DNA of 64,000 nt from the NCBI GenBank assembly GCA_032622095.1, contig CP136062.1:53211349-53275348 (forward strand), in the 5' to 3' direction. Both the position numbers and the translations under genes were made by a program. Of this stretch, positions 1 to 64,000 are shown piece after piece. The DNA is from Siphonodentalium dalli (taxonomy: Eukaryota; Mollusca; Scaphopoda; Gadilida; Siphonodentaliidae). The stretch's first letter is position 1. Every line of letters starts with the position of its first letter. Under the pieces are notes generated by a model. It was not told the DNA's origin and did not search any database. It saw only the letters and a list, made by a program, of their open reading frames with translations.

Positions 1-393
1 CGTTTAACTTATCATCTGAACATTTCCTGAGGGAATGACTCGTTAACACTTCAATAACTGGAGCATCCTGAAATTTTGCAACAAACAAAACGTAGGTCGC
101 CTCACATATATAAGAGAATGCATTGGCCTAACAAATATTATTATTTTTTGTAATTGTTAAAAAATATAAGAAAAAATGAAAAAAATGATAAAAAACTGTT
201 AAAGAATATAAAAAATAATGATAACAAAAATGATAAAAATTGTTAAAGAATTTAAGAAAAAATTATAAAAAATTATAAAAATTGTTAAAGAATGTAAGAA
301 AAAATTATAAAAATTATTAAAAAATGTAAGAAAAATGATAAAGAATTGTTAGGCCAATGCATTCTCTTATATATGCTAGCCCACCGTGTGGGA
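1..393. mobile_element. Truncated piggyBac-like MITE with AT-rich tandem core
   Basis: A TTAA at 43-46 is followed by an end that matches the CCCTTCCATGACTGGAGC family (here CACTTCAATAACTGGAGC) and continues CTGAAATTTTGC. The palindrome arm 'atatataagagaatgcattgg' then faces its inverse at about 347-376. Between the arms is an AT-rich repeat of about 30 bp (ttgttaaagaatgtaagaaaaaa). The right terminus is lost where a hAT-type fragment begins. Confidence 0.6.
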
Positions 394-464
394 TAAGATC
401 ACTAAATTCACCCTCTGGAGACCTCATTCCGCAAATGACAGAATCACTATTTGCAGGCTTGTTA
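394..464. mobile_element. Right-end fragment of hAT-type MITE (family ending CAAGCCT)
   Basis: 'cactaaattcaccctctgg', 'cctcattccgcaaatgacag' and 'tttgcaggcttg' match the right ends of the elements at 61715-62115 and 20545-20995. Only the right half is present. Confidence 0.65.
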
Positions 465-469
465 GTTGG

Positions 470-1207
470 GTCTGCCTTAAAATAGCTGAATATCCAGACA
501 GTCCTTGTTATCTCAGTAGACCTTGGCATTCAACAATGAATGTTTACTGTCTTTCACAGAGGGACACTAACACTGAGACAACAGCCCTCAAATGCTGTGG
601 CATATTAAATTCTACATGTTGCCAGGCCTCAGCTCACAAGGCGACTCGGGCGAGATTGTCGCCTTACTGTCGCTGACTTCGCCCTATCGTCGCTCTAAGG
701 CGAAATCGAAGTCGCCTTCAATTTTAGGGAGAATGTTTTCTTTTTTTTTTCTTAATTTTTTTTCTACTTTTTTTTCCGGACATGTCCGTATATAGATGAA
801 TTGTGGCGGCCATCCCAAAAAGAAACAGACGATGCAGAGCCAAAGACCCAAGTGTTTAAAAATAAAAAATAAAATATGACCTATTGTTTTGTGTTGTTAT
901 TCCGTCGCCTTTGTTCCCTTTGCGGTAATGAATGTTAATCACGAATGTTTTGACACGCTGAAAACACGATGAGATGTTCGCATCTGTGTTGTTACTGACC
1001 ATCGTGAGTGTCACAAATAAATGTTTTAATAAACTTAAAAGACCGCCGTCCCGCTTTTCAGATATAAAACAATTACGACATTATCAGAGTATGTACCAGG
1101 CGCTTCGGAAGTTCGTTTCGGTAACGCGTTGGACTTTTTGAAGAGACTGCGTCGGACTTTTTGAAGAGACCGACTTCCGTAAATAAAATAATGTCAAGTT
1201 TATTGCT
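470..1207. other. Unannotated stretch
   Basis: No supported gene. At 640-720 there is a local run of GTCGCC/CGACTTCGCC-type words, and at about 1130-1180 a short direct repeat (ggactttttgaagagac, twice). Neither resolves to a known element. Confidence 0.4.
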
Positions 1208-1211
1208 TTAA

Positions 1212-2774
1212 CACGTTGAGTGCCGGAAATCAATTAGTAATCTCGCCAGTTTGCCAAATCGTGGCAAGATAGATACCTCTAGTAGACCATAATTTGGCTT
1301 CAATGAAGCAAGAATTGGATGACGTCGCGACTTTAGATGACAGAAACGACGATTGATAGTACTATGAGATAACTCGTAGCCGGCAATGGCGGAAGGAATT
1401 TGGGTATTCCCACCACCAGTGCCAACTACGAGTTATCTCGTATACACAATTGGACATGTTTGAGCAACAAATATGAAGTAGAATGTAACCCAAACAAGTT
1501 ATTTTGGTGGTAAGCATATTTATTGAGGTGTGTGTGTCCTTGTGATGGTTATAGCTCGTTATATAGTTATATTATGGCTGATGCACGCTGGAGCAAATTA
1601 TACGTATATGAGCATTCATGGCTATACAGACGTTGAATCCGACGTGGAATCGGGTGAACTTGTTTCCTGTGAGGATGAGTTTATTTCGTCCATGCAGTAA
1701 TGACTACGAGCATGCATCTTTACGAGCATGCATCTTCTGTTGTTTTGGGCATTGTAATTTATCTCCCATTTAGCCTGATTTTGGACTGTGCTAGGGTTCC
1801 AAAGTACAGCCCGAAATAATAGTGTAGGAAGAATTGTCAGCACAAAATTAAAGTAACCATGCAACAGTAGCCAAATAGATCCCTGTACATTCAGAAGTGT
1901 GCTACATGTAACGATTCCATATAATCTATCCGTCTGGGAATAGGTTTTACCCTAATTAACCTCTATGCTACACAAAACCATTTACATATATGTGGAACAG
2001 TTCGATGGACTGCGTGATGTCTAAAATGCGGTAATTGTTACGCTTTCCATTGTCCAACACGTTCGGAAGAGGGTACTGTGTACAATGTAGCTTTGGGGAA
2101 TAATTGTTACGCTTTACTTGAATTATAAATAATAAAATACCTAGACCCCAAATGGAGCCACACAGTGTATTCCAAAAAACAATTGCTGTGTTCCCTAATA
2201 ATGATATAATGGTAGCATCAACGAGCGTAATTATCGTCATGGATTATCGGCCTATCTTGTATTGGATGCGTCCATTCGTACATGATTGAGAGGGAACATA
2301 TTTGGCAGTCATGTGTGACGGTTGTGGGTGGTTGTGCAAAGTTTCAATGTGTTGAAACACAACGATGTAACCATTCCTCGAAACTGCCTTCGCATGTTTG
2401 TACATTGTGAATATCCACGTGCACATTATCAGTCTATTGAATATCAAAAACCCAGTCCAATTGCCCACACACGACTGCCTCTGATGGTCACTAAGTGAGA
2501 CAGTGTCAGCTGTATTCACCCACAACGGGACCATTTTGAGTAGAATATATGTGCTGATGGTGCTCACTTCTGTTGAACAATGCAAGGAGAGCCACACTAT
2601 TTATTTGATAAAATCACTGTTCTGATGTCCCGATGCGGGTTTTCGTGACGTATCGACCTATTCCACTGCTTCCATTTGTCAGTTACACGACATGGAAACC
2701 ACTACGAGATAACTCGTAGTGGCAACCTGCGAAGGTTGCGTACTACGAGATAACTCGTAGTGGCACTCAAAGTG
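1212..2774 (+). mobile_element. Degenerate piggyBac-like transposon with TTAA target duplication
   Basis: TTAA lies on both sides (1208-1211 and 2775-2778). The ends are CACGTTGAGTGCC and GGCACTCAAAGTG, so the TIRs match at 12 of 13 positions. Subterminal palindromes (ctacgagataactcgtag) recur near both ends (1362-1440 and 2702-2762). A 30-residue frame at 1608-1697 (MSIHGYTDVESDVESGELVS then CEDEFISSMQ) is acidic, as in piggyBac transposase N-termini, and then stops. The rest shows no intact transposase. Confidence 0.75.
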
Positions 2775-2778
2775 TTAA

Positions 2779-3422
2779 TCGGATTATACCAGTGATGTTG
2801 GCATTAATTAAGGGAGGCCATTAATTAATAAAAGCTTTTGCAACTCCTTTGTTAGTTAGTCCTTATTGTTTATTTGACCAAATTAAACTTAAAAAGTTAC
2901 ATGCATCATGATTCAGACTGTACAGACGTATCTTCCAAGCTGCAGTCTAGGAAATAATACTACTTTCATTTAGTTAAAAAAGTAACTATTACTGTAACTT
3001 GATAATTGTCTTGCTTAAATGATAGCTACACAAACATTTCCAAAAATTTTAAATGTATAATAACAATTAATTAAGCTAATTTCAGATAAAGTCAATTTTT
3101 TTTAGTTTTATTTGTTATTTTATCTTTTTAAATTTTGTATTGTCAGATGTTATAAAATAAAGCGATATTTGAAAATTGTCCATTTTTGGTAGTCTCCCCA
3201 CCCTGAAGTCTCCCTAAATTTCCTGAAGTCTCCCTAAATTTCCTGGAGGGAGACTTCAAGTCTCCCTGTTCTGGACCCCTAGGCTGACGCCTGCATGTTG
3301 CCACAGCGTTTGTTTATTGCTGTGGCCAATTTGTAGGACTGAGACAATGTCTGCATCAACCCAGGTATGCAAAAGACAATAGAACTTTTTTTCTTAAAAG
3401 CATTGAGTTATTCTAATGGACA
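2779..3422. other. AT-rich intergenic/3' region of CDK10
   Basis: No gene seen. At 3192-3265 a short repeat of 'ctgaagtctccctaaatttc' occurs with an inverse half. Confidence 0.4.
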
Positions 3423-3425
3423 TAA

Positions 3426-3590
3426 CCCTTTCATGACTGGAGCTTCCTGAAATTTTGCGAAGACCCAGTGCCAGTGCATTCTCTATATATCCGAGTCTCC
3501 CACAAGGAACTTCGGATATATAAGACAATACATTGGGCTAACAATATTTACCTTGACCTTCTAAGTCAGTGCATTCTCTTATATAACTCC
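3426..3590. mobile_element. Left part of piggyBac-like MITE
   Basis: Starts CCCTTTCATGACTGGAGCTTCCTG after ATAA (a mutated TTAA). It carries the 'agtgcattctctatatatccgag' palindrome and is truncated about 3590, just before the complete copy at 3659-3913. Confidence 0.65.
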
Positions 3591-3658
3591 ATCAAACTTA
3601 AAAGGTTTAATTTTCTCATATTCTGAAGAGCCAATTATCAAAGACATGCACTTTTTAA

Positions 3659-3913
3659 CCCTTCCATGACTGGAGCTTCCTGAAATTTTGCGAAAACACC
3701 ATGCCAATGCATTCTATTATATATGCGAGTCTCCTGTAGGGAGCCTCACATATATAAGAGAATGCATTGGCCTAACAATATTTACCTTGACTTTCTAAGC
3801 CAGTGCAGTCTGTTATATTTGCGCTGCTCCCTATGGGAGATTCACATATATAAGAGAATGCACTGGCACAGGATCTCTAATGCTGCACCAGCGCAGCTCC
3901 CATCATGAAAGGG
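3659..3913. mobile_element. Complete piggyBac-like MITE (255 bp)
   Basis: Flanked by TTAA at 3655-3658 and 3914-3917. The ends are CCCTTCCATGACTGGAGC and the inverse of CCCTTTCATGATGGGAGC. It holds two internal palindromes built on 'ccaatgcattct.ttatatatgcgag'. Confidence 0.82.
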
Positions 3914-3997
3914 TTAATTAGCATCATTATAGCCAGACAAGATGGATGGTTTTTAAAAAGTATCTCTGTTCATACAGTAATGTTTCTGATAACTCAC

Positions 3998-4121
3998 AGG
4001 CCAGATTGCTTCACTTGGAGTGCCGAACATTGCAACAATCAGTTCTATCTGATGAATCTCTGATCTCCCCGGTAACAACGGCCTGTGTGCCAACAGCTCT
4101 CCTAGGATACAGCCTGCTGAC
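3998..4121 (-). CDS. CDK10: CDK10 exon, alpha-F/G region (last exon in window)
   Basis: Encodes [20 protein letters not shown] then [21 protein letters not shown], matching human [41 protein letters not shown]. Acceptor ATTTCAG|GTCAGC, donor CTGGCCT|GTGAGT. The next coding segment (GFSKLP... in human) was sought in 1-3997 on the minus strand and not found, so it must lie left of the window. Confidence 0.95.
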
Positions 4122-4636
4122 CTGAAATGTAAAATAACAAGTGATATGTCGACTCCCAAGGAATGTTTTAGGATTCAACGGGGGGCGACAATTGGCACCA
4201 GTGGGAAAAATTTCTGACAACGAAATTCCCAACTCAGAGAAAGTCTCCGCCCCTTTTTGTATGAATATTTTCTAGTCCTCTTGCAAACTCTACCAGCGGA
4301 GTCTTTTACCGATAACACCTCTGTCAAAATACCAATTAAACTTTCGTCTGCTATTAAATTAATCTAATACTATCACTGAGTTTTTGGGTGAAACATGAAA
4401 CTTGTATCGTATAAAGCAATGCCGTGCATCAGTTGTCTCTGTAATGCTCTTACATAGAGTCAATTGCACAACATTTTCCGAATCCTTTGTTAACTTTACT
4501 ATAATAATTTCCACATATTTGCAGGAGTATACCAGATTGTGGTTTAAAAGTTGTGTGCCATGCAGCCTTTGTGTTGAATCATAAATACCGGTCAATATGG
4601 GCATATGAATCCCGAGTATACCATGCATACCAGAAT

Positions 4637-4757
4637 GTATTCGGAAAGCTCTCCCCGAATGGCAACAAGCCATATTTCCGACTAAATTCTGAAAAGTTAC
4701 CCATAATTCTGCTGTCGTTAAGAAGTCGATTACTTAGAGCATTTATAATACTGTATT
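4637..4757. mobile_element. Half copy of Tc1/mariner-type palindromic MITE
   Basis: 'ggaaagctctccccgaatggcaacaagcc' followed by 'acccataattctgctg' and 'aagtcgattacttagagca' equals the right arm of the palindrome seen complete at 13605-13841. The left arm is missing. Confidence 0.7.
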
Positions 4758-4759
4758 AT

Positions 4760-5690
4760 GTTATCAGTCTGTGTTGTCAGCGAAAAATATTATTATTGAA
4801 CTCGTATTTTCTCCAAATAATTTTGTAAATTCTGGTATTTGGACAGCTTCCATAACGTGAGAGAGGTTAGCAACATTACAAGAGATCGGTCCTCTTGCTC
4901 CATTAGCATAAAATAGGAACAAGCAATGTAAGAAATACACTGAACTGTCCGAGTTGATTTTTTCACAATGAAAATGCTTGTTCCTAGTCTCTAAATATTC
5001 CCCATTACAGGACTCTATGGTACAAATTAGAGGACTCTATGCACATTACAGACTCTATACTTCAACAGTCCTTCGATTTTGAACAACTCTGGTGCGCAGT
5101 TTATTGTGCGGCTGATTTTGGATCCAGGCGCATAAATTTGCTTTGGTGCACCTGACGGGAAATATAAGTTTGATGCATGTACATGCAAACATGTATATAA
5201 TAGTTTAATACACTCAAATAACATTGCTTTGTGCTATTTTAATAAAATAAATCTTCAAACAAAATGTTTATTGTTGGATTTCTTCAACAAAAAGTTCCTT
5301 CCTGGGATCATTTGGTAGTGATTTGTACACCACTGACTCAAGGAAATATATTCCCTGGCCGATGGCGAATTAGTAATCCTCACCGATCACTATTTCCTGT
5401 TTTGTAAAGTGTCTGCTCAATTGTAACTCAGAACTATTACAACATGCTTATCAGTATTGAGCGATGGCGTAATATTTTGATTGTTTTGACAACGTTGTCT
5501 CTTTGATTCTATTGATGATCTCTTTGATTGTCTGTGAAACACACGCATTGAACGGTACACACAGACGGGTTAAAAAACAATCCAGGTTGTAACCTTTGAA
5601 GCTATGACTTCTACGACGATCGTTGTTATCCCAACCATTACTGTTTTGCATTTATAAAATTTATTAAATCATTATCATTGAGTAAACTTA
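4760..5690. other. Intron sequence, few repeats
   Basis: No gene seen. Two seed copies of the 22-bp 'ggactctatggtgcaaatta' unit (5010-5060) precede the main array at 5788-6312. Two short segments near 5080-5160 (tggtgcgcag; tggtgcacc) recur around 5748-5795 (tggtgcgcaag), suggesting an older duplication. Confidence 0.4.
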
Positions 5691-5787
5691 ACCAAGATTG
5701 TGGGAATCGCAACATTTTACACAATACTTTTCAATTCCAGGTGTGCTATGGTGCGCAAGAGCATTTGAGTGCCTCAAAATCGAAAAA

Positions 5788-6312
5788 CTGGTGCAAATTA
5801 GAGGACTCTATGGTGCAAATTACAGGACTCTATGGTGCAAATTTAGAGGACTCTTATGGTGCAAATTACAGGACTCTATGGTGCAAATTTAGAGGACTCT
5901 ATAGTGCAAATTACAGGACTCTTATGGTGCAAATTACAGGACTCTATGGTGAAAATTACAGGACTCTATGGTGAAAATTACAGGACTCTATGGTGCAAAT
6001 TTAGAGGACTCTATGGTGCAAATTTAGAGGACTCTATGGTGCAAATTACAGGACTCTATGGTGCAAATTTAGAGGACTCTTATGGTGCAAATTACAGGAC
6101 TCTATGGTGCAAATTTAGAGGACTCTATGGTGCAAATTAGAGGACTCTATAGTGAAAATTACAGGACTCTTATGGTGCAAATTACAGGACTCTATGGTGA
6201 AAATTACAGGACTCTATGGTGAAAATTACAGGACTCTATGGTGCAAATTTAGAGGACTCTATGGTGCAAATTTAGAGGACTCTATGGTGCAAATTACAGG
6301 ACTCTATGGTGG
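5788..6312. repeat. 22/23-bp minisatellite, about 24 copies
   Basis: Two interspersed unit types differ at one end: 'ggactctatggtgcaaatta ca' (22 bp) and 'ggactctatggtgcaaattt aga' (23 bp), with occasional 'gtgaaaa' variants. The units run head to tail and produce long open frames in several registers, which are repeat artefacts. Lies in the CDK10 intron between 4122 and 7612. Confidence 0.93.
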
Positions 6313-6599
6313 AAATTTTCCCAATGGACCCTTTCCCAAAATGGGCAGAAAAATCCCTGTCTCAAGGCACAGCTTGAATATGAATAAACAATGTGTTTAG
6401 AAAGAGAAAACTAACTGGAATAGCATCTGGTGCAATTCTTCTCACAATAGATTGTTGTATAGAGTGTTCAAGCCTTTTTATAACCTTTCTATACTGAATG
6501 GATTCAGGGGACCACAATGGAATTAAGCCTTCGAGTGCTTTTTGTGCCATCCCCGATATCTAGCCGTACATGTACTCTACGATTTTTTTCTAAATTTCA

Positions 6600-6800
6600 G
6601 CCATCATACCATTGGTATTCACTTTGACTTCTTTACAGCCTCATTTTTGTTTCAAAATTTGCGATTTCTTATATAGCCCAACAACTGAAATTATGTTAAA
6701 AACTCCTTTTTATTTGCTTGTAATTTATTATATTTGTAACCTGTTAAAACAATATACGTGTATGTCTTTATATCAAAAATCAATCAATCAATCAATATAA
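6600..6800 (+). mobile_element. Probable LINE/SINE 3' tail with (ATCA)n end
   Basis: AT-rich 3' UTR-like sequence ends in 'aaaaatcaatcaatcaatcaat' (about 6777-6797), a tail style common to non-LTR elements. No coding part remains. Confidence 0.4.
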
Positions 6801-6880
6801 AAGTATATTTTTTTAGGGAAATGGTCAGCTAATAAGTTCAACTAACGACTTACAGCTCAAATTAATAGGCCCCCCCTTAA

Positions 6881-7272
6881 CCCTTTACCCAACAGAAGGG
6901 CCCTGTGCCAATGCATTCTCTTATATATGCGAGTCGACCATAGGTCGCCTTGCATATATAAGAGAATGCATTGGCTTAACACATTAAAAATTATAAAATT
7001 GTTAAAGAATGTAAGAAAAAATGGTAAAAAGTGTTAAAAAAAGATTTTTTTTAGGCCAATGCATTCTCTTATATATGCGAGGCGACCTATGGTCGACTCG
7101 CATATATAAGAGAATGCATTGGCACAGGGCATAACTGTAACTATCACAATGTGGTCAAGGCGCCGGTTCCAATGATATCCATATTTGTATGGTTCTATTG
7201 AGACAGACCGAAGATATTTTAGGCTGTTGAAGCTTTATTTGGCCGGTTTTGGCCGGTTTGTTGGGTAAAGGG
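6881..7272. mobile_element. Complete piggyBac-like MITE (392 bp), second TIR family
   Basis: TTAA flanks at 6877-6880 and 7273-7276. The termini are CCCTTTACCCAACA and its inverse TGTTGGGTAAAGGG. Two hairpins of 'gccaatgcattctcttata' with 'ggcgacctatggtcga' loops bracket an AT core. The inner palindromes are shared with the CCCTTCCATGA family although the TIRs differ. Confidence 0.85.
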
Positions 7273-7540
7273 TTAACGAGGTTGACAAACGGTATTACGG
7301 CGGTGCAATACCGCGGTAAGGTGGTTGGCCATGGTATTGAAATGGCAGACTACCGCGGTTGGGTTTTGGATACCATGGTGACCTGCGGTAGCAAACTTCA
7401 TGGGTTGTCTTACGGTCACGAATCTCATGACCGCTGTTGTCTTACAGTAATAACTTATTGACTGCACAAGTCTGCGATAGAAAACTGCACAGTTTTATGT
7501 GCACCTGACTATAATGAAATGACTTTATCTGGTATTATAT

Positions 7541-7585
7541 AAGAGAATGCACTGGCTTACAAGGTTAAGTCATGACAGGGTTAAC
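7541..7585. mobile_element. Right-end scrap of piggyBac-like MITE
   Basis: 'tatataagagaatgcactgg' then 'gtcatgacagggttaac' resembles the right end of the TTAA MITEs, 28 bp from the CDK10 exon at 7613. Confidence 0.5.
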
Positions 7586-7612
7586 TAGTTTGGTATATAA
7601 TCTATAACTCAC

Positions 7613-7672
7613 CACATATCGACAGCTGTTGTTTGTTTTTTACAACCCAATAATAATTCTGGACATCTGTAC
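7613..7672 (-). CDS. CDK10: CDK10 exon, P+1 loop / PE motif
   Basis: A 60 bp exon encoding (W)YRCPELLLGCKKQTTAVDM(W). The usual APE reads CPE here, an Ala to Cys change. Acceptor TTTAG|GTACAG, donor GATATGTG|GTGAGT. The Trp codons on both sides are split TG|G by introns. The flanking reading frame fits exactly. Confidence 0.93.
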
Positions 7673-7733
7673 CTAAATAAAAACCAAGAATTACATTAGA
7701 ATTGTGGGTCGATTTCTAGTAGGTAAGCCAAAC

Positions 7734-8173
7734 TAAACCTCTAATGCATCTGTCATTTGCAGAATGAGGTCCCCAGAGGGTGAATTTAGTGATGCTTTCC
7801 CGCATGGCGGCTAGTGTCACAAAATTCACCCTCTGGGAACCTCATTCTGCTGAGGCTTCAACTGCTATGGGAGATCAATGATCAGATTGACCTGCCACAG
7901 TTGAAGTTGGTGATGTTCACCCATTTGTCACCTTGATTATGCATTTTATCTTCTGCAAATTAGGGGATAAAGAAACTGAACAGAAGGGGGGAAAGTAACT
8001 AAAACAATAGTAATTTGAGACTATAGATACAACCCAGAAGATGAGGTCTAAGCAGAATGAGGTCCCCAGAGGGTGATTTTAGTGATGCTAGCCCACTGTG
8101 CATGGTAGCATCACTAAATTCACCCTATGGGGACCTCATTCTGCAAATGACAGATACACTATTTCAAGGCTTG
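7734..8173. mobile_element. hAT-type MITE, CAAGCCT family
   Basis: Two mirror hairpins ('agaatgaggtccccagaggg' and 'ccctctgggaacctcattct') lie at each end of a ~440 bp body. The right end is 'caaggcttg'; the left end is eroded (aagccaaactaaacc). Homologous to 19465-19922. Confidence 0.7.
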
Positions 8174-8424
8174 TGCTAAACTCCAATTGAGATCAAAATT
8201 GTATTAACAGTAAATGTATATGTTTAAAGCTCAACTACGCATACCTCATAAAAAATTGAATAAGTTAATAGTTATTATTACAATAAATTATTATGTTAAA
8301 AATATCAAAATTCATATATCAAACTAAACATTTACAAAAGTTGACAAAGGGTTAATATGACCATACGCTAGCGTAACTAACGAACCACAGCTAAACCATG
8401 CACACGCATAAGCTATGGTATATC

Positions 8425-8845
8425 CAAGGCTCAAAATAAGTGGCTGGTCATGGTCATTGTCCGACGAAAAATAGCTTATGTCCAGTGCACTTCTGTATCT
8501 GTCGGACATTTTGTCCAATGCAATTTTTAAAATCTGTATCTGTCCAAGGAGCCACTACTGCCCAAATCGGACATTGAATGTAACAAATAGTTCTTTTTTT
8601 TATTTCAGATCAATTCAGAGTGAATATAATTATGTCGTTTGTGAATTGCATATGTATTTCTTAATCGACGTAAAGTTTTTGAACTTTTGAAAACAAAAAT
8701 AACATGGGTTTTTCCGCTAGCGATTGGAAGCTCACTCTCATTGACGAATAATAAGTCGATTGGAAATTTAAATACTGTCTCCTACAATACATCTGAAAAT
8801 TTGACATTTTGACAGTCAGTAAAAATAAAATTATTTTGAGCCTTG
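8425..8845. mobile_element. hAT MITE with 8-bp target duplication (copy 1)
   Basis: Perfect 15-bp TIRs CAAGGCTCAAAATAA are flanked by an exact 8-bp duplication ggtatatc (8417-8424 and 8846-8853). The 421 bp body has no transposase. A near-identical copy lies at 25076-25537. Confidence 0.92.
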
Positions 8846-8859
8846 GGTATATCCGTGGC

Positions 8860-10238
8860 CTTTTATTTAATCTTATCAAAATAACTTCATAGATACGTAT
8901 TCCCATCAAATAAGATTCACTTAGGCCTTATATTGTGGTGTGATTAAGATTAATTACACTCCAGACGAGCACAAGGTATCATCGAAAGAGTGGGTCCTTT
9001 GGCTAGCAATTTCATGTATAAATTAGGTCAATCATACATCAGGGCATGTGGGAAATCAGAGATTCACATTGGAAACAGACTACAAGCTCACCACCTCAGA
9101 CTTAAAACCTAAACACAAATTTTAAAAGCATTGTTATAGAATATAAACTGCCAACATCAAACTGAAAGTATTCAAAAGTCAAAACTGTTGGTTATTGTCG
9201 AGAGGGGAGTATTTTACTGAAATTAACCGTTATATTATTGACACTGTGTGCATCATCAGATTGAGATGCGTACTGTACGAAGCGGCTTGTCAATTCATCA
9301 TGTTCATTTCATTCATAAAATGTCATCATGTCGATTTCAAGGAAATTCGACGAACATCGTCATCATGTAGCTTTCCCATCGACTGAATTCACGATAACCT
9401 GATTGTGTCTTCTGCTTTGTTCATAAGTATGTGTTTCTTGTCGATTCATGGAAAAACAAGGATATCCAGGGATATCTAAGGATTATCAGACGCAAGTATG
9501 TACTATGTAATATTAGGATAATTTAAATGTGATATAATAACATTTGCATGCATCACAAATTTCGATTTCGATTCCACTATTGTCTCCAGTATCGCCCTGG
9601 CAGAGTGATTGAGATTTTCCCATTGCACGCGCGATTTATATATTAGGTCACTCCAATGCAAATATTTGACTGTGCTGTCGTTAATGTGATATGTTATCAA
9701 TGAAATGTAAACCGCCGCTACGAATGAACTTCACTGTGCATAATTCCGATAGTAACTTCCCTCATTTTGAAGACACACACAATTATTGCCGATTACGACA
9801 TTAATGCTTTAAGCCCACCGATCTACTGTGCGACAAAAGGGGTCGCGAAAATTCAAAACAGCAGTGTCGTATTAGATAATAATTGATGACGTCACAAAAT
9901 CAGATATAGTCAATATACCACCCAAAGCCTCCCGGATTTGGTTTGTTATAAGTCTCTGCAAAGTATATAGGTAAAGTAGGTTTTTGAATTTGATCAAGAA
10001 ATTATTGATAAAGTCTCGAAATTCAACTAGAAAACAAATCAAATGTCCGTAGAAATATTACCAAATTTTGATAGAAATACAGCAGTATATAAAATCGAGT
10101 ACTTTACTGGGTTACCTTCTATGTTGTATGATATGTAAACGTAATTTGCACATGCTTGTTAATGTTCATGGGATTACTGAATGATGATTTGATGATAAAC
10201 CGTAATGGGACATGCTTGAATATTTAAGCTAAACGTAC
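8860..10238. other. CDK10 intron, no element recognised
   Basis: Mixed-composition DNA without repeats I recognise. An octamer-like ATGCAAAT occurs at about 9656. No gene support on either strand. Confidence 0.4.
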
Positions 10239-10308
10239 CACAGGGTGACAACTCTTGGAGTCATTGGTTTTACTGGAAGACAGTATTTCCTTGCCAAACC
10301 AAAATCAG
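10239..10308 (-). CDS. CDK10: CDK10 exon, DFG and activation loop
   Basis: Encodes (A)[18 protein letters not shown] then VVTL(W). It carries the DFG Mg-binding motif and the T-loop with the MTPR/K-VVTLW pattern typical of CDK10/CDK11. KYCLP replaces the human AYGVP. Acceptor ATTTACAG|CTGATT, donor CCTGTG|GTACGT. Confidence 0.95.
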
Positions 10309-10596
10309 CTGTAAATGAAACAATGAATCAAAATGAGTTATAAATTTAATTTCTCATGGAACGCCTCGTCCTCAAGAAATCGTTGCCTCTTACATATTTA
10401 TGACCTGCGATAAATAAATAAATATATAAATACTGGCCGTCACAATACATCTGACAGAAGCCATCCTGGAAAAAGTTGATAACACACGCATGTCACAAGT
10501 CATTGTTTTATTCACATACCCAATTTGTGCATATTCAGTATAAATATCAACAATTTTATTTAAATTGATGCCTAATGCTAATTTAGATTCCAATAT

Positions 10597-10790
10597 AGAA
10601 TGAAAGTGTCAATGTAGCTCAACTTGGAGAGGGATAATTTCATGTGTCAATAGAGTGTTCAGGAATGTGGAAAGTTGAAATGTTTAAGTAAGACTAGATA
10701 TACATGTATTCACATCTACATATCATCAATATAATTTCATGATGTTCAGACAGACGGTATGGTCTGTGAACCACGTACCAAATAGAAATT
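10597..10790 (+). mobile_element. Left-end fragment of pearl-like element
   Basis: 'aatgaaagtgtcaatg', 'tagctcaacttgg' and 'gtggaaagttgaaatg' match the heads of the elements at 11471 and 28914. It breaks off after about 190 bp. Confidence 0.6.
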
Positions 10791-10848
10791 AATTGTGTTG
10801 AATATGCTCAAGTCACTCGGACAAACCCCAAAACTGCGATTTATAAAA

Positions 10849-11320
10849 ATAGAGGTATAACTCCATCAAATATCATCGTACCATGACCAAAATCGAACTT
10901 GGCCTGCACCTTATTAAATAAAAACTATAATATGTATCAAATATCAAGAAATACTGTTCAATATTGCTCACGTTATCATCCGGACAACACAAAAAATGTG
11001 ATTTCTAAGTAAAAAAAGGGGCATAACTCCATCAAAATTAATCGTACCATGACCACAATAATGTGATGGTTATTCCTCATACCAAGTTTCGTTTTGATCG
11101 GATAATTTAAACTGGAGTTAACATCTGGACAAGGAATGGGATAGACACCCCAACAGACAGACGGACACCCTGACAGACGTACCAACAAACGACTACTTAC
11201 GTGGCTATGAATTATGTGGCTAACAATTTAATTTCTACAGCGCCTCCGAAAAAAATTCTGTGTCTAGTCGACACATAATTTTCTTTGGAGGCAGTGTAGA
11301 AACATAAATTTTTAGCTACA
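10849..11320. repeat. 'ataactccatcaaa' interspersed repeat
   Basis: Two copies of a 'gcataactccatcaaa..atcgtaccatgacca' motif (about 10857 and 11031) are followed by 'acagacagacggacaccc'. It ends with an inverted pair, 'ttctacagcgcctccgaaaa' and 'ctttggaggcagtgtagaa'. Related sequence lies at 14655-14880. This repeat style is common in mollusc genomes as I remember them. Confidence 0.5.
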
Positions 11321-11470
11321 TAATTAACATAATTGTCATCTATATATGATGCTATTGCCCTTTACTGGGGCCTATTTTCATTTACAAATCTCGCATTTAG
11401 AAGTTGATCTGCAATGTGTTCAAGATAAAATTGAGAAGTTCTACAGTGATCATTCACATAATAAATATCT

Positions 11471-12968
11471 CAAATGAAAGTGTCAATGACACTGTAGCTC
11501 AACTTGGAAAGGGAATAATTTAATGTATTACAGTCAATGGAGCGATTAGGAATATGGAAAGTTGAATGTCTAATACTAGTTTATAGACATGAAGAGAAAA
11601 GTAAAATCCAAGATGGCTGCTGGCGGCCATGTTTTCGGCCGAATGACCCCAAAATGAGTCGTTCCCATCAACATGTCATCATTAACATCCATGACAAATT
11701 TTATGACGTTCAGACTAAAGGTACGACCTGTAGCCCGTGCTAAAAAATTTAGTCATACAAAGAGTAAAATCCAAGATGGCTGCTGGCGGCCATGTTTTTT
11801 GGCCAAATGACCCCAAAATTACTCGTTCCCATCTACATTCCAATTTCAACATTCTTGACAAATTTTATGATGATCAGACTAAAGGTACGACCTGCAGCCC
11901 GTGCTAAAGGATTTAGTCATACAAAGAGTAAAATCCAAGATGGCTGCTGGCGGCAATGTTTTTGGGCCAAATGACCCCAAAATTACTCGTTCCCATCTAC
12001 ATGTCAATATTAACATGCATGACAAATTTAATGATGATCAGACTAAAGGTACGACCTGTAGCCCGTGCTAAAGAATTTAGTCATACAAAGAGTAAAATCC
12101 AAGATGGCTGCTGGCCGCCATGTTTTTTGGCCGAATGACCCCAAAATTACTCGTTCCCATCTACATGTCAATATTAACATCCATGACAAATTTCATGATG
12201 ATCAGACGAACAGTACGACCTGTGGCCCGTGCTAATGGATTGAATTTTGAAATCCAAGATGGCCGCTGGCGGCCATGTTTTTTGTCCGAATGACCCCAAA
12301 ATGACTCGTTCCCATCTACATTCCAATTTCAACAGCCATGACAAATTTTATGATGATCGGACTAAAGGTACGACCTGTAGCCCGTGCTAAAGGATTTAGT
12401 CATACAAAGAGTAAAAGAGTAAAATCAAAGATGCCTGCTGGCGGCCATGTTTTTTGGCCGAATGACCCCAAAATGACTCGTTCCCATCTACATGTCATTA
12501 TTAACATTCTTGACAAATTTTATGATGATCAGACTAAAAGTACGACCTGTAGCCCGTGCTAAAGAATTTAGTCATACAAAGAGTAAAATCCAAGATGGCT
12601 GCTGGTGGCCATGTTTTTGGGCCAAATGACCCCAAAATAACTCGTTCCCATCTACATGTCAATATTAACATCCATGACAAATTTCATGACGATCAGACAA
12701 ACAGTACGCCCTGTAGCCCGTGCTAATGGATTGAATTTTGAAATGCAGGATGGCCACTGGCAGCCATGTTTTTTTACCAAATGACCCCAAAATTAATCAT
12801 TCTGGTCTAAATGTTGATGTCAACAGCTATGACAAATTTCATAATGATCCAACCAAAGGTACGACCTGTAGACTGCATTGTTGACGCCTTACGTACACAC
12901 GCACACACGGACGACGGACGACAAAGCCATGGCAATAGCTCAAACTTTACAAAGTAAAGTTGAGCTAA
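11471..12968 (+). mobile_element. Pearl-like element carrying eight ~164-bp monomers
   Basis: The head 'aaatgaaagtgtcaatgaca' continues 'ctgtagctcaacttgg', followed by about eight head-to-tail monomers (starts near 11601, 11764, 11928, 12092, 12250, 12420, 12585, 12748). The tail reads 'gccatggcaatagctcaaac' then 'tttacaaagtaaagttgagc'. The head 'agctcaactt' is the inverse of the tail 'aaagttgagct'. The monomer centre is 'aaatccaagatggctgctgg'. The architecture (unique ends, ~160 bp satellite core) fits bivalve pearl elements, recalled rather than searched. Confidence 0.75.
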
Positions 12969-12974
12969 CTAGTA

Positions 12975-13130
12975 TATTTAGATGGAGTGATAAGATAAGA
13001 TAAGATGAGATTTATTTGCATAAACACCAATAAAGGCAGTATTATCACAGCGAAGAAGGAAAATTGATTAGAAATATACAAAAACAAATGAAAATAAAGG
13101 CACAAATTTGTCAAGTTTGCATCTGGAAAC
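12975..13130 (-). mobile_element. Probable LINE 3' end, minus orientation
   Basis: 'gataagataagataagatga' followed by 'gatttatttgcataaacacc' is a typical inverted non-LTR tail. No coding sequence. Confidence 0.4.
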
Positions 13131-13604
13131 CGAGCGACTTTTTGAAACAAAGTATAATATGGAAGCGCTGTTGTGGAACGTTTATAATTGAACAGCCAGA
13201 ATGATTCAGAAGATCATTTCCTCCGCACAACGAGTGGAACAACAAAACACAAAATTCTGATAATTTGTTGAACTTAGCTAACTCTGTATAACGCAAACAA
13301 TATCTTAATTTCAATGCTTTAGTATGAAACACAATGGCTAGCACAAAGCCATGACGTCACATGCCAAATATGGCTAGGATTACATGTGTGTAGTGCCCGG
13401 GTGTTGTGTCGACCATCTGACTGTTGAACACTACATGAAATATGGCTACAGCTCTCAGCCAATCAGAACACAGGAACGTCATGTGAGATACAATATATAT
13501 CAATAGTACATGTGCAGAAAGCGAATGCTTGTAAAACCAGCCACTTCTGGGGTCATAATGTGAAACAAGATGCTTCTACGTAAAGCAGTATCTATTCCTA
13601 ACTA

Positions 13605-13841
13605 CAGTAATGCTCTAAGTAAGCGACTTCTTAACCACAGCAGAATTATGGGTAACTTTTCAGGATTTAGTCGGAAATATGGCTTGTTGCCATTCATCGG
13701 AAAGCTCTCGGGGAGAGCTTTCCGAAAGCTCTCGGGGAGAGCTTTCCGATGAATGGCAACAAGCCATATTTCCGACTAAATCCTGAAAAGTTACCCATAA
13801 TTCTGCTGTGGTTAAGAAGTCGCTTACTTAGAGCACTACAG
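13605..13841. mobile_element. Tc1/mariner-type palindromic MITE (237 bp)
   Basis: Flanked by TA (13603-13604 and 13842-13843). The ends are CAGTAATGCTCTAAGTAA and its inverse. Almost the whole element is one palindrome, with 'aagctctcggggagagctt' at the centre and 'acccataattctgctg' in both arms. It lies 109 bp from the exon at 13951. Confidence 0.87.
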
Positions 13842-13950
13842 TATTCCAGAAGCTGCTCTATTTCGAAGCAAATTAATAGTTTCCATGGTTATCATTCCAC
13901 AGTTAAAGCAAGACAACAAACTCATTTTAGACATATTTTCATAAACTCAC

Positions 13951-14003
13951 CAATTTTAACTGAACCCTTGTCTGTCATCAACAGATTTGATACCTTCAGA
14001 TCT
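13951..14003 (-). CDS. CDK10: CDK10 exon, catalytic loop
   Basis: A 53 bp exon encoding (R)DLKVSNLLMTDKGSVKI. It contains the catalytic Asp and Lys (RDLK) and the Mg-binding Asn (SN). Acceptor CCCCTAG|AGATC, donor AAAATTG|GTGAGT. It is almost identical to human DLKVSNLLMTDKGCVK. Confidence 0.95.
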
Positions 14004-14097
14004 CTAGGGGGTAAAAAGAACAAACCATGAAAATGACATACATGCAATCTTTCTACTTTAGGAATATTTAAAGATGCATGATCTGAATTAACACTCA

Positions 14098-14518
14098 CAA
14101 ATGACTATTTCCTTGGCTTCAGGGGTAAAAAATATTTGATTTGAGTCGAGGAACCAACCCATCAAAGCTCAGAGTGATCAGATATAAATTTTTGAAATCT
14201 ATTATTTGTCACCCCCAATAATTTTAAGTGGCCCAGTAGAAGCCTACAAGAAGATGGTCTCAGACCAAATTGCGGATGAAGATGGATAACTCTAAAATCT
14301 AGTGGCTTTTTTGTGTCAGTTATTTGCTGTTTCATTTTGTTAAACAAAATGTTGATAAATAACAGGTTTTGGGCAATTTTATACTATAGTTGACTGTTGT
14401 TAGTATTATTTTTGGGCAATTAATCGATTGTGATAACTGAAGAGTCATTTCAAAAAAATTTGTTGTTGTTGGAATCTGATGATATGGGGTCAATTGAATC
14501 GGATTGAGTACCTTTAAC
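14098..14518 (-). repeat. Interspersed element, inverse copy at 23033-23460
   Basis: Shared landmarks with 23033-23460 (opposite orientation): 'aggggtaaaaaatatttgat', 'cccatcaaagctcagagtga', 'agtggcc', 'gatatggggtc' and 'ggattgagtaccttta'. Class unknown. Confidence 0.6.
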
Positions 14519-14639
14519 ATATGCCCAAATTTTGATGATGTTATTCAAGTTCAATACCCCTTCCTTTATCAGACATTTCTGCATAATTGTAGAAACCTCT
14601 TCATTGACCACTATTGTTGCCTGCCGATCACACTGCAAA

Positions 14640-14880
14640 TTGTTAGTCGACAAGGGGCATAACTCCACCATAAATGGTCGGACCAGATCCAAATTCAAAC
14701 TTGATCAGGACTTTCTTATATGAAGGCCACATACTAAGTTTCATCAAATTTTATCAAATACTATTCAAGTTATCATCCAACCAACAAATGTATCGAATAG
14801 ATGGACAAGCAGATGGACGTGCAGATGGATGGACACCACTCATTTCTATAGTCCCCCAAAATTTCTTTTTTGAGGGACAA
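14640..14880 (+). repeat. 'ggggcataactccacc' interspersed repeat
   Basis: 'aaggggcataactccaccat', 'accagatccaaattcaaact', 'agatggacgtgcagatggat' and 'ccccaaaatttcttttttga' form a known-style invertebrate dispersed repeat related to 10849-11320. Confidence 0.45.
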
Positions 14881-15090
14881 TGAACAAAAGGTTACTACAT
14901 GAGCCTGGGCAACTTTATTACAACACAATGATATTCCGTGTAGCTTAGACCACGTCTTCTCAGCCCACAACAGCTTGGGATATCGGTTGGGATGATTCTG
15001 TTTTGGACCAAGTCCCATCCTGTTACTCTTCTATAACAGACTTTATATAATTTGGGGCTCAAAGGAACAATGCATGCTTGTTAACCCTAA

Positions 15091-15334
15091 CCCTTCCATG
15101 ACTGGTGCTTCCTGAAATTTTGCGAAAACTCTGTTCCAATGCATTTTCTTATATCTGCAAGTCTCCCATAAGGAGCCTTGCATATATAAGAGAATACATT
15201 GGCCTAACAATATTTACCTTGACCTTGAATGCCAGTGCATTCTATTACATATGCAAGGCTCATTGTGGGAGTCTCAAATATATAAGAGAATGCACTGGCA
15301 GAGGATCTATGATGGTACTCCCGTAATGAAAGGA
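15091..15334. mobile_element. piggyBac-like MITE (244 bp)
   Basis: Left end CCCTTCCATGACTGGTGC after CTAA, right end AATGAAAGGA followed by TTAA (15335-15338). Internal 'ttccaatgcatt' / 'aatacattggcc' palindromes as in 3659-3913. Confidence 0.8.
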
Positions 15335-15338
15335 TTAA

Positions 15339-15584
15339 CCTTTTCTATACTAAATGGATTATCCAACCCAGTTATAACAGTGTATATTGGAATGGTCTAT
15401 TATTAATTTGGAGGGGTTTTCAGTATATATAAAAAGACGATAGACAAAAAAAAAACAGGTAATAAAAGAGCAGGAAATGTTCAGATAATAAGTAAAAAAA
15501 ACGACCTATGGTAGTTTGTTGAACTTACTCTATGAATATTTCCTAAGGGAACTACTCATCAATGAGTATTTAGTAAAGAAAGGG
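15339..15584. mobile_element. piggyBac-like MITE abutting the previous one, shared TTAA
   Basis: Begins directly after TTAA 15335-15338 with CCTTTTCTATACTAAATGG and ends ATTTAGTAAAGAAAGGG followed by CTAA. Same family as 19947-20184. 'gaactactcatcaatgagta' near the right end recurs at 16740, 20150 and 35272. Confidence 0.75.
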
Positions 15585-15687
15585 CTAAGTAGTAGAAAAC
15601 TATGGCCCATTTAAGAACTTTCTAAAGCTACAATCTATACAATTCGTTTGGACAGAATTCATGATATACCGATGAAGTGTGACGTAC

Positions 15688-15755
15688 CTGTGAACAATGA
15701 AGTTCTCGTGGAGATATCGCATCGCTTTGAACAATTGAAGCATGATACATTTCAC
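15688..15755 (-). CDS. CDK10: CDK10 exon, alpha-E helix to VH(R)
   Basis: Encodes VKCIMLQLFKAMRYLHENFI then VH, plus the first two bases (AG) of the Arg codon of the HRD motif. The HRD motif is completed by the exon at 13951-14003. Acceptor ATTTCAG|GTGAAA, donor CACAG|GTACGT. Matches human [23 protein letters not shown]. Confidence 0.95.
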
Positions 15756-16794
15756 CTGAAATGAATCAATATATATGCAACTACAACACAAATTACTGAT
15801 TAGTGCATGAACTAGTGATATAATGTGATGCTAAACACAGATGTTCCAAATGTGATGAATTATAGTATTTTAATATTTTATAATATAGATTTTTATTAAA
15901 ACTGCATATAAAGGCACTATAAAAAATAATCGGCGACTCGAAAATTAAATACCAACTAATAGAAGTCGTTTCAAAATAAGAATATGTCAAATAACAACCA
16001 CTATATGTTGTGTGAATTAATTGCCTTCACAAAAGCGCTACATGTATCATATATATTATAAACAGTAGAAAATCACAATTTTATAGATGTCACCAGAGGG
16101 CGCTTTTAATGTAATACATGGGAAAGAATTCTATCATATATATTGTAACCAATTGTGAACTTGTGGAAATGATGAAAACACATGTTAATAGACTTCACAC
16201 AAAGATAAATGTTTAGTTTCTTTTCAATCAATATGCCAATAATAATTTTCATCTGACATAGTTTTGAATTTGAAACGACTTCTATTAAGTTGGAGTTGAT
16301 TTATTGATCGTTATTTGGGCCACACAAAATCAACTTCACATTCCTAAGGCCTGAGCATATGGTCCCGAAACCCCAAGCTTGCAACCTTTTAATTCATCAT
16401 TTATATGTCGGAAAAAGGAAAAAATTTAAATCAGTACGAAATAATTGCAGTACGTTTATTCAAACTGCTTCGTACTAAGATCGAGCATACCTGTTTCCGG
16501 ATTAAAATTTCCAATTAAATACATGACCCTAATGATGAATTGTGTCTGTGTATATTTAGACCAAATGGCTGCCTATAATATTGATTATGACAATGAAAAC
16601 AGTTCGTAAATATCAGGCAGGTTTAGAGCAAGAACTTCTAACATCAATTGTCAGTCACTGTTAGCTACCTACAGTCATCTGGTTGATTCCATCTCAAGTA
16701 TGTCCTGAGTGTGGATAAAGATGATCCATCCATTCTTTACTAAATACTCATTGATGAGTAGTTCCCTTCAGATAATAAGTTCAACATGATCCAT

Positions 16795-16920
16795 CTTTAT
16801 TGATTGATTGATTGTTTATTTGTATAATATTTAAAAGCATATGACAATGGTGATAATAATCAAACAAAAATTATATTATACAGGAGCAACATGGCCCAGA
16901 TGGGCCGTCTTCCTATCGAT
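16795..16920 (-). mobile_element. Probable non-LTR tail, (TTGA)n
   Basis: 'ttgattgattgattgtttat' at about 16799 looks like the inverse of an (ATCA)n-tailed LINE/SINE 3' end. It lies about 100 bp from the exon at 17019. Confidence 0.35.
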
Positions 16921-17018
16921 ATGTGAGAACATCTGACAATCGATAGCTGAAGGCACCTAAGTTTGAAGTCAGAAATTCTGAATCTAAACCTGTCTATTAA
17001 GGATATGAATGATTTTAC

Positions 17019-17100
17019 CTGAGTTTCTGAGAATGGTGCTGCCATGTTGTCAAGTAACGAGGCGAGATCCTGCTCACAGTACTCCATCACCAGAAACAGA
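17019..17100 (-). CDS. CDK10: CDK10 exon, hinge region
   Basis: Encodes (S)[18 protein letters not shown] then MAAPFSETQ. This is the gatekeeper/hinge ([11 protein letters not shown]) and alpha-D helix, close to human CDK10 [18 protein letters not shown]. Acceptor GCTTTCAG|TCTG, donor ACTCAG|GTAAAA; it ends in phase 0. Confidence 0.95.
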
Positions 17101-17176
17101 CTGAAAGCATAACAACATTGATGAAGACATACTCAAGCTAACTATATCACATTTACATGGTTTTGTAGGGGCTATA

Positions 17177-17391
17177 CAGTAATGCCCTAAGTAATCGACC
17201 CCTTAACCACTGCAGAATTATGGGTAACTTTTCACGATTTAGTTGGAAATATGGCTTGTTGCCATTCATCGGAAAGCTCTCAGTGAGAGCTTTCCAATGA
17301 ATGGCAACAAGCCATATTTCCGACTAAATCCTGAAAAATTACCCACAAAATTCTGCTGTGGTTAAGAAGTTGATTATTTAGGGCATAACAG
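17177..17391. mobile_element. Tc1/mariner-type palindromic MITE
   Basis: TA flanks (17175-17176 and 17392-17393), CAGTAATGCCCTAAGTAA end, and a centre 'aaagctctcagtgagagctt'. 77 bp from the CDK10 exon at 17100. Confidence 0.85.
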
Positions 17392-17399
17392 TACCCCCG

Positions 17400-17800
17400 T
17401 GGCAAATTTGAAACAAAGATAAATAATTCTAGAACGGAAAACATGAACAAAACGATTGAACACTCAATTGATTGCCATCATAGTAGTGAACATTCATATA
17501 AAATTTAATTGATACCTGTCAAGTGGTGGTGGAGAAAGACAAAAAACAACGCTTAATTCCAAATAAACAAAGATGAATAACTTTAGAACGGAAAACCGAA
17601 CAAAAAAACAATTGGAACACTCAATTGATTGCCCTCATAGTAGTGAATATCCATGCCAAATTTCATTGAGATTTGTTAACCGGTGGTGAAGATATCTGCT
17701 TGGACGAATAAAAAAAAAACATTTTCAGATCAAGAAAGATAAATAACTCTAGAAGGATAGATGGAACGACAGACAAAATCAATCCAGTATGCATACCACT
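17400..17800. repeat. Imperfect tandem dispersed repeat
   Basis: Two ~170 bp units of 'gataaataattctagaacgg' / 'cactcaattgattgcc' / 'catagtagtgaacattcata'. Related material occurs at 20440-20530, 21000-21240 and 24560-24720. Confidence 0.5.
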
Positions 17801-18070
17801 ATGTCCCAACAGCATGTTTAAAGTATATTTACTGATTATAATGGTGATCTTACTCACTATAATCGTTATATAAATGGGCTCTTGTGTTACATACATGTAA
17901 TACTTTTTGAATCATAGAAGCTGGTTGATGTCAGGTTGTAAACTGAACCATCATTACTTCTTCCTGATAACAGTCCACTTCTCCCTAATAACCAAACACG
18001 TAGAAGTGACTTCTCTCAATTTGATACGTCTGAGCTTGTCCCTGTTCTGAACTTTGTACAATATTATCAA

Positions 18071-18237
18071 GTTATTATACAATGTTGTGTACAGTATGTG
18101 TTTTTCTTGTACGAGTCCAGGCTGTGGTGAAAAGTCATATTGGACGAGACAAGCAGTGTCGAGTCCAATATGACTTTTCACCACAACCTGGACGAGTACA
18201 AGAAAAACACATACTGTACACAATATTGTATTATAAC
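18071..18237. mobile_element. Foldback element, 167 bp near-perfect inverted repeat
   Basis: Arms 'ttatacaatgttgtgtacag' plus 'tatgtgtttttcttgta' and 'aaaagtcatattggacgaga' are mirrored on the right, with a short 'caagcagtg' loop. Arms are about 75 bp with few mismatches. A related third arm precedes it at 17954-18060. Confidence 0.75.
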
Positions 18238-18560
18238 ATTTTTATTATCCATCTGTATGTTTATCCAAATTTTGGGAATAAAACTTTTGTGGTTATTTTT
18301 GGTATTTGTCGGCACTTGATTCTCTATAAAAAACCTGTATTTTATCATCAGAAAGCATTAACAGTAATCACGGAAGTGAAAAAAAACTCAATGCGCACGT
18401 GCAACACAATTTCACTGATTCATTTGGCAAGAGTTACTTCATGATGTCACGGAGTCCCGATAATTTTTAAAAAGTCAATTTGACTTTTTCCAGCATTATC
18501 ATGTGACGGCTTTTGCCCAATCAGAAATAGAGTTAGTTAAGGGATGGATAATAATATAAG

Positions 18561-18702
18561 TTATTGTGGTTGATTGATGATAATATGGAGTGACATTGAT
18601 GGCTTAGAATTTATGTTCAACCGAGCGGTGGAGCAACAAGATTGAACGTAGCCTCCAAGACATCAATGTCACACCATGTTGTGGTCAATCAACCACAATA
18701 AT
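18561..18702. repeat. Inverted repeat next to the 36-bp minisatellite
   Basis: 'ttattgtggttgattgat' and 'gtgacattgatg' on the left face 'catcaatgtcac' and 'aatcaaccacaataa' on the right. Arms are about 50 bp, imperfect. Confidence 0.6.
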
Positions 18703-18951
18703 GTATATGTTACGCCGACAGTCCTGGTCATTCATAATGTATATGTTACGCCGACAGTCCTGGTCATTCATAATGTATATGTTCTGCCGACAGTCCTGGT
18801 CATTCATAATGTATATGTTCTGCCGACAGTCCTGGTCATTCATAATGTATATGTTCTGCCGACAGTCCTGGTCATTCATAATGTATATGTTATGCCGACA
18901 GTGCTGGTCATTCATAATGTATATGTTCTGCCGACAGTCCTGGTCTTTCAA
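18700..18951. repeat. 36-bp minisatellite, seven copies
   Basis: Unit 'cattcataatgtatatgttc' plus 'tgccgacagtcctggt' (36 bp). Since 36 is a multiple of three it opens three reading frames at once (NVYVLPTVLVIH; MYMFCRQSWSFI; NDQDCRQNIYIM), so none is evidence of a protein. It starts exactly where the inverted repeat at 18561-18702 ends. Confidence 0.93.
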
Positions 18952-19313
18952 TGCAATTTGAAAATATTCACATTTATTCCAGAAAAATGTTCAGCACAAA
19001 ATATCCATAACGATATTCAACGTAAATAAACAGCATGAAAAAGCAGGCCAGCGATAGACCATGGAATGGTTGTCGTGGTTTCCCTTATGCTGATGGCTCT
19101 GGACCTAAACAGAGCATATACTGTTTGGCTCTCTGACCAATCAAAGACAAAGACATTGTTTCTTACTGCAGAGGGAACATTTATCTCTGTCAAATAACTG
19201 GTGGTTAATTGTTATGATGTCCATGAGAAAACCAATTGTTTTATCTCTGAGATTTGGAAGAATAATATATTTAGGGGTGTCTATGTTGCTACGTCACCAT
19301 TTTTATTTTATAC

Positions 19314-19416
19314 CTGTCCAGACTCTTGCCGACTACGACTTCCTTCAGATGAACGATATTGTCATGCCTGAGATTGAGTAGAATATTTATCTCTCTCAAA
19401 CCGCTGATGGGTATTC
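19314..19416 (-). CDS. CDK10: CDK10 exon with PISSLRE-type helix
   Basis: Encodes (G)[19 protein letters not shown] followed by [14 protein letters not shown](S). PISGLRE is the cyclin-contacting alpha-C helix that gave CDK10 its old name PISSLRE, here with Ser to Gly at the fourth position. Its Glu would pair with the VALKK lysine. Acceptor TTTTACAG|GAATACC, donor GGACAG|GTATAAA. It lies 48 bp from a hAT-type element (19465-19922). Confidence 0.95.
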
Positions 19417-19464
19417 CTGTAAAAGTAGAAAAAACCTTAAAGAATTATTAATAGCACACTGCAG

Positions 19465-19922
19465 CAAGCCAGAGTTTAGTGTGCCTGTCATTTGTAGAAT
19501 GAGGTCCCCAGAGGGTGAATTTAGTGGCGCTATCCCACATAGCAGGCTAGCATCACTAAATTCACCCTCTGGGGATCTCATTCTGCTTAGGCCTCATCTT
19601 GTATGGAAAGTTTCTTTACTATAAAATTTCTATAGAAATTTCTTCACAAAGCTTCTATTTCTTTTTTAGTTTAGTTTCTCTATCCCAAAATTGGCAGATG
19701 ACACATTGCATAATCAAGGTTCCAAATGGGTATATATCACAATATTCACCATTTGCGAACTTTAGTCTGAGACTATGTCTCCCATATCAGATGAGGCCAT
19801 GCAGAATGAGGTCCCAAGAGGGTGAATTTGGTGGTGCGAACCCACTGTGCTGGATAGCGTCACTAAATTCACCCTCTGGGGACATCATTCTGCAAATCAC
19901 AGGCACACTAAACTCAGACTTG
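19465..19922. mobile_element. hAT-type MITE, CAAGCCT family, exact 8-bp TSD
   Basis: Ends CAAGCCAGAGTTTAGTGTGCC and the inverse of CAAGTCTGAGTTTAGTGTGCC. Flanked by cactgcag on both sides (19457-19464 and 19923-19930). Each end also holds a hairpin 'agaatgaggtccccagaggg' / 'ccctctggggatctcattct'. Confidence 0.88.
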
Positions 19923-19946
19923 CACTGCAGACACAGTTCATCTTAA

Positions 19947-20184
19947 TCTTTTCTGCACTCAATGGATTTTCCCATTAAGTTATAAAAGTATACATTGAAA
20001 TGGTCTATTATTCATATGGAGGGGTGTTCAGGTAATAAAGCAAACAACAGACAGAAAAATAGATAATACAAGAGCAGAATGATTCATATTGGTGGGAAAT
20101 GTTCAGCTAATAAGTTCAACAAACTTATTATCTGAACATTTCCTAAGGGAACTACTCGTCAATGAGAATTTAGTATAAAAGGCA
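19947..20184. mobile_element. piggyBac-like MITE (238 bp)
   Basis: TTAA at 19943-19946 and 20185-20188. Homologous to 15339-15584 through 'gtatacattgaaatggtcta' and 'gggaactactcgtcaatgag'. Confidence 0.72.
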
Positions 20185-20544
20185 TTAAATTGATTATAGT
20201 TTTACAATTATTGTTAAGGCAGTGTCTGGCCTGATAAAACAAAAAGGTATGTTAACCACATATATATCTAGCACACTGGAATGTATGGTACTTAGGTATT
20301 AAATTTTATTTAGCCATTAAAAGAAATTGGTCATTAACCAACTCAACAAACGAAAATTAAGGCTTGTGTACTCTTGTCTATTCGACCACTAGATCAGCTA
20401 CGGTACCCCATTAAAACAGGAAGTTTCACCTCGGGTGCTGGCATACCCCCATGGTGCCAAACTGAAACATGGGCAGGACGGAAACCAAATTTAAAATAAA
20501 TAAAGAATGATAATTCTAGAATGGAAAATGCAAACGTTAATTGT

Positions 20545-20995
20545 CAAGCCTGAGTTTAGTGTGTCTGTCATTGCAGAATGAGGTCCCGAAAGGGTGAATT
20601 TAGTGAATGTAAGTGAATCTATCCTGCATAGCGGGCTAGCATCACCAAATTCACCCACTGGGGATCTCATTCTACATGGCCTCATCTGCTACAGGAGACA
20701 TATACTCAGATTGAAGTACCCAAATGGTGAATATTGTGATGTACTCCCATTGGGAACCTCGTTTATGCATTTTATCTTCTGCAAATTAGATGATATAGAA
20801 ACTTCCCATAAGGGAAAAAGTAACTATAAACAATGTTAATTTGTGACTATAGATACTTCCCAGAAGATGAGGCCTGAGCAGAATGAAATCCCCAGAGGGT
20901 GAATTTGGAGATGCTAGCATGCTATGCAGGATAGACACTAAATTCACCCTCTGGGGACCTCATTCTGCAAATGACTGACACTAAACTCAGGCTTG
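20545..20995. mobile_element. hAT-type MITE, CAAGCCT family
   Basis: Ends CAAGCCTGAGTTTAGTG and its inverse. Flanking 8-mers ttaattgt and gtaattgt match at 7 of 8 positions. Terminal hairpins as in 19465-19922. Confidence 0.85.
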
Positions 20996-20999
20996 GTAA

Positions 21000-21875
21000 T
21001 TGTCCTTCATTTGAATGCAGTCATTATTAAAACCTCCATACCAAATTTCACTACATTCGATATCCCATGACTGAGATATATGTGCAAACGGACAAAAAAA
21101 CCAAGATTTACAGTTAATCAAAAAGAAGGATAACTCTAGAATGAAAAATGCGAACTTCATTTGCCCCTCTTTTAAGTCATGATGATGAACATCCATACTA
21201 AATATTGAAGATCTGATAACCTAAAATGTACCACTTCTACCAATTTTCGTCCTACGGAGAAGTGACTTCTCCTTCATATTTCACATGTAGATGTCCAAAC
21301 AGTTGAAGTATATCGACTGATTAACATGGTGTATTTGTGTACTTACTGATTATAATGGGATTATAAATGATCTCTTAGATTTATAATAACAATTGTATCA
21401 TCGAAGGCTAACTGTACAGGTGGTGACAGTAACTGTTATCAAAAGCTTCAATTTCTTGTCTTTGCAAATGTTAGCACCTGTCTTGTTGATTTCTCAAGGT
21501 AAACACTTGTGTGCACTGAGGGTTAGCAGGGTAGTTCTGATGCAACATCGTAATTCCCTTTTAAATTGTAGGAAGTATCGAATAATTTTTATGTTCATTT
21601 TAAGCAAACTGTATATAGGCGTGGTAACATCACTCGATGCTGCTGTCATTTTTATAGTGGAAAGTAACCAAGAAATTTAGTTTATCGAAAAATAATGTTA
21701 ATGGCTAAATGCGTGACAGCTAATTGTTTTACAGTATTCCGTGGATTGACAACTTATGACTAAATTATTTATTTTTCCACTTACACAGTGTGTAAGCCTG
21801 TACTCGAGGTTTGCCTTTCTTCGGAGAAATGCTACTACTTTCTTCGGATATTCAAATATTTTTGCCTATTTAGAC
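21000..21875. other. Intron, dispersed repeat then unannotated
   Basis: 21000-21240 carries the 'agaaggataactctagaatg' dispersed repeat. 21250-21875 shows no recognised element; the open frame at 21393-21680 has no recognisable domain. Confidence 0.4.
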
Positions 21876-22113
21876 TGCGGTACTGATGTACACCCATTGG
21901 GAACCTTGATCATGCAATATGTCGTCTGCCAATTTTGGGGTATATAGAAACTAAACTAAAAAAGATATAGAAACAATGTGAAGAAGCTTCTATAGAAATT
22001 TGATAATAAAGAAACTTCCGAGAGAAGATGAGGTCTATGCAGGATAGCATCACTAAATTAACCCTCTGGGGGACCTCATTCTGCAAATGACAGGCACATT
22101 AAACTCAGACTTG
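21876..22113. mobile_element. Truncated hAT-type MITE, CAAGCCT family
   Basis: Body ('tgtacacccattgggaacct', 'aaacttccgagagaagatga') and right end 'aaactcagacttg' match the family; the left end is missing. Confidence 0.65.
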
Positions 22114-22464
22114 ATTATGACACTGATATCTTAAAAATTTAAGAGGCAAAAATTGTCATTAATAGTAAATATGCCAGATATTATGGAGTGAAACCACAGC
22201 CATAAATTAATGTCCATATTATATTAATTATCTGATCTATTATAAGATAACTAAACAACATGAAACAGTGTCCCAATAAATAACCCCTCAGGCAACTTAC
22301 ACACAGACCAAAGGGAAATAAACCTGTGTTCAATTATAGATTTGAGATCTAGGAAGTTTGAAGAAGTTTTAAAATTTACCAATGCTTCACAGGAACAATT
22401 TTGATGAGAGCAGTTTTTAACACTGGCAAATTATCAGACAGTGCATATTTTACACCTCTAAGTA

Positions 22465-22675
22465 CAGTAATGCCCTAAGTAATCGACTCCTTAAACACGC
22501 AGAATTGTGGGTAACTTTTCAGGATTTAGTCGGAAATATGGCTTGTTGCCATTCATTGGAAAGCTCTCGGGGAGAGCTTTCCGATGAATGGCAAGAAACC
22601 ATATTTCCCACTAAATCCTGAAAAGTTACCCATAATTCTGCTGTGTTAAGGAGTCGATTACTTAGGGCATTACTG
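22465..22675. mobile_element. Tc1/mariner-type palindromic MITE
   Basis: CAGTAATGCCCTAAGTAATC at the left, its inverse at the right, central 'aagctctcggggagagctt'. TA on the left; the right flank is TT. Confidence 0.83.
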
Positions 22676-23032
22676 TTAGACACATGCGCCCCTGAATAAT
22701 ATTACTGCAATGAAATGCATAGATATGATTGATGAAAGTTAATGTTTCTTTATCCTTTTTGGGTGATGAGTAAATATCTTCTGCTGTTATTTTCACCTGA
22801 TAGTATTTGCTAACAATAGTAACATCGATATTGTATTAAAAAATGTTGAGTTTTTACTGTAGTGCTATAATGATTACAGTCCACAAACTCCACATACTCA
22901 TCATAGCAGGAAGGATGGGAGTATATTTTCGCACCTGTCTACTGTGAAGCATGGTTTTAAAGTAATTCATTTAAAGATACATTCAGGGTTCCAGACCTCT
23001 ATTTACAACAACAACATAACAAATCTGATTTA

Positions 23033-23460
23033 AAGGTACTCAATCCTAATCAGACGGTCCCCATATCATCAAGTTACAACAACAACAACATTTCTTCAAA
23101 ATACGCTTTTGTTATCAGAATCGATTTATTACAACAACATAATGCTAACCGCTGTCAACTAGGGTATAAAATTTCCCATCAACATGTTGTTCAATGGAAT
23201 ATGGCCGTATTATCACTTGAGTATCACGAAATTTGGCCGTATTACCACTTGATTTTAGAGTAATCCATCTTCATCTGCCATTTTGTCTGAGACCCATTGA
23301 TATGACCAATCTTTTCTGGGGCACAAATAATTACACATTTCGAGAAATAATAAATTTCAAAAATTGATATCTGATCACTCTGAGCTTTGATGGGTGGGTT
23401 CCTAAACTCGATTCAAATATTTTTTTACCCCGAAGCCAAAGAAATAGTAATTTGGGAGCG
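23033..23460 (+). repeat. Interspersed element, inverse copy of 14098-14518
   Basis: Begins 'aaaggtactcaatcc', ends 'ttttaccccgaagccaaaga'. Internal 'acaacaacaacaac' tracts. Class unknown. Confidence 0.6.
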
Positions 23461-23799
23461 TTCTTTCGGATTATTCATCATTAAAATCATTTTCTGCATG
23501 TGGTGTAAACATAATATGACATGTAAAACCTATAAATACCAAACAATATCAGTTTACTAGTGAAAAATTAATGAATTAAATTTTTGATGTCCCTCTAAAA
23601 ACATCGAAACTGTATGAAATGAATAAATATAAAATTCAATATCAAACAAAATAACTTCTTTCTGTAGCACTTATTGTTCCAATGATGTTATTTTATACAA
23701 TAGAATCTAAATAAACAGTCAAATTTAGTTTCATAAAAATTGGTCAAGAACCATGAATTACATTTTTAAATCTTTGTGCCAGCTAGAACCAAGAAGATT

Positions 23800-24720
23800 A
23801 GGCCAAAAAAAAAAACAAGAGGCTGCACCACGGGTGCTGTGATAACCCCATAGTGAAAACTGAAATATGGGCAGGTCATAAACCAAATTGTGAAAAAATG
23901 TGAAGAATGAACAAATTACTGGACAATTGTAATGGACGAAAATCCAATATTTTCAGATAAACAAAGAGATATAAATCTTGAATGAACAAGAGGTGTGCAC
24001 TCGAGTGCTAGCATTCCCCCACCGTGGCAAATTCAACCCGCATTATCCGTAAACCCAACAAAAAAGATTTTTAACTTTAAAGAAAAATTCGGACAACTAA
24101 TATCGATATGGTGTCACAAGAAGCTTGTACAGAAAAAATTATTCAAATCAGTTCATATTTGTTAAAGTTATTAAGTCAGACAGAATTTTCTAAGTCAAAA
24201 TAAGTCGAAAATGAAGTGTAATATTACGAAAAACAGTTTGAGCCAATCCCTAGCCGCATTATGTAGAGAGGGTATTGTGAGAAGTAAGTATACCAAAAAT
24301 TATTGAAATCGGTTCATATTTGTTAAAGTTATTAAGTCGGACAGAATTTTCTAAGTCAAAATAACTCGAAAATGAGGCGTAACTTGAAAAAAAAAGTCGG
24401 ACCAAACCGCAATTAGCATCATGCGGAGAGACCGTCCTAAGGAGATTGCATACGAAAAATGATTGAAATCGGTTCATATTTGTTGGAGTTATGAGGTCGG
24501 ATGGACGGACGGACGGACACACGGAGGGAGAAAGCGTGCCGGACGGACGGACGGAGGACGGACGCAGTCAATCCAGTATACCCGATAACTCTTGAAAGGA
24601 AAATATGAACAATGTCAGTGAACCCTCTTTTGAAAGCCCTCCTGATGCATCAGCGACGAACGCATGGATGGACAGACGGCACATGTAATCCAGTATACCC
24701 CATCTTTTGGGGGTATAAAA
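23800..24720. repeat. Dispersed 'aacaagaggtgtgc' / 'gacggacggac' repeats
   Basis: Two starts ('caagaggctgcaccacgggt' at about 23817 and 'caagaggtgtgcactcgagt' at 23988) are followed by two ~180 bp tandem units ('ggttcatatttgttaaagtt', 'ttattaagtcggacagaatt'). A 'gacggacggacggac' microsatellite runs from 24500 to 24562. Confidence 0.5.
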
Positions 24721-25075
24721 AGATTGATTCTCAGGCAATTTCTTTTTGAAAATCAGTGAGGGAGAAAGGCTTTTATTTTGAGTTTAAATTTGTTTGTGTA
24801 CATAGTAAGCAGGGATTATAATACCTTCCCATGTCTAGTAATAGTCAGAAAATGTAGAGTAAACTTTGTTATGCATATACTTGTGCAATTATATAATCTG
24901 ATATAAAAGTTATATTGTACTACCGGTATATACATACCTATGATTACCTACAATGTTATAATTCCACTGACTATTCACAATTGTTATTGTTGTCTATAAA
25001 TTGTCACCTCTCCATTATAACAAGAGATCCTAAATACCCTCCAGTAAATCAATTTACCCATTTTCTTGTTTCAAC

Positions 25076-25537
25076 CAAGGCTCAAAATAAGTGGCTGGTC
25101 ACGGTCATTGTCCGACGAAAAATAGCTTATGTCCAGTGCACTTCTGTATCTGTCGGACATTTTGTCCAATGCAATTTTTTAAATCTGTATCTGTCCAAGG
25201 AGCCACAACTGCCCAAATCGGACATTGAAAGTAAAAAATAGTTCTTTTTTTATTTCAGATCAATTCAGAGTGAATTTAATTATGTCGTTTGTGAATGGCA
25301 TGTGTATTTCTTAATCGACGTAAAGTTTTTGAACTTTTGAAAACAAAAATAACATGGGTTTTTCCGGTAGCGATTGGAAGCTCACTCTCATTGACGAATA
25401 ATAAGTTGATTGGAAATTTAAATACTGTCTCCTACAATACATCTGAAAATTTGACAGGCACCATTTTGAAATGACCAACACGGTCCATTTGGTGCCTGAC
25501 ATTTTGAGTCAGTGAATTTTTTTTATTTTGAGCCTTG
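25076..25537. mobile_element. hAT MITE with 8-bp target duplication (copy 2)
   Basis: Same element as 8425-8845. TIRs CAAGGCTCAAAATAA and ttattttgagccttg (last base of the arm altered), exact duplication gtttcaac (25068-25075 and 25538-25545). It carries an extra ~50 bp hairpin insert at about 25457-25507 ('caggcaccattttga' / 'tccatttggtgcctg'). Confidence 0.92.
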
Positions 25538-25617
25538 GTTTCAACATGCATTTTATTTTTATTTCGACTGACAGAACAAAGTTTTAGAGAAAAAAATCCG
25601 CTAACCAAATGTTTACA

Positions 25618-25862
25618 CAAATGAAAGTGTCAATGACACTGTAGCTCAACTTGGAAAGGTGATAGTGCCATAAATTACAGTCAATGGAGCAATAAGGAAT
25701 GTTCAAAGTTGAAATGTTTCAGTAATACCAGAGTCAAGCCAAAGAGCTGTATGAAGTTTGGGATCAATTGGATAAAATATGTTGGGTGTATAGGGCATGC
25801 CAAAGTATTTAGTCATGCAAAAAGTAAAATCCAAGATGGTTGCTGGTGGCCATGTTTTTGAA
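25618..25862 (+). mobile_element. Pearl-like element fragment with one monomer part
   Basis: Head 'aaatgaaagtgtcaatgaca' and one 'aaaatccaagatggttgctg' monomer start, then truncated. Confidence 0.65.
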
Positions 25863-26084
25863 TGAAGATCCAATCTTAGAATTTACACAATGCGTCTTAA
25901 TTACTGATCCTCGTTACCCTTGTGGTGTGTGTGTGTGGTATTCGATGTTTTAAAGATTGCATCGAATGTACCGGCTGTAAACAATGGACACATTACCAAT
26001 AAGTTCCGATGACGAAACAATGTGAGAACATTTTACATATAATAATAAACTAATGTGAGAACATTTTACACCTAATAATATTTG

Positions 26085-26280
26085 ACATTATTATAAAAGC
26101 ATTAACTATGTTAGTAATTAGTGTTTATTTGTTAGTCTATTCCTGCTATGGTATAAATAAAGAGCGTTTACATCACTGATGTGAGAAAATATAATATTGA
26201 CATTATATATAAAAGCATTAACTACATGTATGTTAGTAATTAGCGTTTATTTGTTAGTCTATTCCTGCTATGGTATACCT
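26085..26280. repeat. ~118-bp tandem duplication
   Basis: 'gcattaactatgttagtaat' with 'tctattcctgctatggtata' occurs at about 26099 and again at about 26216. Confidence 0.75.
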
Positions 26281-26813
26281 GGCCATATATATACAGATAA
26301 TTTATTCTAATAAACTTTTCTTTCAGCTCACTGCTATATATATGTATATTTAAAAAACCTTGCTCTATTTTTCTTTTGTTGCTGTTCTAATATTCTCATG
26401 TTATACTTGTTTGCATTTACCAATAAAAAAAATCCAACTCTTAATTTGATCATCCAGTCCCCACAATTCAGTCCAATTCCCTTCAATAATCGATCAGTAT
26501 AACGATTAAATTAAAGCCCTTTGATTAAAGCCCTTTGTAATCAGCACCTCCACTGATTAAACATATCGTTGTGTAAACACGCATGACTAATCCACGCCGT
26601 AATCCACCCTAGGCGAGAGGGACTTGCTACATTTACCGGGGACTTGCTGCATATGCCGGGGACTTGCTGCATATCCAGGAACTTGCTGCGTTTAGTGTAA
26701 CGATATGAAGTTTGGTTACAATAGCATGAGGGATATGGCATGTAGGGTGTGCTAAAGGAAATTGTTGACAGAAATAGTGTGAGACATAATGTCAGGCTCA
26801 AATACAGTCTCAC

Positions 26814-26885
26814 CATCTTTTTCATTTTCCATCCTCATCTTTTTCAGAGCAACAATTTTATTGGTCACTGTATCTCTTGCTTTGT
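26814..26885 (-). CDS. CDK10: CDK10 exon with VALKK catalytic lysine
   Basis: Encodes (Y)KARDTVTNKIVALKKMRMEN then EKD(G), the beta-2/beta-3 strands. The first Lys of VALKK is the ATP-anchoring lysine of the kinase fold. Acceptor TTATTGCAG|ACAAAG, donor AAAGATG|GTGAGA; the last base starts the Gly codon shared with the next exon. It is isolated by a 34.6 kb intron upstream and a 7.4 kb intron downstream, and was too short to appear as an open frame of its own. A hAT MITE lies 50 bp upstream in transcript sense (26936-27310). Confidence 0.95.
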
Positions 26886-26935
26886 CTGCAATAAAAAGAA
26901 TAAATATATTCCATGCATGTAGCTTTAATAATAAT

Positions 26936-27310
26936 CAGGGGCGCCGGAAGCATCCAAGGGCAGGGGGGCGGAGCCTACAAAAAGGGCACTTTTCCGCAAA
27001 AAAGGACATTTTCTCTACAAACTCGGGAAAATAACCATAAATTCATTGTGGCAAAAATCCCTATTTTAATGGTATTTGTCGGTTTTTATGGCCGTTTTGT
27101 GATAAAATTGACAAATAATTAATATTTCTTGTGAAATTGGTGGTATTTGGACCAAAAAAGTCATATTTTGCTATAAAAAAACACGAGATTAAACACACAA
27201 AAAGCATTTTCTGTCTCCAGAAAAAGGGCAAGTCCTGCCCCCACTCGCCCCCCTTGGTCAAGGGCAGGGGGGTCAGCTGCCCCCTCTGCCCCCCTCTTCC
27301 GGCGCCCCTG
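26936..27310. mobile_element. hAT MITE, CAGGGGCGCCGGAAG ends
   Basis: 15-bp TIR CAGGGGCGCCGGAAG and its perfect inverse; 8-bp ataataat on both sides (low complexity). Purine/pyrimidine-rich arms (gggcaggggggcgg / tgcccccctc). It seems to have inserted into the (AAT)n tail of a short element whose remaining part (gtatagcgcttaac) follows at 27330. Confidence 0.83.
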
Positions 27311-27542
27311 ATAATAATAATGACAGTTTTTGTATAGCGCTTAACAAATTATACTTAATTGTTCTAAGACCATTAGGAAAATTATTACCTCGATGAACCT
27401 GAACATTCAGTAACCATCTACTGCTCCCTGGATACAGGGGGAGGTATATACAGCCACAATGTGGCTAGCAATTACAAGATCTTTCACTGCTCATAATCAT
27501 GTATCCTTTCAACGCAATGTGTGGTGTGAAGCACACAGTATG

Positions 27543-28016
27543 GCCGATGGGGTCATTGTCACAAGGTTCCGTCACATTCGTAGCCAGCTTTTTAAATGGA
27601 TCACAAATGTAGCCAGCTTTTTTCACCGGCGATCACATTCGTAGCCAGCTTTTCTAATTCCATGCTTAATATGGCGCGAAATATGACGTCATGACGTTCG
27701 TGACTAATATGTCGACGTCATGCTCCAAAACTGACTTCGTTTATCAACTTATATTGCAATATAATTCGAGCATTCCAACGACATTGATCAAAACCTCAGG
27801 TTATTAGAAGAACTATAATAGCAAAACAAAATTCAAGTTGTTGTTCATCCATCAATTCAGAAAAATGAGATTAACCTGACGTGTTCATTGAGTTTGCCTG
27901 AATATGAAAAGCTGGCTACAAATGTGATCGCCATAGAAAAGCTGGCTACATTTGTGATCGATTTAAAAAGCTGGCTACGAATGTGACCGATGCCTTGTGA
28001 CAATGACCCCATCAGC
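27543..28016. mobile_element. Mutator-like MITE, 24-bp TIR, 9-bp TSD
   Basis: TIRs GCYGATGGGGTCATTGTCAC plus AAGG, with one mismatch in 24. Flanked by exact 9-bp cacagtatg (27534-27542 and 28017-28025). Behind each TIR are three spaced copies of 'cattcgtagccagctttt', inverted at the other end. The TSD length suggests Mutator-like or Merlin-like origin; no transposase. Confidence 0.8.
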
Positions 28017-28029
28017 CACAGTATGAGCG

Positions 28030-28665
28030 ACCTTGCTCAAGAATCACAACTTCGTGCGAAATTTGAATAGCGTACAATCTGACAATTGCACGTTGATCAA
28101 TTCGGCCAAGCCACATATGCACATGCATGCTGCAACCTCAGATGTTTCAATGTGTTGACAGTGAAGACAAGTCCGATGCAGTCACCACTGGACCACGGAG
28201 CTCTAGCCATGAGTGATGAAAGAACTGGCCTGTCATGGTCATTCACAGGATGAAACGTACATACCGAAAATTATAATATGACAGGTTGAAATGTTTTGTA
28301 CCTGCCATTGTGACAGACCCTAATTTAGTTGATCAAATCACAGAAATGCCGAAAGCAACCAGTAATCTATGGAAAATCTTACGATTAATCCAGGGATCGA
28401 AATTAAGTCATATGGAAATAGGAATGTACAATGTTAGGCTTTATTATGCTTATGGCATTCGTCAATGACTCCGTTTTGTAATATACAGTAATGAGTTTCT
28501 TTGAAGAATGATGACACTTTCAAGCACATTGGGTATTTACTGTCCTGTTTTGTTGACATACAATGTTGACAGGCAGAAGGTATGAACTGACAGGCTAAAA
28601 CTGTAATAAGCCTGTCGACAGGCTGTAATATAATAGCTGAGACTTGCTAAATTATATCAAGGCTT
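28030..28665. other. CDK10 giant intron, no element recognised
   Basis: No repeat or gene recognised. A short 'tgacaggc' motif recurs around 28570-28625. Confidence 0.35.
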
Positions 28666-28670
28666 GTCTA

Positions 28671-28883
28671 CAGTAATGCCCTAAGTAATCGACTCCATAA
28701 CCACAGCTGAATTATGGGTAACTTTTCAGGATTTAGTCGGAAATATGGCTTGTTGCCATTCATTGGAAAGCTCTCGGGGAGAGCTTTCTGATGAATGGCA
28801 ACAAGCCATATTCCCGACTAAATCCTGAAAAGTTACCCATAATTCTGCTGTGGTTAAGGGGTCGATTACTTAGAGCATTACAG
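28671..28883. mobile_element. Tc1/mariner-type palindromic MITE
   Basis: TA flanks (28669-28670 and 28884-28885), CAGTAATGCCCTAAGTAATC end, near-perfect palindrome. Confidence 0.86.
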
Positions 28884-28913
28884 TAAGTCCACAATTTGTC
28901 TTTAAACACATTG

Positions 28914-30850
28914 CAAATGAAAGTGTCAATGACACTGTAGCTCAACTTGGAAAGGGAATAAATTAATGTATTACAGTCAATGGAGCGATTAGGAATGTGG
29001 AAAGTTGAATGTCTAATACTAGTTTATAGACATGAAGAGAAAAGTAAAATCCAAGATGGCTGCTGGTGGCCATGTTTACGGCCGAATAACCCCAAAATGA
29101 GTCGTTCCCATCTACATGTCATCGTTAACATCCATGACAAATTTTATGACGATCAGACTAAAGGTACGACCTGTAGCCCATGCTAAAGAATTTAGTCATA
29201 CAAAGAGTAAAATGCAAGATGGCTGCTGGCTGACATGTTTTTAGGCTGAATGAACCCAAAATTACTCGTTCCCATCTACATGTCAATATTATCATCCATG
29301 AAAAATTTCATGATGCTCAGACGAACTGTACGACCTGTGGCCCGTGCTAATGGATTAAATTTTGAAATCTAAGATGGCGGACATGTTTTTTGTCCGTATG
29401 ACCCCAAAATGACTCGTTCCCATTTACATTCCAATTTCAACAGCCATGACAAATTTTATGATGATCAGACTAAAGGTACGACCTGTAGCCCGTGCTAAAG
29501 GATTTAGTCATACAAAGAGTAAAATCCAAGATGGCTGCTGGCGGTCATGTTTTTTCGGCCGAATAACACCGAAATGAGTCGTTTCCCATCTACATGTCAT
29601 TGTTAACATGATGATCAGATGAACAGTACGACCTGTGGACTGTGCTAATGGATTAAATTTTGAAATCCAAGATGGCCGCTGGCGGCCATGTTTTTTGTCC
29701 ATATGACCCCAAAATGACTCGTTCCCATCTACATTCCAATTTCAACAGCCATGACAAATTTTATGATGATCAGACTAAAGGTACGACATGTAGCCCGTGC
29801 TAAAGGATTTAGTCATACAAAGAGTAAAATCAAAGATGGCTGCTGGTGGCCATGTTTTTTGGCCGAATGACCCCAAAATGACTCGTTCCCATCTACATGT
29901 CATTATTAACATTCAAGACAAATTTTATGATGAACAGACTAAAGGTACAACCTGTAGTCTGTGCTAAAGGATTTAGTCATACAAAGAGTAAAATCCAAGA
30001 TGACTGCTGGCGACCATGTTTTTTGGCCGAATGAACCCAAAATTACTTGTTCCCATCTACATGTCATTGTTAATATCCATGACAAATTTTATGATGAACA
30101 GACTAAAGGTACAACCTGTAGCCTGTGCTAAAGAATTTAGTCATACAAAGAGTAAAATCCAAGATGGCTGCTGGCGGCCATGTTTTTAGGCCGAATGAAC
30201 CCAAAATTACTCGTTCCCATCTACATGTCAATATTATCATCCATGAAAAATTTCAAGATGCTCAGACGAACTGTACGACCTGTGGCCCGTGCTAATGGAT
30301 TAAATTTTGAAATCTAAGATGGCTGCTGGCGGCTATGTTTTTTGTCCGAATGACCCCAAAATGCCTCGTTCCCATCTACATGTCATTATTAACATTCTTG
30401 ACAAATTTTATGATGATCAGACTAAAAGTACGACCTGTAGCCCGTGCTAAAGAATTTAGTCATACAAAGAGTAAAATCCAAGATGGCTGCTGGCAGCCAT
30501 GTTTTTGGGCCGAATGACCCCAAAATCACTCGTTCCGATCTACATGTCAATATTAACATCCATGACAACTTTCATGATGATCAGACAAACAGTACGGCCT
30601 GTAGCCCGTGCTAATGGATTGAATATTGAAATCCAAGATGGCCACTGGCGGCCATGTTTTTTTTTCCGAATGACCCTAAAATTAATCATTCTGGTCTAAA
30701 TGTTGATGTCAACAGCTATGACAAATTTCATAATGATCCGGCCAAAGGTACGACCTGTAGCCTGCATTGTTGACGCCTTATGTACACACGCACACACGGA
30801 CGACAAAGCCATGGCAATAGCTCAAACTTTACAAAGTAAAGTTGAGCTAA
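28914..30850 (+). mobile_element. Pearl-like element carrying about eleven monomers
   Basis: Same head and tail as 11471-12968. Monomers start near 29044, 29208, 29360, 29518, 29664, 29825, 29990, 30155, 30312, 30474 and 30630. Two monomer types alternate: one preceded by 'ttagtcatacaaagagtaaa', the other by 'tggattaaattttgaaat'. The most distal monomer before the tail is the most diverged in both elements and matches between them. Confidence 0.78.
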
Positions 30851-31062
30851 AAAGGATATCTAACAAAATATTCTCCTCCATGGTATATCAAAATAAAACA
30901 AATATTATTATTATATACACCAGAATCTATTAAAAGGGTAATAGGTTTTGCTAAAACCCTGAACATTATAACAGAAACATGCCACTTAAATAATAAATAA
31001 TGTATAAAATAACATGTCTGAAATAAGAAGAGCTACATGAAATATGCTATCTTGTTTGATTT

Positions 31063-31455
31063 ATGGAAGATGAAGAGCATTTCTTATTATTTTGTCAGAA
31101 ACACACTGAACATAGAGCACCCCTTTTGAATAAGCTGGGATTAACCAGATTTGATTTTTCTGCAGGATCAACAGATGCAGGTCGAAAAATTAAAAGAATT
31201 TAAAACCCTAATAATGCAAAAGATACGAAGTTGGTATGTGAATTCATAAAAGCATGCATGGAATGAGATAACCTACTCCTCAATACCATCAATTCAAGGA
31301 AAAACACTTTTTTTCTTTCTTTTTTTCTTCAAAAAAAACATACATATACATGTAACAATTGGTCTTTTTGTTTTATTTTTGTAATAAATGTTTGTTTATG
31401 TTATAGCAGAAACCAAAATTCATTGGTATTGCTGAATAAAAACTTGAAACTTGAT
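31063..31455 (+). pseudogene. LINE 3' end: last codons of a reverse-transcriptase polyprotein and tail
   Basis: 31063-31200 reads MEDEEHFLLFCQKHTEHRAP and on to KIKRI before TAA (31201-31203). 'EDEEHFLL.C' is the C-terminal signature of many non-LTR polyproteins. An in-frame stop lies just upstream (31057-31059). It ends near 'gaataaaaacttgaaacttg' (31433-31452). 5'-truncated and dead. Confidence 0.65.
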
Positions 31456-31459
31456 ATTC

Positions 31460-32050
31460 AAAATTCTATAAACCATACAGATTTGATGTTTTAAAGGGAA
31501 CCAAATATTATTTTGTTAATTTATCAATAACAAAATGCTTTGATCTAAATAGATCTGGTTTATATTTGGTTTCATAATTTTTTTCAAAAGAACAAATCAG
31601 AAAAGAATGTTGAATTAGATGTTGTTGTTGTATCTGGAGGTCTGGAATCCTGAATGCATTTTTAAGATGGATAAACAAAATGTGGTATATCAAAACATTA
31701 GAAGACTGATCGAGGCAAGGCAAGACCACTGACATCATTAGGAGGTGGTGATTTCTGCCTGGGGGGTGTGATCTATCATCGAGAGATACCCGAGATTGTA
31801 CCCTTCTCAGTGTTGGGACCTGACGACTTGACAAAACGCCTGAAGGCGTGATTTATCAGAATGATACAACAACCTAAGAAATTTAGCAAGATTACAGATA
31901 TCATTGTGAGATTATGAGGGGTGATGATATCAACAACCATAAACCTCCCCCCTCATCACAACAAGAAAAGGATTAATTATTATTTAATATTAAATGCATC
32001 AATTTATCACTGATGACATTTATGACCAATCGCAGCCGTTCGCACCTTCG
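31460..32050. other. Unannotated, possible upstream region of the hairpin array
   Basis: No repeat recognised. The minus-strand frame at 31508-31834 (108 residues) has no domain I recognise and is probably chance. Confidence 0.35.
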
Positions 32051-32054
32051 ATTG

Positions 32055-32093
32055 TATAAATCCTCGGTCAGTGTTGTCACTGAATCATTCTCA
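32055..32093 (+). promoter_or_regulatory. Candidate TATA + Inr core promoter, plus strand
   Basis: TATAAA at 32055-32060 and an initiator TCATTCT whose A is 32087, giving the classical spacing of about 32 bp. It faces the hairpin array 1.7 kb downstream and opposes CDK10. A GTAAGT donor-like site follows at 32151 (ATGACA|GTAAGT). Pattern-based; no expression evidence. Confidence 0.4.
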
Positions 32094-32159
32094 ACTTTGT
32101 GTTCATCTGATGAGGATTTAACACAGAGAAACACGCTATGTCAGTATGACAGTAAGTAA

Positions 32160-33480
32160 CACCAAATATTTAAATGGCATCAAATCGATACAGGTAACCT
32201 TTCAAGTACTTCAATTTTTCTTGCTCAGAAGTTCTAATTCCAAATTTTATTTTAAAAAATTGTGTAGGAAAATTAGATACAATGTACAAATGCTCATTAA
32301 AATATTTACATTTAAATTTAAGAATTTTTTTTTTTTTAATGTTTTTTTCTTATGGTAAAGCAGTGTAAAGTACAAATTTTGAATATCATTTAAAGATGGT
32401 TTCATTATTGGAAGCTAATTTAAAAAAAAAAATCTTAATTCAACATAAATTAAAAATATTATTTAATGATGTATTCATGGTTCAAAGCTAATTTTAACAA
32501 GAATTAATTTTCATTTCTAGTTTATACCATAATATGATTGAACTAAGAATTTCTGTGTAAGAGACTGTCCTCTTAAATAAGGAATGTTCTACATCTTTTG
32601 TATTATAAACGAAGAGATTAAATTACACTGTAAACTTCGCAATCAGAACATATTCGATATTTGTTTTGGTAGTTCGGAGGAGAATCAGAATTTATTTGGC
32701 ATTTGTTCTGGTAGTTCAGAGGAGAATCATAATTTCAAATTCAGTGATATTCAGTACGAGTGACATCAGAATTTATTTAGATAAACCAAATATTTGTCTC
32801 GACACTGTAATTTCATTTCATTGTTGCACACATAAATAAAATTCATTCCATGATAATAATTGTGTATAATTTATCAAACTCTCATATTAAAGGTTTGCAA
32901 AATTCTCTGTATTTAAAAACAAATTCAGTATTCGCCTATAATTTTACTACAGGTATCAGTTTTATATAACATTTTAATTAAAATATTTTAACAAATAAAA
33001 TTCAAATATCCTAACCATTGAACATTTCAACACAAATGATAAAGTTGGTAAAATTTAATGTCATCACCACCTAATCTGTCAGACTGAATTTAATAAGTTT
33101 CACACCTTCCAATTATTTGGGATGGTAATTTTTGTCAAAAGATGTTGTCTGTTTGACACTTTACTAGCCATGCCATGTGCTATTTTTATCACCTGACTCT
33201 TATACTAATATGTCAAACGAAAACAAAATCAGAAACCTCATGACCACCAGACAGAGAGAGCATTGAATGATTTACTCACTTAAAAGTTTCTTTTCTATTC
33301 TAATTCAGATGGATATCATAGCCAAGCTAGAGAATTATGGTTGTCATGGCAACAGAGTATGGAGTAAGTTTTTGAGTCCCAGGATGAGTTAATTTCGGAG
33401 GGTTCGATTAACTTTTCTGATGTCTCTGTTATATTTCAAGTACACATAAAAAATGCAGCAGTCACACAGAGCGGATGACT
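32160..33480. other. AT-rich unique sequence between promoter candidate and array
   Basis: No recognised repeats except a short duplication 'tggtagttcggaggagaatc' / 'tggtagttcagaggagaatc' (32669 and 32711). A possible very diverged hairpin relative ('agtaagtttttgagtcccag') starts at about 33364. Confidence 0.4.
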
Positions 33481-33482
33481 TA

Positions 33483-33695
33483 CAGTAATACCCAAGGTAT
33501 ATGACCCCTTAACCACAGCAGAATTATGGGAAATTTTCAGGATTTAGTCGGAAATATGGTTTGTTGCCATTCATGGGAAAGCACTCACCGAGAGCTTTCC
33601 GATGAATGGCAGCAAGCCATATTTCTAAGAAAATCCTGAAAAATTTCCCATAATTCTGCTGTGGTTTAGGGGTCGATTATTTAAACACATTACTG
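33483..33695. mobile_element. Tc1/mariner-type palindromic MITE
   Basis: TA before CAGTAATACCCAAGG; mirrored right arm ending cacattactg; centre 'gggaaagcactcaccgagag'. Left border of the hairpin array region. Confidence 0.82.
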
Positions 33696-33803
33696 AACAG
33701 ATATTGAAGTCTCTAGATGGTGTAAGTTTGTTAGGTTCTAGGGACGGAAAAAATGCTTGGAACATAATGAACTCAACCAAAATCGCAACCACAGAATGTT
33801 TGG

Positions 33804-33879
33804 GTTTGCTTGGAGTAAGTTCTTGGGGTCCCAGGTTGAATTATATTCCGGGGTCACCATCAACTTTCACTAAGCAATC
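33804..33879 (+). ncRNA. Diverged type-1 hairpin, left edge
   Basis: The 5' arm GCTTGGAGTAAGTTCTTGGG pairs in register with the 3' arm GGTCACCATCAACTTTCACT then AAGC. The outer stem (GCTTGG/CTAAGC) differs from array copies (ATTCAC/CTGAAT) on both sides, so pairing is kept by paired changes. Mismatch positions agree with the array copies. Confidence 0.5.
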
Positions 33880-34117
33880 TCGCAGACCAGCTTATTGATC
33901 TACACATAAATTTCAACGGTTGAGTGTAATTTTCAGTCGAAGCTAAAGTTAGTTTCTCCAGTCTGAAGTTGAAGATTTGAGTTCACTGATAATATTTTCC
34001 AGTTTAATGATAATTTGGTTTCATTGAATTAGTCGCTAGTCATCTTAGAATTTGTGGGAGAACTTGGCTTGTTCTTGAGTAAATTCCCCAGGTCCCGGGT
34101 GCGATTCCTTGGCTTGT

Positions 34118-34181
34118 TCTTGAGTAAGTTCCCCAAGTCCCGGGTGCGATTCAAAATCCCTGGACTTCAGGAACTATTCAC
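34118..34181 (+). ncRNA. Diverged type-1 hairpin, left edge, preceded by a 5'-arm duplicate
   Basis: AAGTTCCCCAAGTCCCGGG faces CCCTGGACTTCAGGAACT with only three interior mismatches. A duplicate of the 5' arm alone (gagtaaattccccaggtccc) sits just upstream at 34078-34098. Confidence 0.45.
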
Positions 34182-34284
34182 AGATGCAGCCAATCAAAAC
34201 AACTGTCAGCGTCAATGAAAACTGGGTTAAGTTTGAGAGAGGTATCACAGTATCACTGGTGATATATGCTCTGAAGATATCACT

Positions 34285-36160
34285 TGGTCTTATTCAATGT
34301 AAGTTTTTGGGGACCAAGGTGAAGTTAAAACCCAGGATTTCAGACGCTTTTTCTGAATGGGACCAAATATTGACAATTGTTCTTCTCATAATGTTTATTC
34401 AGTGACAAATGACGATGCCGGAAGTTGATCAAAACTCTTCTTTAATTCTGTTTTCTTTCCCAACTTGTGCAACCACTGTCAATGCTTAGTTTCCTCTCGC
34501 TCTATATTAGTGATTTTGGGACCTAACCCGGGAGGATTTGAAAGGGGCAGAGACCAGCTCTCCTACAAGTCACTATTTCCTCTTGCTGTATATTAGTGAT
34601 TTCGGGATCTAACCCAATCAGTGACATCTTTCAATGGTGGCTCGGTGTACTTTGCATGCATATTTGACTTGGTCTTATTCGCAGTAAGTTTCTGGGATCC
34701 CAGGTCAAGTTAAAACCCAGGACTTCAGTTACTTTTTCTGAATGGAACCAAATATCGACAATTGTTCTTCTTCAAAAAAAGTTATTTTTTTTGCGTTCTA
34801 CTTCAAAAATGTTTATTCTGCAAAAAAGGCAAAAGTGAGTTCTTTCTCATTTCTTTCTTTTACATCAGTATTTTATCAACGGTCATTGTGAACAGCATTT
34901 GGTTAAATGTTTGAGTGCAGATAATGCCAGATATAACTTGTTCTGATTCACAGTAAGTTTCTGGGTTCCCAGGTGAAATTAAAACCCAGGACTTGAGATA
35001 CTTTTTCTGAATGAGACCAAATATCAACAACAGTACTGTTCTCCTTCTGTGTTTATTTTCTAAAAAATGGCTGAGTATCTTCTTTCTCTTGGCTCTTTCA
35101 TTTTTTTTCACATCATGATTTTTTCAGATGTTCATCTTCAGCATCAGTGACAAGACTTTCAGAAGGACATCACTCATTACTAAATGGATTTCCCCATGAG
35201 TTGTTACTGTATACATTGGAATGGTAAATGGCCATCATTTGTTAAACTTATTACCTGAATGTTTACTAATGGAACTACTCGTCAATGAGTATTTAGTTAA
35301 ATGTTTTGTGCAGATTTCACTTGGTTTTATTCACAGTAAGTTTCTGTGTTCCCAGGTGAATTTTAAACCCAGGACTTCAGATACTTTTTCTGAATGGAAC
35401 CAAATATCAACAAATGGCCAAGGTGCGACGACTCTTCTCTCATTCTGTTTCGTTTTTCTATTTTTGTTTTGCTTTTGATGGATGCTCGTTGTCAGGGCGA
35501 TAAAATTCAGTGACAAACTGGATTAGTTGATCGAGACTCTTCTTTCATTCTGTTTTGTTTTGTTTTTATTTCTATCGTAGTCACTGTTTTGATGGATGTT
35601 CACTGTTTGTCTCAATGGCAGCTGGGTGAAAGTTTTAAAGTTTTGGTACTATTCTATGTAAGTTTCTGGGTTCCCAGGTGAATTTCAAACCCAGGACTTC
35701 AGATACTTTTTCTGAATGGGACCAAATATCATAAATCCTCTAATGTTTACGGATGTTTTTTGTCTCTGTGCTTTAGATGTGGTAATATTTTTAAATGGCA
35801 TTAAATTCAATGGTGTTTGGATAAAGGTTGGAGCATAGATATCACTTGGTTTTATTCAATGTAAGTTTCTGGGGTCCCAGGTGAATTTCAAACCCAGGAC
35901 TTCAGATACTTTTTCTGCATGGAACCAAATATCGACAAATGGCCAACGTGCGACGACTCTTTCATTCTGTTTTGTTTTGTTTTTTGTTTCTATTGAGTCA
36001 CTGTTTTGATGGATGTTCAGTTTGTCTCAATGACAGCTGGGTGAAAATTTGAAAGTTTGAGTTCAATCTTAACTTGGTCCTATTCGTAGTAAGTTTCTGG
36101 GTTCCCAGGTGAAGGTAAAACCCAGGACTTCAGATACTTTTTCTGCATGGGACCAAATAT
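34285..36160 (+). repeat. Array block 1: seven type-1 hairpins, irregular spacing
   Basis: Hairpins start near 34285, 34669, 34938, 35321, 35643, 35846 and 36074. Spacers are mostly unlike each other; the hairpin part is the conserved part. A piece of the piggyBac-like MITE family (gaactactcgtcaatgagta, 35272) lies between copies 3 and 4. Confidence 0.8.
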
Positions 36161-36258
36161 CGACGATTGTTCTCTCAAATTCATACTGGAAATGTTAATT
36201 TATATTTTGTGAGTTTTTTATTTGGAACAAATGGTTAAAGTTACTGTGAGGACTTCTC

Positions 36259-36341
36259 TTGGTCTTATTCAATGTAAGTTTCTGGGGTCCCAGGTGAATT
36301 TCAAACCCAGGACTTCAGGTGCTTTTTCTGAATAAGACCAA
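36259..36341 (+). ncRNA. Representative type-1 hairpin (83 nt)
   Basis: TTGGTCTTATTCAATG, GTAAGTTTCTGGGGTCC, loop, CCCAGGACTTCAGGTGC, TTTTTCTGAATAAGACCAA. Here the outer stem is fully Watson-Crick (TCTTATTC/GAATAAGA). Most other copies have GAATGGGA, giving two U:G pairs. Confidence 0.55.
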
Positions 36342-36615
36342 ATATCAACAGTGAAATTGCTCACTTGTGTCCATGGTGATTTGTGGTCATTGCAATATCT
36401 CAGGATTCCGATTCAGATGTTCGGAGTTGATTTGGATGTTGCTGCATTTCAATCTGTAGTTTCGTGGATTTCTGGGAAATTTACTGAAATATCTTGTGAC
36501 GACTTCAACAACAATAATAAGGATTACAGTTCAGTGTTAGATAGAAATGAGTGATTCCAGTGGATTTCTGGTAATGTTGGCAAACGATCTTGACTTCAAT
36601 AATGATTTGACACCT

Positions 36616-36697
36616 ACAGTTCAGTGATCGCGGACATTAAGGAATGTTGCTGTTAATTTATTAGTGGATTTCTTGAGATCCGTGATCACTGAACTGT
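36616..36697 (+). ncRNA. Type-2 hairpin, unit 1
   Basis: The 5' arm ACAGTTCAGTGATCGCGGA pairs with the 3' arm TCCGTGATCACTGAACTGT over 19 positions (one G:U). Then comes a 2-nt symmetric internal loop, then TTAAGGAAT/ATTTCTTGA (9 pairs), and a loop of about 22 nt. Proportions fit a pre-microRNA. Confidence 0.55.
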
Positions 36698-38062
36698 TTA
36701 ACGCTTCTATTCAGAGTCAATGGCAACTGGGTTAATTCAATAGTGTTTGGATAAAAGTTGGAGTGCAGGTATGACTTGGTCTTATACACAGTAAGTTTCT
36801 GTGTTCCCAGGTGAATTTCAAACCCAGGACTTCAGATACTTTTTCTGCATGGAACCAAATATCGACAAATGGCCAAGGTGCAATGACCCTTCTTTCATTA
36901 TGTTTTGTTTTTCTATTTATGGTTTGCTTTTGATGGATGCTCGTTGTCAGGGCGATAAAATTCAGTGACAAACTGGATTAATTGATCGAGGCCCTTCTTT
37001 CCATCTGTTTTGTTTTTATTTCTATCGGGTCACTGTTTTGATGGATGTTCACTGTTTGTTTCAATGGCAGCTGGGTGAAAGTTTTGGTCTTATTCAATGT
37101 AAGTTTCTTGGGTCCCAGGTGAAGTTAAAACCCAGGACTTCAGATACTTTTTCTGAATGGAACCAAATATCATCAATCCTCTAATGTTTATGGATGTTCA
37201 ATGTCACTGGGCATCACAGATAGTAATAGTTTTAAATGGCATTAAATTCAATGGTGTTTGGATAAAGGTTGGAGCATAGATATCACTTAGTTTTATTCGT
37301 AGTAAGTTTCTGTGTTCCCAGGTGAAATTAAAACCCAGGACTTCAGAAACTTTTGCTGCATGGGACCAAATATCAACAAATGGCCAACGTGTGACTCTTC
37401 TTTCATTCTGTTTTGTTTTGTTTTTTGTTTCTATTGAGTCACTGTTTTGATGGATGTTCACTGTTTGTCTCAATGACAGCTGGGTGAAAATTTGTTTGAG
37501 TTCAATCTTAACTTTGTCCTATTCGTAGTAAGTTTCTGGGTTCCCAGGTGAAGGTAAAACCCAGGACTTCAGATACTTTTTCTGCATGGGACCAAATATC
37601 GACGATTGTTCTCTCAAATTCATACTGGAAATGTTAATTTATATTTTGTGAGTTTTTTATTTGGAACAAATGGATAAAGTTACTGTGAGGACTTCTCTTG
37701 GTCTTATTCAAAGTAAGTTTCTGGGGTCCCAGGTGAATTTCAAACCCAGGACTTCTGATGCTTTTTCTGAATAAGACCAAATATCAACAGTGAAATTGCT
37801 CACTTGTTTCCATGGTGATTCATGGTCATGGACATTGCGATATCTCAGGATTCCGATTCAGATGTTTGGAGTTGATTTGGATGTTGCTGCATATAAATCT
37901 GTGGTTTGGTGGATTTCTTGGAAATTTACTGAAATATCTTGTGACGACTTCAACAACAATAATAATGACTATACTGTTCAGTGTTAGATAGAAATGAGTG
38001 ATTCCATTGGATTTATGGTAATGTTGCCAAACGATCTTGACTTCAATAATGATTTGACACCT

Positions 38063-38144
38063 ACAGTTCAGTGATCGCGGACATTAAGGAATGTTGCTGT
38101 TAATTTATTAGCGGATTTCTTGAGATCCGTGATCACTGAACTGT
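38063..38144 (+). ncRNA. Type-2 hairpin, unit 2
   Basis: Same stem as 36616-36697, with one loop change (gcggattt). Confidence 0.55.
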
Positions 38145-39488
38145 TTAACGCTTCTATTCAGAGTCAATGGCAACTGGGTTAATTCAATTGTGTTTAGATA
38201 AAAGTTGGAGTGCAGGTATGACTTGGTCTTATTCACAGTAAGTTTCTGTGTTCCCAGGTGAATTTCAAACCCAGGACTTCAGATACTTTTTCTGCATGGG
38301 ACCAAATATCAACAAATGGCCAACGTGTGACGACCCTTCTTTCATTATGTTTTGTTTTTCTATTTATGGTTTGCTTTTGATGGATGCTCGTTGTCAGGGC
38401 GATAAAATTCAGTGACAAACTGGATTAATTGATCGAGACCCTTCTTTCCTTCTGTTTTGTTTTTATTTCTATCGGGTCACTGTTTTGATGGATGTTCACT
38501 GTTTGTCTCAATGGCAGCTGGGTGAAAGTTTTGGTATTATTCAATGTAAGTTTCTTGGGTCCCAGGTGAAGTTAAAACCCAGGACTTCAGATACTTTTTC
38601 TGAATGGGACCAAATATCATCAATCCTCTAATGTTTATGGATGTTCAATGTCACTGGGCATCACAGATAGTAATAGTTTTAAATGGCATTAAATTCAATG
38701 GTGTTTGGATAAAGGTTGGAGCATAGATATCACTTAGTTTTATTCGTAGTAAGTTTCTGTGTTCCCAGGTGAAATTAAAACCCAGGACTTCAGAAACTTT
38801 TGCTGCATGGGACCAAATATCAACAAATGGCCAACGTGCGACGACTCTTTCATTCTGTTTTGTTTTGTTTTTTGTTTCTATTGAGTCACTGTTTTGATGG
38901 ATGTTCACTGTGTGAAAATTTGTTTGAGTTCAATCTTAACTTGGTCCTATTCATAGTAAGTTACTGGGGTCCCAGGTGAAATTAAAACCCAGGACTTCAG
39001 ATACTTTTTCTGCATGGGACCAAATATCGACGATTGTTCTCTCAAATTCATACTGGAAATGTTAATTTATATTTTGTGAGTTTTTTATTTGGAACAAATG
39101 GTTAAAGTTACTGTGAGGACTTCACTTGGTCTTATTCACAGTAAGTTTCTGGGGTCCCAGGTGAATTTAAAACCCAGGACTTCAGATACTTTTTCTGAAT
39201 AAGACCAATTATCAACAGTGAAAGTTTTCATTTGTTTCCATGGTGATTCGTGGTCATGGTCATTGTGATATCTCAGGATTCCGATTCAGATGTTCGGAGT
39301 TGATTTGGATGTTGCTGCATATCAATCTATGGTTTGGTGGATTTATGAGAAATTTACTGAAATATCTTCTGATGACTTCAACAACAATAATAAGGATTAC
39401 AGTTCAGTGTTAAATAGAAATGAGTGATTCCATTGGATTTCTGGTAATGTTGCCAAACGATCTTGACTTCAATAATGATTTGACACCT

Positions 39489-39570
39489 ACAGTTCAGTGA
39501 TCGCGGACATTAAGGAATGTTGCTGTTAATTTATTAGTGGATTTCTTGAGATCCGTGATCACTGAACTGT
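39489..39570 (+). ncRNA. Type-2 hairpin, unit 3
   Basis: Stem identical to 36616-36697. Confidence 0.55.
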
Positions 39571-40102
39571 TTAACGCTTCTATTCAGAGTCAATGGCAAC
39601 TGGGTTAATTCAATTGTGTTTAGATAAAAGTTGGAGTGCAGGTATGACTTGGTCTTATTCACAGTAAGTTTCTGTGTTCCCAGGTGAATTTCAAACCCAG
39701 GACTTCAGATACTTTTTCTGCATGGGGCCAAATATCGACAAATGGCCAAGGTGCAATGACCAATTCTTTCATTGTGTTTTGTTTTTCTATTTATGGTTTG
39801 CTTTTGATGGATGCTCGTTGTCAGGGCGATAAAATTCAGTGACAAACTGGATTAATTTATCGAGACCCTTCTTTCCTTCTGTTTTGTTTTTATTTATATC
39901 GGGTCACTGTTTTGATGGATGTTCACTGTTTGTCTCAATGGCAGCTGGGTGAAAGTTTTGGTATTATTCAATGTAAGTTTCTTGGGTCCCAGGTGAAGTT
40001 AAAACCCAGGACTTCAGATACTTTTTCTGAATGGGACCAAATATCATCAATCCTCTAATGTTTATGGATGTTCATTGTCACTGGGCATCACAGATAGTAA
40101 TA

Positions 40103-40152
40103 CCATTAATCAGTATGCCGACGACACTACACTCATCCTGGAGGTAAACGCA
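40103..40152 (+). pseudogene. 50-bp reverse-transcriptase fragment (YADD motif) patched into one repeat unit
   Basis: In unit 3 the spacer text 'gttttaaatggcatta' is replaced by about 50 bp that translates as INQYADDTTLILEVNA (frame 40105-40152). This is the catalytic YADD box of a non-LTR reverse transcriptase. It is absent from the six sister units. Confidence 0.75.
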
Positions 40153-40972
40153 GAATTCAATGGTGTTTGGATAAAGGTTGGAGCATAGATATCACTTAGT
40201 TTTATTCGTAGTAAGTTTCTGTGTTCCCAGGTGAAATTAAAACCCAGGACTTCAGAAACTTTTGCTGCATGGGACCAAATATCAACAAATGGCTAATGTG
40301 CGACGACTCTTTCATTCTGTTTTGTTTTGTTTTTTGTTTCTATTGAGTCACTGTTTTGATGGATGTTCACTGTTTGTCTCAATGACAGCTGGGTGAAAAT
40401 TTGTTTGAGTTCAATCTTAACTTGGTCCTATTCGTAGTAAGTTTCTGGGGTCCCAGGTGAAATTAAAACCCAGGACTTCAGATACTTTTTCTGCATGGGA
40501 CCAAATATCGACGATTGTTCTCTCAAATTCATACTGGAAATGTTAATTTATATTTTGTGAGTTTTTTATTTGGAACAAATGGTTAAAGTTACTGTGAAGA
40601 CTTCTCTTGGTCTTATTCACAGTAAGTTTCTGGGGTCCCAGGTGAATTTCAAACCCAGGACTTCTGATGCTTTTTCTGAATAAGACCAAATATCAACAGT
40701 GAAAGTTTTCATTTGTTTCCATGGTGATTCGTGGTCATGGTCATTGTGATATCTCAGGATTCCGATTCAGATGTTCGGAGTTGATTTGGATGTTGCTGCA
40801 TATCAATCTATGGTTTGGTGGATTTCTGAGAAATTTACTGAAATATCTTCTGATGACTTCAACAACAATAATAATAAGGACTACAGTTCAGTGTTAGATA
40901 GAAATGAGTGATTCCAATGGATTTCTGGTAATGTTGCCAAGCGATCTTGACTTCAATAATGACTTGACACCT

Positions 40973-41054
40973 ACAGTTCAGTGATCGCGGACATTAAGGA
41001 ATGTTGCTGTTAATTTATTAGTGGATTTCTTGAGATCCGTGATCGCTGAAATGT
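40973..41054 (+). ncRNA. Type-2 hairpin, unit 4, with 3'-arm changes
   Basis: The 3' arm reads GATCGCTGAAATGT: one change converts U:A to U:G (pairing kept on plus-strand RNA), another makes a single mismatch. Confidence 0.5.
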
Positions 41055-42411
41055 TTAACGCTTCTATTCAGAGTCAATGGCAACTGGGTTAATTAAATTG
41101 TGTTTAGATAAAAGTTGGAGTGCAGGTATGACTTGGTCTTATTCACTGTAAGTTTCTGTGTTCCCAGGTGAATTTCAAACCCAGGACTTCAGATACTTTT
41201 TCTGCATGGGACCAAATATCAACAAATGGCAAAGGTGCGATGACCATTCTTTCATTATGTTTTGTTTTTCTATTTATGGTTTGCTTTTGATGGATGCTCG
41301 TTGTCAGGGCGATAAAATTCAGTGACAAACTGGATTAATTGATCGAGACCCTTCTTTCCTTCTGTTTTCTTTTTATTTCTATCGGGTCACTGTTTTGATG
41401 GATGTTCACTGTTTGTCTCAATGGCAGCTGGGTGAAAGTTTTGGTATTATTCACTGTAAGTTTCTTGGGTCCCAGGTGAAGTTAAAACCCAGGACTTCAG
41501 ATACTTTTTCTGAATGGGACCAAATATCATCAATCCTCTAATGTTTATGGATGTTCAATGTCACTGGGCATCACAGATAGTAATAGTTTTAAATAGCATT
41601 AAATTCAATGGTGTTTGGATAAAGGTTGGAGCATAGATATCACTTAGTTTTATTCGTAGTAAGTTTCTGTGTTCCCAGGTGAAATTAAAACCCAGGACTT
41701 CAGAAACTTTTGCTGCATGGGACCAAATATCAACAAATGGCCAACGTGTGACTCTTCTTTCATTCTGTTTTGTTTTGTTTTTTGTTTCTATTGAGTCACT
41801 GTTTTGATGGATGTTCACTGTTTGTCTCAATGACAGCTGGGTGAAAATTTGTTTGAGTTCAATCTTAACTTGGTCCAATTCGTAGTAAGTTTCTGGGTTC
41901 CCACGTGAAGTTAAAACCCAGGACTTCAGATACTTTTTCTGTATGGGACCAAATATCGACGATTGTTTTCTCAAATTCATACTGGAAATGTTAATTTATA
42001 TTTTGTGAGTTTTTTATTTGGAACAAATGGTTAAAGTTACTGTGAGGACTTCACTTGGTCTTATTCAAAGTAAGTTTCTGGGGTCCCAGGTGAATTTAAA
42101 ACCCAGGACTTCTGATGCTTTTTCTGAATAAGACCAAATATCAACAGTGAAATTGCTCACTTGTTTCCATGGTGATTCATGGACATTGCGATATCTCAGG
42201 ATTCTGATTCAGATGTTCGGAGTTGATTTGGATGTTGCTGCATATCAATCTATGGTTTGGTGAATTTCTGAGAAATTTACTGAAATATCTTCCGATGACT
42301 TCAACAACAATAATAAGGATTACAGTTCAGTGTTAGATAGAAATGAGTGATTCCATTGGATTTCTGGTAATGTTGGCAAACGATCTTGACTTCAATAATG
42401 ATTTGACACCT

Positions 42412-42493
42412 ACAGTTCAGTGATCGCGGACATTAAGGAATGTTGCTGTTAATTTATTAGTGGATTTCTTGAGATCCGTGATCACTGAACTGT
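42412..42493 (+). ncRNA. Type-2 hairpin, unit 5
   Basis: Stem as in 36616-36697. Confidence 0.55.
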
Positions 42494-44371
42494 TTAACGC
42501 TTCTATTCAGAGTCAATGGTAACTTGTTTAATTCAATTGTGTTTAGATAAAAGTTGGAGTGCAGGTATGACTTGGTCTTATTCACAGTAAGTTTCTGTGT
42601 TCCCAGGTGAATTTAAAACCCAGGACTTCAGATACTTTTTCTGCATGGGACCAAATATCAACAAATGGCCAAGGTGCAATGACCAATTCTTTCATTGTGT
42701 TTTGTTTTTCTATTTATGGTTTGCTTTTGATGGATGCTCGTTGTCAGGGCGATAAAATTCAGTGACAAACTGGATTAATTGATCGAGACCCTTCTTTCCT
42801 TCTGTTTTGTTTTTATTTCTATCAGGTCACTGTTTTGAGGAATGTTCACTGTTTGTCTCAATGGCAGCTGGGTGAAAGTTTCGGTCTTATTCGCTGTAAG
42901 TTTCTTAGGTCCCAGGTGAATTTAAAACCCAGGACTTCAGATACTTTTTCTGAATGGGACCAAATATCATCAATCCTCTAATGTTTATTGATGTTTATTG
43001 TCTCTGTGCATTACAGGTGGTAATAGTTTTAAATGGAATTAAATTCAATGGTGTTTGGATAAATGTTGGAGCGTAGATATCACTTGGTCCTATTCGTTGT
43101 AAGTTTCTGGGTTCCCAGGTGAATTTCAAACCCAGGACTTCAGATACTTTTTCTGCATGGAACCAAATATCGACAAATGGCCAAGGTGCAATGACCCTTC
43201 TTTCATTATGTTTTGTTTTTCTATTTATGGTTTGCTTTTGATGGATGCTCGTTGTCAGGGCGATAAAATTCAGGGACAAACTGGATTAATTTATCGAGAC
43301 CCTTCTTTCCTTCTGTTTTGTTTTTATTTATATCGGGTCACTGTTTTGATGGATGTTCACTGTTTGTCTCAATGGCAGCTGGGTGAAAGTTTTGGTATTA
43401 TTCAATGTAAGTTTCTTGGGTCCCAGGTGAAGTTAAAACCCAGGACTTCAGATACTTTTTCTGAATGGGACCAAATATCATCAATCCTCTAATGTTTATG
43501 GATGTTCATTGTCACTGGGCATCACAGATAGTAATAGTTTTAAATAGCATTAAATTCAATGGTGTTTGGATAAAGGTTGGAGCATAGATATCACTTAGTT
43601 TTATTCGTAGTAAGTTTCTGTGTTCCCAGGTGAAATTAAAACCCAGGACTTCAGAAACTTTTGCTGCATGGGACCAAATATCAACAAATGGCCAATGTGC
43701 GACGACTCTTTCATTCTGTTTTGTTTTGTTTTTTGTTTCTATTGAGTCACTGTTTTGATGGATGTTCACTGTTTGTCTCAATGACAGCTGGGTGAAAATT
43801 TGTTTGAGTTCAATCTTAACTTGGTCCTATTCGTAGTAAGTTTCTGGGGTCCCAGGTGAAATTAAAACCCAGGACTTCAGATACTTTTTCTGCATGGGAC
43901 CAAATATCGACGATTGTTCTCTCAAATTCATACTGGAAATGTTAATTTATATTTTGTGAGTTTTTTATTTGGAACAAATGGTTAAAGTTACTGTGAAGAC
44001 TTCTCTTGGTCTTATTCACAGTAAGTTTCTGGGGTCCCAGGTGAATTTCAAACCCAGGACTTCTGATGCTTTTTCTGAATAAGACCAAATATCAACAGTG
44101 AAAGTTTTCATTTGTTTCCATGGTGATTCGTGGTCATGGTCATTGTGATATATCAGGATTCCGATTCAGATGTTCGGAGTTGATTTGGATGTTGCTGCAT
44201 ATCAATCTATGGTTTGGTGGATTTCTGAGAAATTTACTGAAATATCTTCTGATGACTTCAACAACAATAATAATAAGGACTACAGTTCAGTGTTAGATAG
44301 AAATGAGTGATTCCAATGGATTTCTGGTAATGTTGCCAAACGATCTTGACTTCAATAATGACTTGACACCT

Positions 44372-44453
44372 ACAGTTCAGTGATCGCGGACATTAAGGAA
44401 TGTTGCTGTTAATTTATTAGTGGATTTCTTGAGATCCGTGATCGCTGAAATGT
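44372..44453 (+). ncRNA. Type-2 hairpin, unit 6
   Basis: Carries the same 3'-arm changes as 40973-41054, showing that units 4 and 6 share recent ancestry. Confidence 0.5.
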
Positions 44454-45816
44454 TTAACGCTTCTATTCAGAGTCAATGGCAACTGGGTTAATTAAATTGT
44501 GTTTAGATAAAAGTTGGAGTGCAGATATGACTTGGTCCTATTCACAGTAAGTTTCTGTGTTCCCAGGTGAATTTCAAACCCAGGACTTCAGATACTTTTT
44601 CTGCATGGGACCAAATATCAACAAATGGCCAAGGTGCGATGACCCTTCTTTCATTATGTTTTGTTTTTCTATTTATGGTTTGCTTTTGATGGATGCTCGT
44701 TGTCAGGGCGATAAAATTCAGTGACAAACTGGATTAATTGATCGAGACCCTTCTTTCCTTCTGTTTTGTTTTTATTTCTATCGGGTCACTGTTTTGATGG
44801 ATGTTCACTGTTTGTCTCAATGGCAGCTGGGTGAAAGTTTTGGTATTATTCACTGTAAGATTCTTGGGTCCCAGGTGAAGTTAAAACCCAGGACTTCAGA
44901 TACTTTTTCTGAATGGGACCAAATATCATCAATCCTCTAATGTTTATGGATGTTCAATGTCACTGGGCATCACAGATAGTAATAGTTTTAAATAGCATTA
45001 AATTCAATGGTGTTTGGATAAAGGTTGGAGCATAGATATCACTTAGTTTTATTCGTAGTAAGTTTCTGTGTTCCCAGGTGAAATTAAAACCCAGGACTTC
45101 AGAAACTTTTGCTGCATGGGACCAAATATCAACAAATGGCCAACGTGTGACTCTTCTTTCATTCTGTTTTGTTTTGTTTTTTGTTTCTATTGAGTCACTG
45201 TTTTGATGGATGTTCACTGTTTGTCTCAATGACAGCTGGGTGAAAATTTGTTTGAGTTCAATCTTAACTTGGTCCAATTCGTAGTAAGTTTCTGGGTTCC
45301 CAGGTGAAGTTAAAACCCAGGACTTCAGATACTTTTTCTGTATGGGACCAAATATCGACGATTGTTTTCTCAAATTCATACTGGAAATGTTAATTTATAT
45401 TTTGTGAGTTTTTTATTTGGAACAAATGGTTAAAGTTACTGTGAGGACTTCACTTGGTCTTATTCAAAGTAAGTTTCTGGGGTCCCAGGTGAATTTAAAA
45501 CCCAGGACTTCTGATGCTTTTTCTGAATAAGACCAAATATCAACAGTGAAATTGCTCACTTGTTTCCATGGTGATTCATGGTCATGGACATTGCGATATC
45601 TCAGGATTCTGATTCAGATGTTCGGAGTTGATTTGGATGTTGCTGCATATCAATCTATGGTTTGGTGGATTTCTGAGAAATTTACTGAAATATCTTCTGA
45701 TGACTTCAACAACAATAATAAGGATTACAGTTCAGTGTTAGATAGAAATGAGTGATTCCATTGGATTTCTGGTAATGTTGCCAAACGATCTTGACTTCAA
45801 TAATGATTTGACACCT

Positions 45817-45898
45817 ACAGTTCAGTGATCGCGGACATTAAGGAATGTTGCTGTTAATTTATTAGTGGATTTCTTGAGATCCGTGATCACTGAACTGT
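45817..45898 (+). ncRNA. Type-2 hairpin, unit 7
   Basis: Stem as in 36616-36697. Confidence 0.55.
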
Positions 45899-47199
45899 TT
45901 AACGCTTCTATTCAGAGTCAATGGCAACTGGGTAAATTCAATTGTGTTTAGTTAAAAGTTGGAGTGCAGGTATGACTTGGTCTTATTCACAGTAAGTTTC
46001 TGTGTTCCCAGGTGAATTTCAAACCCAGGACTTCAGATACTTTTTCTGCATGGGGCCAAATATCGACAAATGGCCAACGTGTGACGACCCTTCTTTCATT
46101 ATGGTTTGTTTTTCTATTTATGGTTTGCTTTTGATGGATGCTCATTGTCAGGGCGATAAAATTCAGTGACAAACTGGATTAATTGATCGAGACCCTTCTT
46201 TCCTTCTGTTTTTATTTCTATCAGGTCACTGTTTTGAGGAATGTTCACGGTTTGTCTCAATGGCAGCTGGGTGAAAGTTTTGGTCTTATTCGCTGTAAGT
46301 TTCTTGGGTCCCAGGTGAATTTCAAACCCAGGACTTCAGACACTTTTTCTGCATGGGACCAAATATCAACAAATGGCCAAGGTGCGATGACCCTTCTTTC
46401 ATTATGTTTTGTTTTTCTATTTATGGTTTGCTTTTGATGGATGCTCGTTGTCAGGGCGATAAAATTCAGTGACAAACTGGATTAATTGATCGAGACCCTT
46501 CTTTCCTTCTGTTTTGTTTTTATTTCTATCAGGTCACTGTTTTGAGGAATGTTCACGGTTTGTCTCAATGGCAGCTGGGTGAAAGTTTTGGTCTTATTCG
46601 CTGTAAGTTTCTTAGGTCCCAGGTGAATTTAAAACCCAGGACTTCAGATACTTTTTCTGAATGGGACCAAACACCATCAATCCTCTAATGTTTATTGATG
46701 TTTATTGTCTCTGTGCATTACAGGTGGTAATAGTTTTAAATGGAATTAAATTCAATGGTGTTTGGATAAAGATTGGAGCGTAGATATCACTTGGTCCTAT
46801 TCGTAGTAAGTTTCTGTGTTCCCAGGTGAAATTAAAACCCAGGACTTCAGAAACTTTTTCTGCATGGGACCAAATATCAACAAATGGCCAACGTGCGACT
46901 CTTCTTTCATTCTGTTTTGTTTTTTTATTTCTATTGAGTCACTATTTTGATGGAAGTTCACTGTTTGTCTCAATGAAAGCTGAGTGAAAATTTGAAAGTT
47001 TGAGCTCAATCTTAACTTGGTCCTATTCGTAGTAAGTTTCTGTGTTCCCAGGTGAAGTTAAAACCCAGGAATTCAGATACTTTTTCTGCATGGGACCAAA
47101 TATCGATGATTGTTCTCTCAGATTCAGACTGGAATGTTAATTTATATTGTGTAATGTTTATTTGGAACAAATGGGAATTTTAAGACTCTTATCACACTC

Positions 47200-49001
47200 A
47201 GTTCTTATTTCTCCTACATCATAAGTTTTATTGCTTTTATTTAAAGAAGTTTGTGGTTCCCAAGTGAATTTCAAATTCGGGTTTTCAAATGTTTTTTCTG
47301 CTTTCGTCCAAACATGAACATCAGTGATCGCGGACATAAAGGAATGTCGCTGTAAATTTATTAGTGGATTTCTTGTTATCCGTGATCACTGAACTGTATA
47401 ATGCTTCTATTCAGCTTCAATGACAATTGGGTTAAAATTTGGTTGAAGATTTCATTTGGTCTTATTCAAGGTAAGTTTCTGTGTTCCCAGGTGAAATTAA
47501 AACCCAGGAATTCAGATACTTTTTCTGCATGTAATGTTTATTCGGAACAAATGGGAATTTAAAGACTCTTATCACACTGAGTTCTTATTTTTTCTACATC
47601 GATTATAAGTTTTATTACTTTTATTTAAAGAAGTGTCTGGTTCCCAAGTGAATTTCAAACTCTGGTCTTCAAATGTTTTTTCTGCATTGGACCAAACATG
47701 AACGTCAGTGGTCGCGGACATTAAGGAATGTCGCTGTAAATTTATTAGTGGATTTCTTAAGATCCGTGATCACTGAAGTGTTTAATGCTTCTATTCAGCG
47801 TCAACTGGGTTAAAATTTGCCTGAAGATTTCATTTAGTCTTATTCAAAGTAAGTTTCTGGGGTCACAGGTGAAATTAAAACCCAGGACGTCAGACACTTT
47901 TTCTGAATGGGATCAAATATCGACAAATGGCCATGGTATGACTTTTTTATTCTGTTTTGTTTTGTGTTCTATTCCGTCACTGTGGATGTTAACAGTTTGT
48001 CTCAATGACAGCTGGGTGAAATTAGAAAGTTTTAGTTCAAACTTCATTTGTTCTTATTCGCAGTAAGTTTCTTGGGTCCCAGGTGAAGTTAAAACCCAGG
48101 ACTTCAGATACTTTTTCTGAATGGGACCAAATATCGACAAATGGCCAACGTGCGACTCTTCTTTCCTTCTATTTCGTTTAGTTTTTTTATTTCTATTGAG
48201 TCACTGTTTTGATGGATGTTCACTGTTTGTCTCAATGACAGCTGGGTGAAAATTTGAAAGTTTGAGCTCAATCTTAACTTGGTCCTATTCGCAGTAAGTT
48301 TCTGTGTTCCCAGGTGAAATGAAAACCCAGGACGTCAGATACTTTTTCTGAATGGGACCAAATATCGACGATTGTTTTGTCGGATCATACTGGAATGTTA
48401 ATTTACATTGTGTGTTGTTTATTTGGAACAAATTGAAATGTTAAAACTCTTATCACACTGAGTTCTTTGTTTCCTCTACATCATCAGTTTTTTTTTTCAA
48501 AGCAATTTTTGGTTCCCAAGTGATTTCAAACTTGGGTCTTCAAATGTGTTTTTCTGCATTGGAAGAAACTTCAGCGTCAGTGCTCGTGGACATTAAGGAA
48601 TGTTGCCAAACATCAACGTTAGTGATAACAGATGTTGCCAAAAGATCTGGACTTCAATAATGATTTGACACCTACAGTTCAGTGATCGCGGACATTAAGG
48701 AATGTTGCTGTTAATTTTTTAGTGGATTTCTTGTTATCCGTGATTACTGAACTGTTTATCACTTCTATTCAGCATTAACCTTCAATGGGTTAAAATTTGC
48801 TTGAAGATTTCACTTGGTCTTATTCGCAGTAAGATTAGTCATTAAAGAATGGCAATGTTGAGACTCTTCTTTCAGTCAGTTCTTTTTTTCTTTTAAACCA
48901 TTGATGTTTATGGATGTTCACTGTTAGTGTCCACATTAATGGAAGATGGATAAAAGTTTAAAGAGACAAATGGCAATGAAAACTCTGAGTGAATACATCA
49001 C
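47200..49001 (+). repeat. Array block 3: mixed intact and degenerate hairpins
   Basis: Type-1 at 47456, 47835, 48048 and 48279, with degenerate relatives ('tggttcccaagtgaatttca' ... 'ttcaaatgttttttctgc') at about 47240, 47625 and 48500. Type-2 copies at about 47316-47397, 47702-47780 and 48674-48755. Confidence 0.75.
48674..48755 (+). ncRNA. Type-2 hairpin, block 3
   Basis: ACAGTTCAGTGATCGCGGAC faces GTTATCCGTGATTACTGAAC then TGT. One change (C to T) keeps a G:U pair. Confidence 0.5.
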
Positions 49002-49654
49002 TTGGTCTTATTCGCAGTAAGTTTCTGGGGTCCCAGGTCAAGTTAAAACCCAGGACTTCAGATGCTTTTTCTGAATGGGACCAAATATCAACAATTTTCT
49101 TTGCAAAAATGTTCATTCACTAAAAATGGCAATTCTGAAACCACTGCTTTCTACTGCTATTGGCTATCTAGTTTAAATGGTAGCTACGTAAAATATTAAG
49201 AGAATCATGCTATGGTGGCTGGTTTGAATGAAGACTCAAATTGGTCTTATTCAATGTAAGTTTCTGGGGTCCCAGGTGAACTTTGAACCCAGGACTTCAG
49301 ATACTTTTTCTGAATGGAACCAATCATCAACAATTGTTCTTCACAAACATATTCAGCCAAAAAGAACGACAACAGTGAAACTCTTCTTTCATTCCGTTTT
49401 GTTTTTCCTGTTTCTGTTGAATTTTTTTCTTTTATGGATGGTCATTGTCAGCGGCAATATCAGGAGGATAAAAGTCTGGAGAGGCATTGTTCAATTGTGG
49501 CTAAGTAAAATTTTATTAAAGATTTCACTTGATCTTATTCACAGTAAGTTTCTGTGTTCCCAGGTGAATTTCAAACCCAGGACTTCAGATACTTTTTCTG
49601 AATGGGACCAAATATCGATCATTCTTTTCCTAGAACTGTTTATTTACTGATAAT

Positions 49655-49930
49655 GGCAATGATTAATTTCATCTGTCTATCAATGATTAGTTTCATCTTT
49701 CTATCAATGATTAGTTTCATCTTTCTATCAATGATTAGTTTCATCTTTCTATCAATGATTAGTTTCATCTTTCTATCAATGATTAGTTTCATCTGTCTAT
49801 TAATGATTTGTTTCATCTTTCTATCAATGATTAGTTTCATCTTTCGATCAATGAATAGTTTTATCTTTCTATCAATGATTAGTTTCATCTTTCTATCAAT
49901 GATTAGTTTCATCTGTCTATCAATTCTTTC
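49655..49930. repeat. 24-bp minisatellite, about 11 copies
   Basis: Unit 'tttctatcaatgattagttt' plus 'catc'. Sister arrays at 51962-52090 (5 copies), 53462-53735 (11) and 55098-55180 (3) occupy the same place in the higher-order unit and differ only in copy number. Open on both strands because 24 is a multiple of three. Confidence 0.93.
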
Positions 49931-50980
49931 ATCATTCAACATTATTGTTTTTGTGGATCTTCACTGATAGTACCTGGTAACTGGCTATACTTTTGAAAAA
50001 GACATCAATGGTGAATGGTTAGTATAGATTTCACTTTGTCTTATTCATTGTAAGTTTCTGGGGTCCCAGGTGAACTTTGAACCCAGGACTTTAGATGCTT
50101 TTTCTAAATGGGACCAAATATCAACAATTGTTGTTCTCAACAATGTTAAGCCAAAAAGAATGACAATGGTGAAGATCTACTTTTATTCAGTTTAGTTTTC
50201 ATATTTCTGTAACATAATTGCTTTCTATGGATATTGGTTGTCAATGATTTAATTGTAAAATATTGACAGAACATGCTATGGTGGCTGGTTTGAATAAAGA
50301 CTCAACTTGGTCTTATTCAATGTAAGTTTCTGGGGTCCCAGGCGAACTTTGAACCCAGGACTTCAGATGCTTTTACTGAATGACACCAAATATCAACAAT
50401 TGTTCTTCACAAACATGTTCAGCCAAAAGAAAGACAATGATGAAACTCTTCTTTCATTCCGTTTTCTTTTTCTGTTTCTGTTGACCTACTTTTTATGGAT
50501 ACTCATCAGCGCCATTGTCAGGAGGATAAAAGTCTGAAGAGGCATCGTTCAATTGTGGCTGAGTAAAATTTGATTAAAGATATCACTTGGTCTTATTTGC
50601 AGTAAGTTTCTGTGTTCCCAGGTGAAATTAAAACCCAGGACATCAGATACTTTTTCTGAATGGGACCAAATATCGACGATTGTTTTGTCGGATCATACTG
50701 GAATGTTAATTTACATTGTGTGTTGTTTATTTGGAACAAATTGAAATGTTAAAACTCTTATCACACTGAGTTCTTTGTTTCCTCTACATCATCATTTTTT
50801 TTTTCAAAGCAATTTTTGGTTCCCAAGTGATTTCAAACTTGGGTCTTCAAATGTGTTTTTCTGCATTGGAAGAAACATCAGCGTTGGTGCTCGTGGACAT
50901 TAAGGAATGTTGCCAAACATCAACGTTAGTGATAACAGATGTTGCCAAAAGATCTGGACTTCAATAATGATTCGACACCT

Positions 50981-51062
50981 ACGGTTCAGTGATCGCGGAC
51001 TTTAAGGAATGTCGCTGTTAATTTTTTAGTGGATTTCTTGTTATCCGTGATTACTGAACTGT
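50981..51062 (+). ncRNA. Type-2 hairpin, block 4
   Basis: ACGGTTCAGTGATCGCGGAC faces TTATCCGTGATTACTGAACT then GT. The 5' A to G change gives a G:U pair. Confidence 0.5.
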
Positions 51063-51961
51063 TTATCACTTCTATTCAGCATTAACCTTCAATGGGTTAA
51101 AATTTGCTTGAAGATTTCACTTGGTCTTATTCGCAGTAAGATTAGTCATTAAAGAATGGCAATGTTGAGACTCTTCTTTCAGTCAGTTCTTTTTTTCTTT
51201 TAAACCATTGATGTTTATGGATGTTCACTGTTAGTGTCCACATTAATGGAAGCTGGATAAAAAGTTTAAAGAGACATATGGCAATGAAAACTCTGAGTGA
51301 ATACATCACTTGGTCTTATTCGCAGTAAGTTTCTGGGGTCCCAGGTCAAGTTAAAACCCAGGACTTCAGATGCTTTTTCTGAATGGGACCAAATATCAAC
51401 AATTTTCTTTGCAAAAATGTTCATTCACTAAAAATGGCAATTCTGAAACCACTGCTTTCTACTGCTATTGGCTATCCTAGTTTAAATGGTAGCTACGTAA
51501 AATATTAAGAGAATCATGCTATGGTGGCTGGTTTGAATGAAGGCTCAACTTGGTCTTATTCAATGTAAGTTTCTGGGGTCCCAGGTGAACTTTGAACCCA
51601 GGACTTCAGATGCTTTTTCTGAATGGAACCAATCATCAACAATTGTTCTTCACAAACATGTTCAGCCAAAAAGAACGACAACATTGAAACTCTTCTTTCA
51701 TTCTGTTTTGTTTTTCTGTTTCTGTTGAATTTTTTTCTTTTATGGATGGTCATTGTCAGCGGCAATATCAGGAGGATAAAAGCCTGGAGAGGCATTGTTC
51801 AATTGTGGCTAAGTAAAATTTTATTAAAGATTTCACTTGATCTTATTCACAGTAAGTTTCTGTGTTCCCAGGTGAAATTAAAACCCAGGACTTCAGATAC
51901 TTTTTCTAATGGGACCAAATATCGATCATTCTTTTCCTAGAACTGTTTATTTACTGATAAT

Positions 51962-52090
51962 GGCAATGATTAATTTCATCTTTCTATCAATGATTAGTTT
52001 CATCTTTCTATCAATGATTAATTTCATCTTTCTATCAATGAATAGTTTCATCTTTCTAGCAATGATTAGTTTCATCTGTCTATCAATTCT
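51962..52090. repeat. 24-bp minisatellite, about 5 copies
   Basis: Short version of the array at 49655-49930. Confidence 0.88.
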
Positions 52091-53461
52091 TTCTTCAATC
52101 AACATCATTGTTTTTATGGATCTTCACTGATAGTACCTGGTAACTGGCTATACTTTTGAAAAAGACATCAATGGTGAATGGTTAAAAGTCTTAGTATAGA
52201 TTTCACTTTGTCTTATTCATTGTAAGTTTCTGGGGTCCCAGGTGAACTTTGAACCCAGGACTTTAGATGCTTTTTCTAAATGGGACCAAATATCAACAAT
52301 TGTTGTTCTCAACAATGTTAAGCCAAAAGGAATGACAATGGTGAAGCTCTACTTTTATTCAGTTTAGTTTTCATATCTCTTTAACATAATTGCTTTCTAT
52401 GGATATTGGTTGTCAATGATTTAGTTGTAAAATATTGACAGAACATGCCATGGTGGTTGGTTTGAATAAAGACTCAACTTGGTCTTATTCAATGTAAGTT
52501 TCTGGGGTCCCAGGTGAACTATGAACCCAGGACTTCAGATGCTTTTACTGAATGACACCAAATATCAACAATTGTTCTTCACAAACATGTTCAGCCAAAA
52601 GAAAGACAATGATGAAACTCTTCTTTCATTCCGTTTTGTTTTTCTGTTTCTGTTGACCTACTTCTTTTTATGGATACTCATCAGCGCCAATGTCAGGAGG
52701 ATAAAAGTCTGGAGAGGCATCGTTCAATTGTGGCTGAGTAAAATTTGATTAAAGATATCACTTGGTCTTATTTGCAGTAAGTTTCTGTGTTCCCAGGTGA
52801 AATTAAAACCCAGGACATCAGATACTTTTTCTGAATGGGACAAAATATCAACGATTCCTCTTCTCAAAAATTGGTTATCAGTGTCAATGAATTGGTTTTA
52901 ACATATCGCTGCTTATTTCTCTGGATGTTGATTATCAGTGTCAATGATTTGGTTGTAAGATCACTGTTTTCTATGGATACTGGTTGTCAATGATTTAGTT
53001 GTAAAATATTGACAGAACATGCTATGGTGGCTGGTTTGAATAAAGACTCAACTTGGTCTTATTCAATGTAAGTTTCTGGGGTCCCAGGTGAACTATGAAC
53101 CCAGGACTTTAGATGCTTTTTCTGAATGGGACCAATCATCAACAATTGTTGTTCACAACAATGTTCAGCCAATAAGAAAGACAATGGTGAAACTCTTCTT
53201 TCATTCCGTTTTGTTTTTTCTGTTTCTGTTGAATTTTGTCCTTTTATGGATGGTCATTGTCAGCGGCAATATCAGGAGGATAAAAGTCTGGAGAGGCATT
53301 GTTCAGTTGTGGCTAAGTAAAATTTGATTAAAGATTTCACTTGATCTTATTCACAGTAAGTTTCTGTGTTCCCAGGTGAAATTAAAACCCAGGACTTCAG
53401 TTACTTTTTCTGAATGGGACCAAATATCGATCATTCTTTTCCTAGAACTGTTTATTTACTG

Positions 53462-53735
53462 ATAATGGCAATGATTAGTTTCATCTTTCTATCAATGATT
53501 AGTTTCATCTTTCTATCAATGATTAGTTTCATCTTTCTATCAATGATTAGTTTCATCTTTCTATCAATGATTAGTTTCATCTTTCTATCAATGATTAGTT
53601 TCATCTTTCTATCAATGATTAGTTTCATCTTTCTATCAATGATTAGTTTCATCTTTCGATCAATGAATAGTTTTATCTTTCTATCAATGATTAGTTTCAT
53701 CTTTCTATCAATGATTAGTTTCATCTGTCTATCAA
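53462..53735. repeat. 24-bp minisatellite, about 11 copies
   Basis: Same unit, including the distinctive 'tttcgatcaatgaatagttt' variant also found in 49655-49930, so the two arrays share a recent common source. Confidence 0.92.
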
Positions 53736-55097
53736 TTCTTTCATCATTCAACATCATTGTTTTTATGGATCTTCACTGATAGTACCTGGTAACTGGCTAT
53801 ACTTTTGAAAAAGACATCAATGGTGAATGGTTAAAAGTCTTAGTATAGATTTCACTTTGTCTTATTCATTGTAAGTTTCTGGGGTCCCAGGTGAACTTTG
53901 AACCCAGGACTTTAGATGCTTTTTCTAAATGGGACAAATATCAACATGTTTAAGCCAAAAAGAATGACAATGGTGAAGCTCTACTTTTATTCAGTTTAGT
54001 TTTCATATTTCTGTAACATAATTGCTTTCTATGGATATTGGTTGTCAATGATTTAGTTGTAAAATATTGACAGAACATGCCATGGTGGTTGATTTGAATA
54101 AAAACTCAACTTGGTCTTATTCAATGTAAGTTTCTGGGGTCCCAGGTGAACTTTGAACCCAGGACTTTAGATGCTTTTACTGAATGACACCAAATATCAA
54201 CAATTGTTCTTCACAAACATGTTCAGCCAAAAGAAAGACAATGATGAAACTCTTCTTTCATTCCGTTTTTGTTTTTCTGTTTCTGTTGACCTACTTCTTT
54301 TTATGGATACTCAACAGCGCCAATGTCAGGAGGATAAAAGTCTGGAGAGGAATTGTTCAATTGTGGCTGAGTAAAATTTGATTGAAGATATCACTTGGTC
54401 TTATTTGCAGTAAGTTTCTGTGTTCCCAGGTGAAATTAAAACCCAGGACATCAGATACTTTTTCTGAATGGGACAAAATATCAACGATTCCTCTTCTCAA
54501 AAATTGGTTATCAGTGTCAATGAATTGGTTTTAACATATCGCTGCTTATTTCTATGGATGTTGATTATCAGTGTCAATGATTTGGTTGTAAGATCACTGT
54601 TTTCTATGGATACTGGTTGTCAATGATTTAGTTGTAAAATATTGACAGAACATGCTATGGTGGTTGGTTTGAATAAAGACTCAACTTGGTCTTATTCAAT
54701 GTAAGTTTCTTGGGTCCCAGGTGAACTTTGAACCCAGGACTTCAGATGCTTTTACTGAATGGGACCAAATATCAACAATTGTTGTTCTCAACAATGTTCA
54801 GCCAATAAGAAAGACAATGGTGAAACTCTTCTTTCATTCCGTTTTGTTTTTTCTGTTTCTGTTGAATTTTGTCCTTTTATGGATGGTCATTGTCAGCGGC
54901 AATATCAGGAGGATAAAAGTCTGGAGAGGCATCGTTCAATTGTGGCTAAGTAAAATTTGATTAAAGATTTCACTTGGTCTTATTCGCTGTAAGTTTCTGT
55001 GTTCCCAGGTGAAATTAAAACCCAGGACTTCAGATACTTTTTCTGAATGGGACCAAATATCGATCATTCTTTTCCTAGAACTGTTTATTTACTGAAA

Positions 55098-55180
55098 ATG
55101 GCAATGATTAATTTCATCTTTCTATCAATGATTAATTTCATCTTTCTATCAATGATTAGTTTCATCTTTCTATCAATTCT
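55098..55180. repeat. 24-bp minisatellite, about 3 copies
   Basis: Shortest sister of 49655-49930. Confidence 0.85.
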
Positions 55181-56014
55181 TTCTTCATTCCACATCATTG
55201 TTCTTATGGATCTTCACTGATAGTAGCTGGTAAGTGTCTATACTGATAGTACCTGGTAAGTGTCTAGACTTTTGAACCAGACATCAATGGTGAATGGTTA
55301 GTCTTCGTGTAGATTTCACTTGGTCTTATTCAATGTAAGTTTCTGGGGTCCCAGGTGAACTTTGAACCCAGGACTTTAGATGCTTTTTCTGAATGGAACC
55401 AATCATCAACAATTGTTCTTCACAAACATATTCAGCCAAAAAGAACGACAACAGTGAAACTCTTGTTTCATTCCGTTTAGTTTTCGTATTTCTGTATTTC
55501 GTATCACTGCTTTCTATGCATATTGTTTTTCAATGATTTAATTGTAAAATATTGACAGAACATGCTATGGTGGCTGGTTTGAATAAAGACTCAACTTGGT
55601 ATTATTCAATGTAAGTTTCTGGGGTCCCAGGTGAACTTTGAACCCAGGACTGCAGATGCTTATTCTGAATGTGATCAAAAATCAACAATTGTTCTTCACA
55701 AATATGTTCAGCCCAAAAGAAAGACAATAGTGAAACTCTTCTTTCATTCCGTTTTCTTTTTCTGTTTCTGTTGACCTACTTCTTTTTATGGATACTCATC
55801 AGCACCAATATCAGGAGGATAAAAGTCTGGAGAGGCATCGTTCAATTGTGGCTAAGTAAAATTTGATTGAATATTTCACTTGGTCTTATTTGCAGTAAGT
55901 TTCTGTATTCTCAGGTGAAATTAAAACCCACGACTTCAGATACTTTTCTGAATGGGACCATATAACGATTCCTCTTCTCAAAAAATGGTTATCAGTGTCA
56001 ATGGATTGGTTTTA

Positions 56015-56530
56015 ACATCGCTGCTTTCTATGGATATTGGTTATCAGTGTCAATGATTTGGTTGTAACATCACTGTTTGCTATGGATATTGGTTATCAGT
56101 GTCAATGATTTGGTTGTAACATCACTGTTTTCTATGGATATTGGTTATCAGTATCAATGATTTGGTTGTAACATCACTGTTTTCTTTGGATATTGGTTAT
56201 CAGTGTCGATGAATTGGTTGTAACATATCACTGCTTTCTATGGACATTGGTTATCAGTGTCGATGAATTGGTTGCAACATATCGCTGCTTTCTATGGATA
56301 TTGGTTATCAGTGTCGATGAATTGGTTGTAACATATCACTGCTTTCTATGGATATTGGTTATCAGTGTCAATGAATTGGTTGTAACATCACTGTTTTCTA
56401 TGGATATTGGTTATCAGTGTCAATGAATTGGTTGTAACATCACTGCTTTCTATGGATATTGGTTATCAGTGTCAATGAATTGGTTGAAACATCACTGTTT
56501 TCTATGGATATTGGTTGTCAATGATTTAGT
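56015..56530. repeat. ~52/54-bp minisatellite, about nine copies
   Basis: Unit 'tttctatggatattggttat', 'cagtgtcaatgaattggttg', 'taacatcactgc', with a 2-bp 'at' variant (acatatcac). Shorter runs of the same unit lie in spacers at 52870-53010 and 54490-54640. Confidence 0.9.
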
Positions 56531-56583
56531 TGTAAAATATTGACAGAACATGCTATGGTGGTTGGTTTGAATAAAGACTCAAC

Positions 56584-59175
56584 CTGGTCTTATTCAATGT
56601 AAGTTTCTGGGGTCCCAGGTGAACTTTGAACCCAGGACTTCAAATGCTTTTTCTGAATGGGACCAATTATCAACAATTGTTCTTCACAAACATGTTCAGC
56701 AAATAAGAAAGACAATGGTGAAACTCTTCTTTCATTCCGTTTTGTTTTTCTAATTCTCTTGAAATCAGTTTCTTGATAGATGCTCGTTGTCAGCACCAAT
56801 TTTAGAAGGATGAAATATGGAGAGGCATTGTTCATTGATAGCCGAGTAAAATATGGAGTGCAAACTTCAGTTCTTATTCACTGTAAGTTTCTTGGGTCCC
56901 AGGTGAATTTCAAACCCAGGACTTCAGATACTTTTTCTGAATGGGACCAAATATCGACGATTGCTCTAATTTTTAGGAAAGTTCAGTGTCACTGTGCATT
57001 ACAGTTGGTATTATTTTGAGATGACATTAAGTTCAATGGTGTTTGGATAAAGGTTGCAGTGCAAATATGACTTGATCTTATTCAATGTAAGTTTCTGGGT
57101 TCCCAGGTGAAACTAAAACACAGGAATTCAAGATACTTTTTTCTGAATGGGACCAAATATCGACAAATGTTCTTCTCATAAATGTTTATTTGCTAAAAAT
57201 TATCAATGTTTAGACTCGATCTTCTTCCACTCAGTTCTCTCTGTCTTTTAAATCACTGGTTTTTAATAATGATGGTCAGTGTCGGTTTCAATGGCAGCTG
57301 GGTAGATGTTTGGACAGGCATCGTTCAATGGTGGCTGAGTAAAATTTGGAGAGTAGAATTCACTTGGTCATATTCATTGTAAGTTTCTGGGGTCCCAGGT
57401 CAAGATCGAACCCAGGACTTCAGATGCTTTTTCTGAATGGGACCAAATATCAACAACTGTTTTTTATAAAAACATTGATTTGCAAAAAATGTCAATCTTC
57501 CAATATTTCTGTCTTTTTAATCGCTGGTTTTTAATAATGATGGTCAGTGTCGGTTTCAATGGCAGCTGGGTTGATGTTTGGAGAGGCATTGTTCAATGCA
57601 TTGGTGACTGGTTATAAATGACATAGTGTAGACTTCACTTGGTCTTATTCAATGTAAGTTTCTTGGGTCCCAGGTGAACTTTGAACCCAGGACTTCAAAT
57701 GCTTTTTCTGAATGGGACCAAATATCAACAACTCTTTTTATAAAACATTGATTTGCAAAAAATGTCAATCTTTGTCCAATACTTCTGTCTTTTAAATCAC
57801 TGTCTTTTACTGAATGGTGATTGTTAGTTTCAATGGCAGCTGTGTAGATGTTTGGACAGGCACCGTTCCATGGTGGCTGAGTAAAATTTTGAGTGTAGAC
57901 TTCACTTGGTCTTATTTGTAGTAAGTTTCTGGGGTCCCGGGTCCAATAAAAATGCAGACATTCAGATGCTTTTTCTGCATGGACCAAACATCAAAATTTC
58001 TTCATCTAAAAATGATTATTTGGTAACAAACTGATGATTCTTTCAGTCAGTTCTTTCTTTCAAATCATTGCTTTTTTATGGCTGGTCATTGACAGCGTTA
58101 ATGGCAAGAGGATACATCTGTGATAGACTTTACTTGGTCTTATGCAAAGGGGTCCCAGGTCAAGTAAAAACCCAGGACGTCAAAAGCTTTTCATGCATGG
58201 GACCGAACAGCAATGTTTCTTCATCTATAAATGTTTATTCAGAACATATTAACGATATTTATTCGGTAAAAATGGCAATCATGAGAGTCTTATTTCATTC
58301 AGTTCTTTCTTTCCATTGGTAAATTGTGATTGCAGACATCACTTGGTTTTATTCAAAGTAAGTTTCTGGGGTCCCAGGTGAAGTTAAACCCAGGACTTCA
58401 GATGCTTTTTTTCTGCATGGGACAGGAAATGTCGGGCAGGAAATGTTTGAGATGTTTATATGCAGATTATAATTTTTGTATGGCTGTTCAATGTCAGTTT
58501 CAATAGCAGGTGCATAAAATCATTTAAGAAATTCATTGGTGGCTAGTTAAAGATTGTGTGCAGACTTCACTTGGTTTTATTCACTAAGTTTCTGTGTTCC
58601 CAGGTGAATTTCAAACCCAGGACTTCAGATACTTTTTCTGAATAAGACCGAATATCAACAGTGAAAGTTTTCATTTGTTTCCATGGTGATTCGTGGTCAT
58701 GGTCATTGTGATATCTCAGGATTTCGATTCAGATGCTTGGAGTTGATTTGGATGTTGATGCATATAAATCTATGGTTTGGTGGATTTCTTGGAAATTGAT
58801 TGAAATATCTTGTGATGAATTAAACAATAATAATGACCACAGTTCAGTGTAAAATGGAAATCAACGATTTCATTGGATTTCGGGTAATGTTTCCAAAAGA
58901 TCTTAATTCAACAATCGATTTGACACCTACAGTTCAGTGATCGCGGACATTAAGGGATGTCGCTGTTAATTTATTAGTGGATTTCTTGAGATCCGTGATC
59001 ACTGAACTGTTTAACGCTTCTATTCAGTGTCAATGGCAACTGGGTTAATTCAATTGTGTTTAGATAAAAGTTGGAGTGCAGGTATGACTTGGTTTTATTC
59101 AATGTAAGTTTCTGGGTTCCCAGGTGAAACTAAAACCCAGGAATTCAGATACTTTTCTGCATAAGACCAAATATC
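56584..59175 (+). repeat. Array block 5: right side, diverging hairpins
   Basis: Type-1 near 56584, 56868, 57072, 57364, 57639, 57906, 58343, 58570 and 59089, plus a degenerate copy at about 58130. The spacer after 58570 returns to the block-2 type (ttcatttgtttccatggtga), so block 2 sequence flanks block 4 on both sides. Confidence 0.8.
58929..59010 (+). ncRNA. Type-2 hairpin, block 5
   Basis: ACAGTTCAGTGATCGCGGAC with the TCCGTGATCACTGAACTGT arm, as in block 2. Confidence 0.55.
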
Positions 59176-59299
59176 GACGATTGTTCTCTAGGATTCAGAC
59201 TGTAACATCATAAGTTTTATTGCATTTATTCAAAGCAATTTATGGTTCCCAGGTGAATTTCAAACTTGGGTCTTAAAAGTTTTTTTCTGCATTGGACCA

Positions 59300-59475
59300 A
59301 ACATGAACATCAGTGATCGCGGATATTAAGGAATGTCACTGTTAATTTATATGTCAGTGATCGCGGATATTAAGGAATGTCAGCAAACATCAATGTTAGG
59401 GATCGCAGATATTAAGGAATGTCGCTGTTAGTTTATTACTGGTTTTCTTGAGAACCGTGATCATAGAACTGTTTA
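59300..59475 (+). repeat. Tripled type-2 5' arm with a single 3' arm
   Basis: 'cagtgatcgcggatattaag' occurs at about 59311 and 59354 and as 'agggatcgcagatattaagg' at about 59398. Only the last is followed by a loop and 3' arm (gagaaccgtgatcatagaac). Confidence 0.65.
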
Positions 59476-59710
59476 ACACGTTTTGTTAGTTTAATATATT
59501 CTGTTGAGTTCATTACACTTGAGTTCAGTTGACAATTTCTACTGTAAACATGCATTGATGAGAAGTTCCCTGAGGAAATGTTGAGATAAAAAGTTCAACA
59601 AACGACATCAGAACATTCCACCAATGAATATGAATAATTCTGCTCTTAAAGTAACTGTTGTTCTGTCTGTCTGTCTTCTGCAATTGTCAAGATACTTTAA
59701 AAGTAAAAAT

Positions 59711-59786
59711 TCCATTGAGTGTAGTAAGTTTCTGAGATCCCAGGGGCCGTAACTCTCTGGGAGTTCTTTAACTTTTACCATTCATG
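59711..59786 (+). ncRNA. Diverged type-1 hairpin, right edge
   Basis: AGTAAGTTTCTGAGATCCCAG is followed by a loop and CTGGGAGTTCTTTAACTTTT. CCCAG/CTGGG and AAGTTT-type segments still pair. The 5' arm is the best-conserved part. Confidence 0.4.
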
Positions 59787-60126
59787 GTTTGAACTACAAT
59801 ACAGTTTTTATCATATCGCGTACAAACATAAGTGCATGAAGCTCAGTTATGTTTATGTAACACTTTTGTCGTTTATGTTATCCGTTCTTGGCGAGCAGGT
59901 CAGTTGTGAATATATTATATGGCATTTGTGTAGAGTCAGTTTCCAGTGGGCAAATACAGTAGAAACTTCGTCTAGAACGTGTTCAATTTTTCATTATTCT
60001 TGGTAAGCAGTTGTATATATGAGGTGCTGGTGTTTATCGTTTTGTTATTGTTGTTGTCGCTAAGTCGCTTAGTCCTTTGAAGTCTTGTATTTAAGTTTTT
60101 ACGGTGGAAACATATTCTCCAAGTTC

Positions 60127-60204
60127 ACCATTGAGTGTAGTAAGTTTCTGAGGTCCCAGGGGCCGTAACTCTCGGGGATTTCATTAACTATTGCCATTCA
60201 TTGG
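60127..60204 (+). ncRNA. Diverged type-1 hairpin, right edge, second copy
   Basis: AGTAAGTTTCTGAGGTCCCAG then CGGGGATTTCATTAACT. The flanks 'ttgagtgtagtaagtttctg' and 'ggggccgtaactct' are shared with 59711-59786. Confidence 0.4.
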
Positions 60205-60565
60205 TTACATCAACAATATGGAGAAGTTAAAAACAATTCTCCATTGGAATCTAGAAACAGTTAAATTATCTTATCTGCTGTTTTGCTCCATTTTCATGCT
60301 GGTATTCCATTTATTTAGTCATTTTAGTTACCTTCGTTGCTCGGCAACCATTTTTGCATCTGTTTAATCCATTCTGATTGTGACATTTCTTCATGACTCC
60401 TGTTGGTTCACTGTTCAGTTAACAAATTTTTGAGCTCCTAAATCTTTGGGTTCCTATTGGTGAAATATAGTTCCCAGTTGACAGATTGTATCTATTTCGA
60501 TATCTTAAAAGTATCTGTGGGTGTAGATCTGATCTCCATGGAGACAGTGAATTAGAAGCACAATC

Positions 60566-60636
60566 CCGTGGTCGCAGATCTTGAGAAATACCGCTGTTAG
60601 TTTTGGAAGTGGATTTCTCATGATCCGTGATTACTG
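60566..60636 (+). ncRNA. Diverged type-2 hairpin, right edge (71 nt)
   Basis: GGTCGCAGATCTTGAGAAAT pairs with ATTTCTCATGATCCGTGATT at 18 of 20 positions without a gap. The inner stem differs from array copies on both arms, yet pairing is improved rather than lost. Confidence 0.5.
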
Positions 60637-60830
60637 ATGCGCATTAACAACGGAATGGTTTCCATGACAACATAATGTTTTCACTATTTTCATATTTGTG
60701 CTCTTGTCATCTATGATTTATTTCTGATTTCCAGTGTCAAGAAAAGTAAAAATGTTCCCAATTCACAAACATCCTTTGAACCGGAAACATAGGTGAAAAC
60801 TACCTAGCATATATTGGCACAAATGAGTTA

Positions 60831-61012
60831 GAGTAATGGCCTAAATAATGGACTCCTTAACCACAGCAGAATTATGGGTAACTGCCATTCTTCGAAAAGC
60901 TCTCTGTGAGAGCTTTCCAATGAATGGCAACAAGCCATATTTCCGACTAAATCCTGAAAAATTTCCCATAATTCTGCTGTGGTTAAAGGGTCATATACTT
61001 CAGGCATTACTG
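60831..61012. mobile_element. Tc1/mariner-type palindromic MITE, shortened
   Basis: TA flanks (60829-60830 and 61013-61014). The left arm lacks about 35 bp of the usual arm. Centre 'aaagctctctgtgagagctt'. Confidence 0.82.
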
Positions 61013-61019
61013 TACTTGC

Positions 61020-61277
61020 AATCAATGCCTTAGGTTCCTTCTCCTACATGATTCAATTTCTGTGATCATAAATACTGAAAATTATCACAGGTTCTTACTT
61101 TATGTACTTACAAACAAATGCCGAAGCAGGAATCAAAGCACAACTGTCCAGATAGTGAAGCACCAAAAAAACTATAAATATTCGGAGGTACTTACATGTA
61201 CTTTCAAACAATACCAAAGCAGGAAGCAAAGCACCATATAGTGAAGCACCATAACAACTCTATATTATCGCATGTAC
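61020..61277. repeat. Three spaced copies of an exon-end-like segment
   Basis: 'gtacttacaaacaaatgccg' with 'agcaggaatcaaagcac' recurs at about 61097, 61190 and 61438, each resembling the donor side of the exon at 61523 (gtacttacaaacaatgccat). They look like tandem duplicates of intron sequence next to the exon border; none contains the coding part. Confidence 0.5.
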
Positions 61278-61281
61278 TTAA

Positions 61282-61432
61282 CCCTTTCAGTGCCAAGTCC
61301 GATTTTTGTATCAACCCATATTTCCTTGATCATTTTTCAAATTTATTGATTATAATAATGTGATACATTGATGGAAAGAGCTCTAAGAGGAAATATGGGT
61401 TGATACAAAAATCAAACTTGGCACTGAAAGGG
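61282..61432. mobile_element. piggyBac-like MITE, 151 bp, 44-bp arms
   Basis: TTAA on the left (61278-61281), mutated TCAA on the right. Ends CCCTTTCAGTGCCAAGT and perfect inverse. Arms reach 44 bp with about two mismatches ('tgtatcaacccatatttcc'). Confidence 0.83.
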
Positions 61433-61522
61433 TCAAAGGTACTTTCAAACAACACCAAATCAGGAATCAAAGCAGCAGATAGTGAAGCACCATAAAAACT
61501 CTAAATTATCGGAGGTACTTAC

Positions 61523-61595
61523 AAACAATGCCATAGGTTCCTTCTCCAACTCGACTCAATTTCTCAAAGTCTGTGACGTGTCTACATTTTCCATA
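61523..61595 (-). CDS. CDK10: CDK10 exon with glycine-rich loop
   Basis: Encodes YGKCRHVTDFEKLSRVGEGT then YGIV, matching the CDK10 leader (GRCRSVKEFEKLNRIGEGTYGIVY in human) and the ATP-binding glycine loop GxGxYGxV. The acceptor is ATTACAG|TATGG and the donor GTTT|GTAAGT. The exon ends on the first base of the Tyr codon (T|AC), completed by the exon at 26814-26885. Reading on through the donor gives a short false end (CKYLR stop). The upstream exon carrying the start codon was not found between here and 64000. Confidence 0.95.
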
Positions 61596-61714
61596 CTGTA
61601 ATAGAACCATTATTTCATTAATTATAACAATTATGCAAAGAAAACTCAAAATGAATAATTTATCAATATACTCATTTAATACACTCAATATTTTTATTCT
61701 GTTTCTCAGACACC

Positions 61715-62115
61715 CAAGCCTGCAAACAGTGTGTCTGTCATTTGCAGAATGAGGTCGCTAGAGGGTGAATTTAGTGATGCTATCCCGCACAGTGGGCTAG
61801 CATCACCAAATTCACCCTCTGGGTACCTCATTCTGATTAGGCCTTATCTTCTGGGAAGTATCTACAGTCTTGAATTAACATTTTTTAGAGACTTTTTCCC
61901 TTCTGGAAACTTTCTATATGCCCTAATTTGCAGAAGATAAAATACATAATCGAGGTGACTAATGGGTGACCGTCATCAACTTCAACTGGTAAACTTCAAT
62001 CTGATTCCAGAGGGCAGATTTAGTGATGCTAGCCCCACCATGCAGGTTAGCATCACTAACTTCATTCCCTGGGGACCTCATTCCGCAAATGACAGCCACA
62101 CTGTTTGCAGGCTTG
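61715..62115. mobile_element. hAT-type MITE, CAAGCCT family
   Basis: Ends CAAGCCTGCAAACAGTGTG and its inverse; terminal hairpins as in 19465-19922. Flanking 8-mers do not match, so the duplication is lost or the ends recombined. Confidence 0.78.
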
Positions 62116-62211
62116 TTTAATCTGTATAAAACATGGTCCACTAAAAATAAAAAATATGAATCATCCTGCCGATCGGCTTCACAACACGATGTCCACAATC
62201 TCTGTCCACAA

Positions 62212-63165
62212 TAGGGCTGCAATGATTCATCGCGATTTCAAAGCATCATATTGTATCATATGAAGTGTATCCTGATACAAAAATGTCACCTTTTTAGGTT
62301 ACCGTATCAAATGGAAAAGTAACTCATATTTTCTTTCTTTATTTTTTTGCAATTTAGGTAGAAAATACCAGCAAAACATGGATTTTGTGTATAGTGATAC
62401 AAATCGTATCGTTAGTCATGTATCATGATACATATGTGTTATATACACAATGTGTTTGTATCGATTCGTGTATCGCGGCGAGGCTAGTTTTCGTGGCCAT
62501 ATAGCAACGAGGCGACCTTGGTCGCTGAGTCGCTATATGGCCACGAAAACTAGCCTCGTCGCAATTACATGAATCGTTACAAACACATTGTGTATATAAC
62601 ACATGTATCTACCATTGGAGTGACAATTTACATTTTATGAGTTTCTTAAATGCCAAAAACTGTTGTGTCGACGATTAGCTTTCTTGAGTAAATTCTCCCA
62701 ACCTGCAAAGGTATCTATGTCATGCGATTAGCTCGCTTTGCTAAATTCTCACAACCTGCAAGTTCATGCGAATAAATGCCTAACGGATATTTTATCCAGT
62801 GGACACAATCTCTTACACCTGCATGTTTTATATAATTTATAATAAATACTGAACAAATACATATTAGTTACTTTGTGATATGTTATACCATAATACCCAT
62901 GATGGTAGGCAATCAAATAATGTTAAAACCTTGGAACTATTTGTTTATAGTAAGCAAGAATATACGTTGGAATGCCGTTTTTATTTTTCACGTGATTGAT
63001 GTGACGTCAGTTCATTCATGATTTTGAACCAGTCAACGACGTCACAAGTGCCTTGTATCGCAACTGCAGTAATAATACAGATGTTATCGCCAATTGTATC
63101 AGGGAATTTCGTAGGAAATGGTAGATAAGTATCGTGTCCTGGAAAAGTGTATCGTTGCAGCCCTA
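62212..63165. mobile_element. hAT-type element (954 bp) with a nested foldback
   Basis: Ends TAGGGCTGCAATGAT and the inverse of TAGGGCTGCAACGAT. Flanks gtccacaa and gtccacta match at 7 of 8. Inside, 62430-62612 is a large palindrome ('gaggctagttttcgtggcca' mirrored), probably a second MITE. No transposase frame. Confidence 0.8.
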
Positions 63166-63338
63166 GTCCACTACTGGCCATAAATCTAGCATTTATTTGA
63201 ATCAACATATTATCAACTAAATGGATTATTAATGTATTTTTTGCTTTGTATTTGGTATCTGTGACTACGGTGTGCAGTTAGATCAGGAGATAATCAGTTG
63301 TATATATGAATGTACTGCTACTATGTCGTATCTAACTA

Positions 63339-63408
63339 CAGTAGTAGACTAAATCCTGAAAAGTTACCCGTAATTCTGCTGTGGGGTCGATTATTTAGAG
63401 CATTACTG
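63339..63408. mobile_element. 70-bp remnant of Tc1/mariner-type MITE
   Basis: TA-flanked; only 'gactaaatcctgaaaagtta' through 'gattatttagagcattactg' remains, an internal deletion that removed one arm. Confidence 0.75.
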
Positions 63409-63639
63409 TATATACTGGTATACCATGATATCTCCACTGGGTATTTCCCCCCCCCCCCAAACCCCACCCTGGGTATCCCCCTCCAAAAGTGATATTTTTT
63501 TGTTACTTATTTGATATTATTATGTCAACCCCTCACACCCACCCGGCAGCCAACATATGACAAAAATAAATTTATTTTATTGCATATTTTGCTTTATATA
63601 GTCATGAGTTGGCAAGAAATAAACTTTATAGTCTTATAG

Positions 63640-63935
63640 ACTCGAAAGCTGCTCAACCGATTGGACTCAAATTGGTATGTAGGCCTATTTGATCCCGGAA
63701 ACAATATGGGTGTTTGTCCAATTTCATGTGTGACCATGTCCTTGACCTTGACCTCGCTGATATATGCTCATATAGGCATGTTTCTGGATCTGGGCCAATC
63801 CTACTAAAATTTGGTATGTAGGCCTACTTTGATCCCGGGAACAATATGGGCAGGTCCAATTTCATGTGCGATCGTGTCCTTGACCTTAACCTAACTCATA
63901 TACATTCATATAGGCATGTTTCTGGAAAAATCAAA
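63640..63935. repeat. Two ~155-bp tandem units
   Basis: 'ttggtatgtaggcctat', 'gatcccggaaacaatatggg', 'gtccttgaccttgacctcgc' and 'tataggcatgtttctgga' occur at about 63672-63790 and again at 63810-63925. Confidence 0.8.
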
Positions 63936-64000
63936 CAATAGATTGTCCAGTCGCTGTATATTCTGCCCAGACGGCGGCGATCAGAAAGAAATCCCTAAAT

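Follow-up and report, generated by a model that had tools for sequence, protein, structure and literature searches.

What are the closely similar hairpins repeated about 100 times in an intron of the CDK10 gene of the scaphopod Siphonodentalium dalli, and how did they come to be there? The stretch of DNA that was analysed, called here the window, comprises 64,000 nucleotides of contig CP136062.1 (assembly GCA_032622095.1). An initial annotation of this locus took it for a giant microRNA cluster, a reading that is supported by homology, conservation, covariation, CNNC motifs, confinement to one place in the genome, and the existence of a related cluster on contig 7. The array is very probably a hugely amplified cluster of two known mollusc microRNA families, MIR-1990 and MIR-1986, duplicated from a cluster of the contig 7 type and serving dosage.

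The Array and its Host Gene

The main features of the locus are the following (exon bounds are those of the protein matches):

61524..61592, - strand: coding exon of CDK10 that precedes the intron, 74% identical to human CDK10
26812..26892, - strand: next CDK10 coding exon
33798..60643, + strand: whole array of MIR-1990-type and MIR-1986-type hairpins, with all mature segments on the + strand
34284..59170, + strand: core array with 80 copies of MIR-1990, of which 73 measure exactly 83 nt and are in register
36259..46804, + strand: seven higher-order units arranged head to tail, 1351-1951 bp long and 94-99% identical

The placement of the array in an intron of CDK10, antisense to the gene, is borne out by successive coding-exon matches on the minus strand (61592-61524 and 26892-26812), which bracket it within a single intron of 34.6 kb. 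The best named protein matches are mollusc CDK10 proteins. A solved-structure search with CDK10 indicated a CDK-type kinase only, with CDK11B ranked first, and a CDK10 tree left the mollusc class unresolved.

Between 33.8 and 60.6 kb there are 84 MIR-1990 copies with a mature segment, 82 of which keep the seed GUAAGUU (nt 2-8 of the 5p arm) intact, as well as six seedless MIR-1990 remnants, 14 MIR-1986 copies and one MIR-1986 fragment. In the core hairpins the 5p arm occupies nt 15-36 and the predicted 3p arm nt 50-71. Each higher-order unit carries one MIR-1986 and, in order, 5, 5, 5, 5, 7, 5, and 4 whole MIR-1990 hairpins. Minisatellites are also present in the spacers of the array. No further copies were found in the 10 kb to the left and the 20 kb to the right of the window. 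At 16/22 or better, the minus strand contains one match to the miR-1990 mature pattern (17/22 at 33848) and one to that of miR-1986 (16/22 at 60571), both on the opposite arms of plus-strand hairpins.

The initial annotation had described about 80 copies of an 83-nt hairpin. Allowing three mismatches, the 5' arm is matched 81 times between 33814 and 60139, always on the plus strand and never on the minus strand; allowing four, it is matched 83 times. Of these copies, 73 have a length of exactly 83 nt and an in-register 3' arm; the length of 83 nt also holds for all six copies that had been measured before. The spacers are variable, as claimed, although over a wider range (102-640 nt between successive copies) than the 120-430 previously given. 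Likewise, the array is real, but it does not consist of one hairpin up to 60636: the miR-1990 hairpins stop near 60.2 kb, and the stretch reaching 60643 is a MIR-1986 hairpin, a type that is interspersed 14 times and had gone unnamed. The copies referred to individually below are, all on the + strand:

33800..33893, +: diverged MIR-1990 paralogue, 5p AGTAAGTTCTTGGGGTCCCAGG, 20/22 (37.4 bits, E 1.9e-6)
34109..34202, +: divergent paralogue of MIR-1990 with its mature segment at 34123, 5p AGTAAGTTCCCCAAGTCCCGGG (28.5 bits, E 3.1e-4)
59709..59799, +: divergent paralogue of MIR-1990 with its mature segment at 59723 (23.6 bits, E 0.0052)
60125..60216, +: divergent paralogue of MIR-1990 with its mature segment at 60139 (30.6 bits, E 9.4e-5)
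47231..47321, +: decayed MIR-1990 lacking the seed; another five begin at 47615, 48487, 50794, 58134, 59220
36615..36698, +: representative MIR-1986 hairpin, 3p mature 36665-36686
38062, 39488, 40972, 42411, 44371, 45816, 47315, 47699, 48673, 50980, 58928, 59390, +: starts of other MIR-1986 hairpins
60559..60643, +: diverged MIR-1986 paralogue, 3p TGGATTTCTCATGATCCGTGAT, 20/22 (73.0 bits)
59304..59373, +: MIR-1986 fragment (26.1 bits, E 9.5e-5)

The paralogue at 33800..33893 has a different 3' arm which is still paired. In the one at 34109..34202 the 5' arm is duplicated just upstream (tandem pair 34063-34152); this copy keeps the seed and the 3' part of the mature segment, scores below 16/22 against miR-1990-5p, and showed no CNNC in the interval tested.

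Identity of the Hairpins

The window was scanned with 60 mature mollusc microRNAs, drawn from a source table that numbers 89 by its accompanying text (PMC7328434); those omitted are mostly star strands and near-duplicates. Among the 60, only miR-1990 and miR-1986 stand clear of shuffled controls. In Biomphalaria, both bgl-miR-1990-5p and bgl-miR-1986-3p have been sequenced as small RNAs (PMC7328434). The 5' arm of the array is miR-1990-5p: the 22-nt reference AGUAAGUUGAUGGGGUCCCAGG is matched at 16-20 positions in 83 copies, and the best copies (20/22) differ from it at nt 9-10, for instance by UC. No array copy matches the canonical sequence exactly. The earlier statement that no known hairpin has this sequence is thus corrected. 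The MIR-1986 3p reference UGGAUUUCCCAAGAUCCGUGAU is matched at 17-20 of 22 nt (best 20/22), and its seed GGAUUUC is present in 13 of the 14 array copies. None of 100 permutations of the window reaches 20/22 for either microRNA (maxima 17 and 18).

Seven other microRNAs were re-tested, and the window match of each was equalled by 16-65 of 100 permutations. Three candidates, miR-193, miR-216b, and miR-7, had exceeded a 5-shuffle control by one match and were rejected, as 18, 20, and 65 of 100 permutations reach them, respectively. A third family was not found in the spacers with the 60 mature sequences (best 14 of 60 compared). A plus-strand scan in 90-nt windows revealed four further hairpins in the array, with energies of -25 to -31 kcal/mol. 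Rfam gave no matches at gathering scores in the window, nor at the canonical contig 7 locus, so that neither is recognised by an Rfam model.

Hairpin Structure and Processing Signals

The MIR-1990 copies form hairpins of the pre-microRNA type with the 5p on the 5' arm. In 73 of them the mean folding energy is -30.0 kcal/mol, compared with -13.9 in 400 sampled spacer windows. A stem of 29 pairs was measured, in which 1950 of 2117 pair cells over the 73 copies are standard pairs; the previous estimate of some 36 positions with about five mismatches came close to this. Within the array, double changes occur in only five of the 2117 pair cells; the stems of four edge copies stay paired through 4, 8, 9, and 10 double changes. 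For MIR-1986, 13 of 14 copies fold at -35.4 to -47.6 kcal/mol, and the one at 59440 forms a poor fold (-16.6 kcal/mol). Chance hairpins are ruled out by the base conservation, the register, and the folding energy relative to the spacers.

A feature of Drosha substrates is a CNNC motif lying 16-18 nt downstream of the cleavage site. At this distance past the predicted end of the 3p arm, the motif is found in 67 of the 73 MIR-1990 copies of the array and 13 of 14 MIR-1986 copies, the chance expectation being about 8% per copy. Since the copies are recent relatives, both this motif and the uniform length are largely inherited within the array rather than independently selected. Where the flanks are unrelated, CNNC is present in five of six deep MIR-1990 paralogues and in the MIR-1986 of contig 7, with 3p ends taken from the folds.

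Genomic Context and Origin

The source genome (2.23 Gb, nine contigs) was searched with the core pattern, the match counts being lower bounds. At least 80 of at least 81 matches fall in the CDK10 array, and a reversed control gave none; the genome-wide dispersal that had been named as an argument against a microRNA cluster was therefore looked for and is not seen. The one match found outside the array, on contig 7, is an exact miR-1990-5p (22/22). It belongs to a 4.2-kb cluster on one strand comprising a MIR-1990 (22/22), a MIR-1986 (3p 21/22), and a second MIR-1990 (21/22), and hence the two families are linked in S. dalli. The 3p arm of this second MIR-1990 contains the 16-nt bgl-miR-1990-3p exactly; the reference 3p CGGGACUACGUCAACU is exact in this copy, whereas the commonest 3p of the array, CAGGACTTCAGATACTTTTTCT (33/73), keeps the register, shares its letters only in part, and departs from the known 3p within the seed. 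Models built from the array alone retrieve the three contig 7 hairpins as the top matches in 79,901 bases (E 2.5e-6, 4.3e-6, and 6.9e-6). Two other sites were left out of the counts: a minus-strand miR-1986-like stretch near the contig 7 cluster (L010:166, 19/22) with a weak fold, and a 1986-like site (L009:9402, 18/22) that folds at -38.1 kcal/mol and is missed by the model. Exact-pattern scans for AGTAAGTTNNTGGGGTCCCAGG gave no matches in viral_contigs or in genome_contigs, so no relatives came from the DNA of other species.

Because the lone outside match sits in a canonical MIR-1990/MIR-1986 cluster, the array is most likely a duplicate of the contig 7 cluster that was then amplified in tandem. 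The ancestral 4.2-kb cluster (MIR-1990, MIR-1986, MIR-1990), persisting on contig 7, would have been duplicated into the CDK10 intron; the MIR-1990 unit would have been copied singly at first and later as higher-order units of about 1.45 kb, carrying MIR-1986 along. Judging from the sequence, a plus-strand primary transcript antisense to CDK10 may be cut by Drosha and Dicer into small RNAs with the predicted fixed 5' ends AGUAAGUUUC... / UGUAAGUUUC... and CAGGACUUC... The products would be many miR-1990-5p with the unchanged seed GUAAGUU, miR-1986-3p with the seed GGAUUUC, and a MIR-1990 3p whose seed is partly changed. The arrangement probably serves dosage, with both seeds delivered rapidly and plentifully to a restricted tissue or stage, for which the gonad is one candidate. 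In one oyster, both miR-1990 and miR-1986 have been reported as male-biased, and the linkage of the two families may explain this shared bias.

Conservation and Alternative Explanations

In the 83-nt array copies the majority base reaches a frequency of 0.996 in the seed of the 5p and of 0.957 in the 3p, against 0.55-0.58 in the flanks. The seeds of the seven deep paralogues are invariant and their upstream flanks are at chance identity (mean identity: seed 1.00, nt 9-14 0.48, nt 15-22 0.93, upstream 0.25). In the recent units, 11 of 220 columns are variable in the mature arms and 93 of 925 in the spacer (Fisher p = 0.018), a modest effect measured on non-independent alignment columns. No slowing relative to the spacer is seen in the lower stem (18/130 columns, p = 0.22), and in the MIR-1986 hairpin it is only marginal (3/84 columns, p = 0.052). 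These figures bear on the idea that the array is a mostly dead tandem satellite that happens to hold microRNA genes, enlarged through unequal crossing-over and with few or no copies expressed. Such a satellite would agree with the higher-order units, the spacer minisatellites, the six decayed MIR-1990 copies, and the modest rate difference between arms and spacer. The seed, however, is intact in 82 of 84 copies, the majority-base contrast with the flanks is strong, and the deep paralogues at both edges retain seed and pairing, so this explanation appears improbable.

Less credit still is given to the view that the array, instead of holding microRNA genes, regulates CDK10 in antisense or is a source of hairpin-siRNAs (hpRNA) or piRNAs. 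The repetitive array and its antisense location would suit it, but the hairpins are short and individually foldable, match two known microRNA families in fixed registers with CNNC, and have their canonical pair on another contig; it is very unlikely. That the hairpins are a dispersed family of inverted-repeat transposons (MITEs) or SINEs, as their shape and MITE-like palindromes in the window outside the array might suggest, can be practically dismissed: the stem is imperfect, a known mature microRNA is nearly matched in its register, and nearly all core matches in the genome lie in one array, the outlier being a canonical MIR-1990. A protein-coding origin is also thought unlikely because no stop-to-stop reading frame of the array is longer than 144 aa and these frames cross hairpins and spacers.

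Comparison with Known Systems

To our knowledge, mega-amplified microRNA clusters are known mainly from vertebrates. There they act in maternal RNA clearance or in the placenta, and the members of human C19MC are more diverse than the copies of the CDK10 array. No prior report of this array was found in the part of the open-access literature that was searched. The amplification of MIR-1990 and MIR-1986 would be an independent mollusc case, in already known families and alongside an unamplified cluster. If so, the unamplified cluster of the same genome would allow the steps of amplification to be dated and a dose-amplified seed to be compared with its low-copy parent, and it would be possible to test whether extreme microRNA copy number generally answers one need. 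The array might be a source of very large doses of two small regulators. More tentatively, it could be a mollusc counterpart of mir-430/427: an independent invertebrate mega-amplification in which an old cluster of two families, copied into the intron of a cell-cycle kinase gene, grew to about 80 + 13 intact-seed genes, flooding the germline or early embryo with two seeds, possibly in a sex or transmission conflict, while the changed 3p explores a new seed.

The array shares with known MIR-1990 (bgl/hru/cte-miR-1990) and MIR-1986 (bgl/hru-miR-1986) the seeds, the mature register, the arm (5p and 3p, respectively), and the hairpin form, and it alters nt 9-10 of miR-1990-5p and parts of the 3p. 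The mollusc literature, in the parts consulted, describes one or few copies and mentions no large array, in contrast to the 84 and 14 copies found here. Zebrafish mir-430 has more than 2000 precursors, and mir-427 has 171 copies in Xenopus tropicalis and 33 copies in 55 kb in X. laevis (PMC10569791); the repeat subunits of fish mir-430 contain 1-4 hairpins (PMC10417697). These systems resemble the array in the tandem amplification of one seed and differ in being vertebrate, with unrelated seeds, whereas here two families are amplified in an intron on a single strand. Human C19MC (46 miRNAs over ~100 kb; PMC10404189) is likewise a large tandem cluster, of other families. The mouse Sfmbt2 intron-10 cluster comprises 65 miRNA genes in 55-65 kb and grew in two phases, first by a short unit and later by 2.5-kb units arranged head to tail, originating from B1 retroposons and CA/TG repeats (PMC3212979). 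It is similar to the CDK10 array in its intronic location and two-phase growth into head-to-tail units, and differs in that origin, the array being derived from an older microRNA cluster, probably that of contig 7, and lying antisense to its host gene.

Identity of the Hairpins

The array of hairpins on the forward strand (33798..60643) was initially annotated as having a sequence without known relatives. This claim has to be corrected: its 5′ arm is that of miR-1990-5p, matching at best 20/22 positions of bgl-miR-1990-5p (aguaaguugauggggucccagg), a 22-nt small RNA sequenced from the snail Biomphalaria glabrata (PMC7328434). The mature 5′ segment (5p) of the array reads AGTAAGTTTCTGGGGTCCCAGG and departs from the snail sequence at nucleotides 9-10. 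The window was scanned with 60 mature microRNAs from the table of the same paper, using 100 window permutations as controls for the best matches. Both miR-1990-5p and miR-1986-3p reached 20/22, a score attained by 0/100 permutations. No third family was found among the 60 (the next best, miR-137 at 17/22, was equalled by 16/100 permutations, and each of seven re-tested runners-up by at least 16/100). Since the 14 forward-strand matches to miR-1986-3p (at least 16/22, 36665-60610) all lie in hairpins inside the array, this is, by its sequence, a mixed MIR-1990/MIR-1986 cluster. The MIR-1986 hairpins fold at -35.4 to -47.6 kcal/mol, except the 59440 copy (-16.6), and a model made from them returned 14 full hits and one fragment (E <0.001, forward strand). 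There is a strong case that the array hairpins are microRNA genes by descent.

The 5′ arm described initially has 81 matches at ≤3 mismatches, all on the forward strand and all within 33.8-60.2 kb. At ≤4 mismatches there are 83 MIR-1990 copies, 73 of them exactly 83 nt long with the 3′ arm in register, which bears out the earlier figure of about 80 copies of an 83-nt hairpin; the spacing is variable, as had been noted, over a range of 102-640 nt between successive copies instead of about 120 to 430 bp. The 73 hairpins of 83 nt fold with a mean energy of -30.0 kcal/mol; a sample of 400 spacer windows averages -13.9. The majority base is most frequent in the 5p seed (0.996), followed by the 3′ mature segment (3p; 0.957), the whole 5p segment (0.93), and the loop (0.89), and its frequency drops to 0.55 and 0.58 across the two 40-nt flanks. 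A covariance model built on 32 MIR-1990 copies gave 171 window hits at E ≤1. On the forward strand 90 of 91 hits have E ≤0.01 and lie inside 33.8-60.2 kb, while the reverse-strand hits coincide with forward-strand hairpins, whose arms are near-palindromic.

Host Gene and Surrounding Repeats

CDK10 coding-exon matches, in order (protein match)
61592-61524, reverse strand
26892-26812, reverse strand
19417 and on down to about 4 kb, reverse strand

Because these ordered reverse-strand matches flank the forward-strand hairpins, the array is placed inside one CDK10 intron of about 34.6 kb, antisense to the gene, as originally proposed. The joined protein has molluscan best named hits among the best 120 of 889 (Haliotis asinina 85%, Liolophura 84%, Sinanodonta 84%), and in a tree of 19 proteins it groups with 10 mollusc rows, with support that is not strong and without separating the class. 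At 61062-61024 on the reverse strand, about 0.5 kb off, a weak match (E 0.67) to the neighbouring CDK10 exon contains a stop codon in frame (QKLNHVGEGT*GI) and may be a relic of that exon.

Other repeats in the window
7761, 8051, 19496, 19801, 20581, 20881, 61746, 61986: MITE-like palindromes (AGAATGAGGTCCCCAGAGGGTGAATTTAGTGATGC...), several copies outside the array
13681, 17241, 22526, 28731, 33541, 60861: second palindrome family (GGCTTGTTGCCATTCATCGGAAAGCTCTC...)
3451, 3686, 6896, 7036, 15221: third palindrome family (CCAATGCATTCTCTTATATATGCGAG... and variants)
11600-12871, 29043-30762: tandem repeats of about 164 bp, unit AGTAAAATCCAAGATGGCTGCTGGCGGCCATG...

Copies of the second family, at 33.5 and 60.9 kb, flank the array immediately at both ends.

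Origin, Growth, and Decay

The genome (2,226,750,531 bases, 9 contigs) was searched with a 20-nt core at ≤2 mismatches, repeat counts being lower bounds. At least 81 core matches were obtained, against 0 for a reversed control pattern; 80 of the 81 lie in the array, so that the genome-wide dispersal considered in the initial annotation is not what was found. The sole match outside, on contig 7, has the canonical miR-1990-5p letters. A mature-pattern scan of L009, a stretch around the low-copy cluster of that contig (C7 locus), gave:

L009:4915, exact miR-1990-5p
L009:7926, miR-1986-3p, 21/22, same strand as both miR-1990-5p
L009:9029, second miR-1990-5p, 21/22, same strand as the first

The 3′ arm of the second MIR-1990 contains CGGGACTACGTCAACT, which is the 16-nt bgl-miR-1990-3p (PMC7328434) and whose letters also occur in a primer for Pinctada miR-1990c-3p (PMC6627748). 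With array-only models the three C7 hairpins are the top hits in 79,901 bases (MIR-1990, E = 2.5e-6 and 4.3e-6; MIR-1986, 6.9e-6). Mature-pattern scan and model detected no further MIR-1990 within 20 kb to either side of C7, and on contig 2 no array-type copy in the 10 kb to the left and 20 kb to the right of the window. Two miR-1986-like stretches near the C7 cluster, L009:9402-9423 (18/22) and L010:166 (reverse strand, 19/22, weak fold), were missed by the model and excluded from the count. Most simply explained, the array would descend from a C7-type cluster by duplication, and we infer that the move was towards the CDK10 intron because C7 carries the canonical sequence.

Within the array, seven head-to-tail higher-order units (36259-46804, 1351-1951 bp each) are mutually 94-99% identical; each has one MIR-1986, with 5, 5, 5, 5, 7, 5, and 4 whole MIR-1990 hairpins, respectively. 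Minisatellites of 24 and 52 bp occur in some spacers. The seed is kept in 82/84 MIR-1990 copies having the mature segment (exceptions 44854 and 58583).

Seedless MIR-1990 copies (n = 6)
47231, 47615, 48487, 50794, 58134, 59220, forward strand

Selection

In the columns present in at least six of the seven units, 11/220 vary in the mature arms vs. 93/925 in the spacer (Fisher p = 0.018) and 3/84 in the MIR-1986 hairpin (p = 0.052); the lower stem is not slower than the spacer (18/130, p = 0.22). Pairwise substitution rates are 0.021 (5p), 0.0135 (3p), 0.040 (spacer), 0.043 (loop), and 0.058 (lower stem). Related copies count as independent in these tests, whose support for microRNA selection is modest.

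Deeper MIR-1990 paralogues (n = 7: two C7 copies, C7a and C7b; the diverged edge copies 33814, 34123, 59723, and 60139; one array copy) are identical throughout the seed (mean pairwise identity 1.00) and nearly so over nt 15-22 (0.93). Identity falls to 0.48 over nt 9-14 and 0.37 along the 5′ lower stem, and farther upstream it is down to 0.25, the chance level. The edge-copy stems stay paired, with both-sided pair changes relative to the array numbering 4, 9, and 10, and 8 in the 34123 copy; such double changes are few inside the array (5/2117 pair cells). The Drosha-related motif CNNC is expected 16-18 nt 3′ of the Drosha cut. It lies 17 nt past the predicted 3p end in 66/73 array MIR-1990 copies (16 nt in one more) and 17-18 nt past it in 13/14 MIR-1986 copies, which may reflect inheritance. 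It also occurs in 5/6 deep MIR-1990 paralogues with unrelated flanks (C7a, C7b, 33814, 59723, and 60139, the last two being sisters), and in the C7 MIR-1986, at a chance of about 8% each; it is absent from the part tested at 34123.

Proposed Working

A forward-strand primary transcript would supply Drosha and Dicer with about 80 MIR-1990 hairpins and roughly 13 of MIR-1986. The array 5p should act on the same targets as miR-1990, at a far higher dose, as its seed is unchanged and nt 9-10 lie outside it; in this model the array hairpins would be expressed and act by dose. The predicted array 3p has a partly new seed (nt 2-8 AGGACUU vs. GGGACUA). The consensus 5′ splice site is GUAAGU. Nucleotides 2-7 of miR-1990 are identical to it, so the primary transcript would bear >80 donor-like sites, with a possible effect on splicing or U1 binding. 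Tissue leads are indirect and at odds, gonad vs. mantle. Both microRNAs are stated to be male-biased in gonads of Crassostrea hongkongensis (PMC8945268, citing its reference 12), in line with a shared transcript. In C. gigas, expression of miR-1990-3p is specific to the mantle (PMC4138081), and miR-1990c-3p is high in Pinctada mantle (PMC6627748).

Comparison with Known Clusters

No comparable mollusc array was found in the mainly open-access literature searched. Elsewhere, mir-427 is reported with 171 copies in X. tropicalis and 33 in 55 kb in X. laevis, and zebrafish mir-430 with >2000 copies (PMC10569791); fish mir-430 repeats, cichlids excluded, are built of 251-1443-bp subunits carrying 1-4 hairpins each (PMC10417697), and the mouse Sfmbt2 intron-10 cluster reached 65 genes in two growth phases (PMC3212979). 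The array is no categorically new kind of system: its layout resembles these three clusters as described there, and its members are MIR-1990 and MIR-1986 by sequence.
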